Source: Telmatactis stephensoni (Eukaryota > Cnidaria > Anthozoa > Actiniaria > Isophelliidae). Taken from it: a stretch of 64,000 nucleotides of DNA. Positions 1 through 64,000 of the stretch are shown here, one piece after another. The translations under genes were made by a program, and so were the position numbers. Numbering within the stretch: the first letter of the stretch is position 1; every line of letters begins with the position of its first letter. The notes beneath the pieces were generated by a model, which had not been told where the DNA came from, ran no database searches, and saw only the letters and a list, made by a program, of their open reading frames with translations. Where the stretch lies: NCBI GenBank assembly GCA_029948255.1, contig JALIZF010001862.1:930001-994000 (forward strand), read 5' to 3'.

Positions 1-310
1 TACGTCCAACTGAAACGTACTCGGACATTTAGTCCAATAAAATAAATTTTCATAGGACATTTGAAAAAAATCTTTGGCAAATCTTTGAAGGCTGATGGTA
101 TGCTGCATACTCATGTGTTGGGCGTAACTACGTATTCTATAAAATTTCTTTTAAAACAACATTGTAAGCTCTGAAACATGCCATTGGTGCAATACACAAA
201 AGAACGAGACAAAACAGCAGCAGCAGCAGCAACAACAACAACAACAGAAGAACAATAGAAAATGTAGGTTAAGGAACCAAACAAATGCCCCATTCCAAGC
301 TAGTGCTCAC

Positions 311-3300
311 CTTAGTATCTCATGTTCTGAATACTCATGGTAACGGCGTAGATGAACGCGGTCAAGACGACTGAAAGAAAACAAAGTCTTCAGTATCTTT
401 AAATGCAATTCAGATTCAATACACAGGTGTTCTAGACAGAGTAAATTGATGTAATAAGTGTGCGACTTTACCTATCTTCCAACAAAAGGGATTCGAATTC
501 CTTTGCAAGACTTTCACTCATACCAAGCAAATCCTAAAATTGGGCAAAATCACAAATCAGCACAGAGGTACAATTGTTGAAAGGTAAATTATGGGAGGAA
601 GCGTTGCGCGACAAACTTCAATGGGGGCTGCAAAGGAGACTACAATCTTGGACAAAACCCTTTGGACTTTATGGTCTAGTGTGTATTTTTTATGTTCCCT
701 GGCACTGTTCTGGCCATCCTCCCCCTCGTCCTCCCCATCTAATGTTGGGTAGTGGCTGTAGCACAAAGCCAACCAGTCGATCACAACATTGGATAGGCGG
801 AAGGGGAGGAAACACTTACATTTGGAAGGAAAACAAAGTGAAATGCAATCAGGACACAAATCACTTCTAAAGTCTACAAAGTCCTAATCTATTTTATTTT
901 TAGCCTGTGTACAGCCGTTTCCCACCCCTCCCCCCTACGGGGATTTTTCCCCGTAGGGGGGAGGGGTGGGAAACGGCTGTACACAGGCTATTTTATTTTC
1001 TAATCCAAATATTCACCTGAGCATAGGGTCCTGCACATGCACACCCACCACGTGACTGTATACCATATAAATCATTTAATAACGCACTAACATAGTTATA
1101 GTGTAGGAATAGACCACTCTCAGGATGTCTGACCAGGAATGAGAAAATTGGCAGACGATGAGCTGACTTACTGCCCAGTAGGACAAGGTTCTGTACACTG
1201 GACCATGTGATGATAGCCTGCCTGAAATTGAAGAGAGTAAGGCTGATTTATCATCATCATCATTATTATCATCATCATCATCATCTTTATTTGTATACCA
1301 TCGGGGTAGGTACATGTAAGTTATATTATAAGAGATTTTTATCACACTGTACAATTTTTGGAACTGTACAACTAATACATGCACATGCCATACCATTCAA
1401 TCATGCACAGCAAATTTGATTCTAGTATAAATGCTACCAAAATAGCATTAATTGTCACTTGCATATTTCACTTTTGTAAAATAAGAGTGCTTGTCAAAAG
1501 GAGGGGGACGTAATGATTTGTGGTAATGTGGTTTTGCATTATGTTTGATGCAGTTTTGCAGTTATTTGTTATTTTAACCTGCAGTTTTCTGGTTTTTGAT
1601 TTCAGATTTTTTATGCCATTTGCAGTTTTGTCAATTTTTTTCTCGATTTTCTTTGCAGTTTTGCAGTTTACATACCCCCTCCAAAAGAATATGTTTTGCA
1701 GTTTACTGTACAAGACAGCATTCAGTAGGTGTGCATAGGAAATACTTTGAAAGGCTATTTACTGACCTGCAGAGCTTTTCTTCCTGTTCCATTATGATCT
1801 TATGCCCAATAGCCTGAACAATTACAAAATAACCCAAATGTCATTGGGATTTTCAAATAGGAACATCTAAAATATGACTCATTGATCAAAATAAATTATC
1901 TTTCTTCAAAAGTACCTCTTTGAGTTGGAAAACCAAACCAGCTCTGATAGACTCAACAATAGCAGGAGTTCCACCTTCTTCTCTAGTTTCTGTTTCTTTT
2001 AAATAGCGATGAGTATTCTCTGTTACCTAGATCATTACATACCATTTTTCAGACTTGGGGGTTACCCTTTGTTTCTTACTGATAATTACTACATTATGTT
2101 ACTTAAAGCTGAGTTACTTCTACCAAGCAGGCATTCTTGTGATAATTTGTTGATGATTTGTGATTCTTGGGTGAAGATAATTTATTATTGACATGAAAAT
2201 TAGAAGAGTAAAAACAGGGAAGATGAGAAAACAGGGAGAACATGGTTGCCAGAACAAACCAATCACAAAAGTCCCTGACTTTTTCCTGACTTTTCCCTGA
2301 CTAAAGTTTAATTTCCCCTGACCCAATATTCAGATACTCTTTTTTTTCAATTCAAACTACTCTTCTAATCGGCTTGCAATTAATTGAGCAGATGGCAATG
2401 ATAGAAAACCATCATACCAAGCTAAGAGGGACCATACATTTTCAAATACTGCGTGAACAATAACATTCCCTGACTTTTGCTCAAAATTTATTTTCTCCCT
2501 GACTGAAAGTAGAATTCCCTGACTTTTCCCTGACCTTGAAAAAAAAAAATTTCCTGACTTTTCACTGACCTGTGGCAACCATGAAGAAGGAAAGCAAAAA
2601 CGAAGCTTTTAACTTACAAAGAAAACTTACAAAGAAAACACTGCCTCCACCACAACCTGAGGGAACAGGGTTTTGAAAGAGTTTCTTTTTAGCTAAAAGA
2701 ATTCCTAGAAGGAAAAAAGGTATATTTCACAACAAAGTATCAACTGAAAATGATTTCTTTACATGACATACAAAACATCCACTAGAGTTTACTATAGTAA
2801 GTAATTTACCTGGAGTTCCAACACCACCAATAAATTTGTGTGTGGACAGGAATATTGCATCTTTATAAACCAAAGATTGGTCTTCACTGTAATGCAAAAT
2901 TATATCCATATTACAGCAAAAATCGTTGTATCGCGACCTCCAATGTCGGTAAGATTTTGGTCTTTTCTGATCCGTCCATCATTCTTGGGGGCGGAGCTTT
3001 CACGAACTCATTCAGTGATTGGTTGATTTGAAAGAAGCTCCGCCCCCAAACTGATTGACGGCTCAGAAAAACCCAAAATCAAAACAAAATTTGTAATTTG
3101 TTGGTTGCGATGCAACGGTTTTGGCTGTAAGTATAGCATTGTTTAAAGTGACATAAGCCTTTGCCATTCATGTGTCAAAAAGACACGATTGCCTGTTTTA
3201 TGAAAGAGACTTGGGAAAAGCTATTGTAAGTTAAAATAGTTGATACATTAGAATCACAATGAGTTTGTTTTAATAAAACATTGACAAGCACAATAGTTAT

Positions 3301-6300
3301 AACACTTAACTATCACCATGGTAACTGGACATACTTTGTGACTACTGGATTCATGTTTATTTCAACATAAGGTCCTGAAACAAGACAATCAAAGGAATTT
3401 TTATGAAATCTTAAGTTCTCCTCTGGCCTCTTTGCTGTCCAAAGGAGAAGTCAGATTTTGACCTGTTATTTTATACTTTTCTTCCATTGTATCTTTCTAC
3501 ATTGAATTTCTACATTGTATCATACAATAAATAAATAACACCAACCTGCAGTTGCATAGTCCCAGCATGCCAGTGCACTATATCTATGCAGGATTGCAGT
3601 AATTGTATTGGTATCAGCTAGGATACCAGTTACATTGGATGCTGCAGCAAAACATCCAATCAACTGTTTGTTGGTATGGTGGTACATCTGTTATAGGAAC
3701 AAACAATAATTAATTAAAGAAAGTGCAAAGAAAGAAACCTATTGATCCATACCCATTTTAGAGGATACAGTCAAACTTCCACAAATGGCTACATCTCTGC
3801 AAGGGGTGCAAGGGTCACCTCTCCATAATGGCCATCGATCCCATCCATAGATTTACTCTACATTAAATCTCTGTATGATGGCCATCTCTCCTCAACCACC
3901 ACTTCACTTCACTATGTCTTTGCAGTAGCCATCATAGAGTCATTCAACTGCACCACATTTATTGATGAGACCCACTTAATATAGAGTACTATGGACAACC
4001 ACAAACATGTACTATGGACACTTGTTTACATTGACTTCCAATCCATATGGACACCCCCTTAATTGTTATGGTTATCAGCATAAAGCACATTCTCCACTCA
4101 TCGCAGAAATCACTCTCAGCAGTCATTTTTACTTGCAGCAAAATTTTGAACAATAGATTTTTATTCCCAATGGGTACTCGTTAGCTCACTGCAAGTGCTT
4201 TCAGCAAGAACTGGAGAATGGCCTTAAGGCAGATACTTCCTTGTCCATATCCATTCTTCAACATATCAGAAATCATCTCAAAAAGACACACCATGACACT
4301 TCATAACCTCAACATATCTATATACTGTGTAGCCTTAGGTGGGATCTCATTTTGAATGCTTATCAAAATGCTCACTCTACACGACTGTACACATTTTGCA
4401 TGATTCTTGTAAAATAATTGATTATGATTTGATGAAGATTACCTTTAATTTCTCTCTCAAGTCTTCCTGGTCAACTACTCCATCATTGGTTTGTTTTATC
4501 CAAATAACATCAGCACCAACTTCTTTCCATGGCAAGATACTTGAATGATGAGCAAATGGGCCCATAAATACAACCTAAGGAACAGTTTTACAACTCCTAT
4601 CATCCAGGACACTTTATCAGATGCAAAGAACATGCATGCACACTTCTACCATAGGCATACAATGGCGTGCAGAACCTGTTGAGACACTGCCCCAATTTTG
4701 GCCTAAATTAGCCACCCTTGTTTTATGCTTCCCCCTCCCCCCTCTTTCAGTGTTGAGTAGGCCTGGGAGATTCCTGCTAGGTCCAACACTTGACCTAACC
4801 AACATTGTGTCGGGGGAGGGGGGGTTAGAATATATGGCCGTTTCAACACCTACATGATAGGTATGATATCAAAGAACGTCAATGTTAGGGCGCAGTGTCT
4901 CAACTACTGTATTCTGCACGCCGTTGTAGCTGATTGATCCCACTATACACTGTAAATGGGTCTGTTTAATATACTGAAGATAACCCAATACAAGTCTACT
5001 GGGAATACTGAGGGGTTCTTAGGGGTTTGCGGGATTGCAGGATTGACCATTTTTTTGTGCGGTATTGCGGTATTTTACAACAAAAATTGCGGTATTGCGG
5101 GATTCTCAAACCCTGCGGTATGCGTTTTTTTCCTTTTTGAGCTGCGGTATTACGGGAAAAACGATTTGAAATTGCGGTAATGCGGTATTTTTAAGGCCTG
5201 CGAAATGCAGAATTTTGCTTCTGGCGCTCGATAGAAAATTTCATGTTTCTGTGATTTATGTTTCTGCGCGTGAGGTCCCGTGGGAGTGGTATTTTGAATT
5301 TTTCATGTGGTGAGCTGTATTTTCGAATTTTTCATGCGGGATTGTGGGATTGACCATTTTTTCGTGCGGGATTGCGGTATTTTCGAATTTTTTGTGCAGG
5401 ATTGCGGTATTCGTAACCCCCCTAGGCCCCCCTCAATACTTTTTCCCCAGGAACAAAATAGATAAATTTTTTTCTTTAAATTGAGTGGGTTCCAATGAAA
5501 TGGCCTCAACGCCTTTTCATTAAAATTCCTCAAATCGTCAAAACATCTTTCTTTTTAAACCAGATATATGTATCAATGTCTGGTGATTTTTGAGAACATC
5601 ACTTAGGTCATTTTCAATGGCATCCCTTCAATAAGCCCACATGTACATGATACATACTAGTTAAAGGCTCGTGTGTTTACTAGAAATAATAAATGAAGGG
5701 TTCCATGTGAAAACAGCCTAAGTGACTTTTTTGATGATATCTTTTCAACAGTATAAAATGGAATAATTAACTTTCCTATGCTGGAAAAATTAATCTCAGG
5801 ACATCCATCAAAAAGTCACTTTGGTCATTTTCACAGGGAACCCTTCAATAAGCCCCTAGCGTGATGATGTTTTGACCTCTCTCTATACCAGAATCCTTTT
5901 TGAATAGCTTTTGTTCACTAATTAAAACTATTGTGTTTGTATTCTTTAAGGAATATAATATTTTAATATGAAAGCTCTTGAAAAGGATTCTGGTATAGAG
6001 AGAGGATCAAAATGCCATCATGCTTGGGGCTTATTACAAGTGACTCATGGGAAACCATTGACGTATAACTATAATTTTATCCCATACCATAGAAAATGTA
6101 ACCAACTACCACAATGTGTCATGGGAAGAGACAGTTGAATACCACTGAATATACAATGGATTTTCCTGCATTCTGATTGGCTGTATTTTCTATGGTGTGG
6201 GATAAATACATATATTAATTAATAATAATTATTAATATATCAATTAAATTAACAATGGATTATCATTGAATAACTTACTGGTGGTTCACTGAGGTTGAGT

Positions 6301-7724
6301 GCATGAATCAGTTTATGTACTGCACCAGTGCAACCACTTCCAGTGAAGATGACAGCATCACTCTCACCAGCATTGACAGCATTTCTTATAATATCCCTGT
6401 AAATAAGACAATGTTACTCACACGGTGAAGAACCAATGTGCACATGAAGAAATATAATGTACCATGAAATATACAGAAATCTTAAAATTCACTGACATAT
6501 ATTTTGTTCCATGCAGTCAATAACTTATTTGTAAGCCATATGAAGTGAGGTACAAATAACATCTACATCTACCTTCTTTTGCCCGGGAAGGAGGTTAAAA
6601 AAGGTTAAAGAAGATTCTGCTCGCAGGGTAAATAATATCATACTTAAACTTGGAAACATTTTAACCATTATTCCATGAAAATCAAAAGGTAAAGAATGGT
6701 GGGAGCTCCTTCAGCAAGACGTTGGTCTTCCAAGAAGCCAACAGTGTGCCCTTTACCCACCTTTCTCCATCATGCCTTCATTTTACAGATACTGTGAGGT
6801 ACAGTGTACATATAAATAGAGCTGCACAGATCAGAGAGAATTTGAAACAACATGAAAGGTCAACTGGAATCTAACTCAGGACTTCTTGCTCTGAGAAGGC
6901 CCAGTGTCCTAGACGAATGAGCCACACATGATCCCAGTACACTAATAAATAATCTATTTATCATACCTTGCCTCATGTCGATACAAGGTTGTTTGTAGTG
7001 ATGTCACAGTAGTTGTAGTATGTGTGTTACCATAGTGAGGCAGTACATGTTCTCTGATGTAGTCTTCTATGAATGTTAGAGATCTAAACAAACATTGTGG
7101 CAAAATAAGTTAGTAACTGGTCTTCCTGGTCTGTCACAACTCCATAGAAGTATGCCCTAAAACTATCTTATAAATAAACAAATTTCTCCAGAGGTTTTAA
7201 AGTACACAGCTCAAAATATTTAAAGCAGCACTTCTCAATTCAATGCTTAAAGGCCCTCATTACAGTACAGTGTGTAGTGCCTGAAGTGCAACATGTCTAA
7301 AGAAAATAGAGAGTTATACATACAGTTGGTGGAGTTAATCACTAGTCAACTCAAACTGTGCAGAACACTGCTTGAAATCTGTTTGGCTCCCATTTTCAAC
7401 TTAATATTTAAAGTACAAAAAATGATGATGCTACTCACCTACCAGATGCTGTGTAATCACAATAAATAACTGTTGAAAAACAATAATTGTCTTGATTTAA
7501 TTAGCAACAGTTTGAGATGCACACGTGCAAAAGGAATACACACCATTTCTTGCTCCGTAGGGCCCTATAAACGTTGTATCTTTTCCTATACAGTGTTCTT
7601 CTACATACTTAAACAAGTCTCTAGCAGTTCTATTTTGGTTTGACTGTTTTTCATTCTTGTCCTTTGATAAATAATCACTTGGAACTTCGTAAAACTTTCT
7701 TGAGCCGTGAGTCAAAGCAGCCAT
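311..7724 (-). CDS. PLP-dependent class V aminotransferase / cysteine desulfurase-like protein (3' end outside window)
   Basis: I assembled fourteen minus-strand exons with GT/AG borders and continuous phase: 7724-7544, 7469-7439, 7083-6967, 6396-6279, 4574-4443, 3687-3546, 3374-3335, 2886-2810, 2704-2631, 2026-1916, 1813-1767, 1221-1017, 533-472 and 370-311. They give 465 residues plus two bases, starting MAALTHGSRKFYEV. Landmarks in order are VIYCDYTASGR, GNTHTTTT, the GSGCTGAVHKLIHAL segment, FAHHSSILPW, FAAASNVTGI, STHKFIGGVGTPG with the probable PLP-Schiff-base lysine near residue 271, PSGCGGGSVFF, REEGGTPAIVESIRAG and RGGCACAGPYAQ. This order is typical of the cysteine desulfurase-like fold-type I family. 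The exact substrate cannot be read from sequence. The last visible exon ends in SEHEIL in mid-codon, so the C-terminus lies left of the window. Introns carry several foldback elements. The gene is divergent from receptor R1. Confidence 0.9.
901..990. repeat. Perfect 90-bp palindrome in an intron
   Basis: The two halves are exact reverse complements, from TAGCCTGTGTACAGCC to GGCTGTACACAGGCTA, around a CCCCGTAGGGG-rich core. It lies in the intron between exons 1221-1017 and 533-472 of the aminotransferase-like gene. It is probably a very young foldback element; an assembly artefact is possible. Confidence 0.85.
2911..3130. mobile_element. Foldback/MITE-like element in an intron
   Basis: The ends are inverted copies (TTACAGCAAAAATCGTTG... 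and ...AACGGTTTTGGCTGTAA). An inner inverted pair GGGGGCGGAGCTT / AAGCTCCGCCCCC is also present. The element sits between the exon coding STHKFIGG and the preceding 40-bp exon. No coding capacity. Confidence 0.7.
4660..4926. mobile_element. Inverted-repeat element (MITE-like) in an intron
   Basis: The outer arms match as inverted repeats: CAATGGCGTGCAGAA with TTGAGACACTGC on the left, GCAGTGTCTCAA with TTCTGCACGCCGTTG on the right. The element sits upstream of the FAHHSSILPW exon in the minus-strand gene. No coding capacity. Confidence 0.65.
5005..5420. repeat. Degenerate GCGGTATT / GCGGGATTG repeat block
   Basis: The motif GCGGTATTGCGG and variants (GCGGGATTGCAGGATTGACC, CGTGCGGGATTGCGG) recur many times, interspersed with TTTTTCGAATTTTTCATG. 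It behaves as a locally amplified, degenerate tandem repeat in an intron of the aminotransferase-like gene. Confidence 0.6.
5580..6035. repeat. Compound nested inverted repeats in an intron
   Basis: Two adjacent inverted pairs are visible. GAAGGGTTCCATGTGAAAAC near 5695 pairs with GTTTTCACAT-like sequence ending GGAACCCTTC near 5846. AATAAGCCCC with CTCTCTATACCAGAATCC (5847-5896) pairs with GGATTCTGGTATAGAGAG and GGGGCTTATT (to 6035). This looks like stacked foldback elements. Confidence 0.6.
6840..6940 (-). mobile_element. tRNA-derived SINE fragment
   Basis: Read on the minus strand, the segment has an A-box-like TGGCTCATTCGTCTAGG and a B-box-like GAGTTAGATTCCAG at tRNA-like spacing. There is no intact cloverleaf, so I call it a SINE head rather than a tRNA gene. 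It lies in an intron. Confidence 0.4.
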
Positions 7725-8402
7725 CTTGTTTTGATCGAAGGCAAACAGCCTGGCCTTCTACAGGAATCCCAAAATGAGAAGATTAAAAATTCAATTTGTG
7801 GGCGCGGTTTCCTGTCGGAGGACGTTTCAGTTATATCTTTTATTTTGTCCTCTTAATTATAGCTCCCGTTTACAATTATTTCGAAACAGCTTGAAACTTC
7901 TCTTTCATCTATTATATCTTCTGTAAAGATATCGGGAAATGACCGTTTCACCCGGAAGATGGAAGTTTTCTGTACTTTTAGGAGGCGCGGAAGTATGGCC
8001 AAAGGAGAGCCTAAATCTGCATAAATCACATGTTTGGGATTGTGTCCAGGCAGGAAAGCCGACACACACGGGCTAGACTATCTACAGATCCCTATTTGGT
8101 ACTGATAATCCCTGCTATTCTAGGTATATGGTGGGCAGATTTTTGCTTACGCCCTACGAACCACAATGAGTTAAATCCTCTCTGATGTGGCTAACTCCTC
8201 TCTGACCTTGCAGTAAGACAAACCCCTAAAATCAACAGTTTCTGAACAATCGTTTATTGATGCACATGTGGTCGCTATAAAATCCTACAGGGTCCCTCAA
8301 GGCTTTCCCTTGTCATACCGGCCTCGCCCCATGTTCCCAGGCCACCTTTCCTTTTCTCTTCCTTTTTCTATTGATGTTTGAATCTAACCACACAACCTGA
8401 AT

Positions 8403-8545
8403 AGAGTGATTTCAATAAACCTGGGCACTACTAATTAAGCAAATAAAATTATTAAATTGTAAATATTTTGCTTCCTTTTGTTCCTTTGCATCTAGTAAAC
8501 ATTAACAGCTATTTAGTATTGCCCAGGTTTATTGAAATCACTCTG
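8403..8545. mobile_element. MITE-like inverted repeat
   Basis: Terminal arms AGAGTGATTTCAATAAACCT and AGGTTTATTGAAATCACTCT are exact inverted copies, around an AT-rich core of about 90 bp. No ORF. Confidence 0.8.
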
Positions 8546-8806
8546 AGTCTTACACCTATTTTACGTTGAAGCCGAAGGTTAAAATCAATTTGAATATACC
8601 ATACACACGTTTTCCGGCAGCACGTTCTAGCTGAAGCGTTTTTTCACTTTTGAGGAGTCTCGAATCCTCTAGCACATTTATCCATAAAAGTCCTAAATAT
8701 CCCCAAGAGTGGCAGACTCAGTGGCGCGTCTGATGTTTTGCCCAAGAACGTGACCCGAGGTCGTCCTACCCGCTCTCAGGCGCGCCGTGACGTCACGTCC
8801 TTGAGG

Positions 8807-8816
8807 AAAAGTGAAA
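8807..8816 (+). promoter_or_regulatory. IRF-like site upstream of R1 (one mismatch)
   Basis: AAAAGTGAAA differs by one base from GAAANNGAAA, the core bound by interferon regulatory factors. It starts 137 bp before the R1 ATG, close to the position of exact sites upstream of R2, R3 and R4. Position conservation is seen; binding is inferred. Confidence 0.35.
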
Positions 8817-8943
8817 TAAACTTGAGCTGAAAATGACGTCACTTATCACTCATCAAGTTATCAACTACTTCCTTTAATTTAGAAAACAAGCTGTACAGTA
8901 GCAACAACATTGACCGTGTAGGTGAAACGAACTTCAAGAAGTT

Positions 8944-11900
8944 ATGGATTACAGAACTAGTAGTTGTCTGGTAAAGAATTTACCTTTTCACACTCTTTGT
9001 TTGAAGAAGATATTGATGGTTTTGATCATCTGTGCAAGCAGCGTCCATTCAGGTAAGTTCGCAGCAATTTTAGTTCATTATTCGTGAAAACTTAAAAGTG
9101 TAAAGACAAGTTGCTTCAAAAGTTGCTAGATTTACTTGCTGTAAAATTTAAGAAGTTTAGCTATTTCAGAAAATGTGACCTTTAACAACTGAAATTTCGA
9201 TTATTCATTCATTTTGTTTAAAATATGATTAAGCATTGAATTTCTTGATGAATTCTTCGTTTGCACGTTACGTCATAGGTTCAAAAAATTTGAACTAAAA
9301 TTTAATTTCTCGTCCAATCGATTTTGTTCTAAAATATGGTTTAGAAAACTGTGTTTCGAGATAATTTTTGGACTTATATCGACTGGCTTGCATATTCTGG
9401 TCGAGCATATGTTTTATTGAGTGAACAACAATTAATAAGATATTAATAAAACAGTTGACAAAGTAATGGATGCAGTGAGAAAATTAGCTGTCGGACCTGT
9501 CGATTTTACGAAGTACTTTCCATATTATGTTTGCTACTGAAACTGTTTATAGCTTTATTTCTTTTTTTATATTATGGTTTCATAAATCAGTTATATTACA
9601 TTTCCTCTTTTGTAAATTGAAACAGCAGTTATAGAGTACTTCATGAACGTGTGTTGTCGTATATTCTGTTTTGTTTTGTTTTGTTTTTCCTACCATCAGT
9701 TTTTTTTTTCAAATAAGAAAGAAAGAAACTAAGAAAAACAAATAAAAAATGAATGAATGAAGAATGAATGAATGGATGACGGAATGAATGAAAAAGAAAT
9801 AGGAAATATAGTAACAATTTAATTTCCTTTCTTCGTGGTGGTCCACTAGGCATCGAATATTTTCAGACATGTTCTAACACAGATGCTACAGCGAGTCTAG
9901 CAGTCTGCATGAAGTCACGTTGTCTGACAATTTCCCAGTGGCACGACATCATGCTGATTGGCTGATACGGGTACACACACCAGTGATATGAAAATCCTTT
10001 TTTCTCCTTTTAAATAATAAAGATATCACAGAGCAGCCGGTTTGCGGTTGCAAAACGCTATCTGTGGTTGCCTTTGTAGAGAGTCTAAATGGGGTAGTAG
10101 CAATAGCGGTTGATGGTTAAAAATTTCGGTATTTGACGGTTGACGTTAACCGGCTATTAATACGCTCTTTGTAGTGGGGGTTTTAATTTTCATGTATCTC
10201 TACTGGAGCATTTATAAAAGTCTTTCAATCGCAATTCTACTGATCACGCATCTTTTGTTTCAAACTCGTTTTTATTCGGAAATATTAGCATGTATGCTAC
10301 AAGAATCCGAATTTAAACATAAAGTTTATTGTATTATGTAATGTAAAAAGAACGAGAGAGCGTGTTATATCGGTGGATACTAGTATAAAATCGCTCTCGA
10401 CTAATCAAACGTCTAGTTGTTAATTTGACCAGAATTTTCCAAGTCTGACTATCTTTGGCTATCGAAAATCCAAGTTAAAGTTTATGCAAATGAACTAAAA
10501 TCTTTATCCATTGTGTTTTCTAATGAATTATTAATGACTTTGATCAATTGTATAAACATATCTGTCGATTAGCCTTTATGCAATACACGTACGCAGTATG
10601 ACACAAACCTAGATCATCATGATCCCTTTAATCAGACAATTTCATTAAGTACTAAAATCCGAAAAAAAGTTGCAGTAAACACCCTAAAGAATTGAACCTC
10701 TCCTCATGCATTCTTACCACAGGAACCCCGAACTAATATATATCGTTATCATACTTCAAGGGTCCTTATTTAAGAGGGATTGACTTTGCAGCGTTAGCGT
10801 ATTCCATGTTGCTCTATTTATTGGGAAGTACTGTCACTCTTATCGGTAGATGGAAGGGAGGAGGGGATGGGCGCTTGTTCGGGAATGAGCGTTAATCTTA
10901 ATAAGCGCAGTAGAGGAGAAGCGCTAATTTGAAGGAGAGATCTTATTCGAATATTAATAACGGTGTGCTGATTCATATTGATATTTATATTTTTTATAAA
11001 TAAATTTGTAAAGAAGCAAGTGCATCTCAGTTCGTTAGTGCGCGGCTTTCTGATGCGAGAGGTCCCGAGTTCAATTCTCTGTCGGATCACCTCTCACTTG
11101 TTTCGACTTTTTTCCATTCCGTGTAGCTTTAATTAACTTTAAATACCCTTAAAACGGAGCACTGATGGAGAGAGGGGGGTAAAGAGCGCACCGTCGGCTT
11201 CCTGGGAGACCCGCGTTCAGCTGAAGGAACTACCGACACTAAATATAGTGCATATCAGCACATTCGAAAATACTTACATTGATATTTGCGCTTTATAAAT
11301 GAATAAATTATTAAATTATTATTTAATTTAAGCAAGTTTCTAATACATTACATTTAATAAATTTTATATAAATCTAATGCATCAAGGCAGGACTAAACAG
11401 AATTCAATGATTCCATAAAATAATAATTATTATATAGTGCTTTACCTTTTACCTTTACCTCACTCTTTAGGTTCAACGCAGTGTTCATGCTATTCATTTC
11501 ATAGAGACCTTAAACCATGGACCTCAAGTCGAAACTTGTGTGTGGAGAGTGGCGGTGATTTAGTTTCAATGGAAAAAAGAGATGAATGGGAATTCATCAA
11601 AAACCAGACTAGAAGTAGAGCAACTGAGACAAAAGGTCATAATGAATGGTGGATTGGACTTAAGTATAACAAAAGTCAGAAACAGTGGAAGTGGCTTAGT
11701 AATCATAACTTGACCTACAATAAATGGCAACCTCGAAAACCGGAGTTCAAGAACAATTTAGAAAAATACGCCATAATAGCGAAAAACTTTCCACAGGATA
11801 CAGAGGGTCTGTTCAATAACGTGGCTGAAACATTAGAAAGAGGACGAATATGTGAATACCATATTAGTACAAAAGGTAAGAATAAAACTCCATCCATTCA

Positions 11901-14900
11901 TCTATCCACATCCTATTTCACTACTACCAAAAATCTGGCATCTCCATATTTCTAAAACATTTCCTGCTTTTGTTCCTTCTTTTCTCTTCTCTTCTTTTCT
12001 TCTATTTTTTATTTTAATAATCTAATGATAATTTATAGTATGTTTGATCTTTCTCAGTTTGTAGCAATAATAAAGATATATGGTGTTCGGTCCTCCCTAC
12101 CAGCAGTGCTACTACCACTATCACTATTACTGCTACCTCCATAATTCCACACAGTGATGGGCAACATAAGACAACAACCAGAAATACAGCATATGGTTCT
12201 TCAGGTAAAATTGATAATGATGATGGTGATGATAATGATGATGATGATGATAATGATGATGATGATGATGATGATGATGATGGGTGGGATTAAGGATAAT
12301 AGTGATATGCCCACTAGCTAGTGTGCAAAGTGTGCAATATTGACAAGGAATGATAATAAATGATTAGCCAAGAAGCGATTTACCACAACTGATATGCCGC
12401 AGATCAACTAAAATAAAACAACAACAACAAAAATGTATACTATTTCCATGTCATCATTACAGGTTCGCCTTCAGATGACCCTCGTACTTCAGACAAGAAA
12501 CCATTCCCTGTGTACGTGATAATTATAGTCCTCGTGGTTCTCTTGCTGTTTGGTGTTGTGTTAGCTGTCCTTGCTTACAGATTGAAAAGAAAGCGAGGTA
12601 TGTAACAGAAAAAGATGGTTTAATTGTTTGCTATTTGGCTATTTATTTGCTTCTTGTCCAAAAGCCTGCTTCTCTTTTGCTAAAGTGCTGACGGTGAGAA
12701 CCACAGGCTCTTAATGGAGATCGACCAGTACTACAATGGATTCTTGCTCTTGAATCTGATTGGCTATAGCTTTGCGCATGCTCTATGAATATATCTTAAC
12801 CATCCCTATTAGCATCCCCGTACATTTGGAGGTTGTTTTCCTTATCCGAAGTAGCCTGAATATCAGACCCTTGGAGGAGAGGGGAAGGGAAGGGGGGAAG
12901 AGGGGGAAGTAGGAGACGTATCGAGAACGCTGGTTGGGGGAATATAAATGATAACACAGTTGGGACTGTACGATGCTATACTGTACCACGCTAGCAATTT
13001 CAACTGATGAAACAAGACTAAAGTTTTTGCAAGCAGACATTCAGTTTGATGAACACATTCAGTCTAATATTTCCATTTTTCACTTAATTATTTTTGTTTT
13101 TAGAACTAAAGCCAAGAAATAGTCAGTAAGTAATTCTTCTCTTCCTTTCTAAAACTTAAAATTATTTTAAAATAAGAGTATGGTAAATATCTTATACATG
13201 TACGTCCTCTCCAAGTACATGTTTATCGGACTGTGGTGCTTATAAAGTTCAGTTTTGCATCTTCAAATATTCCTTTGTTGCATGTTTGGGCAAACACTGT
13301 AGTCTTGTCGGAAACAAGGAGATATTTGGTTTACTTCTTCCTCTAATTTCTCTTCACTTGGTGGAAGAGAAAAGCCAAGAGAATTAATTTTAGAGCTGTT
13401 AGATCTGTTACTCATAACCTAAATTTGAAAGGAAGATGAAATATTCTATGGGATGATACTTATCATTTAAAAAAAATAAAGGAGCTAAGGCGGTGTTGCA
13501 TGGCGTAATTTTTTCTGCGTCTCATCTCAAAATTGTTGACACAGTACTTTAATTTAAAAAGTCCTAACAGTATATTGAATTTACATTGCATGGCTATTTT
13601 CCGTATCCTACAAACTGTCGGTAAGGTACGGTACCTACTTGAGTATAATTTGATTATGTACTTTTAAAACATATGGACCGAGTAATCCCACTTGTCTACT
13701 CACATGTACAAACTACGAATCACAGATTCCCTTCAGTTGGTTATTTTGGACGCGAGCTCGTGCGCATGCTTGTAGTGAATAAGCGCGTGCACGGACGAGC
13801 AGTGAACAGCGAGTGTGCACGCGTTGTGACAAATTTTCGGCGCGCGTGGTTTACTCCTTTTTTCCCTTAGTGAGTGGTATGGTTATTCTATTCTGACCAA
13901 AAAAGCCTAGATGTATTTTGAATGCCTTTGTGTGTTCCCCCAAAAAATGAGCATCAATGTCAGGATTAAAGTAGGACTAATGCTGCCACACTTGATTCAG
14001 CATGTAAAAGGTGCTTGCATTTGGCCATAAGAAGAAAATCCCTAAATTTTGGCACATGAGCTGCGCTAAAACTCCATGCAAAATTAGATATATTTCGCTG
14101 ACACTGTCAGGAACTTACAGTCGTGCTGACTTAAGAAAAATGTCTTCAGCTCGATTGTTTTCAAACACAATTCACTGATTTCCAACTATTTACATATTTC
14201 TTCCTCAGCTTCAGTAAGAACGCTCGGGTACCAGTCACACTCGAACCTAACTCCACCAAAAACGCAAACGACAAGATTATTTACGCCGATGTCATCAAGA
14301 TGGACGGAGGTAAAATACAGATCAACTGTGATTCTCAATACCAAAAAGGCAGTCAAACTGGTGAAGTGATTATCCCTTACAGTAGTAACGCCATTGTCTC
14401 CAGAAACACAGACAAAAACAAAAAGAACATTCGTCAAGACGAAAAAGTAGAGCAACTAGACTGTAAAACTCCACCAGCAAAAAGAAATTGTCCTGATGTG
14501 AAAAAGACCCGTGAAGCCGCCATTAAGAGAGTCGATAGCGAGAAGGTTCATCTTATGCATGACATGGATGGAGGTCTAGATGAACAAGGCGATTCTACCA
14601 AGTGCTTGTACGAGAATTTACCGCCAAGAAATGAAAACTCAAAGGTTGAGATTGTACAGGATAACGGTGATGCAAGTGAGGTCAGTGGAAATCATTGTTC
14701 CGATTGTCTAGTGCCCATACACCTTTTGAAAAGGAATGGACAGCAAATTTTTCAGTATATATCAGTATAACTCAACGTGAACTCATCGCAACAAAAGCCC
14801 CACTACAGAAAGTCTCATCTTATTTGCCTTTCTCAGTGCATGCATCTACAATATCTCTTAATCAATTGACAATGTGTCAAATTTTTGCAGCAGAATATAA

Positions 14901-15553
14901 AAGCCAATTTGGCAACATTACGCAGATAGCTCAATTCACTGGACGAAAAATTGGATTTGCTATCATTTACAAGGGTAGCAAATGTGGTACAAATATGTTG
15001 TAAACCGAATACAAATCTGGTGAATACCACATTTGTTCATCCCATTTTTCATCCGATTGGCAAATTCGGTATTTACCAGATTTGCATTTGGTTTACAACA
15101 TATTTGCATCACACCAATTTTTCGTCCAGTGAAACTCGTTCAAGATCGAACATTGCGCATCACAGTTTGACGTGCATGTGTAGGCGAGTATGGAAGAATT
15201 CTGAGTTCTGAATAATCTCCACAGTAACAGCGAATTTCACTCTTAATATTGGTCTTGATCTAACGTTCACCAAGCTCATCTCCTCATTAAAGAAAAATCC
15301 ATAGAGTTGAAGTAAGGCAAAGGACGGTAAAGGACGATGAAGCAGAGCTAGGGACATTTCAGGATAATTTTGATTGTATAAATTCGTTCATTATATGAAT
15401 TACATACTGATTTTTGTTCCCAAACAGGAACCAAAGTTACTTTACGTACAGATTTCTGACATCAAAGAATCAGATCCATCCTGTCCGGTTAAGATGCCAA
15501 GCCCTTACAGTGAAACAGACTACGCTGTCATCGTAACTTCCCGCAATGCTTAG
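8944..15553 (+). CDS. R1: type I membrane CTLD receptor with ITIM/ITSM-like tail
   Basis: Seven exons keep phase: 8944-9052, 11471-11875, 12058-12204, 12463-12597, 13104-13125, 14209-14680 and 15428-15553, giving 471 residues. Exon 1 is a signal peptide (MDYRTSSCLV..., hydrophobic ILMVLIIC core). Exon 2 is a C-type lectin-like domain: QCSCYSF, GGDLVSM, EWWIGL, LTYNKWQP, ICEY. Exon 3 is a Thr/Ser/Ile-rich stalk opening VCSNNKDIWC. Exon 4 holds KKPFP, one TM helix and the basic stop RLKRKR. The tail has IIYADV (Tyr298), CLYENL (Tyr407), LLYVQI (Tyr436) and TDYAVI (Tyr462). The CTLD lacks EPN/QPD and WND sugar-binding motifs, so a protein ligand is as likely as glycan. It is the most divergent paralogue. 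The 14680 donor (GTCAGT) is the least certain junction. Confidence 0.85.
10339..10546 (+). mobile_element. Internally deleted copy of the ATAACACGCTCTC hairpin element
   Basis: The segment matches the repeats at 30498-30790 and 33134-33426: AACGAGAGAGCGTGTTATAT, AATCAAACGTCTAGTTGT, AAATCCAAGTTAAAGTTTAT and TAATGAATTATTAATGA occur in the same order. It lacks most of the central hairpin. Confidence 0.75.
11020..11335 (+). mobile_element. tRNA-derived SINE-like element
   Basis: The 5' part has an A-box-like TCAGTTCGTTAGTGCG and a B-box-like CCCGAGTTCAATTCT. The 3' part (CGTCGGCTTCCTGGGAGACC... GAAGGAACTACCGACACTAA) recurs inverted near 60840-60895, and the tail is AT-rich. This fits a SINE in R1 intron 1. 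Confidence 0.55.
12226..12284. repeat. (GAT)n microsatellite in R1 intron
   Basis: Nearly pure GAT repeats lie just downstream of the R1 stalk exon donor at 12204. Confidence 0.9.
14936..15132. mobile_element. MITE-like inverted repeat in R1 intron 6
   Basis: Outer arms TCACTGGACGAAAAATTGG and CCAATTTTTCGTCCAGTGA are exact inverted copies. An inner pair (AATATGTTGTAAACCGAATAC / GTTTACAACATAT) extends the palindrome. It lies between the last two R1 exons. Confidence 0.8.
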
Positions 15554-15835
15554 CAGATATATCAGCTTTCTGTTTCTAAATTATACTAGTTTAAATCTCT
15601 GTAAAACAGCACTTACATAATACTGATGATTCCACCGAATGGGAATTACTAATCAGCCGGCATTTAGTCCCTGCTGATTTCAAAGCAACCCCGTCGAAGG
15701 GGGAAAAAAAAGCTAGTTTTAGTTGTCGCTATCTCGACTTCCCAGTAAGAAAAACAAAAGAACTTTTCGAAATAGCGGGGAGCTAGAGATAATTCAAAGT
15801 ATAATTAAAAGAACAGTGATCTAAAGACCTGTAAA

Positions 15836-15841
15836 AATAAA
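15836..15841 (+). terminator. Candidate R1 polyadenylation signal
   Basis: AATAAA occurs 283 bp after the R1 stop codon. It is the first clear canonical signal downstream of the gene. Confidence 0.4.
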
Positions 15842-16337
15842 TGCAATGAACATATCTTCTAACTCATTGCTGGACCGGTAGCGATACTATATAGATGATT
15901 GTGTATGATATTGAATACGAGTGCTGTTCAAACGAAATCAAGATTGTACGTGTTGCATTGTCATCACAACAAGATCAGGATGCAGCTACGTCTGCTCAAA
16001 ACATTTTTATTATTTGCAATATACTGTAGTAAAGTAAATCTTGGGTTCCGTCAGGAATTTGCTATGATCAGTGTCGAGTATATGTGTCGCTAGCGGATCT
16101 GTGAAATATAATTAGAATATTAGAAATATACATAATAAATATCCATGATGTAAATAGTAAGTTTCGTGTAAGTTGTTTTAGTAAAACAATTTCTTCACTA
16201 TTGGTCTTTGTTCATGTTCGTGTGTCCAATGGAAGAACATCCAGCACCGCTAACAATCAGTAACTAATAATCAGAAGGATTTCAAATGTTTATCGCAATT
16301 AACATTTTCAACAAACAAAAATACTCTTTTGGAGGCC

Positions 16338-17165
16338 GTACGTTAAACCGTAGGCCCCGTCTCTAAGTACATCTGCAAATGGTTAGACCTTCACGTCTTC
16401 TCGGATAAGGACGTACGTTAAACCGTATGCCCCGTCTCTAAGTACATCTGCAAATGGTTAGACCTTCACGTCTTCTCGGATAAGGACGTACGTTAAACCG
16501 TAGGCCCCGTCTCTAAGTACATCTGCAAATGGTTAGACCTTCACGTCTTCTCCGATAAGGACGTACGTTAAACCATAGGCCCGTCTCTAAGTACATCTGC
16601 AAATAGTTAGACCTTCAAGTCTTCTCCGATAAGGACGTACGTTAAACCATAGGCCCGTCTCTAAGTACATCTGCAAACAGTTAGACCTTCACGTCTTCTC
16701 CGATAAGGACGTACGTTAAACCGTATGCCCCGTCTCTAAGTACATCTGCAAATGGTTAGACCTTCACGTCTTCTCCGATAAGGACGTACGTTAAACCGTA
16801 GGCCCCGTCTCTAAGTACATCTGCAAATGGTTAGACCTTCACGTCTTCTCCGATAAGGACGTACGTTAAACCGTAGGCTCCGTCTCTAAGTACATCTGCA
16901 AATGGTTAGACCTTCACGTCTTCTCGGATAAGGACGTACGTTAAACCGTAGGCCCCGTCTCTAAGTACATCTGCAAATGGTTAGACCTTCACGTCTTCTC
17001 CGATAAGGACGTACGTTAAACCGTAGGCCCCGTCTCTAAGTACATCTGCAAATGGTTAGACCTTCACGTCTTCTCGGATAAGGACGTACGTTAAACCGTA
17101 GGCCCCGTCTCTAAGTACATCTGCAAATAGTTAGACCTTCACGTAAGGACGTTAAACCGTAGGCC
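16338..17165. repeat. 75-bp tandem repeat array, about 11 copies
   Basis: The unit begins GTACGTTAAACCGTAGGCCC and includes CTAAGTACATCTGCAAATGG and TTCACGTCTTCTCGGATAAG. Copies start at 16338, 16413, 16488 and onward, with a few substitutions (CGGATAAGG/CCGATAAGG, GGCCCC/GGCCC). Part of the unit recurs just after the array (GGACGTTAAACCGTAGGCC), next to SINE-like sequence, so the array probably arose by amplification inside an older element. Confidence 0.9.
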
Positions 17166-17345
17166 TCGTCTCCCCACACTTCACGACTTGCATTCAGAGA
17201 GGAACGTTAAAGAACCCACACCACTATTCGGGGAGAGTAGGCCATGAAGTTGCCGGTGTGTGTTGTCTGTCCTATTACACTACACGGTCCACTGTCAATT
17301 GGTGCGAAAGCGCTGTTGTGGTGTCCCTGCCTTCATAGGAAGAAA
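17150..17345 (+). mobile_element. SINE-like dispersed repeat fragment
   Basis: The segment with GAGGAACGTTAAAGAACCCA, ACTATTCGGGGAGAGTAGG and CATGAAGTTGCCGGTGTG resembles short dispersed repeats I associate with invertebrate genomes. The assignment is from pattern memory only. Confidence 0.3.
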
Positions 17346-18700
17346 AAGCAACTAAACTAGAGGCCGCCTATAAAAATGTGCAGAGTGCGAAATAGACCTT
17401 TTTCCAAAATGGCCGCCGCTCATTAGCATAATATTTTTTCAACCTAAGACGTAATGATCCCTAAAATACTAAAGAGCATGTTTCACTTAGTAACTATGCG
17501 AAAATAAAGTTCCAATGAAAATCCGCAGAAATATGAATTTTTCAAATTATGAAATTTTACAGAAAATGTATGGCTGAGGGTATATGCCATATACATATAT
17601 GCCATCAAATTCAAATTTGTCATTGGATTGTACTAACATTGAGTTACAGAACATGTGAAATGTAGATTAGACTGATTCCATGTCGGTATGTTCACTCCTT
17701 AGCTAGGCATCCTGTGGTGGTCTCAATCCACGAGTTAATTTATCTAGTCTATAGAGAACTTCCGACCGCATATCCAAAATCCGCGAACATTTTCTATTTC
17801 ATTTAAAACGACCAATCTTAGAACTTAAGCGCAAAATCTGGTTCAGCTCGTATGTGGTACTATTTGTAAGTTTTGGAGGGTGGTCGCTTACGAGAATTTC
17901 TTTATTCAAAACAGCGATTTTATTTAACACGTGAACGTGTTACGCTACAGATTTCCAGTAATTATATATTTATTAACCTCAATGTATTTTTGAGTAATTA
18001 CTAGTTAAGCATTTTAAGTGTTGTAACCTTGACCGTTTTGATTGTAGGATTTGTGTATTGTTTCGGCTTGTGTGACGCACCCTCTTCCACTATAACCCAA
18101 ACATAAGACCAACGTATAGTTTCGCTTTGACTAGAAATGTGATGTAAACAGGAAATCAGATATAGCTTAGTTGTTATATAAGCTACGAGGACTGTTTGGA
18201 CTGTCGATATTTGTCACACTCGCACATTAACTAAGTATTTGTACTAACTAGCGAGGCAAGTTCAGGGCACAACTCAGTGTTAATTGGAAAGTACAGGCGC
18301 CCTAAGTAAGGAAAGTGGTCGAGTAAGGAACTCCTTCTGACAGCCGCTCCGACTAAGGAAAGTCTTCCTGGTTTGCCTGGCTCTACCTCAACTTGTAATA
18401 CGAACTCTTGCTTAGCTTGTAAATAGCTCTTGTGCAAAGTCTAATAAATATACAATAGTTAGCAGAGCAGGCGATTTCTTACAAAGTCCCTTTCGTAACA
18501 TATAGATGACTATTTAGTGAGTACTTTTTAATAAAGAACAAAATATAACAATGGATTTTAACTATTATTTTGCCAACTTTTTCACGGATTAAATAAAGCT
18601 GCCTTAAGCTGGATTACGTAAAACTGCCTTCTTATGTATGAGCCGTGTGTCATGGAGCCAGTACGTGATCCCAACAGACCAAGGGGAGCAGCGCAGCCTA

Positions 18701-18710
18701 GAAAGCGAAA
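18701..18710 (+). promoter_or_regulatory. Distal IRF-like site upstream of R2
   Basis: GAAAGCGAAA is an exact match to GAAANNGAAA, 233 bp before the R2 start codon. A second identical site follows at 18799. Confidence 0.4.
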
Positions 18711-18798
18711 GAATTTTACCTCGTGATATCGTGAAAGGAAAAACATATAACCATACAAGCTAACGTAACTATGCTGTCTAACTTCAACTAATAACAAA

Positions 18799-18808
18799 GA
18801 AAGCGAAA
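18799..18808 (+). promoter_or_regulatory. Proximal IRF-like site upstream of R2
   Basis: GAAAGCGAAA, an exact GAAANNGAAA match, starts 135 bp before the R2 ATG and is followed by an E-box-like CACGTG. The equivalent position upstream of R3 has GAAAACGAAA. Confidence 0.45.
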
Positions 18809-18933
18809 GATATCACGTGCATGAATATCTATCAGTATCGCCAGTATATGTTAAACGAAAACCAAACAAGTCTTCAGCACTGATATTAAAAAGTGCACAA
18901 TCGATAATTAGGACGAGTTTTCTCCTCAACATA

Positions 18934-21420
18934 ATGGAGCAGTTTAAGATTAATACCGTGGTAGCAATATTTTTTGTGTTAACATCTGTGTCGTCGTCAG
19001 GTATGTAAAAACTTTCAACAAATCGCTTGAATACAGGAATACAGGAAAACACATTAACGTGCTGATCATGAAACACTCAATATAGCTGTATCATTTTCGC
19101 ATTCTAGCCGGTTTATTGAAATCCTTTAAAATGATTTGTAAATTGGAAATGGTAATGAGCAAAATCTCCGTTTTACGAGTGGTTAACATTTTATTTGGTG
19201 TCTGTGTTATATACTTTACTTGTTAGGGGAGGGAGAGTGGATGGACTACGCGGAGGCAAGTATTATCAACGTATTAAATTCAATCATTTTTTCCTATTTA
19301 TTATTTTTCATTTTATGTTAAGATGCACCACAGCACTGCACTTGCTACACGTTCTATGGTAACTCTAGTAACTGGAAAAACAGTAGAAGTCTGTGTCAAG
19401 CTAACGGAGGTGATTTGGTATCAATAGAAACCTTAGAAGAATGGAAATTTATTAGCAAACAAATCCAATCTAAGACTACTGAAACTGGTCAGAATCAGTG
19501 GTGGATTGGATTGGTGAGAACAAATGGAGAATGGAAATGGCTGAGTAATCTAACCTTGACTTATGGTAACAAATGGGAACCAGGCCTAGATATAAACCGA
19601 AACCATTATTCATATGCTGTGATAGACAAGAGCAAGGGATTATTCTGGAACGTAATAAAAAGCGTAGAAAGCGGAAAAATCTGTGAATACAAAGGAAAAG
19701 GTTAGACCATACTATAGTAAGAATTAGATTGATAGACCCATCCCATAAAACATTAAGTACTATAACAGCTTAATGAATTATGGTAAAGTAATGTATGGCA
19801 TTTTTTCAAATCCATAGCTTGCACAAACAATCAAGTACTGAAATGGTGCAAGAAAATATCCCCACCACCCTTCAGTACCTTACCCACACAGCACGCTACA
19901 GGAGGCAGCAAGACAAAAACAACTCCATTTTCAGGCAAGTGGTCGAGAATACCAACATTCCACGAGTTTCATCCCCTATCATTTCCATAACCTCTTTGTA
20001 CTCTCCTACTTATAGTGTATTATTGTTCGTAAAACCGTAACTACCATTTTCCTATTTCCCCCATACTCATTCTTACAGTCGATTATACTAAATTCGATAT
20101 TTGACATAATCGACAGTTTTAGTCAAAGTAGATTGCTTTGACGTCTTCAGTAATAAAGATACGACGGTATCTGCTATATATGGAGACTTTAAAATAAAGA
20201 TAGGCGAAGTAAGAGAACATTTTCTTACTTAGTCATACTGGTGCGCACTTCAATGTAGACTGACATACAGTTGCGCGCACTAATATCCATGACAGAAAGA
20301 AATCGTTTTTACAAGCGATTCCTTTACGGAAATTAGGACAGGGCCGTATACAGCACAGGGTCAGAGGGGGCGGTTGCCTATCCTAATAAGGAAAGAAACA
20401 GATACTCTCTATATCTAAATATTCCCCGTGACGAAGGAACTGAAATATTACCGACTGTCCCCCTGTCCAATGAATTTGGGCTATGTACGACCCTGCAGGG
20501 CAGAGCATGTTGCATTTTTGGCAGTGTCTAATATGCTGAAAATCAATCAATCATTAACTAAATTCGATTCTACAAGAATCAATTGAGAATGAATCACAGG
20601 GGATGACAATTGAATTGTGCCAAAAAAGGCTGATATCACATTCCACAATAGAATAACCTGTGTAGCCTGCCCTAAGGGGAGGAGGAGGAAAGAGAAAGGG
20701 GAGGGGGAATGGAGCGAGGAGGAAGGAAGGTACTAGCCTCATTCGCTCTCCCATTTCCCTTTCCCATCTCCCTTGTCTCCTCTCCTTAGGGCCAGCAAAC
20801 ACGTGTTAATGGAATGGTGTCCAGTCTCAATGTTCGGGACATCACAATACAATAGCTTGAAACAACCGTTTTCAAATTTTATTCGGACGCTGGATGAAAT
20901 ACAAGTCATCCAGATGAATCTAGCCTGCAAAGCTGTAGTTCTTTTTGTGGTGTGGATTGGAGATTTGGGATTCCCGTGGAGAAAATATGGACGCGCGAGG
21001 ACTAGAGCTTAGCAAGAGCGGGGACAGCAGGGGAGGGGAGAAAGGAGTTTCCTTTCTTTCCTTCTTCTCTCATCCTCCTTTCTCCCCTATAAACAAAGAA
21101 CGCCTGCTTTGCGGGCCAAGATAACTCATTTCACTTAAGGTAAATCTTTTTCTTAAGAAAGAAACATGTAGGTTGTACAATAGGTAGTTATACAGATAGC
21201 TAAGGCAAGATACAACTATAGTAAAGTAGTATGTAGACACTCATTATTCATTCTTATTGCTTACATATATCCAAAGAATTTTCTTTCAGGGAAATCGACT
21301 TCTTGGTACTGCAATAACAAGGTTGTCAAAACTAATTACCACTTAATTGAAATCTCTACCATGAAGTGTAACGGTGTAACGTCCAACGGGTATCTATGGC
21401 TAAACCTCGATGTCACTTAA
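18934..21420 (+). CDS. R2: predicted secreted CTLD protein (no TM or tail)
   Basis: Three exons, 18934-19000, 19323-19700 and 21290-21420, give 191 residues. Exon 1 encodes a signal peptide (MEQFKINTVVAIFFVLTS); I chose this Met by analogy with R3 although an upstream in-frame ATG exists at 18817. Exon 2 is a CTLD nearly identical to that of R3 (HCTCYTF, GGDLVSI, QWWIGL, KWEPGLD, ICEY). Exon 3 joins in phase 1 (GKSTSWYC...) and stops after 43 residues. It has no hydrophobic segment and lacks the first cysteine of the stalk C-x7-C pair. I find no TM or tail exon before R3. The exon-2 donor is GTTAGA, a weak consensus, so a read-through or decaying copy is the alternative. Tail-less products could act as soluble decoys; that is inference. 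Confidence 0.65.
20339..20495. mobile_element. hAT-like MITE (weak)
   Basis: The ends CAGGGCCGTATACAG and GTACGACCCTG are imperfect inverted copies beginning CAGGG, as in hAT-type elements. No clean target-site duplication is visible. It lies in R2 intron 2. Confidence 0.4.
20662..20798. mobile_element. Purine/pyrimidine-rich inverted repeat
   Basis: GCCTGCCCTAAGGGGAGGAGG at the left is mirrored by CTCCTCTCCTTAGGGCCAGC at the right, around G/A-rich then C/T-rich arms. It sits in R2 intron 2. A second, weaker element (GCCTGCAAAGC ... GCTTTGCGGGCC) follows at about 20921-21118. Confidence 0.5.
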
Positions 21421-22373
21421 CCCGTGAGCAATTAAATTTAGTGCCTAATATGGATCTAATTGTCTAATATTTATTTCATTTATTAACACTCTAGACAAAA
21501 GCCTGTAAAAGTCGTGAGTATATGTCACCTGCCTTGAGCCAAAGCATTATTTGATTGCCGTGTTTGCACTTGAGTCTTCTACTGAGGTATTTGAGTTTAG
21601 GTGCTGAAAAATAACAAATGAAACAGATCCCAAAAAAATGAACTTATATTTAACACCATTGTTTCAGGAATTCTTGCGAGGTTGTATTTCAGTGAAGGAT
21701 TCAAGTGTAAACACGACAATGGTCACAAAATCATGTTATATCCTTGACAAATCTAATTAACAAAAATCTTTCTTTCAAATGGAATTTAGATTAATGGATT
21801 TTTCCAGCAGGAGTGAAGATTTGAGCTTTATCCGCGCAATCTCTGGTAATACACAACACTTTGAACCTGAATCAATGGCATTTGAGCGCGAGGAGAAGTT
21901 ACCACCGTTTGCATAATCACGCGTTTCGTCAGACAAAGATCCGTTGACTGCGAATGGGGAGATAGGCTACCGTGGAGCCAACAAAGTGCTTAAGCATCAG
22001 TAGTGAAAACTCCGCCTTTGGCTGAAATTGAGTTGGATTTTTGGTAGCCTTTTGACCAAGTCCGACGCTTTAGGCTGGCAGAGCGGTGTTAAAAGTCAAA
22101 TCAACGTGACCAGCTAAAACACTAAAAATAGCAAGCCTATAAATCAAACAGAAGCCTGGAGAGAGTAAAAAAGAGAAAGTTCGAGAGAACCAGACAAGAT
22201 AAACAGGAAGCCCAAACATAGCATCAAACAAAGAAAACGAAAGATGACATAAAATGCTGTATCAGTATTGTGAATATACGAGCCAACCACGCTTCAGCAA
22301 TGGTTACTTGTAACAATCGATGGTTCGAATTAGTTTAACACGACGTTTGTCATTTAATATACCACGAATTAAA
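21421..22373. other. Intergenic region R2-R3
   Basis: I looked for a TM or cytoplasmic-tail exon for R2 and found none. The last 250 bp carries the R3 promoter-proximal IRF-like site and resembles the R2 upstream region (GTATCAGTATTG versus CTATCAGTATCG). Confidence 0.5.
22233..22242 (+). promoter_or_regulatory. IRF-like site upstream of R3
   Basis: GAAAACGAAA is an exact GAAANNGAAA match starting 141 bp before the R3 ATG, in a position equivalent to the R2 site. Confidence 0.45.
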
Positions 22374-25300
22374 ATGACGAGACAATCCAAGATTGACATA
22401 GTGGTGGCCGTGGTAGCATTGGGTCTTATGGTAATAACTGCCTCAGGTAGGCTTATGTGGGGTTAATATATTATTACTAAATAACAAACAAGAGCTTCAT
22501 ACACTGATACACGCCATGGGTTATTCATTATATCATCTCTCCATGACTTCCTGTTTAGATTTCAATTTCTCTTGAGCTTTGGATTCGGACTACCTTAATT
22601 CTCAAGACAATAATTAGAGATGCTCTTATAGTAATGAAACAGTGTGAAGACAGTCTAAATGGAAGAAAAAATATCAAAAATTAACTACAGATTACTGTTA
22701 TTGCTAGCATTTTCATTTTCCTTTCATACTGACGAGGATGATTCACTGTATAATAGTTTACGCTACACATTTTACACTATATTGTTAATGGGAGTAGAAT
22801 GGGAGGGAGACTCGATCCTTATTTACTTAATCACTCAGGGACCGGGGGATATTCCGCGAGGAAAGGAACTAATGAAAAGCAAGCGGTAATTCCTGGTGCT
22901 GTTAGTCAAAAGCACAATACCAAATCAGCGTAGTGCTTATCCTTATATGTAGCTAGAGACCTGGGTATGCATATCACATCTTGTTTTTCTTTTTGTTTCA
23001 CTAGGTTCAAATTCATTACCTCATTGTTCTTGTTACACGTTCTATGGTAACTCTAGTGATTGGGAAAACAGTAGAAGACTGTGTCAAGCTAACGGAGGGG
23101 ATTTGGTATCAATAGAAAGCTTAGAAGAATGGGAATTTATTAGCAAACAAATCAAGTCTAAAACTACTGAAACTGGTCAGAATCAGTGGTGGATTGGTTT
23201 GGTGAGAACAAGTGGAGAATGGAAATGGCTGAGTGATCGAACCTTGACTTATGGTAACAAATGGGAACCAGGCCTAGATATAAACCGAAACCATTATTCA
23301 TATGCTGTGATAGACAAGAGCAAGGGATTATTCTGGAATGTCATGAAAAGCGTAGAAAGCGGAAAAATCTGCGAAAACAAACGGAAAGGTACGGAATTAA
23401 TCACCACATGTATAGCGAAATGAAAAATTATAACGATATTCCCAAGCATTCTTATTCCAAATGCATCTATAACAGTACTTAACGGCATGGCAATATGCGA
23501 GTTGATGTATTCGAAATTACTGCCAGGTAAAAAGGGAAATCACTGTTTGGGTCCTGTTTGGGTCTACCTGTGGAGGAAGTAGCTCGATTTTCTATCAATT
23601 CATTCATTCCTGATTCATGGATTTTATTCATTCGTTCTTTCATTCATTCATTCATTCATTCGTTCGTTCGTTCGTTCGTTCGTTCGTTCGTTCGTTCATT
23701 AATCGATCCATTGATCCATCCATTCAAGAAAGAAAGAAAGAAAAAAAAGAAAAAAAGAAAAAAAGGAAAGGAAGAAGGAAAGAAAGAAATATTTACATGT
23801 CCAGTGCTTTACCAACTGAGCTATCGAGTCAGCTGGAGTACATACAAACTAACACCAAAGCACTACAACTTTACTTTTTCTTGATACAAATGACACTTAA
23901 AATAATGAGTATAATAATATTACAACATGAATATTTTACAACTCAGTTCCTATTCCATAGAATGTCCCCAATACCAGATAAAATGGTGTGGTGAAACAAA
24001 CCAAACAAATATAAGCACTGTGGTACCATCAACCACGACCATAGCCAACAAGCCAGTTACATTTCCATCAACTACCGAAAAAATACTAAAGGGCTCACCA
24101 ACTGGAACGATATTCAGTGATAACAAAGGTATATGCAACATGAATTTTGTTTCTCCTATTAAAGAATATAAAATAATTGAATCAGGCTAGGCCTTTATTG
24201 GTTTATTACATTGTTCACGCTCTCGCATTAGCTCTGTCAAAAGCTAGCGTCGATCATTCTAAAATGTACCATTGTGTTTCATATTCCAGGAAAAGACGAA
24301 AGGAGTGTTAGACCTGAAAAGAAACCTTTTCCTATCCTGATTTTGGTTATTCTATTAGCTATTGTACTACTGGCATGTATTGGTGTTCTTATCGTAGTCT
24401 GGATACGAAAATCAAAACGACAAGGTACTATATTAATAATGATATGTTAGGTATTATCACTAGTTTATCGATATGAGTAATTTCAGTTCTGTGATAAGGG
24501 TATGGTACCGATAAAGTACCTATAGAAATCTAAAATACATCGACGGAAAGGAAGGGGCGTGTGTAAGGGTAGGGAAATATGTGTGGAGGATGTGGATCTT
24601 CATTTTCATGATTGAATTTCCCTGGAAGCCCCATACAGAAATTGATGTTTTGCTTAAAAATTAAATAGTATTATAAAATGAAAAACAAGCATTGTTTATC
24701 TTGATGTTTTCACCATCGCGTAGGTACACACAGAATAAGTCAACGAAGGTATGTTTAATCACATTTTTGCACAATAATGTTAATATTAAAGCATGTTAAA
24801 GCATACCTCTGCCTCTTCCAGATATATTTCTCGTGGTTTCTCGAAAACCCGATAACTTTACGGACCCGTTTATTATTACGCAAAGAATACGGGAGGGTTC
24901 GACCACCCACACAATTGTTTGATATGTATAAACACGTGTGTACAAATCGTAGAAATTGAAAATAACGCGCTTCTTCCGAAAACTATTACTTTATTGGATT
25001 AGTTTACGAGCCCATACGGTCCATAAAGTTATCAGGTCTCTCGAAAACATTTTCCCAGAGGTATATCTAGCTCAATAATAAACACATCATCACTTTTTTT
25101 GATATTCTACGACAGGAAAGAATCCGAGAAAGTACTGGATGTTCCTTTGAGCGTGCAACACATGTATGACCAATACCCACATGAAGTTGAACAAACACAG
25201 GAGGGACCTACGAAAAGCATGGCTGCGACAGAGTATCACGCAGATAAACTAATCCAAGAGGATACAGAAACGAGTGTGCCTGAAGATTTAAAAACACCAG

Positions 25301-25923
25301 AATATGCACAAATGAGCAAACAAGAGGACTCAAAAACTATCGGCACAGAAAATGGAGCTGTTATCAAAGAGGTGACGGAAGTGGGGACTGAAATGGAAGA
25401 CAAAAGTAAGGACAACCCCAACAAGCTTCTAGCAAACCAAAAGAAACCACGGACATGCTATACTGATCATGAGGAATTCGAAGATGAAGTCTTTTATCCC
25501 GAACAGAACGAGATACAACAAAACCAAGCACCACAAGACTCTCTAGACCAGGAGGATGGTTTGAATGACAAGACAACGGCTCTTTACGCTACAATTGATA
25601 AGTCGAAGAAAGAACCTCCTCAACATTTGTATGCAGAAGTCGACAATGTTAAGCAAGTAAGTAAAGTCGTATTATATGTTCTTGTTAGTATAGGTAATCT
25701 ACGGTTTCTCGTTCAATTTGGAATTAATTCGCACGAGTGTGTTTTTCGAAGAGTATCAAAATTGCACGAGTCCGTAGGGCGGGTTGGCCTTACTAATGAG
25801 AGGGACCGGTCGTAAGGCGGAGTTCTACTTTATTGAAAATTAATTATTGATCATTCTCTGTTGATACCTTAGTAAACCGCAACGCAAAAAAGACTGGATT
25901 CTGTTAGTACGTTTAGTATAAAA

Positions 25924-26018
<95 letters not shown>

Positions 26019-26894
26019 ATGAATGAATGAATGAATGAATGAATGAATGAATGAATGAATGAATGAATGAATGAATAAATAAATAAATGTATTTGTTTAT
26101 ACAGGCCGAGTTTTGCAGCTTAGCGCTGTTGTCGGCCTGTTTTCTCTCACACTCACTACCTCTACATTAAATTATTTTGCAAACATTGCTCATCTCACAT
26201 GTTGATTTTTGCTGCATGAGGGAGGGAAAACCAGAGTACCCGGAGAAAAACCCTCGTGGCATGGTCGAGAACAACACATCAAACAAACTCATGCAATTTA
26301 CTTATGATCTCAGTGAGCGCTCGAGCTGGAACTCGAACCCGGACCACAGCCAGTGAAAAGCCGGTTCTCTCACCAATCGCCCGACCATGCCACCCAAAAT
26401 ATCACTCGTCCGTAGTGATTTGTTTAAGTAAGACGCTCGTTTAGGCGTTTACTCGGCGGGTTTTCGACCAGCCTCCACGAATGAGCGTGTATGCATTTTG
26501 TGACGGAAGAAAAAAAAACTGTATATTATGATTCTGCCGCCAGCCGAGTAATAAGATGCTCACTAGAAGAAATGTAAACTGAAGCACACATATGAATATG
26601 AATAAATATGTTGATATAAATCTATACAAGATAATTTCAAATAGAAAATTGAAAATGTCGAAGTCAATGAAGAAAATTAGAAGAAGTAAAACTGAATAAT
26701 ATTTTGCATGAACAGCATTTTCATGTATATTTCTATGTTTGTAGGGAGATCAATCCAAGGACCTAACTTACGCAGAGATTACAGATTTTCAATCAAATCC
26801 ATCAGAACCCGTCAAAAAGCCAACGCCCTACTACCCAACGGAATATGCCACCGTCACGGTTCATCCGCTTAGTCCCAGGCCATTTGAAAGATGA
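22374..26894 (+). CDS. R3: type I membrane CTLD receptor with ITIM/ITSM-like tail
   Basis: Seven exons, 22374-22446, 23005-23388, 23961-24128, 24290-24424, 24724-24748, 25116-25656 and 26745-26894, give 491 residues. Order: signal peptide (MTRQSKIDIVVAVVALGLMV); CTLD at about 27-150 (HCSCYTF, QWWIGL, KWEPGLD, FWNV, ICE); Thr-rich stalk opening ECPQYQIKWC; KKPFP, one TM helix (about 224-247, no charged residue inside) and RKSKR; then a 240-residue acidic tail. The tail has TPEYAQM (a YxxM type), ALYATI (Tyr419), HLYAEV (Tyr434), LTYAEI (Tyr451, ITIM form) and TEYATV (Tyr476, ITSM form). The extracellular and TM exons are all phase 1-1. Uncharged TM plus ITIM/ITSM suggests an inhibitory receptor that recruits SH2-domain phosphatases; this is inferred from the motifs. 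Confidence 0.9.
23615..23845. repeat. (ATTC)n/(GTTC)n/(GAAA)n simple repeats with tRNA-like fragment
   Basis: Tetranucleotide runs at about 23615-23790 are followed by a segment whose minus strand reads GATAGCTCAGTTGGTAAAGC, a tRNA A-box-like SINE head. It is in R3 intron 2 and noncoding. Confidence 0.75.
24838..25050. mobile_element. MITE-like inverted repeat in R3 intron 5
   Basis: CGATAACTTTACGGACCCG on the left and GTCCATAAAGTTATCAGG on the right form inverted arms, with CTCGAAAAC at both outer edges. A related fragment (GGGTCCGTAAAGTTTTCGCC) lies in R5 near 39858. Confidence 0.55.
25918..26398 (-). mobile_element. tRNA-derived SINE with (AAAT/GAAT)n tail
   Basis: On the minus strand the element starts near 26398 with TGGCATGGTCGGGCGATTGG (A-box-like). 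It continues through CCGGGTTCGAGTTCCA (B-box-like) and ends in a long tetranucleotide tail (25918-26095). This is standard SINE order. It lies in R3 intron 6, between the tail exon and the last exon. Confidence 0.75.
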
Positions 26895-27485
26895 TCTCGT
26901 ACATGAAGAGATTGAGGCAGGGCGATGGAAAAGAAAACATTGAAAATCGGCTTCTGAGCCGGATCGTTGCTCACTGGTAATACGGATTCAATTTATATCC
27001 TGACAAAATTTGGACCGAAAGCTTGTGAATAACTCAGCAGTACTAAGAACTTCTTTTTGTCAAGATTAGTTTATCAACCCTTTCGAGAACCTACCTATTG
27101 TCGACTACCTACCAACAACCTTCTACCTACCACTACCCAATTTCAACCTTCTCGAAAAACTTACTGATAATCTAGTAACTCCTCATCAACAGCTTACCAA
27201 CACCTTGCTGAGGACTTAGTATATATATAGCACTTTATTTACAACCAACCAACAACCTATTCCGACAACCTGTTGACTAACAACCGACAGCCTACCGACA
27301 ACCACCCACCAACAACGTTTTGCCGACCCACTGACTGACAACTTACTCACCACTGGTATTAACTACCTATCAACAACCCTCCGTAAACCTACCAGGGAGT
27401 TTTGGTCAACTTAGCTACACCACATGAGACTTTATAAATTCCTCACGACTGAGATAAATATGTGAATATTATCAAGCTTGTAGAC

Positions 27486-27491
27486 AATAAA
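27486..27491 (+). terminator. Candidate R3 polyadenylation signal
   Basis: AATAAA lies within the block conserved between the R3 and R4 3' regions; the R4 copy near 34500 reads GATAAA. Confidence 0.45.
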
Positions 27492-28135
27492 ACTAGGAGC
27501 CAACAGCTTAAAAATAGATGAGGTTTAAACGGCTGTCACAATGTGACTATTTGATACTTCTATTCACTTTCTTCTCCCCTTTCCCTTGTCAATTTATGTC
27601 TAGCAAATTTCCAACGATTAGGAATATGCTGGAATATTCATTTTCTAACCATTTAAAACTTGCTGGAAATATGTTGATAATTTACTGATAAAACGTGTTT
27701 TCCAACATAATTCTAACTGTTGGAAATATATAGATTGTTGGGGATTTCCATTTCCAATAGTTAAAAATTTGTTAGAAATTTCCAAGAAATTATATCGCAT
27801 GCACAATTTCCAGGTCTATTAAAAAAATGGTCAAAACTTTTCCAGTGGAAGGCCACTATAGTCCAAAGTAAGTTTCGTGAGAAAGGGAACTTTTGAGCTG
27901 ATACCTTGTAGTTGTAATTTGAAAATGAAATAAAAAGCAAAATGTCAAAACGTCTAGACTTTGTGGGCAAACCATGGGATATTCTGGACTACAGTTAAAT
28001 ACAGCTAAATCTTTTTCAGCTTTCTGACTTTCTCTTTGCTAACTCCATGACATAGACGTCCATGCCCGATCGAACGAGATGAATCAATATTTCAACTTCA
28101 CTTGACTTTGGTTTAATTTGACGTTCATAATCGAA

Positions 28136-28145
28136 TTTCGTTTTC
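28136..28145 (-). promoter_or_regulatory. IRF-like site upstream of R4 (reverse orientation)
   Basis: TTTCGTTTTC on the plus strand is GAAAACGAAA on the minus strand, an exact GAAANNGAAA match 142-151 bp before the R4 ATG. The 5' flank otherwise does not resemble that of R2 or R3. Confidence 0.4.
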
Positions 28146-28286
28146 CTTATATTACTACGTTTTCTATTATTCAATTCCGTCCAGACACGATTCTATACTT
28201 AAACTTGTTATTCAAAAAGATTTAAATCTCAGCACTTGTGTAATCTGACGATAAATTCTTCAGTGACGAGGGAAGAGAAAGCAATC

Positions 28287-31200
28287 ATGGCTTTGTGTTA
28301 TTACTTGGTGATGTTTGTACTTGCCTTTAAACAAGTACAAGGTAAGATAGTAATGGGTTAAGTACCGATAACCATGTGGGATGAACGAACAAGAGATGAG
28401 AAATAATAATAATCATTAATGATAATAATAATCTATTTTTCCTTTCCACTTCTTCCCCCAATTTACCGCCCCCTCTACCCTTTTAGGTCTCACATTGCTA
28501 AATACTAAAAATCCCAACCAACGAACAATCCCCAAAAGAAACGCTTGGAGCGCAGGCAAGAAAATTGCAATCATGTTATTGATTTTATTGAAAATAAAAT
28601 GTCCATGGTTTTAACAACAAAGGCCATGCCACTAACAGGATAAACTGGTGCTCATCAGATCTCCCCAATTTTTATATGCATAATCTTTTTATATGCATGA
28701 ATATGCAACAGGGAAAATCAGCGATGACTGCCCTGATTTGTCACAGTCTCTTGGTCAGGGCTGCTCTGTGAACAGTGACTGCACCAAGATCACATGCACT
28801 CCAAAACCAGCGGAGAAAAACTTGACATGGACAATCACGATCAATGGCTGTAAAAAAACAGTCTCCGTCGATGTCTCTGTTAAAGAAGAAAACGTAGCTC
28901 AGTGGTCGAACAGATTTACGTCAGATGAGTGGCGTGCGAACGTTTCTGGTTTGTCAATCAAAACGAACATGACTCAACATGACGTTTTTGTAAAGGTTAA
29001 TGTATCAGATCTTCATATGAAGGTAATGATAAACTTAAGTAACAATGCGCGTAAAATTGAAAGTAGCTAGGCAACTCCCCATTGTTCCGAGCATTTCACT
29101 TTCCCTATATAAGAATGGTTGGATTTTCAGGCTGAGAATACATCAACCTATGAACAAAAAACATGTTATTGAAATAAAATGCACTAAAACTCTATTTAAC
29201 TGGGAAGTTTCTTTTGTGTGAAAAGCTTTCATCATGAGATTCCAAAACAACAGCCAAGAAAAGCTTCCAATTTTCCAAGTTCCCCACATAGAATTTTTGT
29301 TTCATTAAATTAAAACTCACAAAATTTTTAACAGAGAGAAAATCTACTAGTGAACTTGGTAGGAATTAATGTAATATCTGATAAAGATATGTTTGATTTT
29401 CATGTTTTAGCCAATGAGATGGACGGATTAAACATAAAATTACCACCTTTCTGCATTCCGTGCATTAGTGATGCCTACCTCTTACTCGGACCATTACTTA
29501 ATAGCAGGGACACATGCATGGCAGCTGCGTAACGTAAAGGATGAGCTGAACCTTCACCCAAATCCCGAGTTGAGGTATATGCTGCCATTTGTAAGCTGCA
29601 AACGCATGTGCCAATGAATAGGGTTTATTTTTGCCCTTATAAGGTATCTTTTTGCACCTTTTGAATCTCTTTAAGCCATGCTTGTTTATTTCTTTATTTA
29701 TCTATTTATTTTTAGGTTGTACTTGAGATTGATGAAGATACCACACTGGTTAATGGTACCTTACCATCCTATCAATGTGGTAATTATGATGATATAGATA
29801 TGTGTAGAGCAACCTACACAGGTGTGCCGGTTCGGCCATTGCTACTGATGATTACAGGGGCGGATCCAGGGAAGGGTGCACCCAGGATTATTTTTCATGG
29901 GAGGGGGTCCAGCGTTATAGAAATTGGAAACTATGGAGAGGATATTTTGGAAAAATATAGAGAAGAAAAGGGCCCAAAGTCATCTCAGGAGGGGGTGCAC
30001 ACCCTTGTACCCCTCCCCTAAATCCGCCCCTGGATTATGCATACAAATGAAATCAATTCAGGTTATTCCAAATATAACCTAGATAAAGATAAATGCTTCG
30101 CATACTGCCCGACAAACTTAAATAAATCAAAAGCTTCAGATTTTGATAAACTCTTTCTCAAACAACTAAAAGGAAAAAGAAACAGGAAAAATATTAAGGC
30201 TAGAAGTATTTTTTCCGGCAACATAGATGAAGTAGTACGATGTGACGAATGTCCAAAGAGTTGTTGTCATGCGCGAAGACTGTCTGGTCCAATCACAGAC
30301 TGAGTCTAATTAAACTCCACACAGTTATGAGATTTATAAATTTAAACAAGAAAGGAAGATTGGAGATAGGAGACATAGGACGATAATTGGCGAGGACATC
30401 AGGATCGAGGGATTTCTTCTTGAGGACAGGCGTCATCAATGCATACTTTAGTTGTTCAGTTTATCAGGAACAAGAACAACTGAAGCATTCGTTTTATTTA
30501 TCAAACTCATTAATAATTCATTAGAAAACACAATGGAAATCACTACCGTAACGTAGATCTTTATATCGGATAAAGATTTTTGTTCATTTGCATAAACTTT
30601 AACTTGGATTTGCTAAGCCAAAAGTAGTCAAACTTGGAAAATTCTGGTCCAATATGATAATTGACAACTAGACGTTTGATAAGTAATATAAAGAACTCGA
30701 GAGCGTGTTATATCGGGTCTAAAGATCCTCGCCTTCGGCTCGGATCTTTATCCACCGATATAACACGCTCTCTCGTTCTTTATACATTACGTAATGTATA
30801 AAGTAAATCTCGCGAAGTAAATCTCTCTAAAAGTTTGTCGACTTAAAAGATTTAAGAAAATAAAATTCAAAGCGCGAAGTATACTTTGTCGTGGCCCAGT
30901 AGAAAAAGGGCTCATTTAATATTGAAAAGAGTAAAGTGAATACTAAGATCGTACACCATTGTTATCATGTTTCAGAAAAAGACTTTAGACCGGAAAAGAA
31001 ACCTTTTCCTGTCCTGATATTGGCTATTCCATTAGTTATTATACTATTGGCATGTATTGGTGTTCTTATCGTAGTCTGGATACGAAAGTCAAAACGACGA
31101 GGTACCATTGATATGTTACGTTCACAGTATACTATACTGAAATACTGGTTTACTGAGTATATATGCACGAGTAACAATTTGCTTAACTGTGAAAGCTCTT

Positions 31201-31871
31201 ACCCCGGGTAGGGTAACGTCACGGAGCCGGGGGATGGAGGGAGTTACCCCGGTTAGGATAAAGACAGAGGGCGGCGCGGGAGGAGGGGGGGGGGGGGGGG
31301 GAGGGGGGGGAATTGAAGAGGATATGTGTTGGGCAAGGTTGATGTTCATCCTAACTCTCATTATTGAATAACAATGGAGCTGAGCTTCCATGTAGAATTA
31401 ATTGCCTAAAAATCAAAAAGTTTTCAATAAAATAACGATCAACGAGTATTGTTTCTGTCAACATTTTTACCATTGTAGGTACAAACAGAACAAGTCACCA
31501 AAGGTACGTTTGCACAATAATAAATTAAACCAAATTTTCATATGTTTCCCTCGTTCAGCTTATATAATATATTGACATAACCGCAGGTATTTTCGAACCG
31601 CTCATGTTACATATATATAATCATGCTAGCCAATTTGCTAGCCGACAAAGATATATTCACTTACATTACACGTACCGGTCAGTTCTTCTTTAGCGAGCTA
31701 CCATTTTTAAAATAAACCCTGGGTAACCCGAAATCATGGTAATACAACAACATTATTTGTCTCTCTGATTAGTAGAGTACTAGTGCCCGGCTATAAGATT
31801 TTGAGACGTTAATAAAGTTATTATCATCATCACCATCATCATCATCATCATCATCGTCGTCGTCGTCATCA

Positions 31872-31920
<49 letters not shown>

Positions 31921-33702
31921 CAGAGATGGTATCAAAATTAATAATAAAGATATGAATCACTTTGTTTTTAACGTTTTTTCTACGACAGGAAAGAATCCGA
32001 TAGTGTCTTTGATGTTCCTTTAAGCGTTCGATGCATGTATGATCAATATCCACATGAAGACCAGAACGAGCGCAATGTTGCACAAACACAAGAGGAGCCT
32101 ACGAAAAGCATGGCTACGACAGAGCATCACGCAGATAAGCTGGCTCAAAAGGATGCAGTAGTGGATATGCTTCAAGAACTAAAAACACCAGAGTGTGCAC
32201 AAATGAACAAACAATGGGAAGCAAAAACTACAAAAAACACTGGCGCAGAATATCTGATAACACCAGAGTATGCACGTGCACTATTAAGTGAACAAAGAGA
32301 TAAAAAAACTCCAGGCGCTGAAAATGGAGCTGTTATCAAAGAGGTGACGGAAGTGGGGACTGAAATGGAAGACAAAAGTAAGGACAACCCAAACAAGCTT
32401 CTAGCAAACCAAAAGAAACCACAGACATGCTATACTGATCATGAGGAATTCGAAGATGAAGTCTTTTATCCCGAACAGAACGAGATACAACAAAACCAAG
32501 CACCACAAGACTCTCTAGACCAGGAGGATGGTTTGAATGACAAGACAACGGCTCTTTACGCTACAATTGATGAGTCGAAGAAGAAAGAACATCAATATTT
32601 GTATCCAGGAGCCGACGATGTTAAGAATGTAAGTATACCCACATTCCCGGGGGGGGGGGGGGAGGGGATTTCGATCGGAAATGGGCGTGGATGGCGGTAC
32701 CTTTTAGGGTGTTTTTCGGTAAATAAAATACCTAAAATAAGCCGCATTACTGGGACGATTTTAATGATCTGACTTTTGTCTCTTGAGCACATCGATAAAG
32801 GAGATTTTATGTTTTGGATTCTTCAATTTTTGTTTTTGGATTGGACCAGGTACCTTTTAGGGCTAGAAATCAATTGTTGCTACTCCCCCCAAGATAATAC
32901 TCAGGTACCTTTAAGGGATCATTTTCGAAATTTCCGACGAGCATCCCCGCCCTCTTATATACAGGAGTCCCCCCACCTCTGGGCCCACATTATTGTAGAA
33001 GTTCCAATGAAAATATTTGTCTGGATCTTCTTGGCTGGCGTTCATGTTTGTGTATGTAATATTTGTATGTAGAGTACGGCTGACCTGTGGACGCCAAAAA
33101 TAACTTGCCGTGATAACAGCGTGGTCGTATTAAGTAATGTATAAAGAACGAGAGAGCGTGTTATATCGGTGGATAAAGATCCGAGCCGAAGGCGAGGATC
33201 TTTAGACCCGATATAACACGCTCTCGAGTTCTTTATATTACTTATCAAACGTCTAGTTGTCAATTATCATATTGGACCAGAATTTTCCAAGTTTGACTAC
33301 TTTTGGCTTAGAAAATCCAAGTTAAAGTTTATGCAAATGAACAAAAATCTTTATCCGATATAAAGATCTACGTTACGGTAGTGATTTCCATTGTGTTTTC
33401 TAATGAATTATTAATGAGTTTGATAAAGATTATTAAAGATTTAATTTTTACAAGTGCGATCAACTATTTACTGGGTCCGAAGAAGACGACGTAGAAAAAT
33501 AAATGATATTTTGATGAACACCATTTTCATGTGTGATCAATATTTTTGTTTGCAGGGAGATCAACCCGAGTGCGTAACATACACAGAAGTTACGTTCCAA
33601 TCAAATCCACCAAAACCCGTCAAAAAGCCAACGCCCTACTACCCGACGGAATATGCCACCGTCACGGTTCATCCGCTTAGTCCGAGACGAGATGGAAAAT
33701 GA
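28287..33702 (+). CDS. R4: type I membrane receptor with a non-CTLD Cys-containing ectodomain and an R3-like tail
   Basis: The proposed exons are 28287-28341, 28712-29022, 29716-29821, 30976-31101, 31479-31503, 31989-32628 and 33556-33702, giving 469 residues in continuous phase. The signal peptide MALCYYLVMFVLAFKQVQ is followed by a module with DDCPDLSQSLGQGCSVNSDC, CTKITC and WTITINGC, then EIDEDTTLVNGTLPSYQCG; it has no CTLD features. The TM exon (EKKPFP, uncharged helix, RKSKRR) and tail match R3. Tail motifs are TPEYARAL, ALYATI (Tyr398), VTYTEV (Tyr430) and TEYATV (Tyr454). The R3 TPEYAQM tyrosine is Cys here, and HLYAEV has become YLYPGA. The 29821 donor (GTGTGC) is weak: the reading frame runs on past it and is broken by a MITE, so the ectodomain may be longer or the gene partly damaged. 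Confidence 0.65.
29335..29532 (+). other. Possible alternative terminal exon of R4
   Basis: After a good acceptor (TTTTTAACAG), a 66-codon frame including the stop is in the phase needed to follow the R4 exon ending at 29022. It encodes RENLLVNLVGINV..., including FCIPC, and ends in TAA. Used as a last exon it would give a secreted ectodomain. Equally, it may be chance intron sequence. Confidence 0.25.
29855..30032. mobile_element. 178-bp MITE with CAGGGGCGGAT termini
   Basis: The ends CAGGGGCGGATCCAGG and TAAATCCGCCCCTG are inverted copies, of a form typical of hAT-type nonautonomous elements. The 5-bp direct repeat GATTA flanks it. Element plus one repeat is 183 bp, so the reading frame on both sides (29800 onward and 30037-30303) stays in register, and the stop near 30019-30021 lies inside the element. 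Confidence 0.8.
30037..30303 (+). pseudogene. Cys-containing coding remnant beyond the MITE in R4
   Basis: An 88-codon frame encodes KYNLDKDKCFAYCPTN, a basic segment (KGKRNRKNIKAR) and RCDECPKSCCHARR, ending in TGA. It is in register with the frame that runs past the R4 donor at 29821 and is separated from it only by the MITE. It may be the former C-terminal part of the R4 ectodomain, now excluded, or an alternative 3' end. I recognise no family. Confidence 0.4.
30498..30790 (-). mobile_element. 293-bp hairpin element, inverted copy A
   Basis: It contains GAGAGCGTGTTATATCGG and its inverse CCGATATAACACGCTCTC around GGATC-rich hairpin sequence. Its reverse complement matches 33134-33426 almost base for base. 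It lies upstream of the R4 TM exon. Confidence 0.85.
31284..31312. repeat. Poly-G tract in R4 intron
   Basis: A run of almost uninterrupted G, broken by single A residues, follows GCGCGGGAGG between the R4 TM exon and the small juxtamembrane exon. It could form G-quadruplex structure. A shorter G-run at about 32649-32661 follows the R4 tail exon donor. Confidence 0.85.
31818..31921. repeat. (ATC)n(GTC)n(ATT)n compound microsatellite
   Basis: Trinucleotide runs in the R4 intron just before the tail exon at 31989. The reverse-strand poly-Asn/Asp frame here is a simple-repeat artefact. Confidence 0.9.
33134..33426 (+). mobile_element. 293-bp hairpin element, inverted copy B
   Basis: Near-identical reverse complement of 30498-30790. 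It lies in the last R4 intron, so the two copies bracket the R4 TM and tail exons as a 2.3-kb inverted-repeat-flanked cassette. Confidence 0.85.
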
Positions 33703-33870
33703 TCTAATACATGTAGAGATTGGATGAGGCACGGCGATGGAAGAGAAAAGTTTGACCTAAAGCTCTTCAGTAGTGCTAACTGACAACTCAACGACAAGCG
33801 GACGTATTCAATTTATAAGCAATCTAACAACAACTCAACAACTGCCACCTCCCTACCAACGGCACATTAT

Positions 33871-34073
33871 AAAGCCCGACGCACACGTGAAGAAACTGCG
33901 TGAGGAAACCTCCACGCGAGGCACTTAGCTCAGACGATTTCTGGCCGCAGACGTTGCATCCTTGGCTACGCGAGGCAAAATATAGAGCAGGTAATATGAA
34001 GAGCACACGGTGAGAAAAGTGCCTCACGTGGCAGTTTCCTCACACAGTTTCTCAACGTGTGCGGCGGGCTTTA
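33871..34073. mobile_element. Foldback element (AAAGCCCG..CGCACACGT ends)
   Basis: AAAGCCCGACGCACACGTGA at the left pairs with CAACGTGTGCGGCGGGCTTT at the right, with further inverted GTGAGGAAAC/GTTTCCTCAC motifs inside. Confidence 0.7.
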
Positions 34074-35222
34074 GACCGACAGTTCGTGAACAACACAGTA
34101 CTAACAAATTATGCTGTCAAGAGATCAATCTATTACAAAGTAACGAAATCAAATCAAAGTTCGTCAACGTTTTTGGAATCGAACCTACTTCCGACAAGCT
34201 ACCAATAATCTACCCATGCATTATCCATTTTCAACATACACGAAAAACTTAACGACAACCTACTGAGGACCTATATACATTGAATTTATTTGCAATCTTC
34301 CAACAACGTATAACCTGTTGACAAAACAACCAACAACCTACCGACAACCTACCCAGGCAACAAAAACTAACCATTAACTTATTACCTACCCAACAGAAAC
34401 GTTTTGCTACGAGACAAACTTCTATCAACTAAACTAACTACCTGAGACTTTATAAATCCTCACTAGATAAATATGTAAATATTATCAAGCTTGTAGATAG
34501 GATAAAACTGTGAGCCGAAAGCTTAAAAAAGATGATGGTGACAACGACGTAAAAGGTTTAACCTTGTCATCATGTGATTAGTTATTAGGCTTGTTTAGTG
34601 AATAACGTGACGCGACGCGAGAACGAGACGTGAGATGACGAATATATCACATTCGTTGCGTGACGACTGTGACGACGTCGCGATGCCACGTTTACTATTG
34701 TACTCCAACTAGCTACAGGGTGCTCCCAACGTTCGTCCCCTTGATGTTTTCATTATCAAGATTAATAGAAAAGCCTTTTCTAAACATTTTTGTTGAAAAA
34801 CTTTGTAGTTTTTCTTAGTTTTGATGGCCTCAGAAGTAACACGTTATTTGCCAGTACATTTTCCTGTGATTTTCAATTACGCGCGTTTGGGGACAATTTT
34901 CTTCATAATTTAGTAGTCTTAAGCTGGGACACGAACTTAGTTGGGGCACCCTTATATTTGGCATTCTTCGTTCTTTATATTGGCACGAACAAAAACCTTA
35001 GTTCTGTTGTATTTTTAAAACCACAATTTAAACTACATATTCACGATATACCGCGCGGAAAAAAAATTGTAAGCATTTTGTAAGTATGTTCTTACAGGAA
35101 TTAGTAATCATGCAGGACTTGATAAAATGCAGATCGTAGAACTAGAAGTAAACACCAAGTTCCATAAAGAGAAGATAAGGTAAGAGAAGGAATCACGCGT
35201 ATTAGGTCTTTGGACAATCATA

Positions 35223-35451
35223 GCCCCGTTTGATGCTATTTTTAGAGTGAATCTGATTGGTCGAGAGCGCGCGAGCTTCCGCATTGCCTCAAGATCGACA
35301 ATGACGAAAAAAGGGTGTATAACGTTTGTCGATGAAAAAGAGTTTAAACTTAGTTGAGAAAAAAGAAAAATGGAGTACAAAAAAAATTCGAAAAATGGTC
35401 TTGGTTCGAGGTCATGGTAACGAGGTTCTAAAAATAGCATCAAAACGGGGC
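35223..35451. mobile_element. MITE-like inverted repeat
   Basis: GCCCCGTTTGATGCTATTTT and AAAATAGCATCAAAACGGGGC form terminal inverted repeats with one mismatch. The minus-strand ORF across the element has no recognisable domain. Confidence 0.75.
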
Positions 35452-36367
35452 ATATGATGGGTCACGGGAATTCCTTCTATTACCTCATTTTCTCTTGGTT
35501 CCATTCATCATCAGACAATTTAATAAAAGTATTTTTAACGATAAACCAATTCTTGTGGAACTTGGGTGGAGAGATTGTTTCTTCATAACGTCATCCAAAC
35601 CTGACCTTGGGAAATCAAGAAATTAAAATATAAGTAAATTTCTCGAAATTACGAATTTTTGATTAAAAAAACTTTTTCTATGGTTGTAATTGATAATAAA
35701 AACATGTTCAATTCTTGTTGTCACAACATTAACTGTACGATATTGCGTGACACTTTCTCTTTACATTAATCGCGTGACAAGGTTTCATAGCGTGAAACAT
35801 TGCTTATTTTGACTTACTAGCTGTCTGTAACACAATAAACTAATAAAAGACAAATAAATTTTAAAATATATTCACATTGTTGTAGGTTTCCAACGTGCAG
35901 AAAGACGCAGAAATCTAAAATCTCCGCAAACCTTTGTTCAGGCTTTTGTTCTTGGTGAGCTTCGTTCTATTGTATAACGGATCAGAGTCTCTGTTGTTTC
36001 TATTGAATCACGTATGCTGTGACCGGTACGTGCAGAAAGAACCAGATTTCTTGAGGATTTGGTCACCAACCGCAACCATTCAAAAGATGGTGCTGGTAGG
36101 TTAATCGGTGTTTACCTTTTAGTCTGATTCAACTGACTGCATCTAATGTAAATTCACTTTAACACACTTTGAAAGTCAAGCATTTTGACATTTATTAGCG
36201 TGCTCACGTGGTCACACTGTACTCCAAGGTGACAGCCTCCTCAACCAGACTCGGCCAGACTGAACAGGATTTTCGGCCCGAAAAACTGGAGCTATTGTAT
36301 GCTGAATGTTTTCTCGGTGTAGCTTCTTCATAAACAATGTTCAATTGACTGACTTGGTTTTTGACCG

Positions 36368-37120
36368 ATGGCAATGAAGTATTTCATCCACGAGCGTCAG
36401 TTTATCTTTATTCTGGCTTGGTATCTACTTTTGGCATCGATAGTGTCTGGTATGTAGTTTATTAGTCTTGTCTAAATGCCGTTTCGCTTTTGAACTGTGG
36501 TGCATTTACTACTCTTCTTGTTTTTCTAAGGTTCAGAATCATTGCAGTGTTCGTGCTACACATTCCGTGCTAATGTCAGTGACTGGGATGACAGCAGGAA
36601 GATTTGTAGATCGAATGGCGGTGACTTAGTCTCAATGGAAACATTATCTGAATGGCAATTCATAAGAACACAGTTAAAAGAGAGAAAAACGTCCTCTAGT
36701 CAAGATCAGTGGTGGACTGGTCTTGTGAGAGAGAATGGAGTCTGGCAATGGTCGAATGGCTATAACCTGACTTATGACAAATGGCAGCCAGGATTAGATA
36801 TATATAAAAATCAAAAAAAGCACGCCATTATGGAAAAGAATGGGGGAATATTCTGGAGTCTGTATTGGTATCAAAAAATGGGGAGTATTTGTGAATACAC
36901 TGGTTCAGGTATGTTCGTAATGAACTCTTCAGTAAGATGACATTTTAATGACTATAACTTACAGTTTATAAATATAAGACTTGTATGTGTCAGCCAAATA
37001 TAGCGTTGCGTGACAGTTATTACAACCTAAGATTGCGTGACATCACTCAGCCTTGTAGTATAAAGATATGTATGGCTTCAAACGCATGTGATACCAGCTA
37101 GGCGGATGCATGGATTGAGC

Positions 37121-37170
<50 letters not shown>

Positions 37171-40100
37171 ACATAAGCATTATAAATATTTTGATCGTCT
37201 TATAAATAGCCGGAGTGATATCTGTTAGTTATAGAAAGGTAGCTCTTCGGTTCATAGAGGTTTCCGATGTGAGGAATATATTTTTTTGTACAACTTCTAC
37301 AGTTTGTAAAGGACTACAAGTCAAGTGGTGCTACAATATGACAACAACCAGCCGCCCTACCACAATATTGCGTCACACTACCACAATACAAGATGTCACG
37401 CCAAGTCTAATTACATTGGAACTAACCGCCAGCGTTACCAGTACAGTGCAGACATCAACAATAACGATGACTACTAACAGTTCTGCTGAAGGTATGCGTA
37501 GAAGAATTACAATGAGTTCAAGAGAAAAAAAAAAGAATGAAGGAAGGAAGACACTAGAACCCGGAGTAGTGAAGACAAAGAGTATGAAGAAAGAAAGGAA
37601 GAAACGGGTGAAAGGGAAAGGGAAGGAAAGGCAAAAGCGAAAAATCGGTTTGACGACACGACGGGGAAAGTCGGGGAACGAGAGACAGTGAATAAAGCGG
37701 ACAGAGAACGAGCAGACCGAGAAGCCAGGGAAAGAGAATTGGAATTGGCATTGGAAGGACGGGAGTTTAGACGGTTAGTAAGTAAGGGGCGAAAGAAAAA
37801 CGGCGGGACAGGAGAGACGGAAAGACAGTAAGAGAAATGGAGGGGGGTATAAAGGAGAAATCAGAAAATCTGAGGGCATCGGCATCGTTTCATATTTAAA
37901 ATGATTTATGTCATATAGACAGCAATGAAAGAACAAGCAGAATCACTGAAAAGCCATTTCCTGTGCTGATTGTCATTATCGTTCTTGTCATCCTATTGGT
38001 TGGTATTGGCATAGTCATCATTGTATGTATCTATAGAAAGAAACGGAAACGCAAAGGTAATCTTGCACTACCCCTTATTATAAATGCACTACCCCCTATT
38101 ATAAAAGCCCTAACGCCTATTGTATATGCACTACCCCCTATTATAAATGCACTACCCCTATTATAAATGCACTACCCCCTATTATAAATGCACTACCTCC
38201 TATTATAAATGCACTAACCCCTATTATAAATGCACTACCCCCTATTATAAATGCACTACCCACTATTATAAATACACTATCCCCTATTATAAATGCACTA
38301 CCCACTATTATAAATGCACTACCCACTATTATAAATGCACTACCCACTATTATAAATGCACTACCCCCTATTATAAATGCACTACCCCCTATTATAAATG
38401 CACCACCCCCTATTATAAATGCACTACCCCCTATTATAAATGCACTACCCACTATTATAAATGCACTACCCCCTATTATAAATGCACTACCCCCTATTAT
38501 AAATGCACTACCCCCTATTATAAATGCATTACCCCCTATTATAAATGCACTACCCACTATTATAAATGCACTACCCCCTATTATAAATGCACTACCCACT
38601 ATTATAAATGCACTACCCCCTATTATAAATGCACTACCCCTATTATAAATGCACTACCCCTATTATAAATGCACTACCCACTATTATAAATGCACTACCC
38701 ACTATATCAATTATGCCCGAGGGATGAAATGGATAAGGAGTATTTGAGATGTGCCCGTCGTAAAATGACATCCAAAACTGTGAAATCCTGGGATCGAGAT
38801 TGAAGGCCATGAAATATAAAAAAGCGAGCTATCCCTAGCCTCTTGCACAAGACGGGGTTTATCAGTGCTGTCGGTCCGCCCTATAAAAAGTAAAATCAGG
38901 AAAAAATGTGTATCATGCATATATTAGCGGAAATACAGTCGATACTGAGTATTTACCCGACAGCTATCCTGCTTAGCTGACACCACTTGGAGAAGGGGAC
39001 TGGGAAAACGAGGGGGGAGCACGTAGCGGGACTACTTTCCCTTTCCTTTCCCTTTTCTTTCCCTTTCCTCTTTTCTCTCCCGCGTCCCTTCTTTGGACCA
39101 GATACACAGGTTACCTATAGGGCGGACCGACAGCACTGATAAACCCCGTCTTGTGCAAGAGGCTAGGGATAGCTCGCTTTTTTTATAATTTATGGCCTTC
39201 AATCTCGATCCCAGGACTTGGCCTCGCCCTAGAAGGCTATATGGCCTTCTATTTCGATTTTATTAGCACAGGCTAAAATGTATCGTTCTTTTTTCATTAA
39301 TTTGATTCAATTATTCTTGGCTTGTCTTACAGATAATAACCAAGGATGTCATGCAGAGTAAGTGATTCTCTCGTTTATCAGTTTATGGTCTCTGTTTAAA
39401 TATCGTATATATGATTGACCTTTTATCGTTATTTTTAAAATGATTGTGTTTATACAGAGCAGCTGTGGAACAAGAAAAAGAACAGTTCCTGCTCAATCCC
39501 TTTTATGGGGAAAATTATGAAGAAAATTCCTCCCCAGCAAAACCTTACATTTACGCAACCGTCGACAAATCCAAAAAGACTAAACAAGTGGCAAATGAAC
39601 CTCATTATGCAGAAATAAACAACAGCGAAAAAGTAAGAATACTATGTTTTTAACGTTGTAAAAGTGAGTTCAAAATGAGCGTTAGAAGCATTTTTTTCCT
39701 CGGCCAATCGTAACATCCCAACCCCAACCCGGTCGGGCGAGCAGTGGCGCGCGGATAAATCCTAACAAGCTGCACAAATTCACTTGACGTTGATTGATTC
39801 AAAGGAACGTTTATGGGTGCTCGCATAATCTCGCAACTCTTTCTGTAAGATATATAGGGTCCGTAAAGTTTTCGCCGAGTCTTTCGACAAACGGGCCACT
39901 GATAGTTTCTTACCCTGTAACACGTCCGCCATTTTATTACTTGGCCAGAAACACAGGGTGACCAGTAACTAAACTCTTACCTAGTTTCTGAAACTGAGAA
40001 CTTGTTGAAATACAGATAACCATCGACCTCCCACAACACTACAATCCAGCGCTTATAACTTTATCTTGTTTACAGACAAATGAGGCTCAACCAGAAGAAC

Positions 40101-40201
40101 TAAATTACGCTGAGCTGACCAATTTCACAACAGATGATTCACAGCCAATTACAAAGCCACCACCTTATCAGCCTACTGAATATGCTACTGTTAATGTGTA
40201 A
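36368..40201 (+). CDS. R5: type I membrane CTLD receptor with compact ITIM/ITSM-like tail
   Basis: Seven exons, 36368-36449, 36531-36908, 37303-37491, 37919-38056, 39333-39357, 39458-39632 and 40076-40201, give 370 residues. Order: signal peptide (MAMKYFIHERQFIFILAWYL); CTLD (QCSCYTF, GGDLVSM, QWWTGL, WQPGLD, ICEY); Thr-rich stalk opening VCKGLQVKWC; EKPFP, an aliphatic TM helix and RKKRKRK; then a 117-residue tail shorter than in R3/R4. Tail motifs are YIYATV (Tyr303), HYAEIN (Tyr321), LNYAEL (Tyr340, ITIM form) and TEYATV (Tyr365, ITSM form, four residues from the C-terminus). Exon phases match R1 and R3. WWTGL replaces WWIGL. A second Met two codons downstream could also start. The intron after the TM exon holds a large minisatellite and a foldback element. 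Confidence 0.9.
37119..37172. repeat. (CAA)n microsatellite in R5 intron
   Basis: About sixteen near-perfect CAA units between the R5 CTLD and stalk exons. Confidence 0.95.
38065..38709. repeat. 21-bp minisatellite, about 30 copies, beside an R5 splice donor
   Basis: The unit is GCACTACCCCCTATTATAAAT with small variants (CCCACTATT, CCCCTATT). The array starts nine bases after the TM exon ends at 38056. Open frames on both strands across it are products of the 21-bp period and are not genes. Confidence 0.95.
38786..39216. mobile_element. Foldback element in R5 intron 4
   Basis: The left arm from TCCTGGGATCGAGATTGAAG through GAGCTATCCCTAGCCTCTTG to CAGTGCTGTCGGTCCGCCCT recurs as a near-perfect inverted copy ending CTTCAATCTCGATCCCAGGA. 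The unique loop is about 230 bp. Confidence 0.85.
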
Positions 40202-41338
40202 CAGAGATCCTACCAGTTTCCGTAGTTCCATGAATAATAGCAGTAGTAAAGTATGACGTCACAAAAAATTTTCGAATTGTGTTTTGATTCTCGATTTTAG
40301 ATAGAAAGTCATGGAAAAAGTTTGGATGCCAAACAAATTAATCGCCCGGAGCGATTATTAAGTTAATACGAATTTGTAACAAACTGTCCATTTCCAACTG
40401 TTAAAATTGAATATGCTGGAAAAAGAAATTTTCAGCACATTGCAGCATATTCCAACCGCATATTCCAACCGTTAGAAATTTTCTAGAAGTTAATAAGATT
40501 TAAAAAATCAAAAAATTAAAGAACGAAGAACACTTTCTCGTGTCATGAGAAATAGGCTGTTCAACAATGGTTAGTGTTCTAATTATATTTCAAATATTTG
40601 ATAACCTAGAATTGATGAAGCATTTCCGAGCATAATTAATATGATTTTGGTGAGACAGTTCATACTAAAAGGCTGGAAGCGCACCAATAAGTTTAAGCTT
40701 GAACGCAAAACTGATTATACTGCGGTGTTAAACAATAGGAAATGTAAATTCTTATCAGGGGTGCTTTCCATTTGTCAAAAAAACCGGTAATATTGGTTAG
40801 AAACCAAATGGAACAGTCACTTTTCCGGAATTTCCAACCGAAAAAAGAGGTAGTCCAGCCGTTCCGGTTGGAAAAACCAGTTGGAAATGTGCGATCCATT
40901 TAGCAAAGACCGCTAAAAACGGTCATTTTGGTTGGATTCAAAATGGTCTCTTTTCCAGTCCGAACCTAGAAAAACAGTTTGAACTGTTCTATTTGTACCA
41001 TCGTTGTTTCAGTTTTACAAACCGGTTTTTTGTCCGGTGTTTTTCTGGTTATTGACTATCAATGACAAATCCTATCGATTAGGAAACGAAAATAGTTGTG
41101 TACGTTTTCTTTTTGCCGCATTTTGCATTCTTTTATTTCACAACTTGTGAAGTTAAAACACCTCACTTAAATCTAGATCATGCATATTCGTGCACTGCTA
41201 AGATACCATTCATTTAGTCTTATGCAGAGCAAAAACTACAAACAAAAATTTAAAATGTTTTACAATAACGGGATATTCAGTTAATTTTGAATTCCTTCAT
41301 CAGGACGATTCTTTAGGGACTTTTCTTTTCCTCTTTTT

Positions 41339-41431
41339 CTCCGGAATTTTCTCCGGAATTTTCTCCGGAATCTTCTCCGGAATTTTCTCCGGAATTTTCT
41401 CCGGAATTTTCTCCGGAATTTTCTCCGGACT
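41339..41431. repeat. 12-bp tandem repeat CTCCGGAATTTT
   Basis: Eight to nine near-identical 12-bp units. Because the period is divisible by three, it gives spurious minus-strand frames with a four-residue repeat. Confidence 0.9.
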
Positions 41432-41519
41432 GCTCCGGATTTTCATTGATCTCGCAGTACAATCCACCATGGAAGGAGGTTGTCTCCTTGGGGCACGGTA
41501 CACACACAGCATGAAATTG

Positions 41520-43560
41520 ATTCTTTACGTACATTTATTGAATGCGTAAATATTCGTAAATATCGATTCAATGTTTACGCGTGTTTTACGGAATTCGTAA
41601 AGGTTTTGTTGTGCGTAAAGATGCTTAAAGACCCGTAAACCCACGTAAATATGATCACATTTACAGCGCAAATCGGATATGCTTAAATATACGTAAATAA
41701 GATATTTACGGATTTTTACGGTGCTTTACGTACCAAAACGCGCATTTTCATGTCCCTTGACTGATGGCAATATTTTTCGTGACAAAACAATTTTTGATAT
41801 CGATTTTATTCAAAAGAAACTTTGCAATCGTTTCGTGATTGCAGAATAAAGTGAGCAAAGAAGGAAAAAATATGTTCTACAACGCACACAGCGACATATT
41901 CTGCCTCTTCATAGGTGGATCATAAAACATTTTAAAATATTATCAAAACTGTTTTTAGCATTACCAGATTTCGAAGAATAAATCTATAAAACCAAGACAG
42001 CAGTTAGTTTAGCTATATCTTGATGAAACATGATCACCGGAAGTAATCGCTTAAAACCGACCAATCAGAGCACGCTGTTTGATATTTGCATTTTTGCCGC
42101 TCATTTCGAAATCGTTGGGCTTCGTTACGGTTGTTGAACACGCCGTGAATATTCTATGAAGTTTGTCTTGATAAATGCTCTCTATTACCAAAAAAATCTA
42201 CAAATTGTTGCTTGATTCGATGGAGAACACAAAGAAAAAGTTTACCTTCAAAAGTACTGGAAGACAAAACTGATAGAGAGGCTAAAAAGATGACATGATC
42301 ACTACAATTTATGTTCCGATGCACTGCTACTGTCACAGTCAACAGATCTACAATGCTAAAATGTCTAAAATGACTTTTTGGTAAGTGTTATATCCATAAA
42401 AATTATATATATTTTTAGAGCTCAATAAAATGTGATTGTGGCCTGTCAATACTTCATTTTTATAGACAATTTATTCACAGTCGAGGGCTTCACGCCGGTC
42501 ACGCCGGTATTGATTCAACAGATTCGATGAATCGTGCCGGGCTCGAGGGTAGCTTGCAATAAAACCTTCGTTGTGAATTACCATGAGTCAGTTTAAAAAC
42601 TTTTTTCTATGCAAAAAGTGAATCTAAGAACAGTTTCTCGTAATATTGTTTATAGGGTGTGTAGTGGCTTTCTGAAGACAGGACTTTGGTTCAACTGATC
42701 AGTCTTCAATTAAAACAGTGATCAAGCAAGATACTTGAAGATAAGAGGACAGTTTACTATTTCTCCAAATGAAATGAGGAGTTAGCAAGCAAGTAAACGA
42801 GCAGTACTATTAAACCTTTATTTAGCAATTCTAGACGGATCAGACTATATGAACTCTGTACCGAGCTTTGTGAAATCTTTTCCTAGACAACCCTCAAAGG
42901 GACATGGAGTTCACATCTCGAGCGGCAAAACGGACCCCAAACCAGAAGCATAACTGTTATTAATACTTTCAAAAGTTGTCAAAATGTAAAGAAGGATATT
43001 TACAAATACATAATATCCATAACATTTATTTATAAAGCTCAATAAAACGTTTCTTTTAACTAAACTTTTGAGAGAGTGATCAATTTTTTTCTTTACGCAG
43101 CCATTACGTATTATTTAAGAGACTTTTACGTGATATTAACGGAATTATTAATTTCTTAAATATTGCAAAAAGATTCGTAAAATTCCGTAAAAGAAGTATA
43201 AACGCATTATTTACTAGACTTTTACGTGATGTTAACGGAATTATTAATTTCTTAAATATCGCGAAAAGATTCGTAAAACTCCTTAAAGGCGGTATTAACG
43301 CATTATTTACTAGACTTTTACGTGATGTTAACGGAATTGTTAATTTCTTAAATATCGCGAAAAGATTCGTAAAACTCCGTAAAGGAGGTATTAACGCATT
43401 ATTTACGTGACCGTCAAGGTGCGTAAAGTGTCTCACTACGCTCTTTAACGGTTGCATAAATAATCCGTAAAGGCAATATTTACGCAAACGCATAGGGAAC
43501 GTAAATATCCGTAAAACTAGTCTTTACGCACTCATTACGCAATATTTCCGGACACGTAAA
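41520..43560. mobile_element. Possible nonautonomous transposon with TTTACG-rich subterminal regions
   Basis: Both ends are dense in TTTACG/CGTAAA in both orientations (for example GCGTAAATATTCGTAAATAT near 41543 and CGTAAATATCCGTAAAACTA near 43500). The middle has no such motifs. The right block includes a tandem repeat of about 96 bp. The exact ends are unclear. Confidence 0.35.
43105..43415. repeat. About 96-bp tandem repeat, three copies
   Basis: Units containing AGACTTTTACGTGATGTTAA, AATTTCTTAAATATCGCG and AAAAGATTCGTAAAACTCC start near 43105, 43204 and 43300. The minus-strand frame across them (repeated LTSRKSLVNNA) is a repeat artefact. Confidence 0.85.
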
Positions 43561-46498
43561 TGATAAATTTCATGCTGTGACAGTCTTTATTATCTAAAGA
43601 TACTCTGTACCTGTTGCCTTCACAGCAGCCATCGGAAGACTGAGTGGTGCTTAATTCCCTTGTGAACCGTGGAAGATAGTTTCGAGCCTTTCGCCGCAAA
43701 GGACGCATTTTCAGGGTCACTTTGGCTCTGATTAGCAGGTTGGTTGCTGGAGATGGATGATCCCACTTCAGCTCTTGGGAACCTTTCTGAACAGAGACCC
43801 GAAGACTCCAAGTTGACAAAATAGTTGGCAGCAGACTCTGGCCAGCTTGGCTTTCTGATTTCTGACATATCTTTGGTAGGTTAGTTTTCTTGCACAAGCT
43901 GTAAGGATTATCAATTTCGTTTGAGCAACTAGCATAGCCCTCTTCGTACACAGTAATGTATGTGCTATGTCCTCTAGGAAGAACGTAAGTTACTCCGGTG
44001 TGTGGTTCTGTTAAGGAAACTAGACTTCCAGCAACTGATCTTATGACAACGCTAGTAGTTGTGTGTTCTTTGTCTGCTCCGGTTTTGTATTTTTTAAGGG
44101 GTAAAAAGATTTTGAAATCCTTCACGAAGGGGACACTCATTTCATGTCTGAGAAGCCATCTATAGTCTTGCAACCACTGGCCATCAACAGGGAACTTGAA
44201 TGAAACATTCTTTCCATCCCCCAAGCTTTGTAAATCGATATAACCCGTATCGCCATGGTATTTTGGTTGCGTTGGAATATACACATCACGTTCGTATTTT
44301 ACATAACGTGCATTATCTCTGTAGGCTATCAGAGAGTCGATGTTCTCCTTGGTGAAAAGACCATTGACGGTTGAACATTCTGCAACAGGTCTTCCCAAAT
44401 GTTTGTATTCAAGTATGTCACAATACAGAGACGCGTGTGTTTGGATTCGAAATTGCATCATAAATGAGCCAATCATTAAATTACCGGCATCTAGAACATC
44501 TCCTTTTCCTTGGATGTTCTTGGAAAGTCTAGCCGCTATTTCTCCACGCACAACTCTAGCCACAGCTTCAACCAGCTGAAACTGATAATCAAATATCTCT
44601 TCTCGAATGGTAAAGAATTGACCAAGGGTGCCTTCGAGTTCTTCGCATAATTGCATGGCATTTGCAACCCCTTTTGCAATAGAACCAGCAATGCCCGCTT
44701 CTTCATTAAGAAGATCACAGGCAGCGTCCTTATATGCCGACCATAAATGGTTATTATGGGCCAAACGTGACCGATCGGTTTGAGGAGTATATTTTCCATA
44801 TTCTTCAACAAACTTGTCTGCATCAGCTTTGATATTGCTTACTCTATTACTTCGTATCTTGTCCACAAGAGCTTTGAGTGACGTGATTTGTTTTTTGTTG
44901 CTGTTTTGATAGCCATTGAACGCCTGGCCTATTGTAAGAGAATCATCTGCCAATTCCTGTAGTTTAAGAATCATAACGAATGCTTTTGTACCTTTTGCTG
45001 CGATGTCAGCAACTCTACCAGATTTCTCAAGAATATCATCAGCATCAGGCCCAGCGAAAATAAGTTTCATGGGATTACAGTTCTGAGCGATTGTCGCTGT
45101 CAGTTGGTATGCTCTTTCTATTGCTTCTAAAGCCAAAACTGACGCCATAAAAGATAATGTAAAACACATTTTGTCAGTAAGCTTTTTTTCTACTTTTGAC
45201 GAAGACTTTTCGTACTTATTTAGCTCGTTTTGAATGAATTGAACGTCAGCATCCGCTATGCCTTCATCGTATTCTGCAAGGTCTTGAAAATATGAAGAGA
45301 TTCCTGAAACAGATGCTTGAAGATTCTCGTCTAGTCTCTGTATAGATTGCAAAACTTCGATATGATTCATTGAATTCCTCTTGAGCTCCATCATTTTAGC
45401 GTGGTCCACATTTTCATACAAACGAAGATCCTTCACCAGACCTGGCTCTATTCGATAGTTTTGAGCTTTTTTTATCAGCAAATACTCTTTAAAAATATCA
45501 GCATATGGGCAAGCCTTGCGGAACCTAAGATAATTACAGGATAGCTGGGCACTTTTAAATTTTGTTTCTTTTTCTTGAACCATTTGCAATGCAGTACGGA
45601 GATCTGCAAAGGCTTTCTTTTCAACAGCATCATCGAAAAATGTCTTCCATGTGGGATTAAAGTAGTCGGGCAATGAGGTCCAAAACGCCATCAACAGTTT
45701 CATCTCGCGTACAAGGTCTAGCTTATTCTTGATGTAATCTTGGCATTCTGGTTTTTTAGCGCGGCAAGCTGACTGAAGGCAAATGCGTAGTTGGAAGACG
45801 TAAGGAATTTTATACCACAAGAGGGTAGTCATCATTGGTAAAGCCTCCTTAAGATTGCATTTCTTGTCACTTGTACAAGCTTTTGTCACGTCTGTGTTCA
45901 CATCGTTTCCAGCGTTATCAAAAAGGTATTTTTTATGGGAGCACGATTGGAGATCACGGCATATTTTCGTGATACTGATTTCTTCCGGAGGTTTTTCAAT
46001 GTTCTCCTGACAAATCTCCTTAACGGGTATTCTATAGAGAGACCTCCAATTCGACTCCAATAACTTTTCGATGCCTTGTTGTAATTTGGAGTAGAACTTT
46101 GCATAATTGTTTAGACGCCAGTTGTCTAATTCGGTGCTCATGAAAAAATTACGGTGATCACGAACATTGAAGTTACGATCAGAGTTTTGAGTGAAGCCTG
46201 GTATTCTGTAGTAACGGATCTTTCTGGCTTCAATACTGCCACTGAAATCATACTCGTCAACTTTATCCCATGCGCTGATAACGACCTGCAAATGACCTAA
46301 GATATCTTCATTTCGCTCCACATTGTCTAACATCTCTCCCCATTCTGGACATGAATGCACTATATTTACAAATATATCTGTGTTAACTACAACATCGTTA
46401 AAGCCTATGGCCCAGTTGTTGAGCCAGTAATCGATGTCACTAAGGACACGGTTTTCCATCAGCGCGAAAACGGCAGTAAAGATAAGAAGAAACTTCAT
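43535..46498 (-). CDS. Large secreted protein of unknown family (987 residues)
   Basis: One uninterrupted frame of 987 codons starts MKFLLIFTAVFALMENRVLSD, a good signal peptide, with no further TM segment visible. Residues of about 20-700 look predominantly helical and amphipathic, with scattered Cys (QSCSHKKY, DKKCNL, CLQSACRAKKPEC). The C-terminal third is richer in beta-like segments (NVSFKFPVDGQWL, FVKDFKIFLPL, GVTYVLPRGHSTYITV). Just upstream of the ATG a pyrimidine tract and CTGCAG acceptor indicate a 5'UTR intron, so this is probably not a retrocopy. I recognise no domain. The last dozen codons (MKFIIYVSGNIA) and the stop lie in the TTTACG-rich repeat, so the present C-terminus may be transposon-derived. 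No functional link to the receptor cluster is evident. Confidence 0.75.
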   Translation of the reverse strand: MKFLLIFTAVFALMENRVLSDIDYWLNNWAIGFNDVVVNTDIFVNIVHSCPEWGEMLDNVERNEDILGHLQVVISAWDKVDEYDFSGSIEARKIRYYRIPGFTQNSDRNFNVRDHRNFFMSTELDNWRLNNYAKFYSKLQQGIEKLLESNWRSLYRIPVKEICQENIEKPPEEISITKICRDLQSCSHKKYLFDNAGNDVNTDVTKACTSDKKCNLKEALPMMTTLLWYKIPYVFQLRICLQSACRAKKPECQDYIKNKLDLVREMKLLMAFWTSLPDYFNPTWKTFFDDAVEKKAFADLRTALQMVQEKETKFKSAQLSCNYLRFRKACPYADIFKEYLLIKKAQNYRIEPGLVKDLRLYENVDHAKMMELKRNSMNHIEVLQSIQRLDENLQASVSGISSYFQDLAEYDEGIADADVQFIQNELNKYEKSSSKVEKKLTDKMCFTLSFMASVLALEAIERAYQLTATIAQNCNPMKLIFAGPDADDILEKSGRVADIAAKGTKAFVMILKLQELADDSLTIGQAFNGYQNSNKKQITSLKALVDKIRSNRVSNIKADADKFVEEYGKYTPQTDRSRLAHNNHLWSAYKDAACDLLNEEAGIAGSIAKGVANAMQLCEELEGTLGQFFTIREEIFDYQFQLVEAVARVVRGEIAARLSKNIQGKGDVLDAGNLMIGSFMMQFRIQTHASLYCDILEYKHLGRPVAECSTVNGLFTKENIDSLIAYRDNARYVKYERDVYIPTQPKYHGDTGYIDLQSLGDGKNVSFKFPVDGQWLQDYRWLLRHEMSVPFVKDFKIFLPLKKYKTGADKEHTTTSVVIRSVAGSLVSLTEPHTGVTYVLPRGHSTYITVYEEGYASCSNEIDNPYSLCKKTNLPKICQKSESQAGQSLLPTILSTWSLRVSVQKGSQELKWDHPSPATNLLIRAKVTLKMRPLRRKARNYLPRFTRELSTTQSSDGCCEGNRYRVSLDNKDCHSMKFIIYVSGNIA

Positions 46499-47533
46499 CT
46501 TTCGTCTGCAGAAAAAGAAAAGGAGACAAATCTGTTAATGAGAATTAATACTAAAGTTTCGCCATAGACCATGGCATTTACAAGTTTTTGTGGCTATAGA
46601 TTCGTAAAGGCACTGGCCACTATGTCATAGAGTTGTAGGTCCGTCCGTGGGTAACACCACAGGAAGCCCAAAAACCGTCCTTGCGGAATACCATAAGAAG
46701 CCGAAAAATAAATATCGAAAGAGGATAGATAACAAGGCGCATATCTGCGTGAACTCGGGCTTCCTGTACTGTACCCTCTGAGTTTTCTTCGTACAAATTT
46801 CGGTAACTACTCATGGCTGTATGCCATAGTCGTCTTCCTTATACCCTAAATCAACCCTAGGAGCGACAATGTTGACATTCAGCCATGAAGTATAAACCCA
46901 ATTTTTTCTTAGCGCTGAGAATTTTTGTTTTGTGTCACCTTTCGTCTAAAAGCCCTGTGCATTCACTATTATTCACAACAATTTCAAGGCTTGACCTGCT
47001 TTGTAAAGTATCACGCAATATTGCGCACAGCTCTCAGGAAAAACATCTAAACTTACTTCAGTTTCACAAACATCGCCTGACATCTAAAGTCAGAACACCT
47101 TTTAAATCTAGTGGTCCACAGGGTACAGAGGAGATACCATCGACCCCATTAAAAGTAGACCAATCCTCTACTTCCACTCCAATCAATGGGGGGCCGTCGT
47201 ACCTCGTACCTCTGTTCCAGGATTGGTACTTTCCTACTACTTACGCCAATTGCTGTATTTTCTATGGTGTGGGATAAAATAGTTATACAATGGTTTCTTG
47301 TGGCATACTGTGAACATCCCACTCGTCACTTGTATTTTCTTTGTATATACACCCGCCTAAAGGCTCGTGTATATACTAGAAAAAACAAGTGACTCGTGGA
47401 ATATTCCACGGTACGCCACTCGATCGAAACCATTGTATAACTACTATGTCCTTTATGAGCGTCCATCAGTTTATAACAAACTCTGACTTGCTACTGACAA
47501 TAGCCACATGCGCCTATTAGGCGCCTATTTTTA

Positions 47534-47710
47534 GGGGCCGTTCACACTGAGATTGCTTCAGCTGGATCGATCTGAGATTGATCTCAGGCCCTGTTAGCTC
47601 CTGTTCACACTACAGGGTTCTAGATCGATCTGAGTTCGATCCACGTTGAAGCGATGTACTAGACTGGATCGATCTCAAATCGATCTAATGCTGTAGTGTG
47701 AACAGGGCCT
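47534..47710. mobile_element. GTTCACAC-ended foldback with GATCGATCTGAG repeats
   Basis: It opens GGGGCCGTTCACACT and closes AGTGTGAACAGGGCCT. The interior carries GATCGATCT motifs in both orientations. A shorter relative lies at 49548-49650. Confidence 0.7.
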
Positions 47711-48336
47711 CAGTCCACTTTGGGACCGCGTTCACATTAGAAATATCCAACTTGAGGTAGAATCGGAAAGACGTGGAATTAGAACCCAAAGGTCTCGGGA
47801 TCAAATCCCAAATGAAATTTTGCACAAATGAATTTAATCTTTTTTCTCTTTTTATTTCTGTCCGTCTTGTCTCATTTTCAACTTTGCCGATAATTGTGAT
47901 ATCGAATGATATGGTTGAATAAAATAGTTCTGCTTACCAAACTGTCTATGAAGACTGGGTTCTAATAAGTTCAACAAGTTGTTGGCATTTAACCAATGCA
48001 AGTTGTTCAGCGATGATTGAAATTATTATTGGAAATCTGAAGTCTTTTATTTTGGAGCTAAAAAAGTAGACGTTTCAGAATAAAACTGCGTCATCAAAAC
48101 TCCTACATATTAAAATATATACCTTTTACGAAAAACGTAGACGGTCTGAAATCTGAATCTGAATCTGGATCTAAATCTGAGACTAAATAAAATTGCGAGA
48201 ATGATGCTTTTATCATTAAATATGCACATTATCATCCATTCATACTCATATCACTTTATATTGTAATTTATTCCAAGTTCGTACCAACAATTTCCTTCCT
48301 TCTCGCTAAGATTCAGACTCAGAGTTCGTTTTTCGT

Positions 48337-48590
48337 AAGGCCCGGTTCACACGACGACATAAGCATAGTCATAGTCATAAGCATAAGCATAAGAAAACAA
48401 AACTTTTCCATTTTCTTATGCTTATGCTTATGACGTTATGTTGAGCGTGTGAACCGGTAAAAAACGCTTATGCTTATGCTTATGGCCCAGTTCACACGAC
48501 GACATAAGCATAAGGTTTTTTTTTACCGGTTCACACGCGCAACATAACGTCATAAGCATAAGAAAATGGAAAAGTTTTGTTTCTTATGCT
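48337..48590. mobile_element. GTTCACAC-ended foldback with CTTATG/CATAAG hexamer arrays
   Basis: CCCGGTTCACACGACGACAT and related CACACG segments bracket arrays of ATAAGC/GCTTAT in inverted orientation. It looks like two adjacent or nested copies. Confidence 0.7.
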
Positions 48591-49117
48591 CTAACCACTG
48601 AGCTATGGGTGAGTCACCCATTTCAATCCTACATAAGTTACTACATTCATTTATTCCATTTCTCTGGGTGGGTGGTTGGTTCACTTTACTAGTGCACACG
48701 GCTTTGTGCGTGCGAAAATGAATGTCACAGGTTGCAAGTTTCCTTTTGTTTGTTTTACCAATTGATCAGGGAAAAAAAACATCTATCCGGCTATATAGTG
48801 CTCGATCATTTGTTCTTCAGCACACTTCATCCACAATACACCTAATTCCAAAATCAGTGGTGGACACTAGTGACAGCAGAGAGCATGAAAGCGAGGCATC
48901 GAGATCCACAATTCATGTTAAAGTTTATCTGTAGGAAATCTGTTGCTAATTTTGTCTTGCCGGTGTTTTTCTTTACCCTACATAGAAATAAGCCTTGATA
49001 TTTGATGTTTTGGTTTTGTTTTACTCTACTGATTGTCACCGCTGTCGCCATTTTGGAATAAGGTGTATATCTTTTGATATTAATGGAGTTATAGCAATTG
49101 GAAAATCGATTTATATT

Positions 49118-49356
49118 GTTATTTATTTGTTTATTTATTTATTTATTCATTTTTATTCCGCCATTCATTCATTCATTTGTTTATTTATTTATTTTTATTC
49201 CGCCATTCATTCATTCATTCATTCATTCATTCATTCATTTGTTTATTTATTTATTTATTTATTTATTTATTATTATTATTATTTTATTCCGCCATTCATT
49301 CATTCAGTCATTCATTCATTCATTTGTTTATTTATTTATTTATCTATTTATTCATT
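49118..49356. repeat. (TTTA)n/(TTCA)n tetranucleotide arrays
   Basis: Alternating ATTT and ATTC arrays are separated by repeated TTTTATTCCGCC. The Ile/Phe/His-rich frames here are artefacts. Confidence 0.95.
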
Positions 49357-49547
49357 TTTCGTGTATATATTGTCTCGCTTTTCGCTACTTCAGTTTAGTA
49401 AAGCGATCAAGCACGTCTCCTATTGCAATATAGAAGCGATAGAAGTTATATTTTATGTTTTGGTTGAGTTGAGCCCAGGAAAAAAGACCATACTTTATCC
49501 ACTTCTAGCAACCTTGTATGCGTCCAACCTGGATCGCACTTGTCCAA

Positions 49548-49650
49548 GGCCTCGTTCACACTACAGCATTAGATCGATCTGAGGTCGCTTCAAGCTGGAT
49601 CGAACTCAGATCGATCTAGAACTGCAGTGTAGCTCAGTGTGAAGAGGGCC
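49548..49650. mobile_element. Short GTTCACAC-ended foldback
   Basis: GGCCTCGTTCACACTACAGC and GTGTGAAGAGGGCC form inverted ends around GATCGATCT-type motifs like those at 47534-47710. Confidence 0.65.
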
Positions 49651-49942
49651 ATAGATCTCATGCGGTTTTTTTGGAAAATAATAAATCAAGATCTTATCTC
49701 TAGTTGCATTGAATCGGCCGATCCTGACTTGATTTGCTCATTTAAAATAAATTCAATAAAATCATGATTTTAAATTGCTGACCATGACAGTTTGCAAAGA
49801 AAGAATGTGAGCTCTACCAAAGAACCTTTTTAGATAAGTGACTCTATTATTCAAATAAATGACTCATAAAGTAAAGCGATATTGAGATATATTAAAGAAT
49901 TAAGAACTTGTGATGGCCAGAGTCTTTTTAATAAATGAGTTC

Positions 49943-49949
49943 TTAGGAG

Positions 49950-49988
<39 letters not shown>

Positions 49989-50036
49989 ACTTCTTTTGTT
50001 TTCTTTTCCCTGGGGGCCACAGAACAAAAGAAGTCG

Positions 50037-50068
<32 letters not shown>

Positions 50069-50080
50069 TACAGCCCCTTA
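49943..50080. mobile_element. Near-perfect foldback element
   Basis: GAGGCGAGCCAGCCCGGTAA and TTACCGGGCTGGCTCGCCTC plus flanking bases form long inverted arms, with TTCTTTTGTT/AACAAAAGAA inside. Confidence 0.85.
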
Positions 50081-50595
50081 GCCACGATTTGGGGCTTAAT
50101 GCTCCCTTGCATTTGCCACGCCTTAATAATTCAGTTGCTTATTAAGGCTTGGTTTTCTCGGAGCTTACCTGCCAAAAGTTAGACGCCAGTTGCCTCAAAT
50201 TCCACTGAGAGTTCTGTTCGACCTATCATAGTGTAAAAGTGCATAGTAAATGAATTTTTCAAAAATTAACGTGGTTGGGGTAAAGTCATACGACGTCACA
50301 GCAATCTGACTCAATTCGAATTTTATCGAAAACAAAAACAACAAAACCGGCAACATCAACAACAAAACAACTACAACAACTGCAACAACAACAACAACAA
50401 CAAAATCAAAAGGATGTGACAATGCGGAGTTGTGTGGAAGAACATAAAATATCATCATACGTTCCGCAACTGGAGTTATTGAAATATCCTTAAAAAATAG
50501 GCAGCCTAGGACTGCATGTGCATGAATACCATTCCAATCCACTTACTAGTGAAGTGAATGTAGTCCAAAAAACATGAAATACATAAATAGATAAA

Positions 50596-53340
50596 ATTTA
50601 AGGTGTTTACCAGTAGTATTTTGGTGATCGATTTTGACAAAACTTCCAATTTTATTTTTGAAAATTGGTCAATTTACATTTGTCTGATCAAAATGATTTT
50701 CACACAAGATACTAAGGAGGGATTGAAGATTTGATTGATGCCAATTTTTTTCCATGATGCGTTGCTATGGCAACGAAAAACAAAGATCATTGAATTCAGT
50801 TTCCTAAAATATCTCCCGTTTTTAACCAACTCAAAATCAGAAAGCTTTATCAGAGGGATTTTGAATAAATCCCGAAAAACTTATCAAGGCTATTAAATTT
50901 GGTGACTCGAAATTAACGCACGAGAAAAAATTCCAACTTTCGCAAAATAACTTTTAATTGATGTCACACAAAGTTGCCAAAAGTCTTTGTTTATTGGTCC
51001 TGTGAGCGGCTTTGATGTAAGTTGTAAGCGCTAAAAAAGTGGAAACTGGTCGACCATTCACACGAAAGCACAGTTGACAAGAAAAATTATATCTCTTCAA
51101 AGGAACAACTTACTTGGAATATTGTATTGATGAATATTGGAAGACTACAAGACGAGAAAAAGAGGATTTTTGTAGAATAATAATAATAATAATAACATAT
51201 TTTAACAGGATAACCATTTCAGTTATAAAAAATTGCTATCAATATGGGTCATGTATAAAAAAAACTATACTATACGTTAAAAATCGTCTCGTGTAACACC
51301 GCCTTTAAAGCTTCCAATATTTTTAAAGATCATTCGTGAATAAAAGATTGATTTGAAAAACGTTGCTAAAATACGTATATTGGTCTTACTTTCAGTCCGA
51401 GATATGAAATGCATGTCTGCAAATGATTGAAGTTTAAAGTTTGAAAATCCGACCAATTTGAGCCGAGTTATGATAAGTCAAAGTGATCCAGATTCCTATA
51501 GATTTTGGCACGTTTGCCCCCATTCAAAATGGCGGACGAAAGCGTACGCGTGAAGTGGCTTATTAGTTTCATTATTTTGTTTTTTAGAGTTGTCCCTTTT
51601 TTCATTTTGTTTTCTGTCAATCTTTTGAGTCGATCAACGAACAATGATCACTGAAAAGCGGAGAAAGAAAAATAAAATAAAATAAAATGACGATAAACGA
51701 CGACAGGAAATGCGAAAAATAGAGAAACGATGAACGTGAAAAGTTAAAGATTGTCAAAAGAAAAGTGTATATACTGGACATGATGTGGAAAAAATAAGTA
51801 CGAACAACGTATTTAACAGTGAAAGCAAGTATTTTGCCACATCATACATCTCTAGTTAATGAATTAATGAGTTTTTACTGCTGTCAGAAGTTCCCAAAAT
51901 CCAAGCGCTAAAGTTTGTGTATTTTTCGTAAGACATATTAAACTAACCTCACCTTTTTGTGCCTTGTCTTTATTCTACTGTCCTCTCTGACTAAATGATC
52001 ACCCTAACCTATCAGTGCTTATCTATATAGTTTCTGTGGCGTGATCTATATTGCGTGAAATATTAAAAATGTTCGCTATTGGATAAGGTGATGACCTCAC
52101 AGTTTCACGGCTGTCAATCCTTGCAACGTGTACATAGAATTTGAAGGTTATCAAAATTCATTTCCAGTTTGATAATAATGGTACTGTTATGCATTGAAAT
52201 ACATATACGCTAACTCCTGCATATACCGAATCTTATATTTCTAATTTCCCACTTTTGAGTTTTCAAGACTAGAATTCTCATTTCACGATTGGGTAAACCA
52301 ATGATTAGCATGGCATTATCGACCGAGTTTCACCTGTTGTGTGTGCTTTCTGTGCTTGCAAGTTTACGCAATTTAGTAAGAATGAAAAAATGTTCAACGC
52401 AAACATCTGGAGCTACACCAGATTTGAAAGCGCAAGGGATACGCATCTCCGTCCACTTTAGAAACAGTTTTTTGGTCTAAGATATGAAAGTAAGCAAGAA
52501 TTCGAAAATGTAAGTTCTTTTAGGTTAGATTTCAATTTCAGTTTTCAGGTTTTAAAATTTAATGTGTATCGTCTTCCATTATAGGGGGAGGAGACTTGGA
52601 GGGCTGGTAGGTTTTAACTGATCGATGAACTTAAACTGAATGGACACACGGCATCCCTAACTCTGGGCACGCGGGCCAGTCATTTTTGGCACGACACCCT
52701 TAATTATTATCGTGTGAACAGAAAAAAGTTGTCCAGAAATGTCGGTCCGCGTGCCAAGATTTAAGTGTGTCGTGCCATAAAAGTTAAGGCTGTCTTGTAA
52801 ACCGGGCTTAAGTTAAGCAATTAGCATGTGGCAGGTTCCATATTTTAATGTGTTACATCTTCCATTATAGGGGGTGGGACTTGGGGGGCTGGTGGGTTTT
52901 AATTAGCTGATTGATGAAATTAAACGCTTCTATGTTTTTAGAATCAATACTATATACGAGGAATCAGTAACAACATAGCTAGTTAATGATATTGTTTTTC
53001 GGGTTGTTCAGTTTTGTGAATGTACGCTTTTGAGCTCTTTTTTCGTTGCATACGAATTTCAATAAATATGGCAATTAAACATTGTGTCTCTAAAATAATT
53101 CAAATACAAGTAGCCAGCGTCGAAGGCGTTTCTGCATGTGGGACTAAGTAATCTAAATTAGCTTTTCTGAGAGGTTTTAGTTGATTGAATTTTCGACAAC
53201 TGAAACGGAACAAGTGAAAAAGTTTGACAGTTTGGAGTTATATAGTGCGGTTCAATTTCAGCCTCAGCGTAATATATATTTGTTACAGTTTTGGTAAGGC
53301 AGCCCATGGAAAGGCAAGAATTTCATGAATGAATCTGGAA
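50596..53340. other. Intergenic region, part 2
   Basis: I see no coding exon with domain or homology support. The only structured feature noted is the direct repeat pair near 52553 and 52842. Confidence 0.4.
52553..52925. repeat. Direct repeat pair bracketing a GGACACACGG-type segment
   Basis: About 85 bp containing CTTCCATTATAGGGGG and GGCTGGTAGGTTTTAA occurs at 52553-52637 and again, slightly diverged, at 52842-52925. Between them lies a GGCACG/CGTGCC-rich segment that may be an inserted element. Confidence 0.65.
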
Positions 53341-53349
53341 TGTATAAAG

Positions 53350-53767
53350 GTGCGGTAATTAATACGAGCAACAAAATCACTCAACTTGTCTCGCAACATT
53401 GCTGCAAAACAAGTTGAAGAGCGATGCTGTCCACTCGAAAACAAACTTGTCTTGCAACAAAATATAGTTTGCTTGAAAAAGTCTGTTGCAGCAAGTAGAC
53501 AGTCGCTCAACTTTTTGCAACAAAATTTCATATGTTGCGCGTATTACCACCCCAAAGTCAACTTGTCTCGCAGCAAACTGCAAAATGGCTTCCTTCGCGT
53601 TCGTGATTTATCCAATCAAAAGTCAGGATTCACTCAACTTGCAGCAAACTATTTTGTTGCGAGACAAGTTTGTTTTCGGGTGGAAAAACGCGCAGCATCG
53701 CTCTTCAACTCGTCTCGCAGCAATGTTGCGAGACAAGTTGAGTGATTTTGTTGCTCGTATTACCTTA
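53350..53767. mobile_element. Foldback family TAATACGAGCAAC, copy 1
   Basis: It starts GTGCGGTAATTAATACGAGC and ends GCTCGTATTACC. Inverted CTCAACTTGTCTCGCAACAT/ATGTTGCGAGACAAGTTGAG arms surround a core of further inverted CTTGT(C/T)TTGCAAC motifs. The ORFs inside are by-products of the palindrome. Confidence 0.8.
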
Positions 53768-54646
53768 GCTTAAGATATCACCTCAATAAGCTTGAAGATA
53801 AAATCTGTTTCTCCGATATTCTCAATGTATTAAATTAAAAGATACTTATCAAGTTGCCTTTAATGTTACTCGACAGCCTAGATATAAATCATGAATGAAC
53901 TTGTTTTGTGGAAAGTGGTTAGAATCACTGTGATCCCATTCATCTTAGAGAGTTCATTCCTTTCTAGGAAAAAAGCAAATACTTATTAGCTAATTGTACT
54001 ATTTTGATATATTTTCTTCTCCCTTGAAACTCGCGATAGACAACCCCCAGCTTTTGCTTTAAAGTAGTAATTCTTGGACACGGCTGAAAAACGCATTGCG
54101 CATGCTCGAAAATTCGGGGGGAATTCGTAGACGCGTTCGTGTTTACAAACAAAAGTACCGTCGATTCAACTGTCGTGTATTATGCAAATTTCTCGTGTAT
54201 TATTTGACCAGGGAAAGAGAACAACTAACGGGATGTTTTAGGAAAAAATAAGCACTAACTTTTCACGGATAACCTTAACTTTCAAGATTTACTAAACCTT
54301 CAATGGTTTTATCTAAAACTTCTGAATATGCGCAATGCGTTTTTCACCCGTGTCAATTCTTGGTATCAGTGGTAGTATTCTTTTATGTTAAAAACATAAT
54401 TGAACGATACTCTTACCTTGTGTCCTTGTTCTGTATTCATTTGGTGGTTTGTGCTTTACAGATCTTAAAACCCTTTCTGGATTTTTTCTACTAAGTTAGC
54501 TATTAAAATATGGATTATGAAAATACATTGAATGGGAGACTAAGGTTTATTTCGCTCCCCTCCCTCCCAGAGGGCGATTATTAACGAAACGTAACGGTAT
54601 CCTACACATGCCAGAAGATTAAACGCAGTGATCACAGGAAAGTTTT

Positions 54647-54985
54647 GCTCATTTCCAATGATAGGGAATATCTAGGAAATATCTAGGAAATTGCATTTTC
54701 CTATGATAGGAATTGGTCAAAATTTAGGAAAAGAAATTTTCCTACATATTTCCTAGATATTTCCATTCATTGGAAATTGAATTTTCCTAGATATTTCCAT
54801 TCATTGGAAATTGAATTTTCCTAGATATTTCCTATCATAGGAAAATGAAAAGGTAGGAAATACCTAGGAAAATGCAATTTCCAATGATTGGAGATCAGTC
54901 TAGGAAATATGCAGGAAAATTTCTTTTCCTACACTTTGTCCAGTTCCTATCATAGCCTAGATATTTCCTATCATTGGAAATGAGC
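54647..54985. mobile_element. TTTCCTAGATA-rich foldback element
   Basis: The ends GCTCATTTCCAATGATAGG and CCTATCATTGGAAATGAGC are inverted copies. The interior repeats TAGGAAATATCT/AGATATTTCCTA many times. Confidence 0.8.
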
Positions 54986-56375
54986 AAAAATTTCCAGTGA
55001 ATAAGGAATAATGTCCAAGGAACGTCACTTGCGCGGTTCACTTGAATATTCTGATATCAGTCTAAGGCACATTCCTTAGTCTATCCTTATTCACTTTGTG
55101 GGGCCAAACTTACCAATCTACATTAAATCATCTTACAATAAAATGCATGCTAATTGTAAATTCTCATTCTAGCCCCATTTTGATAAATTAAAAATTTTAG
55201 AACTTTTTCACTAAATTTTTGTACAGACTGTATGTGCTATTTATGCATGATTTGTACTTTAATTATTTTACAGTTTCTTTTGAGACACTTTTCCTTATGA
55301 CTAGCAAAAAGCACTCGTACAATGCATCTAACTTACTCAGTAAATATTTTTCGTGATTCAAATCGCATTTCAAATTCTATTTCTGAGTATAAATTCTATT
55401 TCTATTTATAAATTTAATGTAGTTATCATATAGGTGTATTTATTTCATTCATTTATATCTATTAGCCTGTCAAGTGTATGTAATAATCATTATTTTTCAA
55501 TGTATTTCTATTTTTCCTTTCTCCTTTTCTAGTTTTTTATTACTTAATTCTTTGAAACCAAAAATGCATAATTTTCAAGAAAAACACATATAAGCTATCA
55601 ATCTCGATTAACTATAAAGTTATTATTGGTAGCTTGTACCAATAAATTTTCCAATAATTATATGTAAAATTTATTTTTATTGATACGGTACGGTGTATTT
55701 TCCTGATAATTTAATTTTTATTTCATCCAATTCTATGTATGTATTATTTGGTGACCAGACGCGCGGGTTGTATGAAGTGTAGGCATACCTCGATCATTAT
55801 TGAATAATAACTTCATATATTTGCATGAACAGGATGTAGCTTTTTGCATTTATGGACCAGATGATTAAAAGACCAATAACACTTCGTGACCCAAGAAAAT
55901 AGGCATGTTCATGCAAGAAAAATGTGAAGAAAAAGGAGCCAGAAAAAATAGCTTGTTCATGCATACGTGCAATCAACAAAAGCCGTTGCTTGTTTATATA
56001 CTTATATTAGATGTCACTTTCACCTCGTGAGGAATATTTTTCTCGGCTTAATGACAAATTTTGAAAATGAGACACTGTATAGTTGATAGAAACACATGAA
56101 GGGCAATGACTGCTTGTCACCAAAGTTTTATCAGCTGCATGATTGAAAACAAAGAATTTGATAACAATTTCCCCACTACTTTTCGTACATTTGGAACCAG
56201 ATGTTCAAATTTATAGAATCTAGATTCTTAATAACAGAATCTAAGAAATGACTGAAAAAGTCACCAGAAACCAGATTTCTTCAAGAGATTTATTGGTATT
56301 CTAAGTTAGAAATTGCAGTTTCTGCAACTTTCGAACAAATTTCCGGCAATTGTTATGAATTTGCATTTCTAACAG
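54986..56375. other. AT-rich intergenic region
   Basis: Very AT-rich. I see no exon, RNA gene or clear repeat family here. Confidence 0.4.
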
Positions 56376-56795
56376 TTAAGGTACGGTAATACGAGCAAAA
56401 ACATTACTCAACTTGTCTCGCAACATTGCTGCGAAGCGAGTTGAAGAGCGATGCTGCCCGTTTTACCACCCGCGAACAAACCGGCTTGTCTCGCAACAAA
56501 ATTATTGTTGCAGGTTGAAAGAATCCTGTATTCTCATTGGCCCCTAAAATCATTTGCTGCAACACAAGTTGAACCGAGGTGGTAATACGAGCAACATTTT
56601 AAAATTTTGTTGCAAGAAGTATAACGACCTTCTACTTTCTGCAACAAAATTTCTCAACCTGCAACAAACTATTTTGTTGCGAGACAAGTTTGTTTTCGGG
56701 TGGTAAAACGGGCAGCATCGCTCTTCAACTTGCTTCGCAGCCAATGTTGCGAGACAAGTTGAGTGATTTTGTTGCTCGTATTACCGTACCTTTAA
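56376..56795. mobile_element. Foldback family TAATACGAGCAAC, copy 2
   Basis: TTAAGGTACGGTAATACGAG and CTCGTATTACCGTACC are terminal inverted repeats. The inner CTCAACTTGTCTCGCAACAT motif matches the copy at 53350-53767. Confidence 0.85.
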
Positions 56796-57534
56796 GGCGC
56801 TGTTACACGCTGAAACTTTTATCTGAACTTTGTGTCGATCGTTGATGTGAGACAACTTTCAAGAGGGGTGTTACACGCTGAATTTCGTCCTGAAACTTGT
56901 TCAAGTTTCGGTTGCAGAAGTAGAAAGCAGTCCCACTTTTCGTGAAACCGTCTCGTGAAACCGACCCGGGGAAAGTTATAGCTTCGTAATTTGCTAAAAA
57001 ATTTTCCAACGTATTTTCTAACTTTTGCAGATGAACAGAATGTTAGACATTTGCATTTCTTAACGTTATATTAGGAACCAGTCAGATTTTCCTCCCGAAA
57101 AATGTCAAAGCTATAAATTGTAATTTTCAACTGTTAAAAATGGTTTTAAATTTCCAGTTAGCATTAAAGCAAGTTCAATTGGTCTCAGTAAAAAAGTTTT
57201 TGTTTCTTAGTAAAACAGTATTTTTGATGATGTCAATTCATCTGCGCCGGAAGAGTATTTATCGGACAAGATGACATTGACAGTGCTCACTCAAACGGTA
57301 AGCAGGTGTCTACGTTTCTAAATATATCTTATTTTCATTTACACATTGAATAATGACTCAATATCTGTATTTCATTTGGACCCCTTTTATCTAATACTAC
57401 ATACTTATCTTTAAGGAATATGAGTTCTTAAAGTTCACAACCAGCCTATAGTAAAGACATGTTCTTTGTCTTCCGTAGAGCAGATGATGTTATTCTCGAT
57501 TTTAACTGATCAAATTTCCACGCTCCCTTTACCA

Positions 57535-58010
57535 TCCCCTTTAAAGTGCCAATAACCCCTAAACTGAAATTTTGATAATCATTTTTTTCACGAATGGAAA
57601 AGCTGGATGGTTTAATATTCTTGAATGAGGATGTTTTACTTTTTGAGTTAAAAGCATTTGAAATGCAAATAAGGTGACGCCAAACCAGGAATTTGTCTAT
57701 ACTTTGTTTTTCGAATTTGCAACTGACCGAAGTGCGTTTGAGTGTGAGTGACAAAAACATTCATCATACTGTGAATTTTTAAATGTTTTGCAAATGGAAA
57801 ACTAGTAAGAATATTATTATTTCTAGCGTTTTTGTATATTTACTAAGATAATTCCTGGGTTGATGTCACATGGTTGCATTTTCAGATTTCAAATCCTCAA
57901 ACCTCAGAAAGTAGATGTCTCCATTCAGAAATATCAAGCCACAAAAATTTTCCATTCATGCAGAAACGATTATCAAAACTCTTCAAATTATGGGTTAGTG
58001 GCACTAGGGC
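57535..58010. repeat. Diverged inverted repeat
   Basis: TTTGATAATCATTTTTTTCA with CGAATGGAAAA near 57570 is mirrored by TTTTCCATTCATGC with ACGATTATCAAAA near 57950. GTGCCAATAACCCC and GGGTTAGTGGCAC also pair. This is probably an old foldback element; ORFs across it lack domain signals. Confidence 0.5.
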
Positions 58011-58645
58011 CGCTACCCAGGCTACAAAAGGCAGTTTTGCTAATCAATTTTCAGTGTCAACAAAACGACAGTTTTATTGTAATATGATGGAAACATTAGA
58101 ACATTAAGCTCATGTTACCACAAAGTTGTTACGAGTGAGTAATAAGCTATAGTTAAAGCTGTGCTTCTTGGACAAACTTAGAAACTAATTATTCCATGTA
58201 AGTAAAAATAACTTAGCGACAAACATAAAGAATTACTCTACAGTGACTTTAAGAGTATAAAGAATAATAAAATAAACAAATAAAAATGAAATATGAATAG
58301 ATGACGTCATCTACGTCATCTAAATGCAAGAATATCAAATAGTTTTTCACTGTCTAGCTCTTTTAAAGATGGTGCCTGGTGCGTATTTGGGCGCTATAAC
58401 TTCACCCAATTTTCATCTTACTTCCAATTTTCACTGATTTTCATCCTGGTGCCCCTTAAGATGTTTTAATGTGACTACATCTCTAAACAAGACAAGACAT
58501 GTGAATCTGCATGAGTTTAATAACAGCTGTCTTAAAGCACTGAATTAAACCGTCATTATCATATATACCATCATTTGGCCCGTTGGTTCATTTTCAATAG
58601 TGAGGCGTTTTCGTTGTGAACGCATCAAACTAATAAGCAAACCAC

Positions 58646-60582
58646 ATGCTTTCGTTCACTCTGTTTTTCCCATTTTCTGGGAATTTTTGGCGCCGTCTTC
58701 TTTACTTTTCAATGTTGATCGCAGTTGCTTCAGCCAACTTTCATCACATTACTGTTAAAGACCATGTTATGACCAAAGAAGTTTATCGAGTTTTCAAAAC
58801 AAAGGACTGGATGAGCTGTCTTATGGAGTGTAACGCTGATAGCAAGTGTTCTTCGTATAACTTCCAGCGTGAAGCCGATTCCTGTCCAGGACACAGTTGT
58901 GAGCTCAGTAAATGCGCCATGAATGAGAAAAGAGAGAAAGGTTTAATTGCAAGACCAGGATTTATATTTCAGCAGTTAAAACCATCTCAGGTAAAGAGTT
59001 TTTGAAATTTCTGAACACAATTGTATGTTGTTGGCAATAATGACAATAATGTGGATTTTTTGCTTTAAAGAATGAAGATTTGTGCAAGAGCCGTACACTA
59101 CGTAAACAGAACAAGACTAAATCCATGAAAAAATCTTACAGTAAGCACTTTAGTTCTCTTTAATTCATCGCAATTTCTCTTTCTATATTTACATTTCCTA
59201 TGCCTTTCACAATTGGGTCTTTTGTTTTATTTTTTGACGTCGTATTGTGTTTTCAGTTAACTTTTGAAAGGTTCTGAACTTCCCATTGATTTTTTTCTGT
59301 CCAAATTAGCTGAGAAGTACTCTGATTCCACTTCCATTATCTCAATACTTCCTACAATACATTTGAAACATGATTCTATACTTACATTTATTCGTTTGCC
59401 AATAGATTAGTATAATGTACAATTTGTGAAAATATAGAGGAATATACAATACTTTGTTTATAGGGAATTTCAGCTTTTAATTTGTCTTTTCAGATGGCCT
59501 GGAAACGTCAGAAATTCTCCAAAACCGTAAAAACCGTACCAAGCTATATTCCGAGGCACTCCTCAACTTACTTGGACGAAAGAATCGTACCTGGAAAAGA
59601 TGTTACCGCTCCGGTGAATCGGCCGGCTTCAATGCGACTGTGTTCCACAAGCAGTGCGATTCTAAAGGTTCAACAGTGACATTAATTCGAGTGCATGAAT
59701 ATATCTTTGGAGGATATATTGACGTGTCTTGGGAATCACGTAAGAACCGTGTAGAAATTTATAAATGTAGTTTAGTTTCTTATTCTGTTCCATGTCAGTA
59801 AATGTTCTCATGAAATTACATTCCATCTTACCTCTACGTTTATTCGTACTTTCTTCCAATAACAAATGTTGAAATATTATATGTATACCCAGAAGAGACC
59901 TGAATCATGGGGCTGTTCGACGCCCTTTTTTCCTACCGTACATCAAACCAAAAAGATAGCTTTCCTCTCAAAATTACCCAAACGAAAATCAGGGTCAGTC
60001 TATGGCGGGGCCATACGCGAACTGAGTAGTTTATTAGATATTTCTTTGTTTGTTTGATTTTGTTTAATTATGTGTTCTTTAATTAAGTCCAGCTATTTCA
60101 GAGCATGCAAACGCCCAAAACAATACTCACATGACGCCGCACGTATGCCTTTTTCAATCTGTTGTCTCACAAGAAGCTTATTATGGTAGAAGTGAAGTGT
60201 ACGTGATAGTACATTTGACTCAGTGTGTCTCATATCAATAGATTATCTGTTTATTACCTTTACAGCAAAAGTCTGCCGCTCCGCAACGAGTGACCAGGCC
60301 TTCTTGTTCTCCCTCTACAGTGACCATGACAAAAGCTTCAAGCCCCTTAGATTTGATGTCAAGATCAGTCATGCTCCTCGGGCAGTATATCTTTGCTCAG
60401 GTGATGGCCCTAGATTTGGAAAGAGTGATTTGTTTATTAGTCCAGAACAATCAAAATCGTACTCAAAACTCAAATATTATAAAATACCGCCACGCTGCAC
60501 CTCTGATAAATACTGTACCTTTTACACTGGTGAATGGTATTTTACTCCAAGTGATGTGGAAGTGTTTTATGAAGATAAATAA
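58646..60582 (+). CDS. Secreted PAN/apple-TLDc domain protein
   Basis: Four exons, 58646-58990, 59071-59140, 59494-59739 and 60266-60582, give 325 residues in phase. An N-terminal hydrophobic segment ending MLIAVASA is the probable signal peptide. Next comes a PAN/apple-like module (VFKTKDWMSCLMECNADSKC, SSYNFQ, CELSKC), a basic linker (RKQNKTKSMKKS) and a TLDc domain: ALLNLLGRK, TWKRCYRSGESAGFNAT, FHKQCDSKGSTVTLI, FGGYIDVSWES, AFLFSLYS, KSDLFI, FYTGEWYFTPSDVEVFYE. TLDc domains are best known from intracellular TLDc/OXR1-like proteins; a secreted PAN-TLDc form is a pattern I associate with cnidarians. It may act in extracellular adhesion or matrix, which is inference. AATAAA follows the stop by 15 bp. 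Confidence 0.88.
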
Positions 60583-60596
60583 GATAAGACTTAAGG

Positions 60597-60602
60597 AATA
60601 AA
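60597..60602 (+). terminator. Polyadenylation signal of the PAN-TLDc gene
   Basis: AATAAA begins 15 bp after the TAA stop codon, implying a very short 3'UTR. Confidence 0.5.
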
Positions 60603-60834
60603 AAACGGTTTCCCGTGTTTGATAGCCTGATCAAAACACGCGTGATGTTGGGAGAACATGAGAGAGCGTACGTAGCAAAATTTTGAGCTTTGCATTTAAA
60701 TAGTATCACTGTCATATAGCTAGCCTGCATATTAATTTCTGGCATCACCAGTTGATGAACAGTCGCACAGAACGTGTATCGTAGAAGAAGACCGAATCGT
60801 TCATAAGTGGATAACGTAAAACTAGATAAAGCCG

Positions 60835-60897
60835 AGCACTAATATTTAGCGTCGGTAGTTCCTTCGTTTAGAAGCTGGTCTTGTAGGAAGCCGAAAA
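60835..60897 (-). mobile_element. SINE 3'-domain fragment
   Basis: AGCGTCGGTAGTTCCTTCG ... CTTGTAGGAAGCCGA is the inverse of the SINE 3' part at about 11190-11245 (CGGCTTCCTGGGAGACC ... GAAGGAACTACCGACACT). Confidence 0.5.
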
Positions 60898-61532
60898 AAA
60901 TCTCCACGATAAAATAGTGTATTTATTACAGTTTTTGTAATGTCCAAATTAATAAATATTGACATAACTGATAAATATACATGGCGTATTTATGACTGAA
61001 ACTAGAACTTGCTCATTGCATATCTCATTGCAAAGAAAAGTGTAGCACAATGCAAATGGAACGTTTGCGGCACTTACTACTGCATGAACACTTTGCACTT
61101 TGAAATTGCAAAATTTTGATCATATAAGACTTACAAAATAATTGACCGGCTTATAAACCAAGTTATGATACATATGCTCGGTAACCAACTATTTTTCCTA
61201 CTTTCATCCGCGCTGCATACGCGAACACATTTGAAAATTAAACTAGACGCGTGCGGTAGATGATCGAAATTTGTTTGATGATTGAAAGCTTGGCTTGTGA
61301 AGTTAATTTTACAATTCAAGACTAATTAAAAAAGGTTATTTACATTTGCGATTGATGACGCTATTGGTCTTAAATTGTGCGCGCTAAGCGCCATGGTATT
61401 GTATTGTATTCTAGGCATATCGTTCTTTATAAAATATTTGAGATATAACGCGCACGCTGATTGGCTGGCTACCATGTTTATATCAGAGGACAGAGACATG
61501 GCCCGCACTAAAATGTCGAAAATATTTTATAA

Positions 61533-61720
61533 AAGCAATATAAAATGATCGCTTATGTCTCTGTACTGTGATGTAAACACTCTGGAAGATGTAGAGCACT
61601 CGAAAAGCAAAAGAAACTCTCGGCTACGCCTCATGTTCCTAAGCTTGCTTTCCTTGTACTACATCTTCCATCGTGTTTACATCACAGTACAGAGACATAA
61701 GCAATCGTTTTATATTGCTT
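61533..61720. mobile_element. MITE-like inverted repeat
   Basis: AAGCAATATAAAATGATCGC and inner TCTCTGTACTGTGATGTAAA pair with TTTACATCACAGTACAGAGA and GCAATCGTTTTATATTGCTT. The arms are about 60 bp. Confidence 0.85.
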
Positions 61721-61798
61721 AAATAAAACCATGCAAGAGAAAACAAACCAAATTCCAAATCAATAACAGATCGACAGAGGTTCAAAGTTTTCCCATTC

Positions 61799-61977
61799 AA
61801 TAGACCTTTTCAGCTTCGTTGTTTGTTTTCCCATTTCAGATCACGTGATGTTACACTTGGGATTTAATTCTTTCATGTGTTAATATTTTATCATGTTCAT
61901 CATAAAAGAACAATTCTCAAGGGAATGTCACGTGGTCTGAAATGGGCAATTTGCATACGAAGCTGAAAAGGTCTATT
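61799..61977. mobile_element. MITE-like inverted repeat
   Basis: AATAGACCTTTTCAGCTTCG and CGAAGCTGAAAAGGTCTATT are exact terminal inverted repeats. CATTTCAGATCACGTGA/TCACGTGGTCTGAAATG extends the stem. Confidence 0.85.
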
Positions 61978-62002
61978 TCCGTGGGCAATATGATTATTTA
62001 TT

Positions 62003-62149
62003 AGAGTAGGTTTCGTATGACTGTGAAAACGGCACCGCACGGTCACGGCACGGTTACGGCAGAAATTTCGAATGTTTTTATGGACATCACGGCACTGACA
62101 CGGTTACGGCACGGCGCGGTCCGTTTCACACTCATACGAAATCTGCTCT
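62003..62149. mobile_element. MITE-like inverted repeat, CGGCAC-rich
   Basis: AGAGTAGGTTTCGTATGACTG and CACTCATACGAAATCTGCTCT are imperfect terminal inverted repeats around repeated GGTCACGGCACGG. Confidence 0.7.
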
Positions 62150-62209
62150 ATATAGCAAACATATAACGCATGCCTCTCATTAACAAAAACAAAAAGTCAA
62201 TTTTTTGTG

Positions 62210-64000
62210 TCTTAAGGTGCGGTAATACGAGCAACAAAATCGTGCAACTTGTCGCGTAACATTTTTGTTGCAAGTTGTAGAGCGATGTTGCTCGTATTAC
62301 CGCCCCGCGCGCAACTTGTCACGCAACAAAAATCGATGTTGCAGGTTGCGGCTGCTTGTTGCAAAAAGTAGAAAGTGGTAGCATGTATACAATTTGTCTG
62401 CGCATGTCTGTGTTTTGGGCTTGAAATTCATTTGCATATCGAATGCAAGAAATTTTATGTTGACACGGAATATTTTGCTGGCTATCTCGTTCTTCAAAAT
62501 TATGTTCAACAACCGAAATACTAAGACAACTGAAACATGAGCAGTCTGCCTACCGCTAGTGCGCTGTGGATAACTATCCAGATCGAAGGCACCCCAGATG
62601 GGAAAATATCACGCGTCAAAGTCAGTAGAAAGTTATGAGAAGGACCAGAACTCCGCACTTTCGAGTTATAATGTTGGCGTTGAATTCATGTATAAGGTAA
62701 ATTTAGTAATGGATGTCATTACCAACATGGTACTGTTTGAATTGGATCCAATGAGAGTACTCTGGACTTCATTGATTGTTGAATAATTAGCCATGTTTAC
62801 TGGAATGTCGTACTTTTTCGCGCAAAATTCTTGCAATTCATTCTGAAAATTTTACATCTTTGACAGCGCCCCCCAGCAAAATTATTTAATAATACGCTTT
62901 TTCCATGCTTCGTTCTTGTAAAACAGAGCTTTCTTGCTGGAAAACTTCTGGTCCCTCCATGTAATTTCAAGCAATGTTTACAGTCGGGTTCAAGCCTTGT
63001 TAAAATTGACTAAATTCGGTAGCCTATATTTTATAATCTGCAACATTTATCTAGAAGTTAATGACCTATTTTTATACATGGTGAGGCATACAGTTTGGGC
63101 CGTATGAAGCAGCGTTTTATACTTTATAAAAGAGCAATAAATTCATCGCTGAAATTTGCATGCAAACAACGTGCTTGGAAACACGTTCACAAAAATGCTT
63201 TGGATCACATGTAGGGACCACGAGTTTGGACTAAAAAAGCTCAGTTTTGCAAGAAAGAAACGTGGAAAAAGCAAATTACTAAATAATTTTGCTGGGGGGC
63301 GCAGTCTCAGATGTCAAATTTTGAAAGTGAATTGCAAGAATTTTGAGCGACATTCCAGTAAACATGGCTAATTATTAAACGATCGATGGAGTCTAAAATA
63401 CCCTTATCGGGTCTAATCTACACAGTAACTTGTTGTTAATGGCTTTCACTGCTTAGAGTGCTTACAATATATCCGTGAAAAACTTTGTAAGAAATTGCAC
63501 TAATTTGCACTAATTAAACAATAGAAAACAAAGGATTTCGCTCTATTTAGTACAATTTAGTTCGCTAACTTTTTCACGGATATATTGTAAGCACTCTAAC
63601 GTACCTTACATATAAATTTAGCGCCCACAATATTACTCGAAAGTGAGGAGTTCTGGTTCTTCTCACAACTTTCTACTAACTTTGACGCGCGATATTTTCC
63701 CATCTGGAGTGCCTTCAGTTTGGATAATTATCCACAACGCACTAGCGGTAGGTAGACTGCTCATGTTTCAGTTGTCTTAGTATTTCGGTAGTTGAACATA
63801 ATTTTGAAGAACGAGATAGCCAGCCAAATGTTCCATGTCAACATAAAATTTCTTGCATTCGATATGCAAATGAATTTCAAGCCCAAAATACAGACATGCG
63901 CAGACAAATTGTATACATGCTGAAAGTGGTTCTACTTTGTGCAACAAATTTTCGCAACCTGCAACATCGATTTTTGTTGCGTGACAAGTTGCGCGCGGGG
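62210..64000. mobile_element. Long inverted-repeat (foldback) element, family TAATACGAGCAAC, truncated by the window edge
   Basis: The left arm from AAGGTGCGGTAATACGAGC (62216) through GCAGTCTGCCTACCGCTAGT and AGCGCCCCCCAGCAAAATTA (about 62875) recurs inverted on the right: TAATTTTGCTGGGGGGCGC near 63280, ACTAGCGGTAGGTAGACTGC near 63740, GATTTTTGTTGCGTGACAAG near the end. Each arm is about 750-800 bp with many substitutions. The right arm holds the nested element at 63453-63599. Coding frames here have no recognisable domain. Confidence 0.8.
63453..63599. mobile_element. Nested MITE inside the right arm
   Basis: TTAGAGTGCTTACAATATAT and ATATATTGTAAGCACTCTAA are terminal inverted repeats, extended by CCGTGAAAAA/TTTTTCACGG. 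The left arm of the surrounding foldback lacks this segment, so the insertion came after the inverted duplication. Confidence 0.85.

Follow-up and report, generated by a model that had tools for sequence, protein, structure and literature searches.

Lectin-like receptors of the NK complex (Ly49, CD94/NKG2A, Clec12a) are type II proteins with an N-terminal tail and a C-terminal CTLD. In the PD-1 of jawed vertebrates, the tail carries (I/V)(D/E)YG(E/V)L(D/E)F at Y223 and (T/V)EYATIx(F/Y) at Y248, 25 residues apart, and passages of PMC12151841 and PMC7078208 describe binding of the SHP-2 SH2 domains to both tyrosine motifs. Y248 alone is indispensable by the account in PMC7078208, a passage of which also reports that a joined pITIM-pITSM peptide needs about 1000 times the concentration of a double pITSM peptide to activate SHP-2, and the TEY-type ITSM as a switch is doubted in a passage of PMC12151841. 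Cnidarian ITIM-type motifs have already been described in Hydractinia, where the IgSF Alr genes carry them (PMC12065747). Among the titles and abstract openings of the open-licence papers listed in our searches, we found no type I lectin receptor family with an ITIM/ITSM pair at fixed spacing.

Gene models, topology and ectodomains

Positions 8944-40201 of the window, the whole 64,000-nt stretch of Telmatactis stephensoni DNA analysed here and the basis of all coordinates below, contain five plus-strand genes, designated G1 to G5:

8944..15553, plus strand: G1, type I CTLD receptor, 471 aa, open chain, also in haplotype B; exons 8944-9052 (signal peptide), 11471-11875 (CTLD), 12058-12204 (CTLD end and stalk), 12463-12597 (TM), 13104-13125 (microexon), 14209-14680 (tail), 15428-15553 (last, stop)
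18934..19934, plus strand: G2, gene with a CTLD but no recognisable TM or tail (Lectin_C match, exon models); exons 18934-19000 (signal peptide), 19323-19700 (CTLD), 19818-19934 (stalk)
22374..26894, plus strand: G3, type I CTLD receptor, 491 aa, open chain, also in haplotype B; exons 22374-22446, 23005-23388 (CTLD), 23961-24128, 24290-24424 (TM), 24724-24748 (25-nt microexon), 25116-25656 (tail), 26745-26894 (last, stop)
28287..33702, plus strand: G4, 469 aa, no Pfam-assigned ectodomain, open chain, with TM, microexon and tail exons resembling those of G3; exons 28287-28341, 28712-29022, 29716-29821, 30976-31101 (TM), 31479-31503 (microexon), 31989-32628 (tail), 33556-33702 (last, stop)
36374..40201, plus strand: G5, type I CTLD receptor, 368 aa, open chain, also in haplotype B; exons 36374-36449, 36531-36908 (CTLD), 37303-37491, 37919-38056 (TM), 39333-39357 (25-nt microexon), 39458-39632 (tail), 40076-40201 (last, stop)

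For four of the five genes (G1, G3, G4, and G5), the models give an open GT-AG exon chain from ATG to stop, laid out as signal peptide, ectodomain, uncharged TM segment, microexon of 22-25 nt, tail exon, and last exon, and the frames and internal splice dinucleotides of all four are preserved in haplotype B (contig C748). A reading made from the sequence alone had proposed five genes with matching exon layout. This holds for G1, G3, and G5, which share the exon-end phases 1,1,1,1,2,0, and nearly for G4 (1,0,1,1,2,0), but not for G2, which has no recognisable TM or tail. The same reading was borne out in that, by eye on the models of the four tailed genes, the TM segments (beginning at about residue 219 in G3) lack charged residues and are followed by Arg/Lys runs. 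The weakest splice sites in G1 are the tail donor (TGAG/gtcagt) and those of the 22-nt microexon, which was positioned solely from a splice-site search. Within G4, a further open frame (30022-30303) lacks good splice sites and was excluded as an exon.

The stalk exon of G2 ends in a GC donor (CAG/GCAAGT), and polyA-like signals lie downstream at 20152 and 20193. A TM or tail exon match between G2 and G3 was found in neither haplotype, and the single hydrophobic stretch after G2 in the window haplotype, at 20905, is unlike the TM of the family. Haplotype B carries one additional CTLD copy; both it and G2 were rejected as tailed receptors, given the lack of a TM or tail exon match. By its phase (1 to 1), it is possible that G2 splices into the TM exon of G3.

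Lectin_C was matched at 48.1 bits in G1, 48.7 in G3, and 43.9 in G5, and the four CTLD genes including G2 span 43.9-48.7 bits, against a Pfam cut-off of 22.6 bits. Neither G4 ectodomain exon matched a Pfam family above cut-off, with a Cadherin-like assignment rejected at 18.4 bits (cut-off 24.2), and the main G4 ectodomain exon had no PDB match at E<=1. This corrects the sequence-only reading: a CTLD is present in only three of the four tailed genes, G1, G3, and G5. Calcium-dependent carbohydrate-binding CTLDs are marked by EPN/QPD and WND motifs; by eye, these canonical motifs are replaced here by EPG or QPx plus FWNV/FNNV/FWSL, and the inner cysteine pair is missing from the CTLDs of G1, G3, and G5. 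Structure prediction for the G3 CTLD reached a mean pLDDT of 41, too poor for a fold search. By Pfam, the ectodomains are neither the single IgV of the PD-1/CD28 type, being Lectin_C in G1, G3, and G5 and without a family above cut-off in G4, nor IgSF-like as in Alr.

With the NK-complex receptors, the cluster shares CTLD receptors, an ITIM-type motif, and tandem gene clustering. The gene models, however, run from signal peptide through N-terminal CTLD and TM to a C-terminal tail, which is type I and not type II; the suggested Ly49 parallel therefore extends to the motif and fails on topology. Judged from the predicted proteins, these are not NK-complex receptors, because their topology is the opposite one.

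Paired tyrosine motifs in the tails

The last exons of the four tailed genes carry the following modules:

15437..15532, plus strand: G1 ITIM-PSPY-ITSM module, Tyr-Tyr 26; LLYVQI 15437-15454, TDYAVI 15515-15532
26763..26855, plus strand: G3 ITIM-PTPY-ITSM module, Tyr-Tyr 25; LTYAEI 26763-26780, TEYATV 26838-26855
33574..33663, plus strand: G4 ITIM-PTPY-ITSM module, Tyr-Tyr 24; VTYTEV 33574-33591, TEYATV 33646-33663
40100..40192, plus strand: G5 ITIM-PPPY-ITSM module, Tyr-Tyr 25; LNYAEL 40100-40117, TEYATV 40175-40192

The motifs of ITIM and ITSM form that had been named for these four tails were located in the genes concerned, and (S/I/V/L)xYxx(I/V/L) and TxYxx(V/I) both lie in a cytoplasmic tail behind one TM. 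In G3 and G4, the last exon contains the ITIM form (LTYAEI and VTYTEV, respectively), PTPYYPTEYATV, and the stop, and in G5 it contains LNYAEL, PPPYQPTEYATV, and the stop, the consensus order being [LV]xYxx[IVL], PxPY, T[ED]YAx[VI]. Further tyrosine motifs are added by the preceding exon (IIYADV and CLYENL in G1, LYATID and LYAEV in G3, LYATID in G4, IYATVD and HYAEI in G5).

The pair recurs in the same genome in a CTLD gene on contig C2, where the second motif is VEYAAI with V in place of T, and in an Ig/FN3 gene on contig C33. A tail cassette, consisting of a YATVDKSKK-type tyrosine exon and a last exon with ITIM-PxPY-ITSM, is shared by the window genes with the C2 and C33 genes, and C105 paralogues bear other tyrosine-rich tails. 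In a paralogous cluster, an in-frame TGYATVDK-type array comprises 23 units in one haplotype and 8 in the other.

The only database homologue found was a predicted Actinia tenebrosa protein, P0001, named 'cell wall protein DAN4-like isoform X2' by its source, with 37% identity to G5 across 49% of G5. It joins a CTLD, a Thr-rich stalk, a TM, and a tail with the motifs VTYAEL and PPPYQPTEYASV; it differs from the window genes in that Cys replaces the tyrosine of the YATVDKSKK-type motif and in that this isoform has no evident signal peptide. Loss of the motifs in related species had been named as counting against the family; this was checked once, in this one homologue from outside the Telmatactis stephensoni genome, and both motifs are conserved. 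A profile search of all proteins gave 6080 candidates, none at E<=0.001, and was insensitive, as it missed P0001 too; a tail-only protein search gave 11 candidates, none at E<=10, and the G3 last exon had no match in the PDB.

Across the seven copies (four window genes, Actinia, C2, and C33), the distance from ITIM to ITSM tyrosine is 24-26 in every case, six of them have a Phe five or six residues beyond the first tyrosine, and for none of the 21 pairwise scores did more than 1 of 1000 shuffles reach the same level. In the six aligned last exons (window genes, Actinia, and C2), the tyrosines of both motifs and the PxPY are invariant; the seventh copy, C33, has PTAY instead. When the four window tails and the Actinia tail were shuffled, a lone ITIM was unremarkable (0.11-0.37 expected, P 0.05-0.28) and a lone ITSM almost as unremarkable (P 0.03-0.09); the ordered pair, with the ITSM 20-30 residues after the ITIM, arose in 0.015-0.095% of shuffles per tail. 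Constraint on the last exon is seen in G1 between haplotypes (dN 0.010, dS 0.213) and between G3 and G5 (dN 0.31 against a saturated dS of about 2.2). Against this, the last exons of G3 and G4 are weakly constrained (dN 0.14, dS 0.24), and 8 of the 12 haplotype differences of G1 are in its tail, outside the motifs.

SHP-2 and the comparison with PD-1

The genome contains an SHP-2 orthologue at C3:1973647-1984091, so that a tandem-SH2 phosphatase is available. For each of its SH2 domains PTPN11 is the top match (E 1.7e-68 and 9.8e-54), with SHP-1 behind it at 1.4e-49 and 9.8e-41, and exons of the PTP domain follow downstream in the same orientation. The tails resemble that of PD-1 in the order of ITIM-type then ITSM-type tyrosine and in their spacing of 24-26 in seven of seven copies against 25, in TEYATV of three window genes against (T/V)EYATI, in Phe after the first tyrosine (+5 in PD-1), in type I topology, and in the presence of SHP-2. 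They differ in the ectodomain (CTLD, unassigned in G4, or several Ig/FN3, against a single IgV) and in an extra conserved PxPY and a long additional tail exon, and common descent of the tails is not indicated. By their predicted ectodomains, the window receptors are not PD-1 relatives; by analogy, PD-1 is a closer functional counterpart of the tail than Ly49. Given the dominance of Y248 and the weak activation by pITIM-pITSM in PD-1, both SH2 domains need not be filled by a single tail despite the conserved spacing. In growth-factor signalling SHP-2 also acts positively, so that docking need not mean inhibition.

An alternative takes the tails for activating phosphotyrosine scaffolds of a general kind, with SHP-2 as a positive regulator of Ras/MAPK or with other SH2 proteins docking, in growth, adhesion, or activating immune receptors. 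This would agree with the fact that only an SHP-2-type orthologue was traced, with 3-4 Yxx[IVL] sites in all per window tail, with the different tyrosine-rich tails of the C105 paralogues, and with YATI-x11-YAEV in G3, a near-miss of the ITAM form with V at the last position. The strict ITAM pattern, however, occurs in none of five tails (four window, Actinia), and what is conserved across genes is the ITIM/ITSM pair including the -2 and +3 residues, making a scaffold of this kind unlikely. That the motifs are trafficking signals (YxxPhi/AP-2, PPxY/Nedd4-type ligases, NPxY) of lectin receptors that take up microbes, food, or symbionts by endocytosis appears very improbable. YxxPhi is the AP-2 motif, and YATV, YAEI, and similar motifs are compatible with it, while PPPY is present in G5, Actinia, and C2 and NPFY in G5 of the window haplotype; yet NPFY becomes NTFY in the other haplotype, PPPY is elsewhere PTPY, PSPY, or PTAY, and AP-2 needs none of the conserved features, namely the residue at -2, T/V-E/D ahead of the second tyrosine, and the 24-26 distance. 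We regard it as extremely unlikely that the chains are annotation artefacts of pseudogene exons never joined: G2 lacks a tail and the microexons were positioned by splice-site rules, but all four tailed genes are open in two haplotypes, and CTLD, TM, and the two motifs are united in the protein predicted from Actinia.

The comparison of haplotypes covers the two haplotypes of one animal, which differ by about 1-6% across the cluster. Haplotype diversity, raised by the sequence-only reading, proved real but concentrated in the G3 ectodomain, plus the extra CTLD copy of haplotype B. All 25 amino-acid differences between the G3 alleles precede the TM (residues 6-194; residue 6 in the signal peptide, 24 in the ectodomain), and the CTLD exon differs at 9.1% of bases, while the TM exon, microexon, and last exon are identical and the tail exon differs at one base. 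This pattern, with the additional CTLD copy, would suit an allorecognition locus, with haplotype identity sensed by the polymorphic ectodomains and tolerance determined by the ITIM tails, a scheme that has been proposed for the Alr receptors of Hydractinia and the fester co-receptors (FcoR) of Botryllus. These receptors share with the window genes invertebrate multigene receptor clusters, ITIM-type tails, and haplotype differences, but have IgSF ectodomains, with ITIM or hemITAM tails in FcoR (PMC12065747). Against such a locus, the CTLDs of G1, G5, and G2 differ at 0, 1, and 4 residues, and the G4 protein is identical. One 300-base block of the intron after the G3 CTLD is equally divergent (9.0%; other blocks 3-4%), and non-coding blocks elsewhere reach 11%. 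With dN 0.086 and dS 0.154 for the G3 CTLD (dN/dS about 0.56), haplotype divergence was rejected as proof of diversifying selection, and an old allele or gene conversion suffices. Taken with the sampling of one animal, this makes an allorecognition locus quite improbable.

Proposed mechanism and significance

Starting from what the analysis established directly (gene structures, motif conservation and spacing, the SHP-2 orthologue, and reuse of the tail), the best reading is that these are probably type I inhibitory, checkpoint-like receptors with a portable SHP-2-docking tail. The gene models and the Actinia tenebrosa homologue also support the original proposal of an invertebrate receptor cluster with ITIM/ITSM-type tails. 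As single-pass type I receptors at the cell surface, they would bind, through the N-terminal domain (CTLD in G1, G3, and G5; an unassigned one in G4), a ligand that is probably either a protein or a structure of the cell surface. A Src-type kinase would then phosphorylate the tail, cytosolic SHP-2 would dock through its SH2 domains on the ITIM- and ITSM-type tyrosines 24-26 apart, and the docked SHP-2, switched on, would dampen a nearby activating receptor. More tentatively, anthozoans may own an exon-encoded, portable PD-1-type docking tail on unrelated ectodomains (CTLD, G4, Ig/FN3), giving a checkpoint-like repertoire; in the paralogous cluster, the repeat-length polymorphism in TGYATVDK-type docking tyrosines might serve as a genetic dial of signal strength.

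Should the tail dock SHP-2, the bipartite PD-1 tail would either have a pre-bilaterian root or have evolved independently with the same geometry, and if the receptors work like PD-1, such brakes would have a much greater age, or arise more readily in evolution, than has been assumed. SHP-2 docking would also make the cluster a concrete receptor set for studying anthozoan immune restraint towards symbionts or neighbours.

Structure of the receptor genes and their two haplotypes

The window (G000:C73:930001-994000 in the 484-Mb Telmatactis stephensoni genome) was modeled from open frames, splice sites, and paralogue comparison, and the five same-strand receptor-like genes of the sequence-only reading were recovered as G1 to G5, all on the plus strand at 8944-40201. 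Seven-exon chains that read open from start codon to stop codon, with GT-AG introns, were obtained for G1 (471 aa), G3 (491 aa), G4 (469 aa), and G5 (368 aa). The matching exon layout proposed earlier holds for the last four exons of these genes: a transmembrane (TM) exon, a 22- or 25-nt microexon, a tail exon, and the last exon, with intron phases 1, 2, 0. The first three introns have phases 1, 0, 1 in G4 and phase 1 throughout in G1, G3, and G5. G2 stops after its stalk exon (19818-19934) with a GC donor (CAG followed by GCAAGT). The least secure parts of the models are the 22-nt microexon and the tail donor (gtcagt) of G1 and the ectodomain exons of G4. Elsewhere in the window, a single 999-aa open frame with a signal-peptide-like start lies on the minus strand at 43535-46534, with no Pfam family above cut-off (LprI, 14.5 bits; cut-off 22), and at 58637-60582 on the plus strand a PAN-like exon (below cut-off) precedes two TLDc-matching exons of 45 bits and 20 bits, the latter below cut-off.

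Lectin_C matches of 43.9 to 48.7 bits (cut-off 22.6) place G1, G2, G3, and G5 in the C-type lectin domain (CTLD) superfamily. The G3 CTLD matched 109 PDB sequences, headed by the PLA2 receptor, and the best 60 of the 109 are, judging by their names, presumably all C-type-lectin-fold proteins. Canonical sugar-binding CTLDs carry EPN or QPD, plus WND. In the window CTLDs these positions read, by eye, EPG/QPx and FWNV/FNNV/FWSL, and the inner cysteine pair is missing; calcium-dependent sugar binding would therefore be less likely than binding of a protein or a cell-surface structure. The two ectodomain exons of G4 gave no family above cut-off, and the larger gave no PDB match.

Contig C748 carries the window region reversed, with 17 of 21 aligned blocks longer than 400 bases 95-99% identical and the others 87-94%, and was taken as the second haplotype (haplotype B). 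Exons lifted to it kept open frames and GT-AG sites in all four tailed genes. Haplotype B has one additional CTLD copy between G1 and G2 (CTLD at C748:102970-103338), in which a stalk is followed by the same CAGGCAAGT as in G2. A search for a TM or tail match to G2 and this copy found none; one hydrophobic stretch lies downstream of G2, at 20905. Both may be soluble lectins or may be spliced into the G3 TM exon.

Between haplotypes, G3 differs by 9.1% in the CTLD exon and 3.9% in the measured stalk stretch, by one base in 541 in the tail exon, and not at all in the TM exon, microexon, and last exon; all 25 amino-acid differences fall at residues 6-194 (one in the signal peptide), with none from the TM onward. 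Selection could be proposed as the source of this divergence, but the CTLD has a dN of 0.086 and a dS of 0.154, divergence in the next intron also rises to 9.0% in one 300-base block flanked by blocks of 3-4%, and it is as high as 11% in some non-coding blocks elsewhere. CTLD differences moreover number 0 in G1, 1 in G5, and 4 in G2, and G4 has no differences at all, all of which argues against selection. G1 shows the opposite pattern to G3, with 8 of 12 differences in the tail, outside the motifs. Haplotype gaps also occur near a repetitive stretch at 38061-38668, within the intron that follows the G5 TM exon, where PIINAL/YYKCTT repeats run in several frames.

Conservation of the paired tyrosine motifs

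The ITIM-form ([SIVL]xYxx[IVL]) and ITSM-form (TxYxx[VI]) motifs reported for four tails are present in the last exons of G1, G3, G4, and G5, in the order ITIM form, PxPY, ITSM form. In composition shuffles of five tails (four window and one from Actinia tenebrosa), a lone ITIM did not exceed the chance level (0.11 to 0.37 expected; P 0.05 to 0.28) and a lone ITSM hardly did (P 0.03 to 0.09), while the ordered pair, with the ITSM 20-30 residues behind the ITIM, arose in 0.015 to 0.095% of shuffles per tail. A strict ITAM pattern was absent from the five tails, the G3 tail having a near miss, YATI-x11-YAEV.

Conservation is stronger evidence for the pair than these statistics. The sole protein-database homologue found, the predicted Actinia tenebrosa lectin receptor P0001 (E 2.8e-34; 49% of G5 aligned at 37% identity), has a CTLD, a Thr-rich stalk, a TM, and VTYAEL ... 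PPPYQPTEYASV, so that the possibility that relatives lack the motifs was checked in this one homologue, which keeps both. A genome search with the G3 last exon returned G1, G3, G4, and G5 from each haplotype, plus a weak match on contig C2 (E 0.6), in a gene with a CTLD, a TM exon, ALYASVDKKKK, and ITYADL ... PPPYQSVEYAAI. The C2 last exon in turn gave weak matches on C33 and C664 (E 0.5 and 0.6). On C33 (G000:C33:726001-738500) the tail is reused on a second kind of ectodomain, Ig plus FN3, with best scores of 79 bits for Ig_3 and 52 bits for fn3; the gene also has a TM exon, the motifs YAAVDLSKK and YAVVDKAKK, and IIYAELADF ... STDYADI. The exons of the C2 and C33 genes would each form one chain, judging by order and strand.

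Neither motif tyrosine varies across the six aligned last exons (four window, Actinia, C2), nor does PxPY; C33, outside this alignment, has PTAY in the PxPY place. The distance between motif tyrosines is 24-26 in 7/7 tails, and none of the 21 pairwise last-exon scores was reached more than once in 1000 shuffles. In the exon before, the YATVDKSKK-type ends are also alike, less clearly than the last exons: Actinia against C105 was not above shuffles (167/1000), other pairs giving 0-7/1000. Within the cluster, last-exon constraint is clear for the G1 haplotypes (6 base and 1 amino-acid differences; dN 0.010, dS 0.213) and for G3-G5 (dN 0.31, dS saturated); G3-G4, a younger pair, shows weak constraint (dN 0.14, dS 0.24).

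SHP-2 and the class of the receptors

An SHP-2 orthologue is encoded on contig C3 of the same genome.

SH2 and PTP exons of the SHP-2 gene
C3:1973647, 1977236, 1977942, 1978539; same strand as the PTP exons, in order; SH2 exons
C3:1982592, 1983945; same strand as the SH2 exons, in order; PTP exons

The joined pieces of both SH2 domains matched SHP-2 (PTPN11) best (first domain 1.7e-68, SHP-1 1.4e-49; second domain 9.8e-54, SHP-1 9.8e-41), and LVR is present in both. For PD-1, one account gives the ITIM at Y223 as (I/V)(D/E)YG(E/V)L(D/E)F and the ITSM at Y248 as (T/V)EYATIx(F/Y) (PMC12151841). Another favors docking on two ITSMs over docking on the ITIM-ITSM pair in cells, with Y223 dispensable and about 1000 times more pITIM-pITSM peptide needed than double pITSM peptide (PMC7078208). 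The window tails would fit either docking mode.

The sequence-only reading had likened the cluster to inhibitory receptors such as PD-1 and Ly49. What stands is the likeness to the PD-1 tail in motif order, tyrosine-tyrosine distance, and core residues, together with a Phe five or six residues after the first tyrosine in 6 of 7 copies, which we treat as a functional analogy, separate from common descent. Identity as NK-complex receptors is ruled out for all window genes by opposite topology, and membership of PD-1/CD28 by the absence of an IgV domain. The best-supported account, and a reasonably probable one, is that the tailed window genes encode type I, inhibitory-type receptors whose exon-encoded tail would dock SHP-2 in a PD-1-like geometry. 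It builds on the observed gene structures, motif conservation and spacing, the phosphatase gene, and reuse of the tail, from which phosphorylation, docking, inhibition, and ligand are inferred. Once phosphorylated, such tails would work like those of ITIM/ITSM receptors.

Related lectin genes and a tyrosine-unit array

Counting both haplotypes, the G3 CTLD gave at least 27 genome matches at E <= 1e-6, those listed comprising the window cluster, a C105/C478 cluster, and more distant ones. On C260, dozens of matches to the protein tyrosine phosphatase domain occur at ~42-267 kb, with strong CTLD matches interleaved at 176-200 kb, a possible CTLD-linked receptor phosphatase expansion. The paralogous CTLD genes of C105 (G000:C105:22001-44000, minus strand) have TM exons of their own and a different set of tyrosine-rich tails, including an open tail frame of 575 aa with 23 in-frame TGYATVDK-type units matching [DE]T[GEA][YC]A[TAS][VI]D[KE], one with Cys for Tyr. 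The other haplotype of this cluster, C478 (99001-101800), holds 8 of these units, in a frame of 459 aa. Because both frames stay open, the number of docking sites would vary with repeat number, if the sites are used and the assembled arrays are right.
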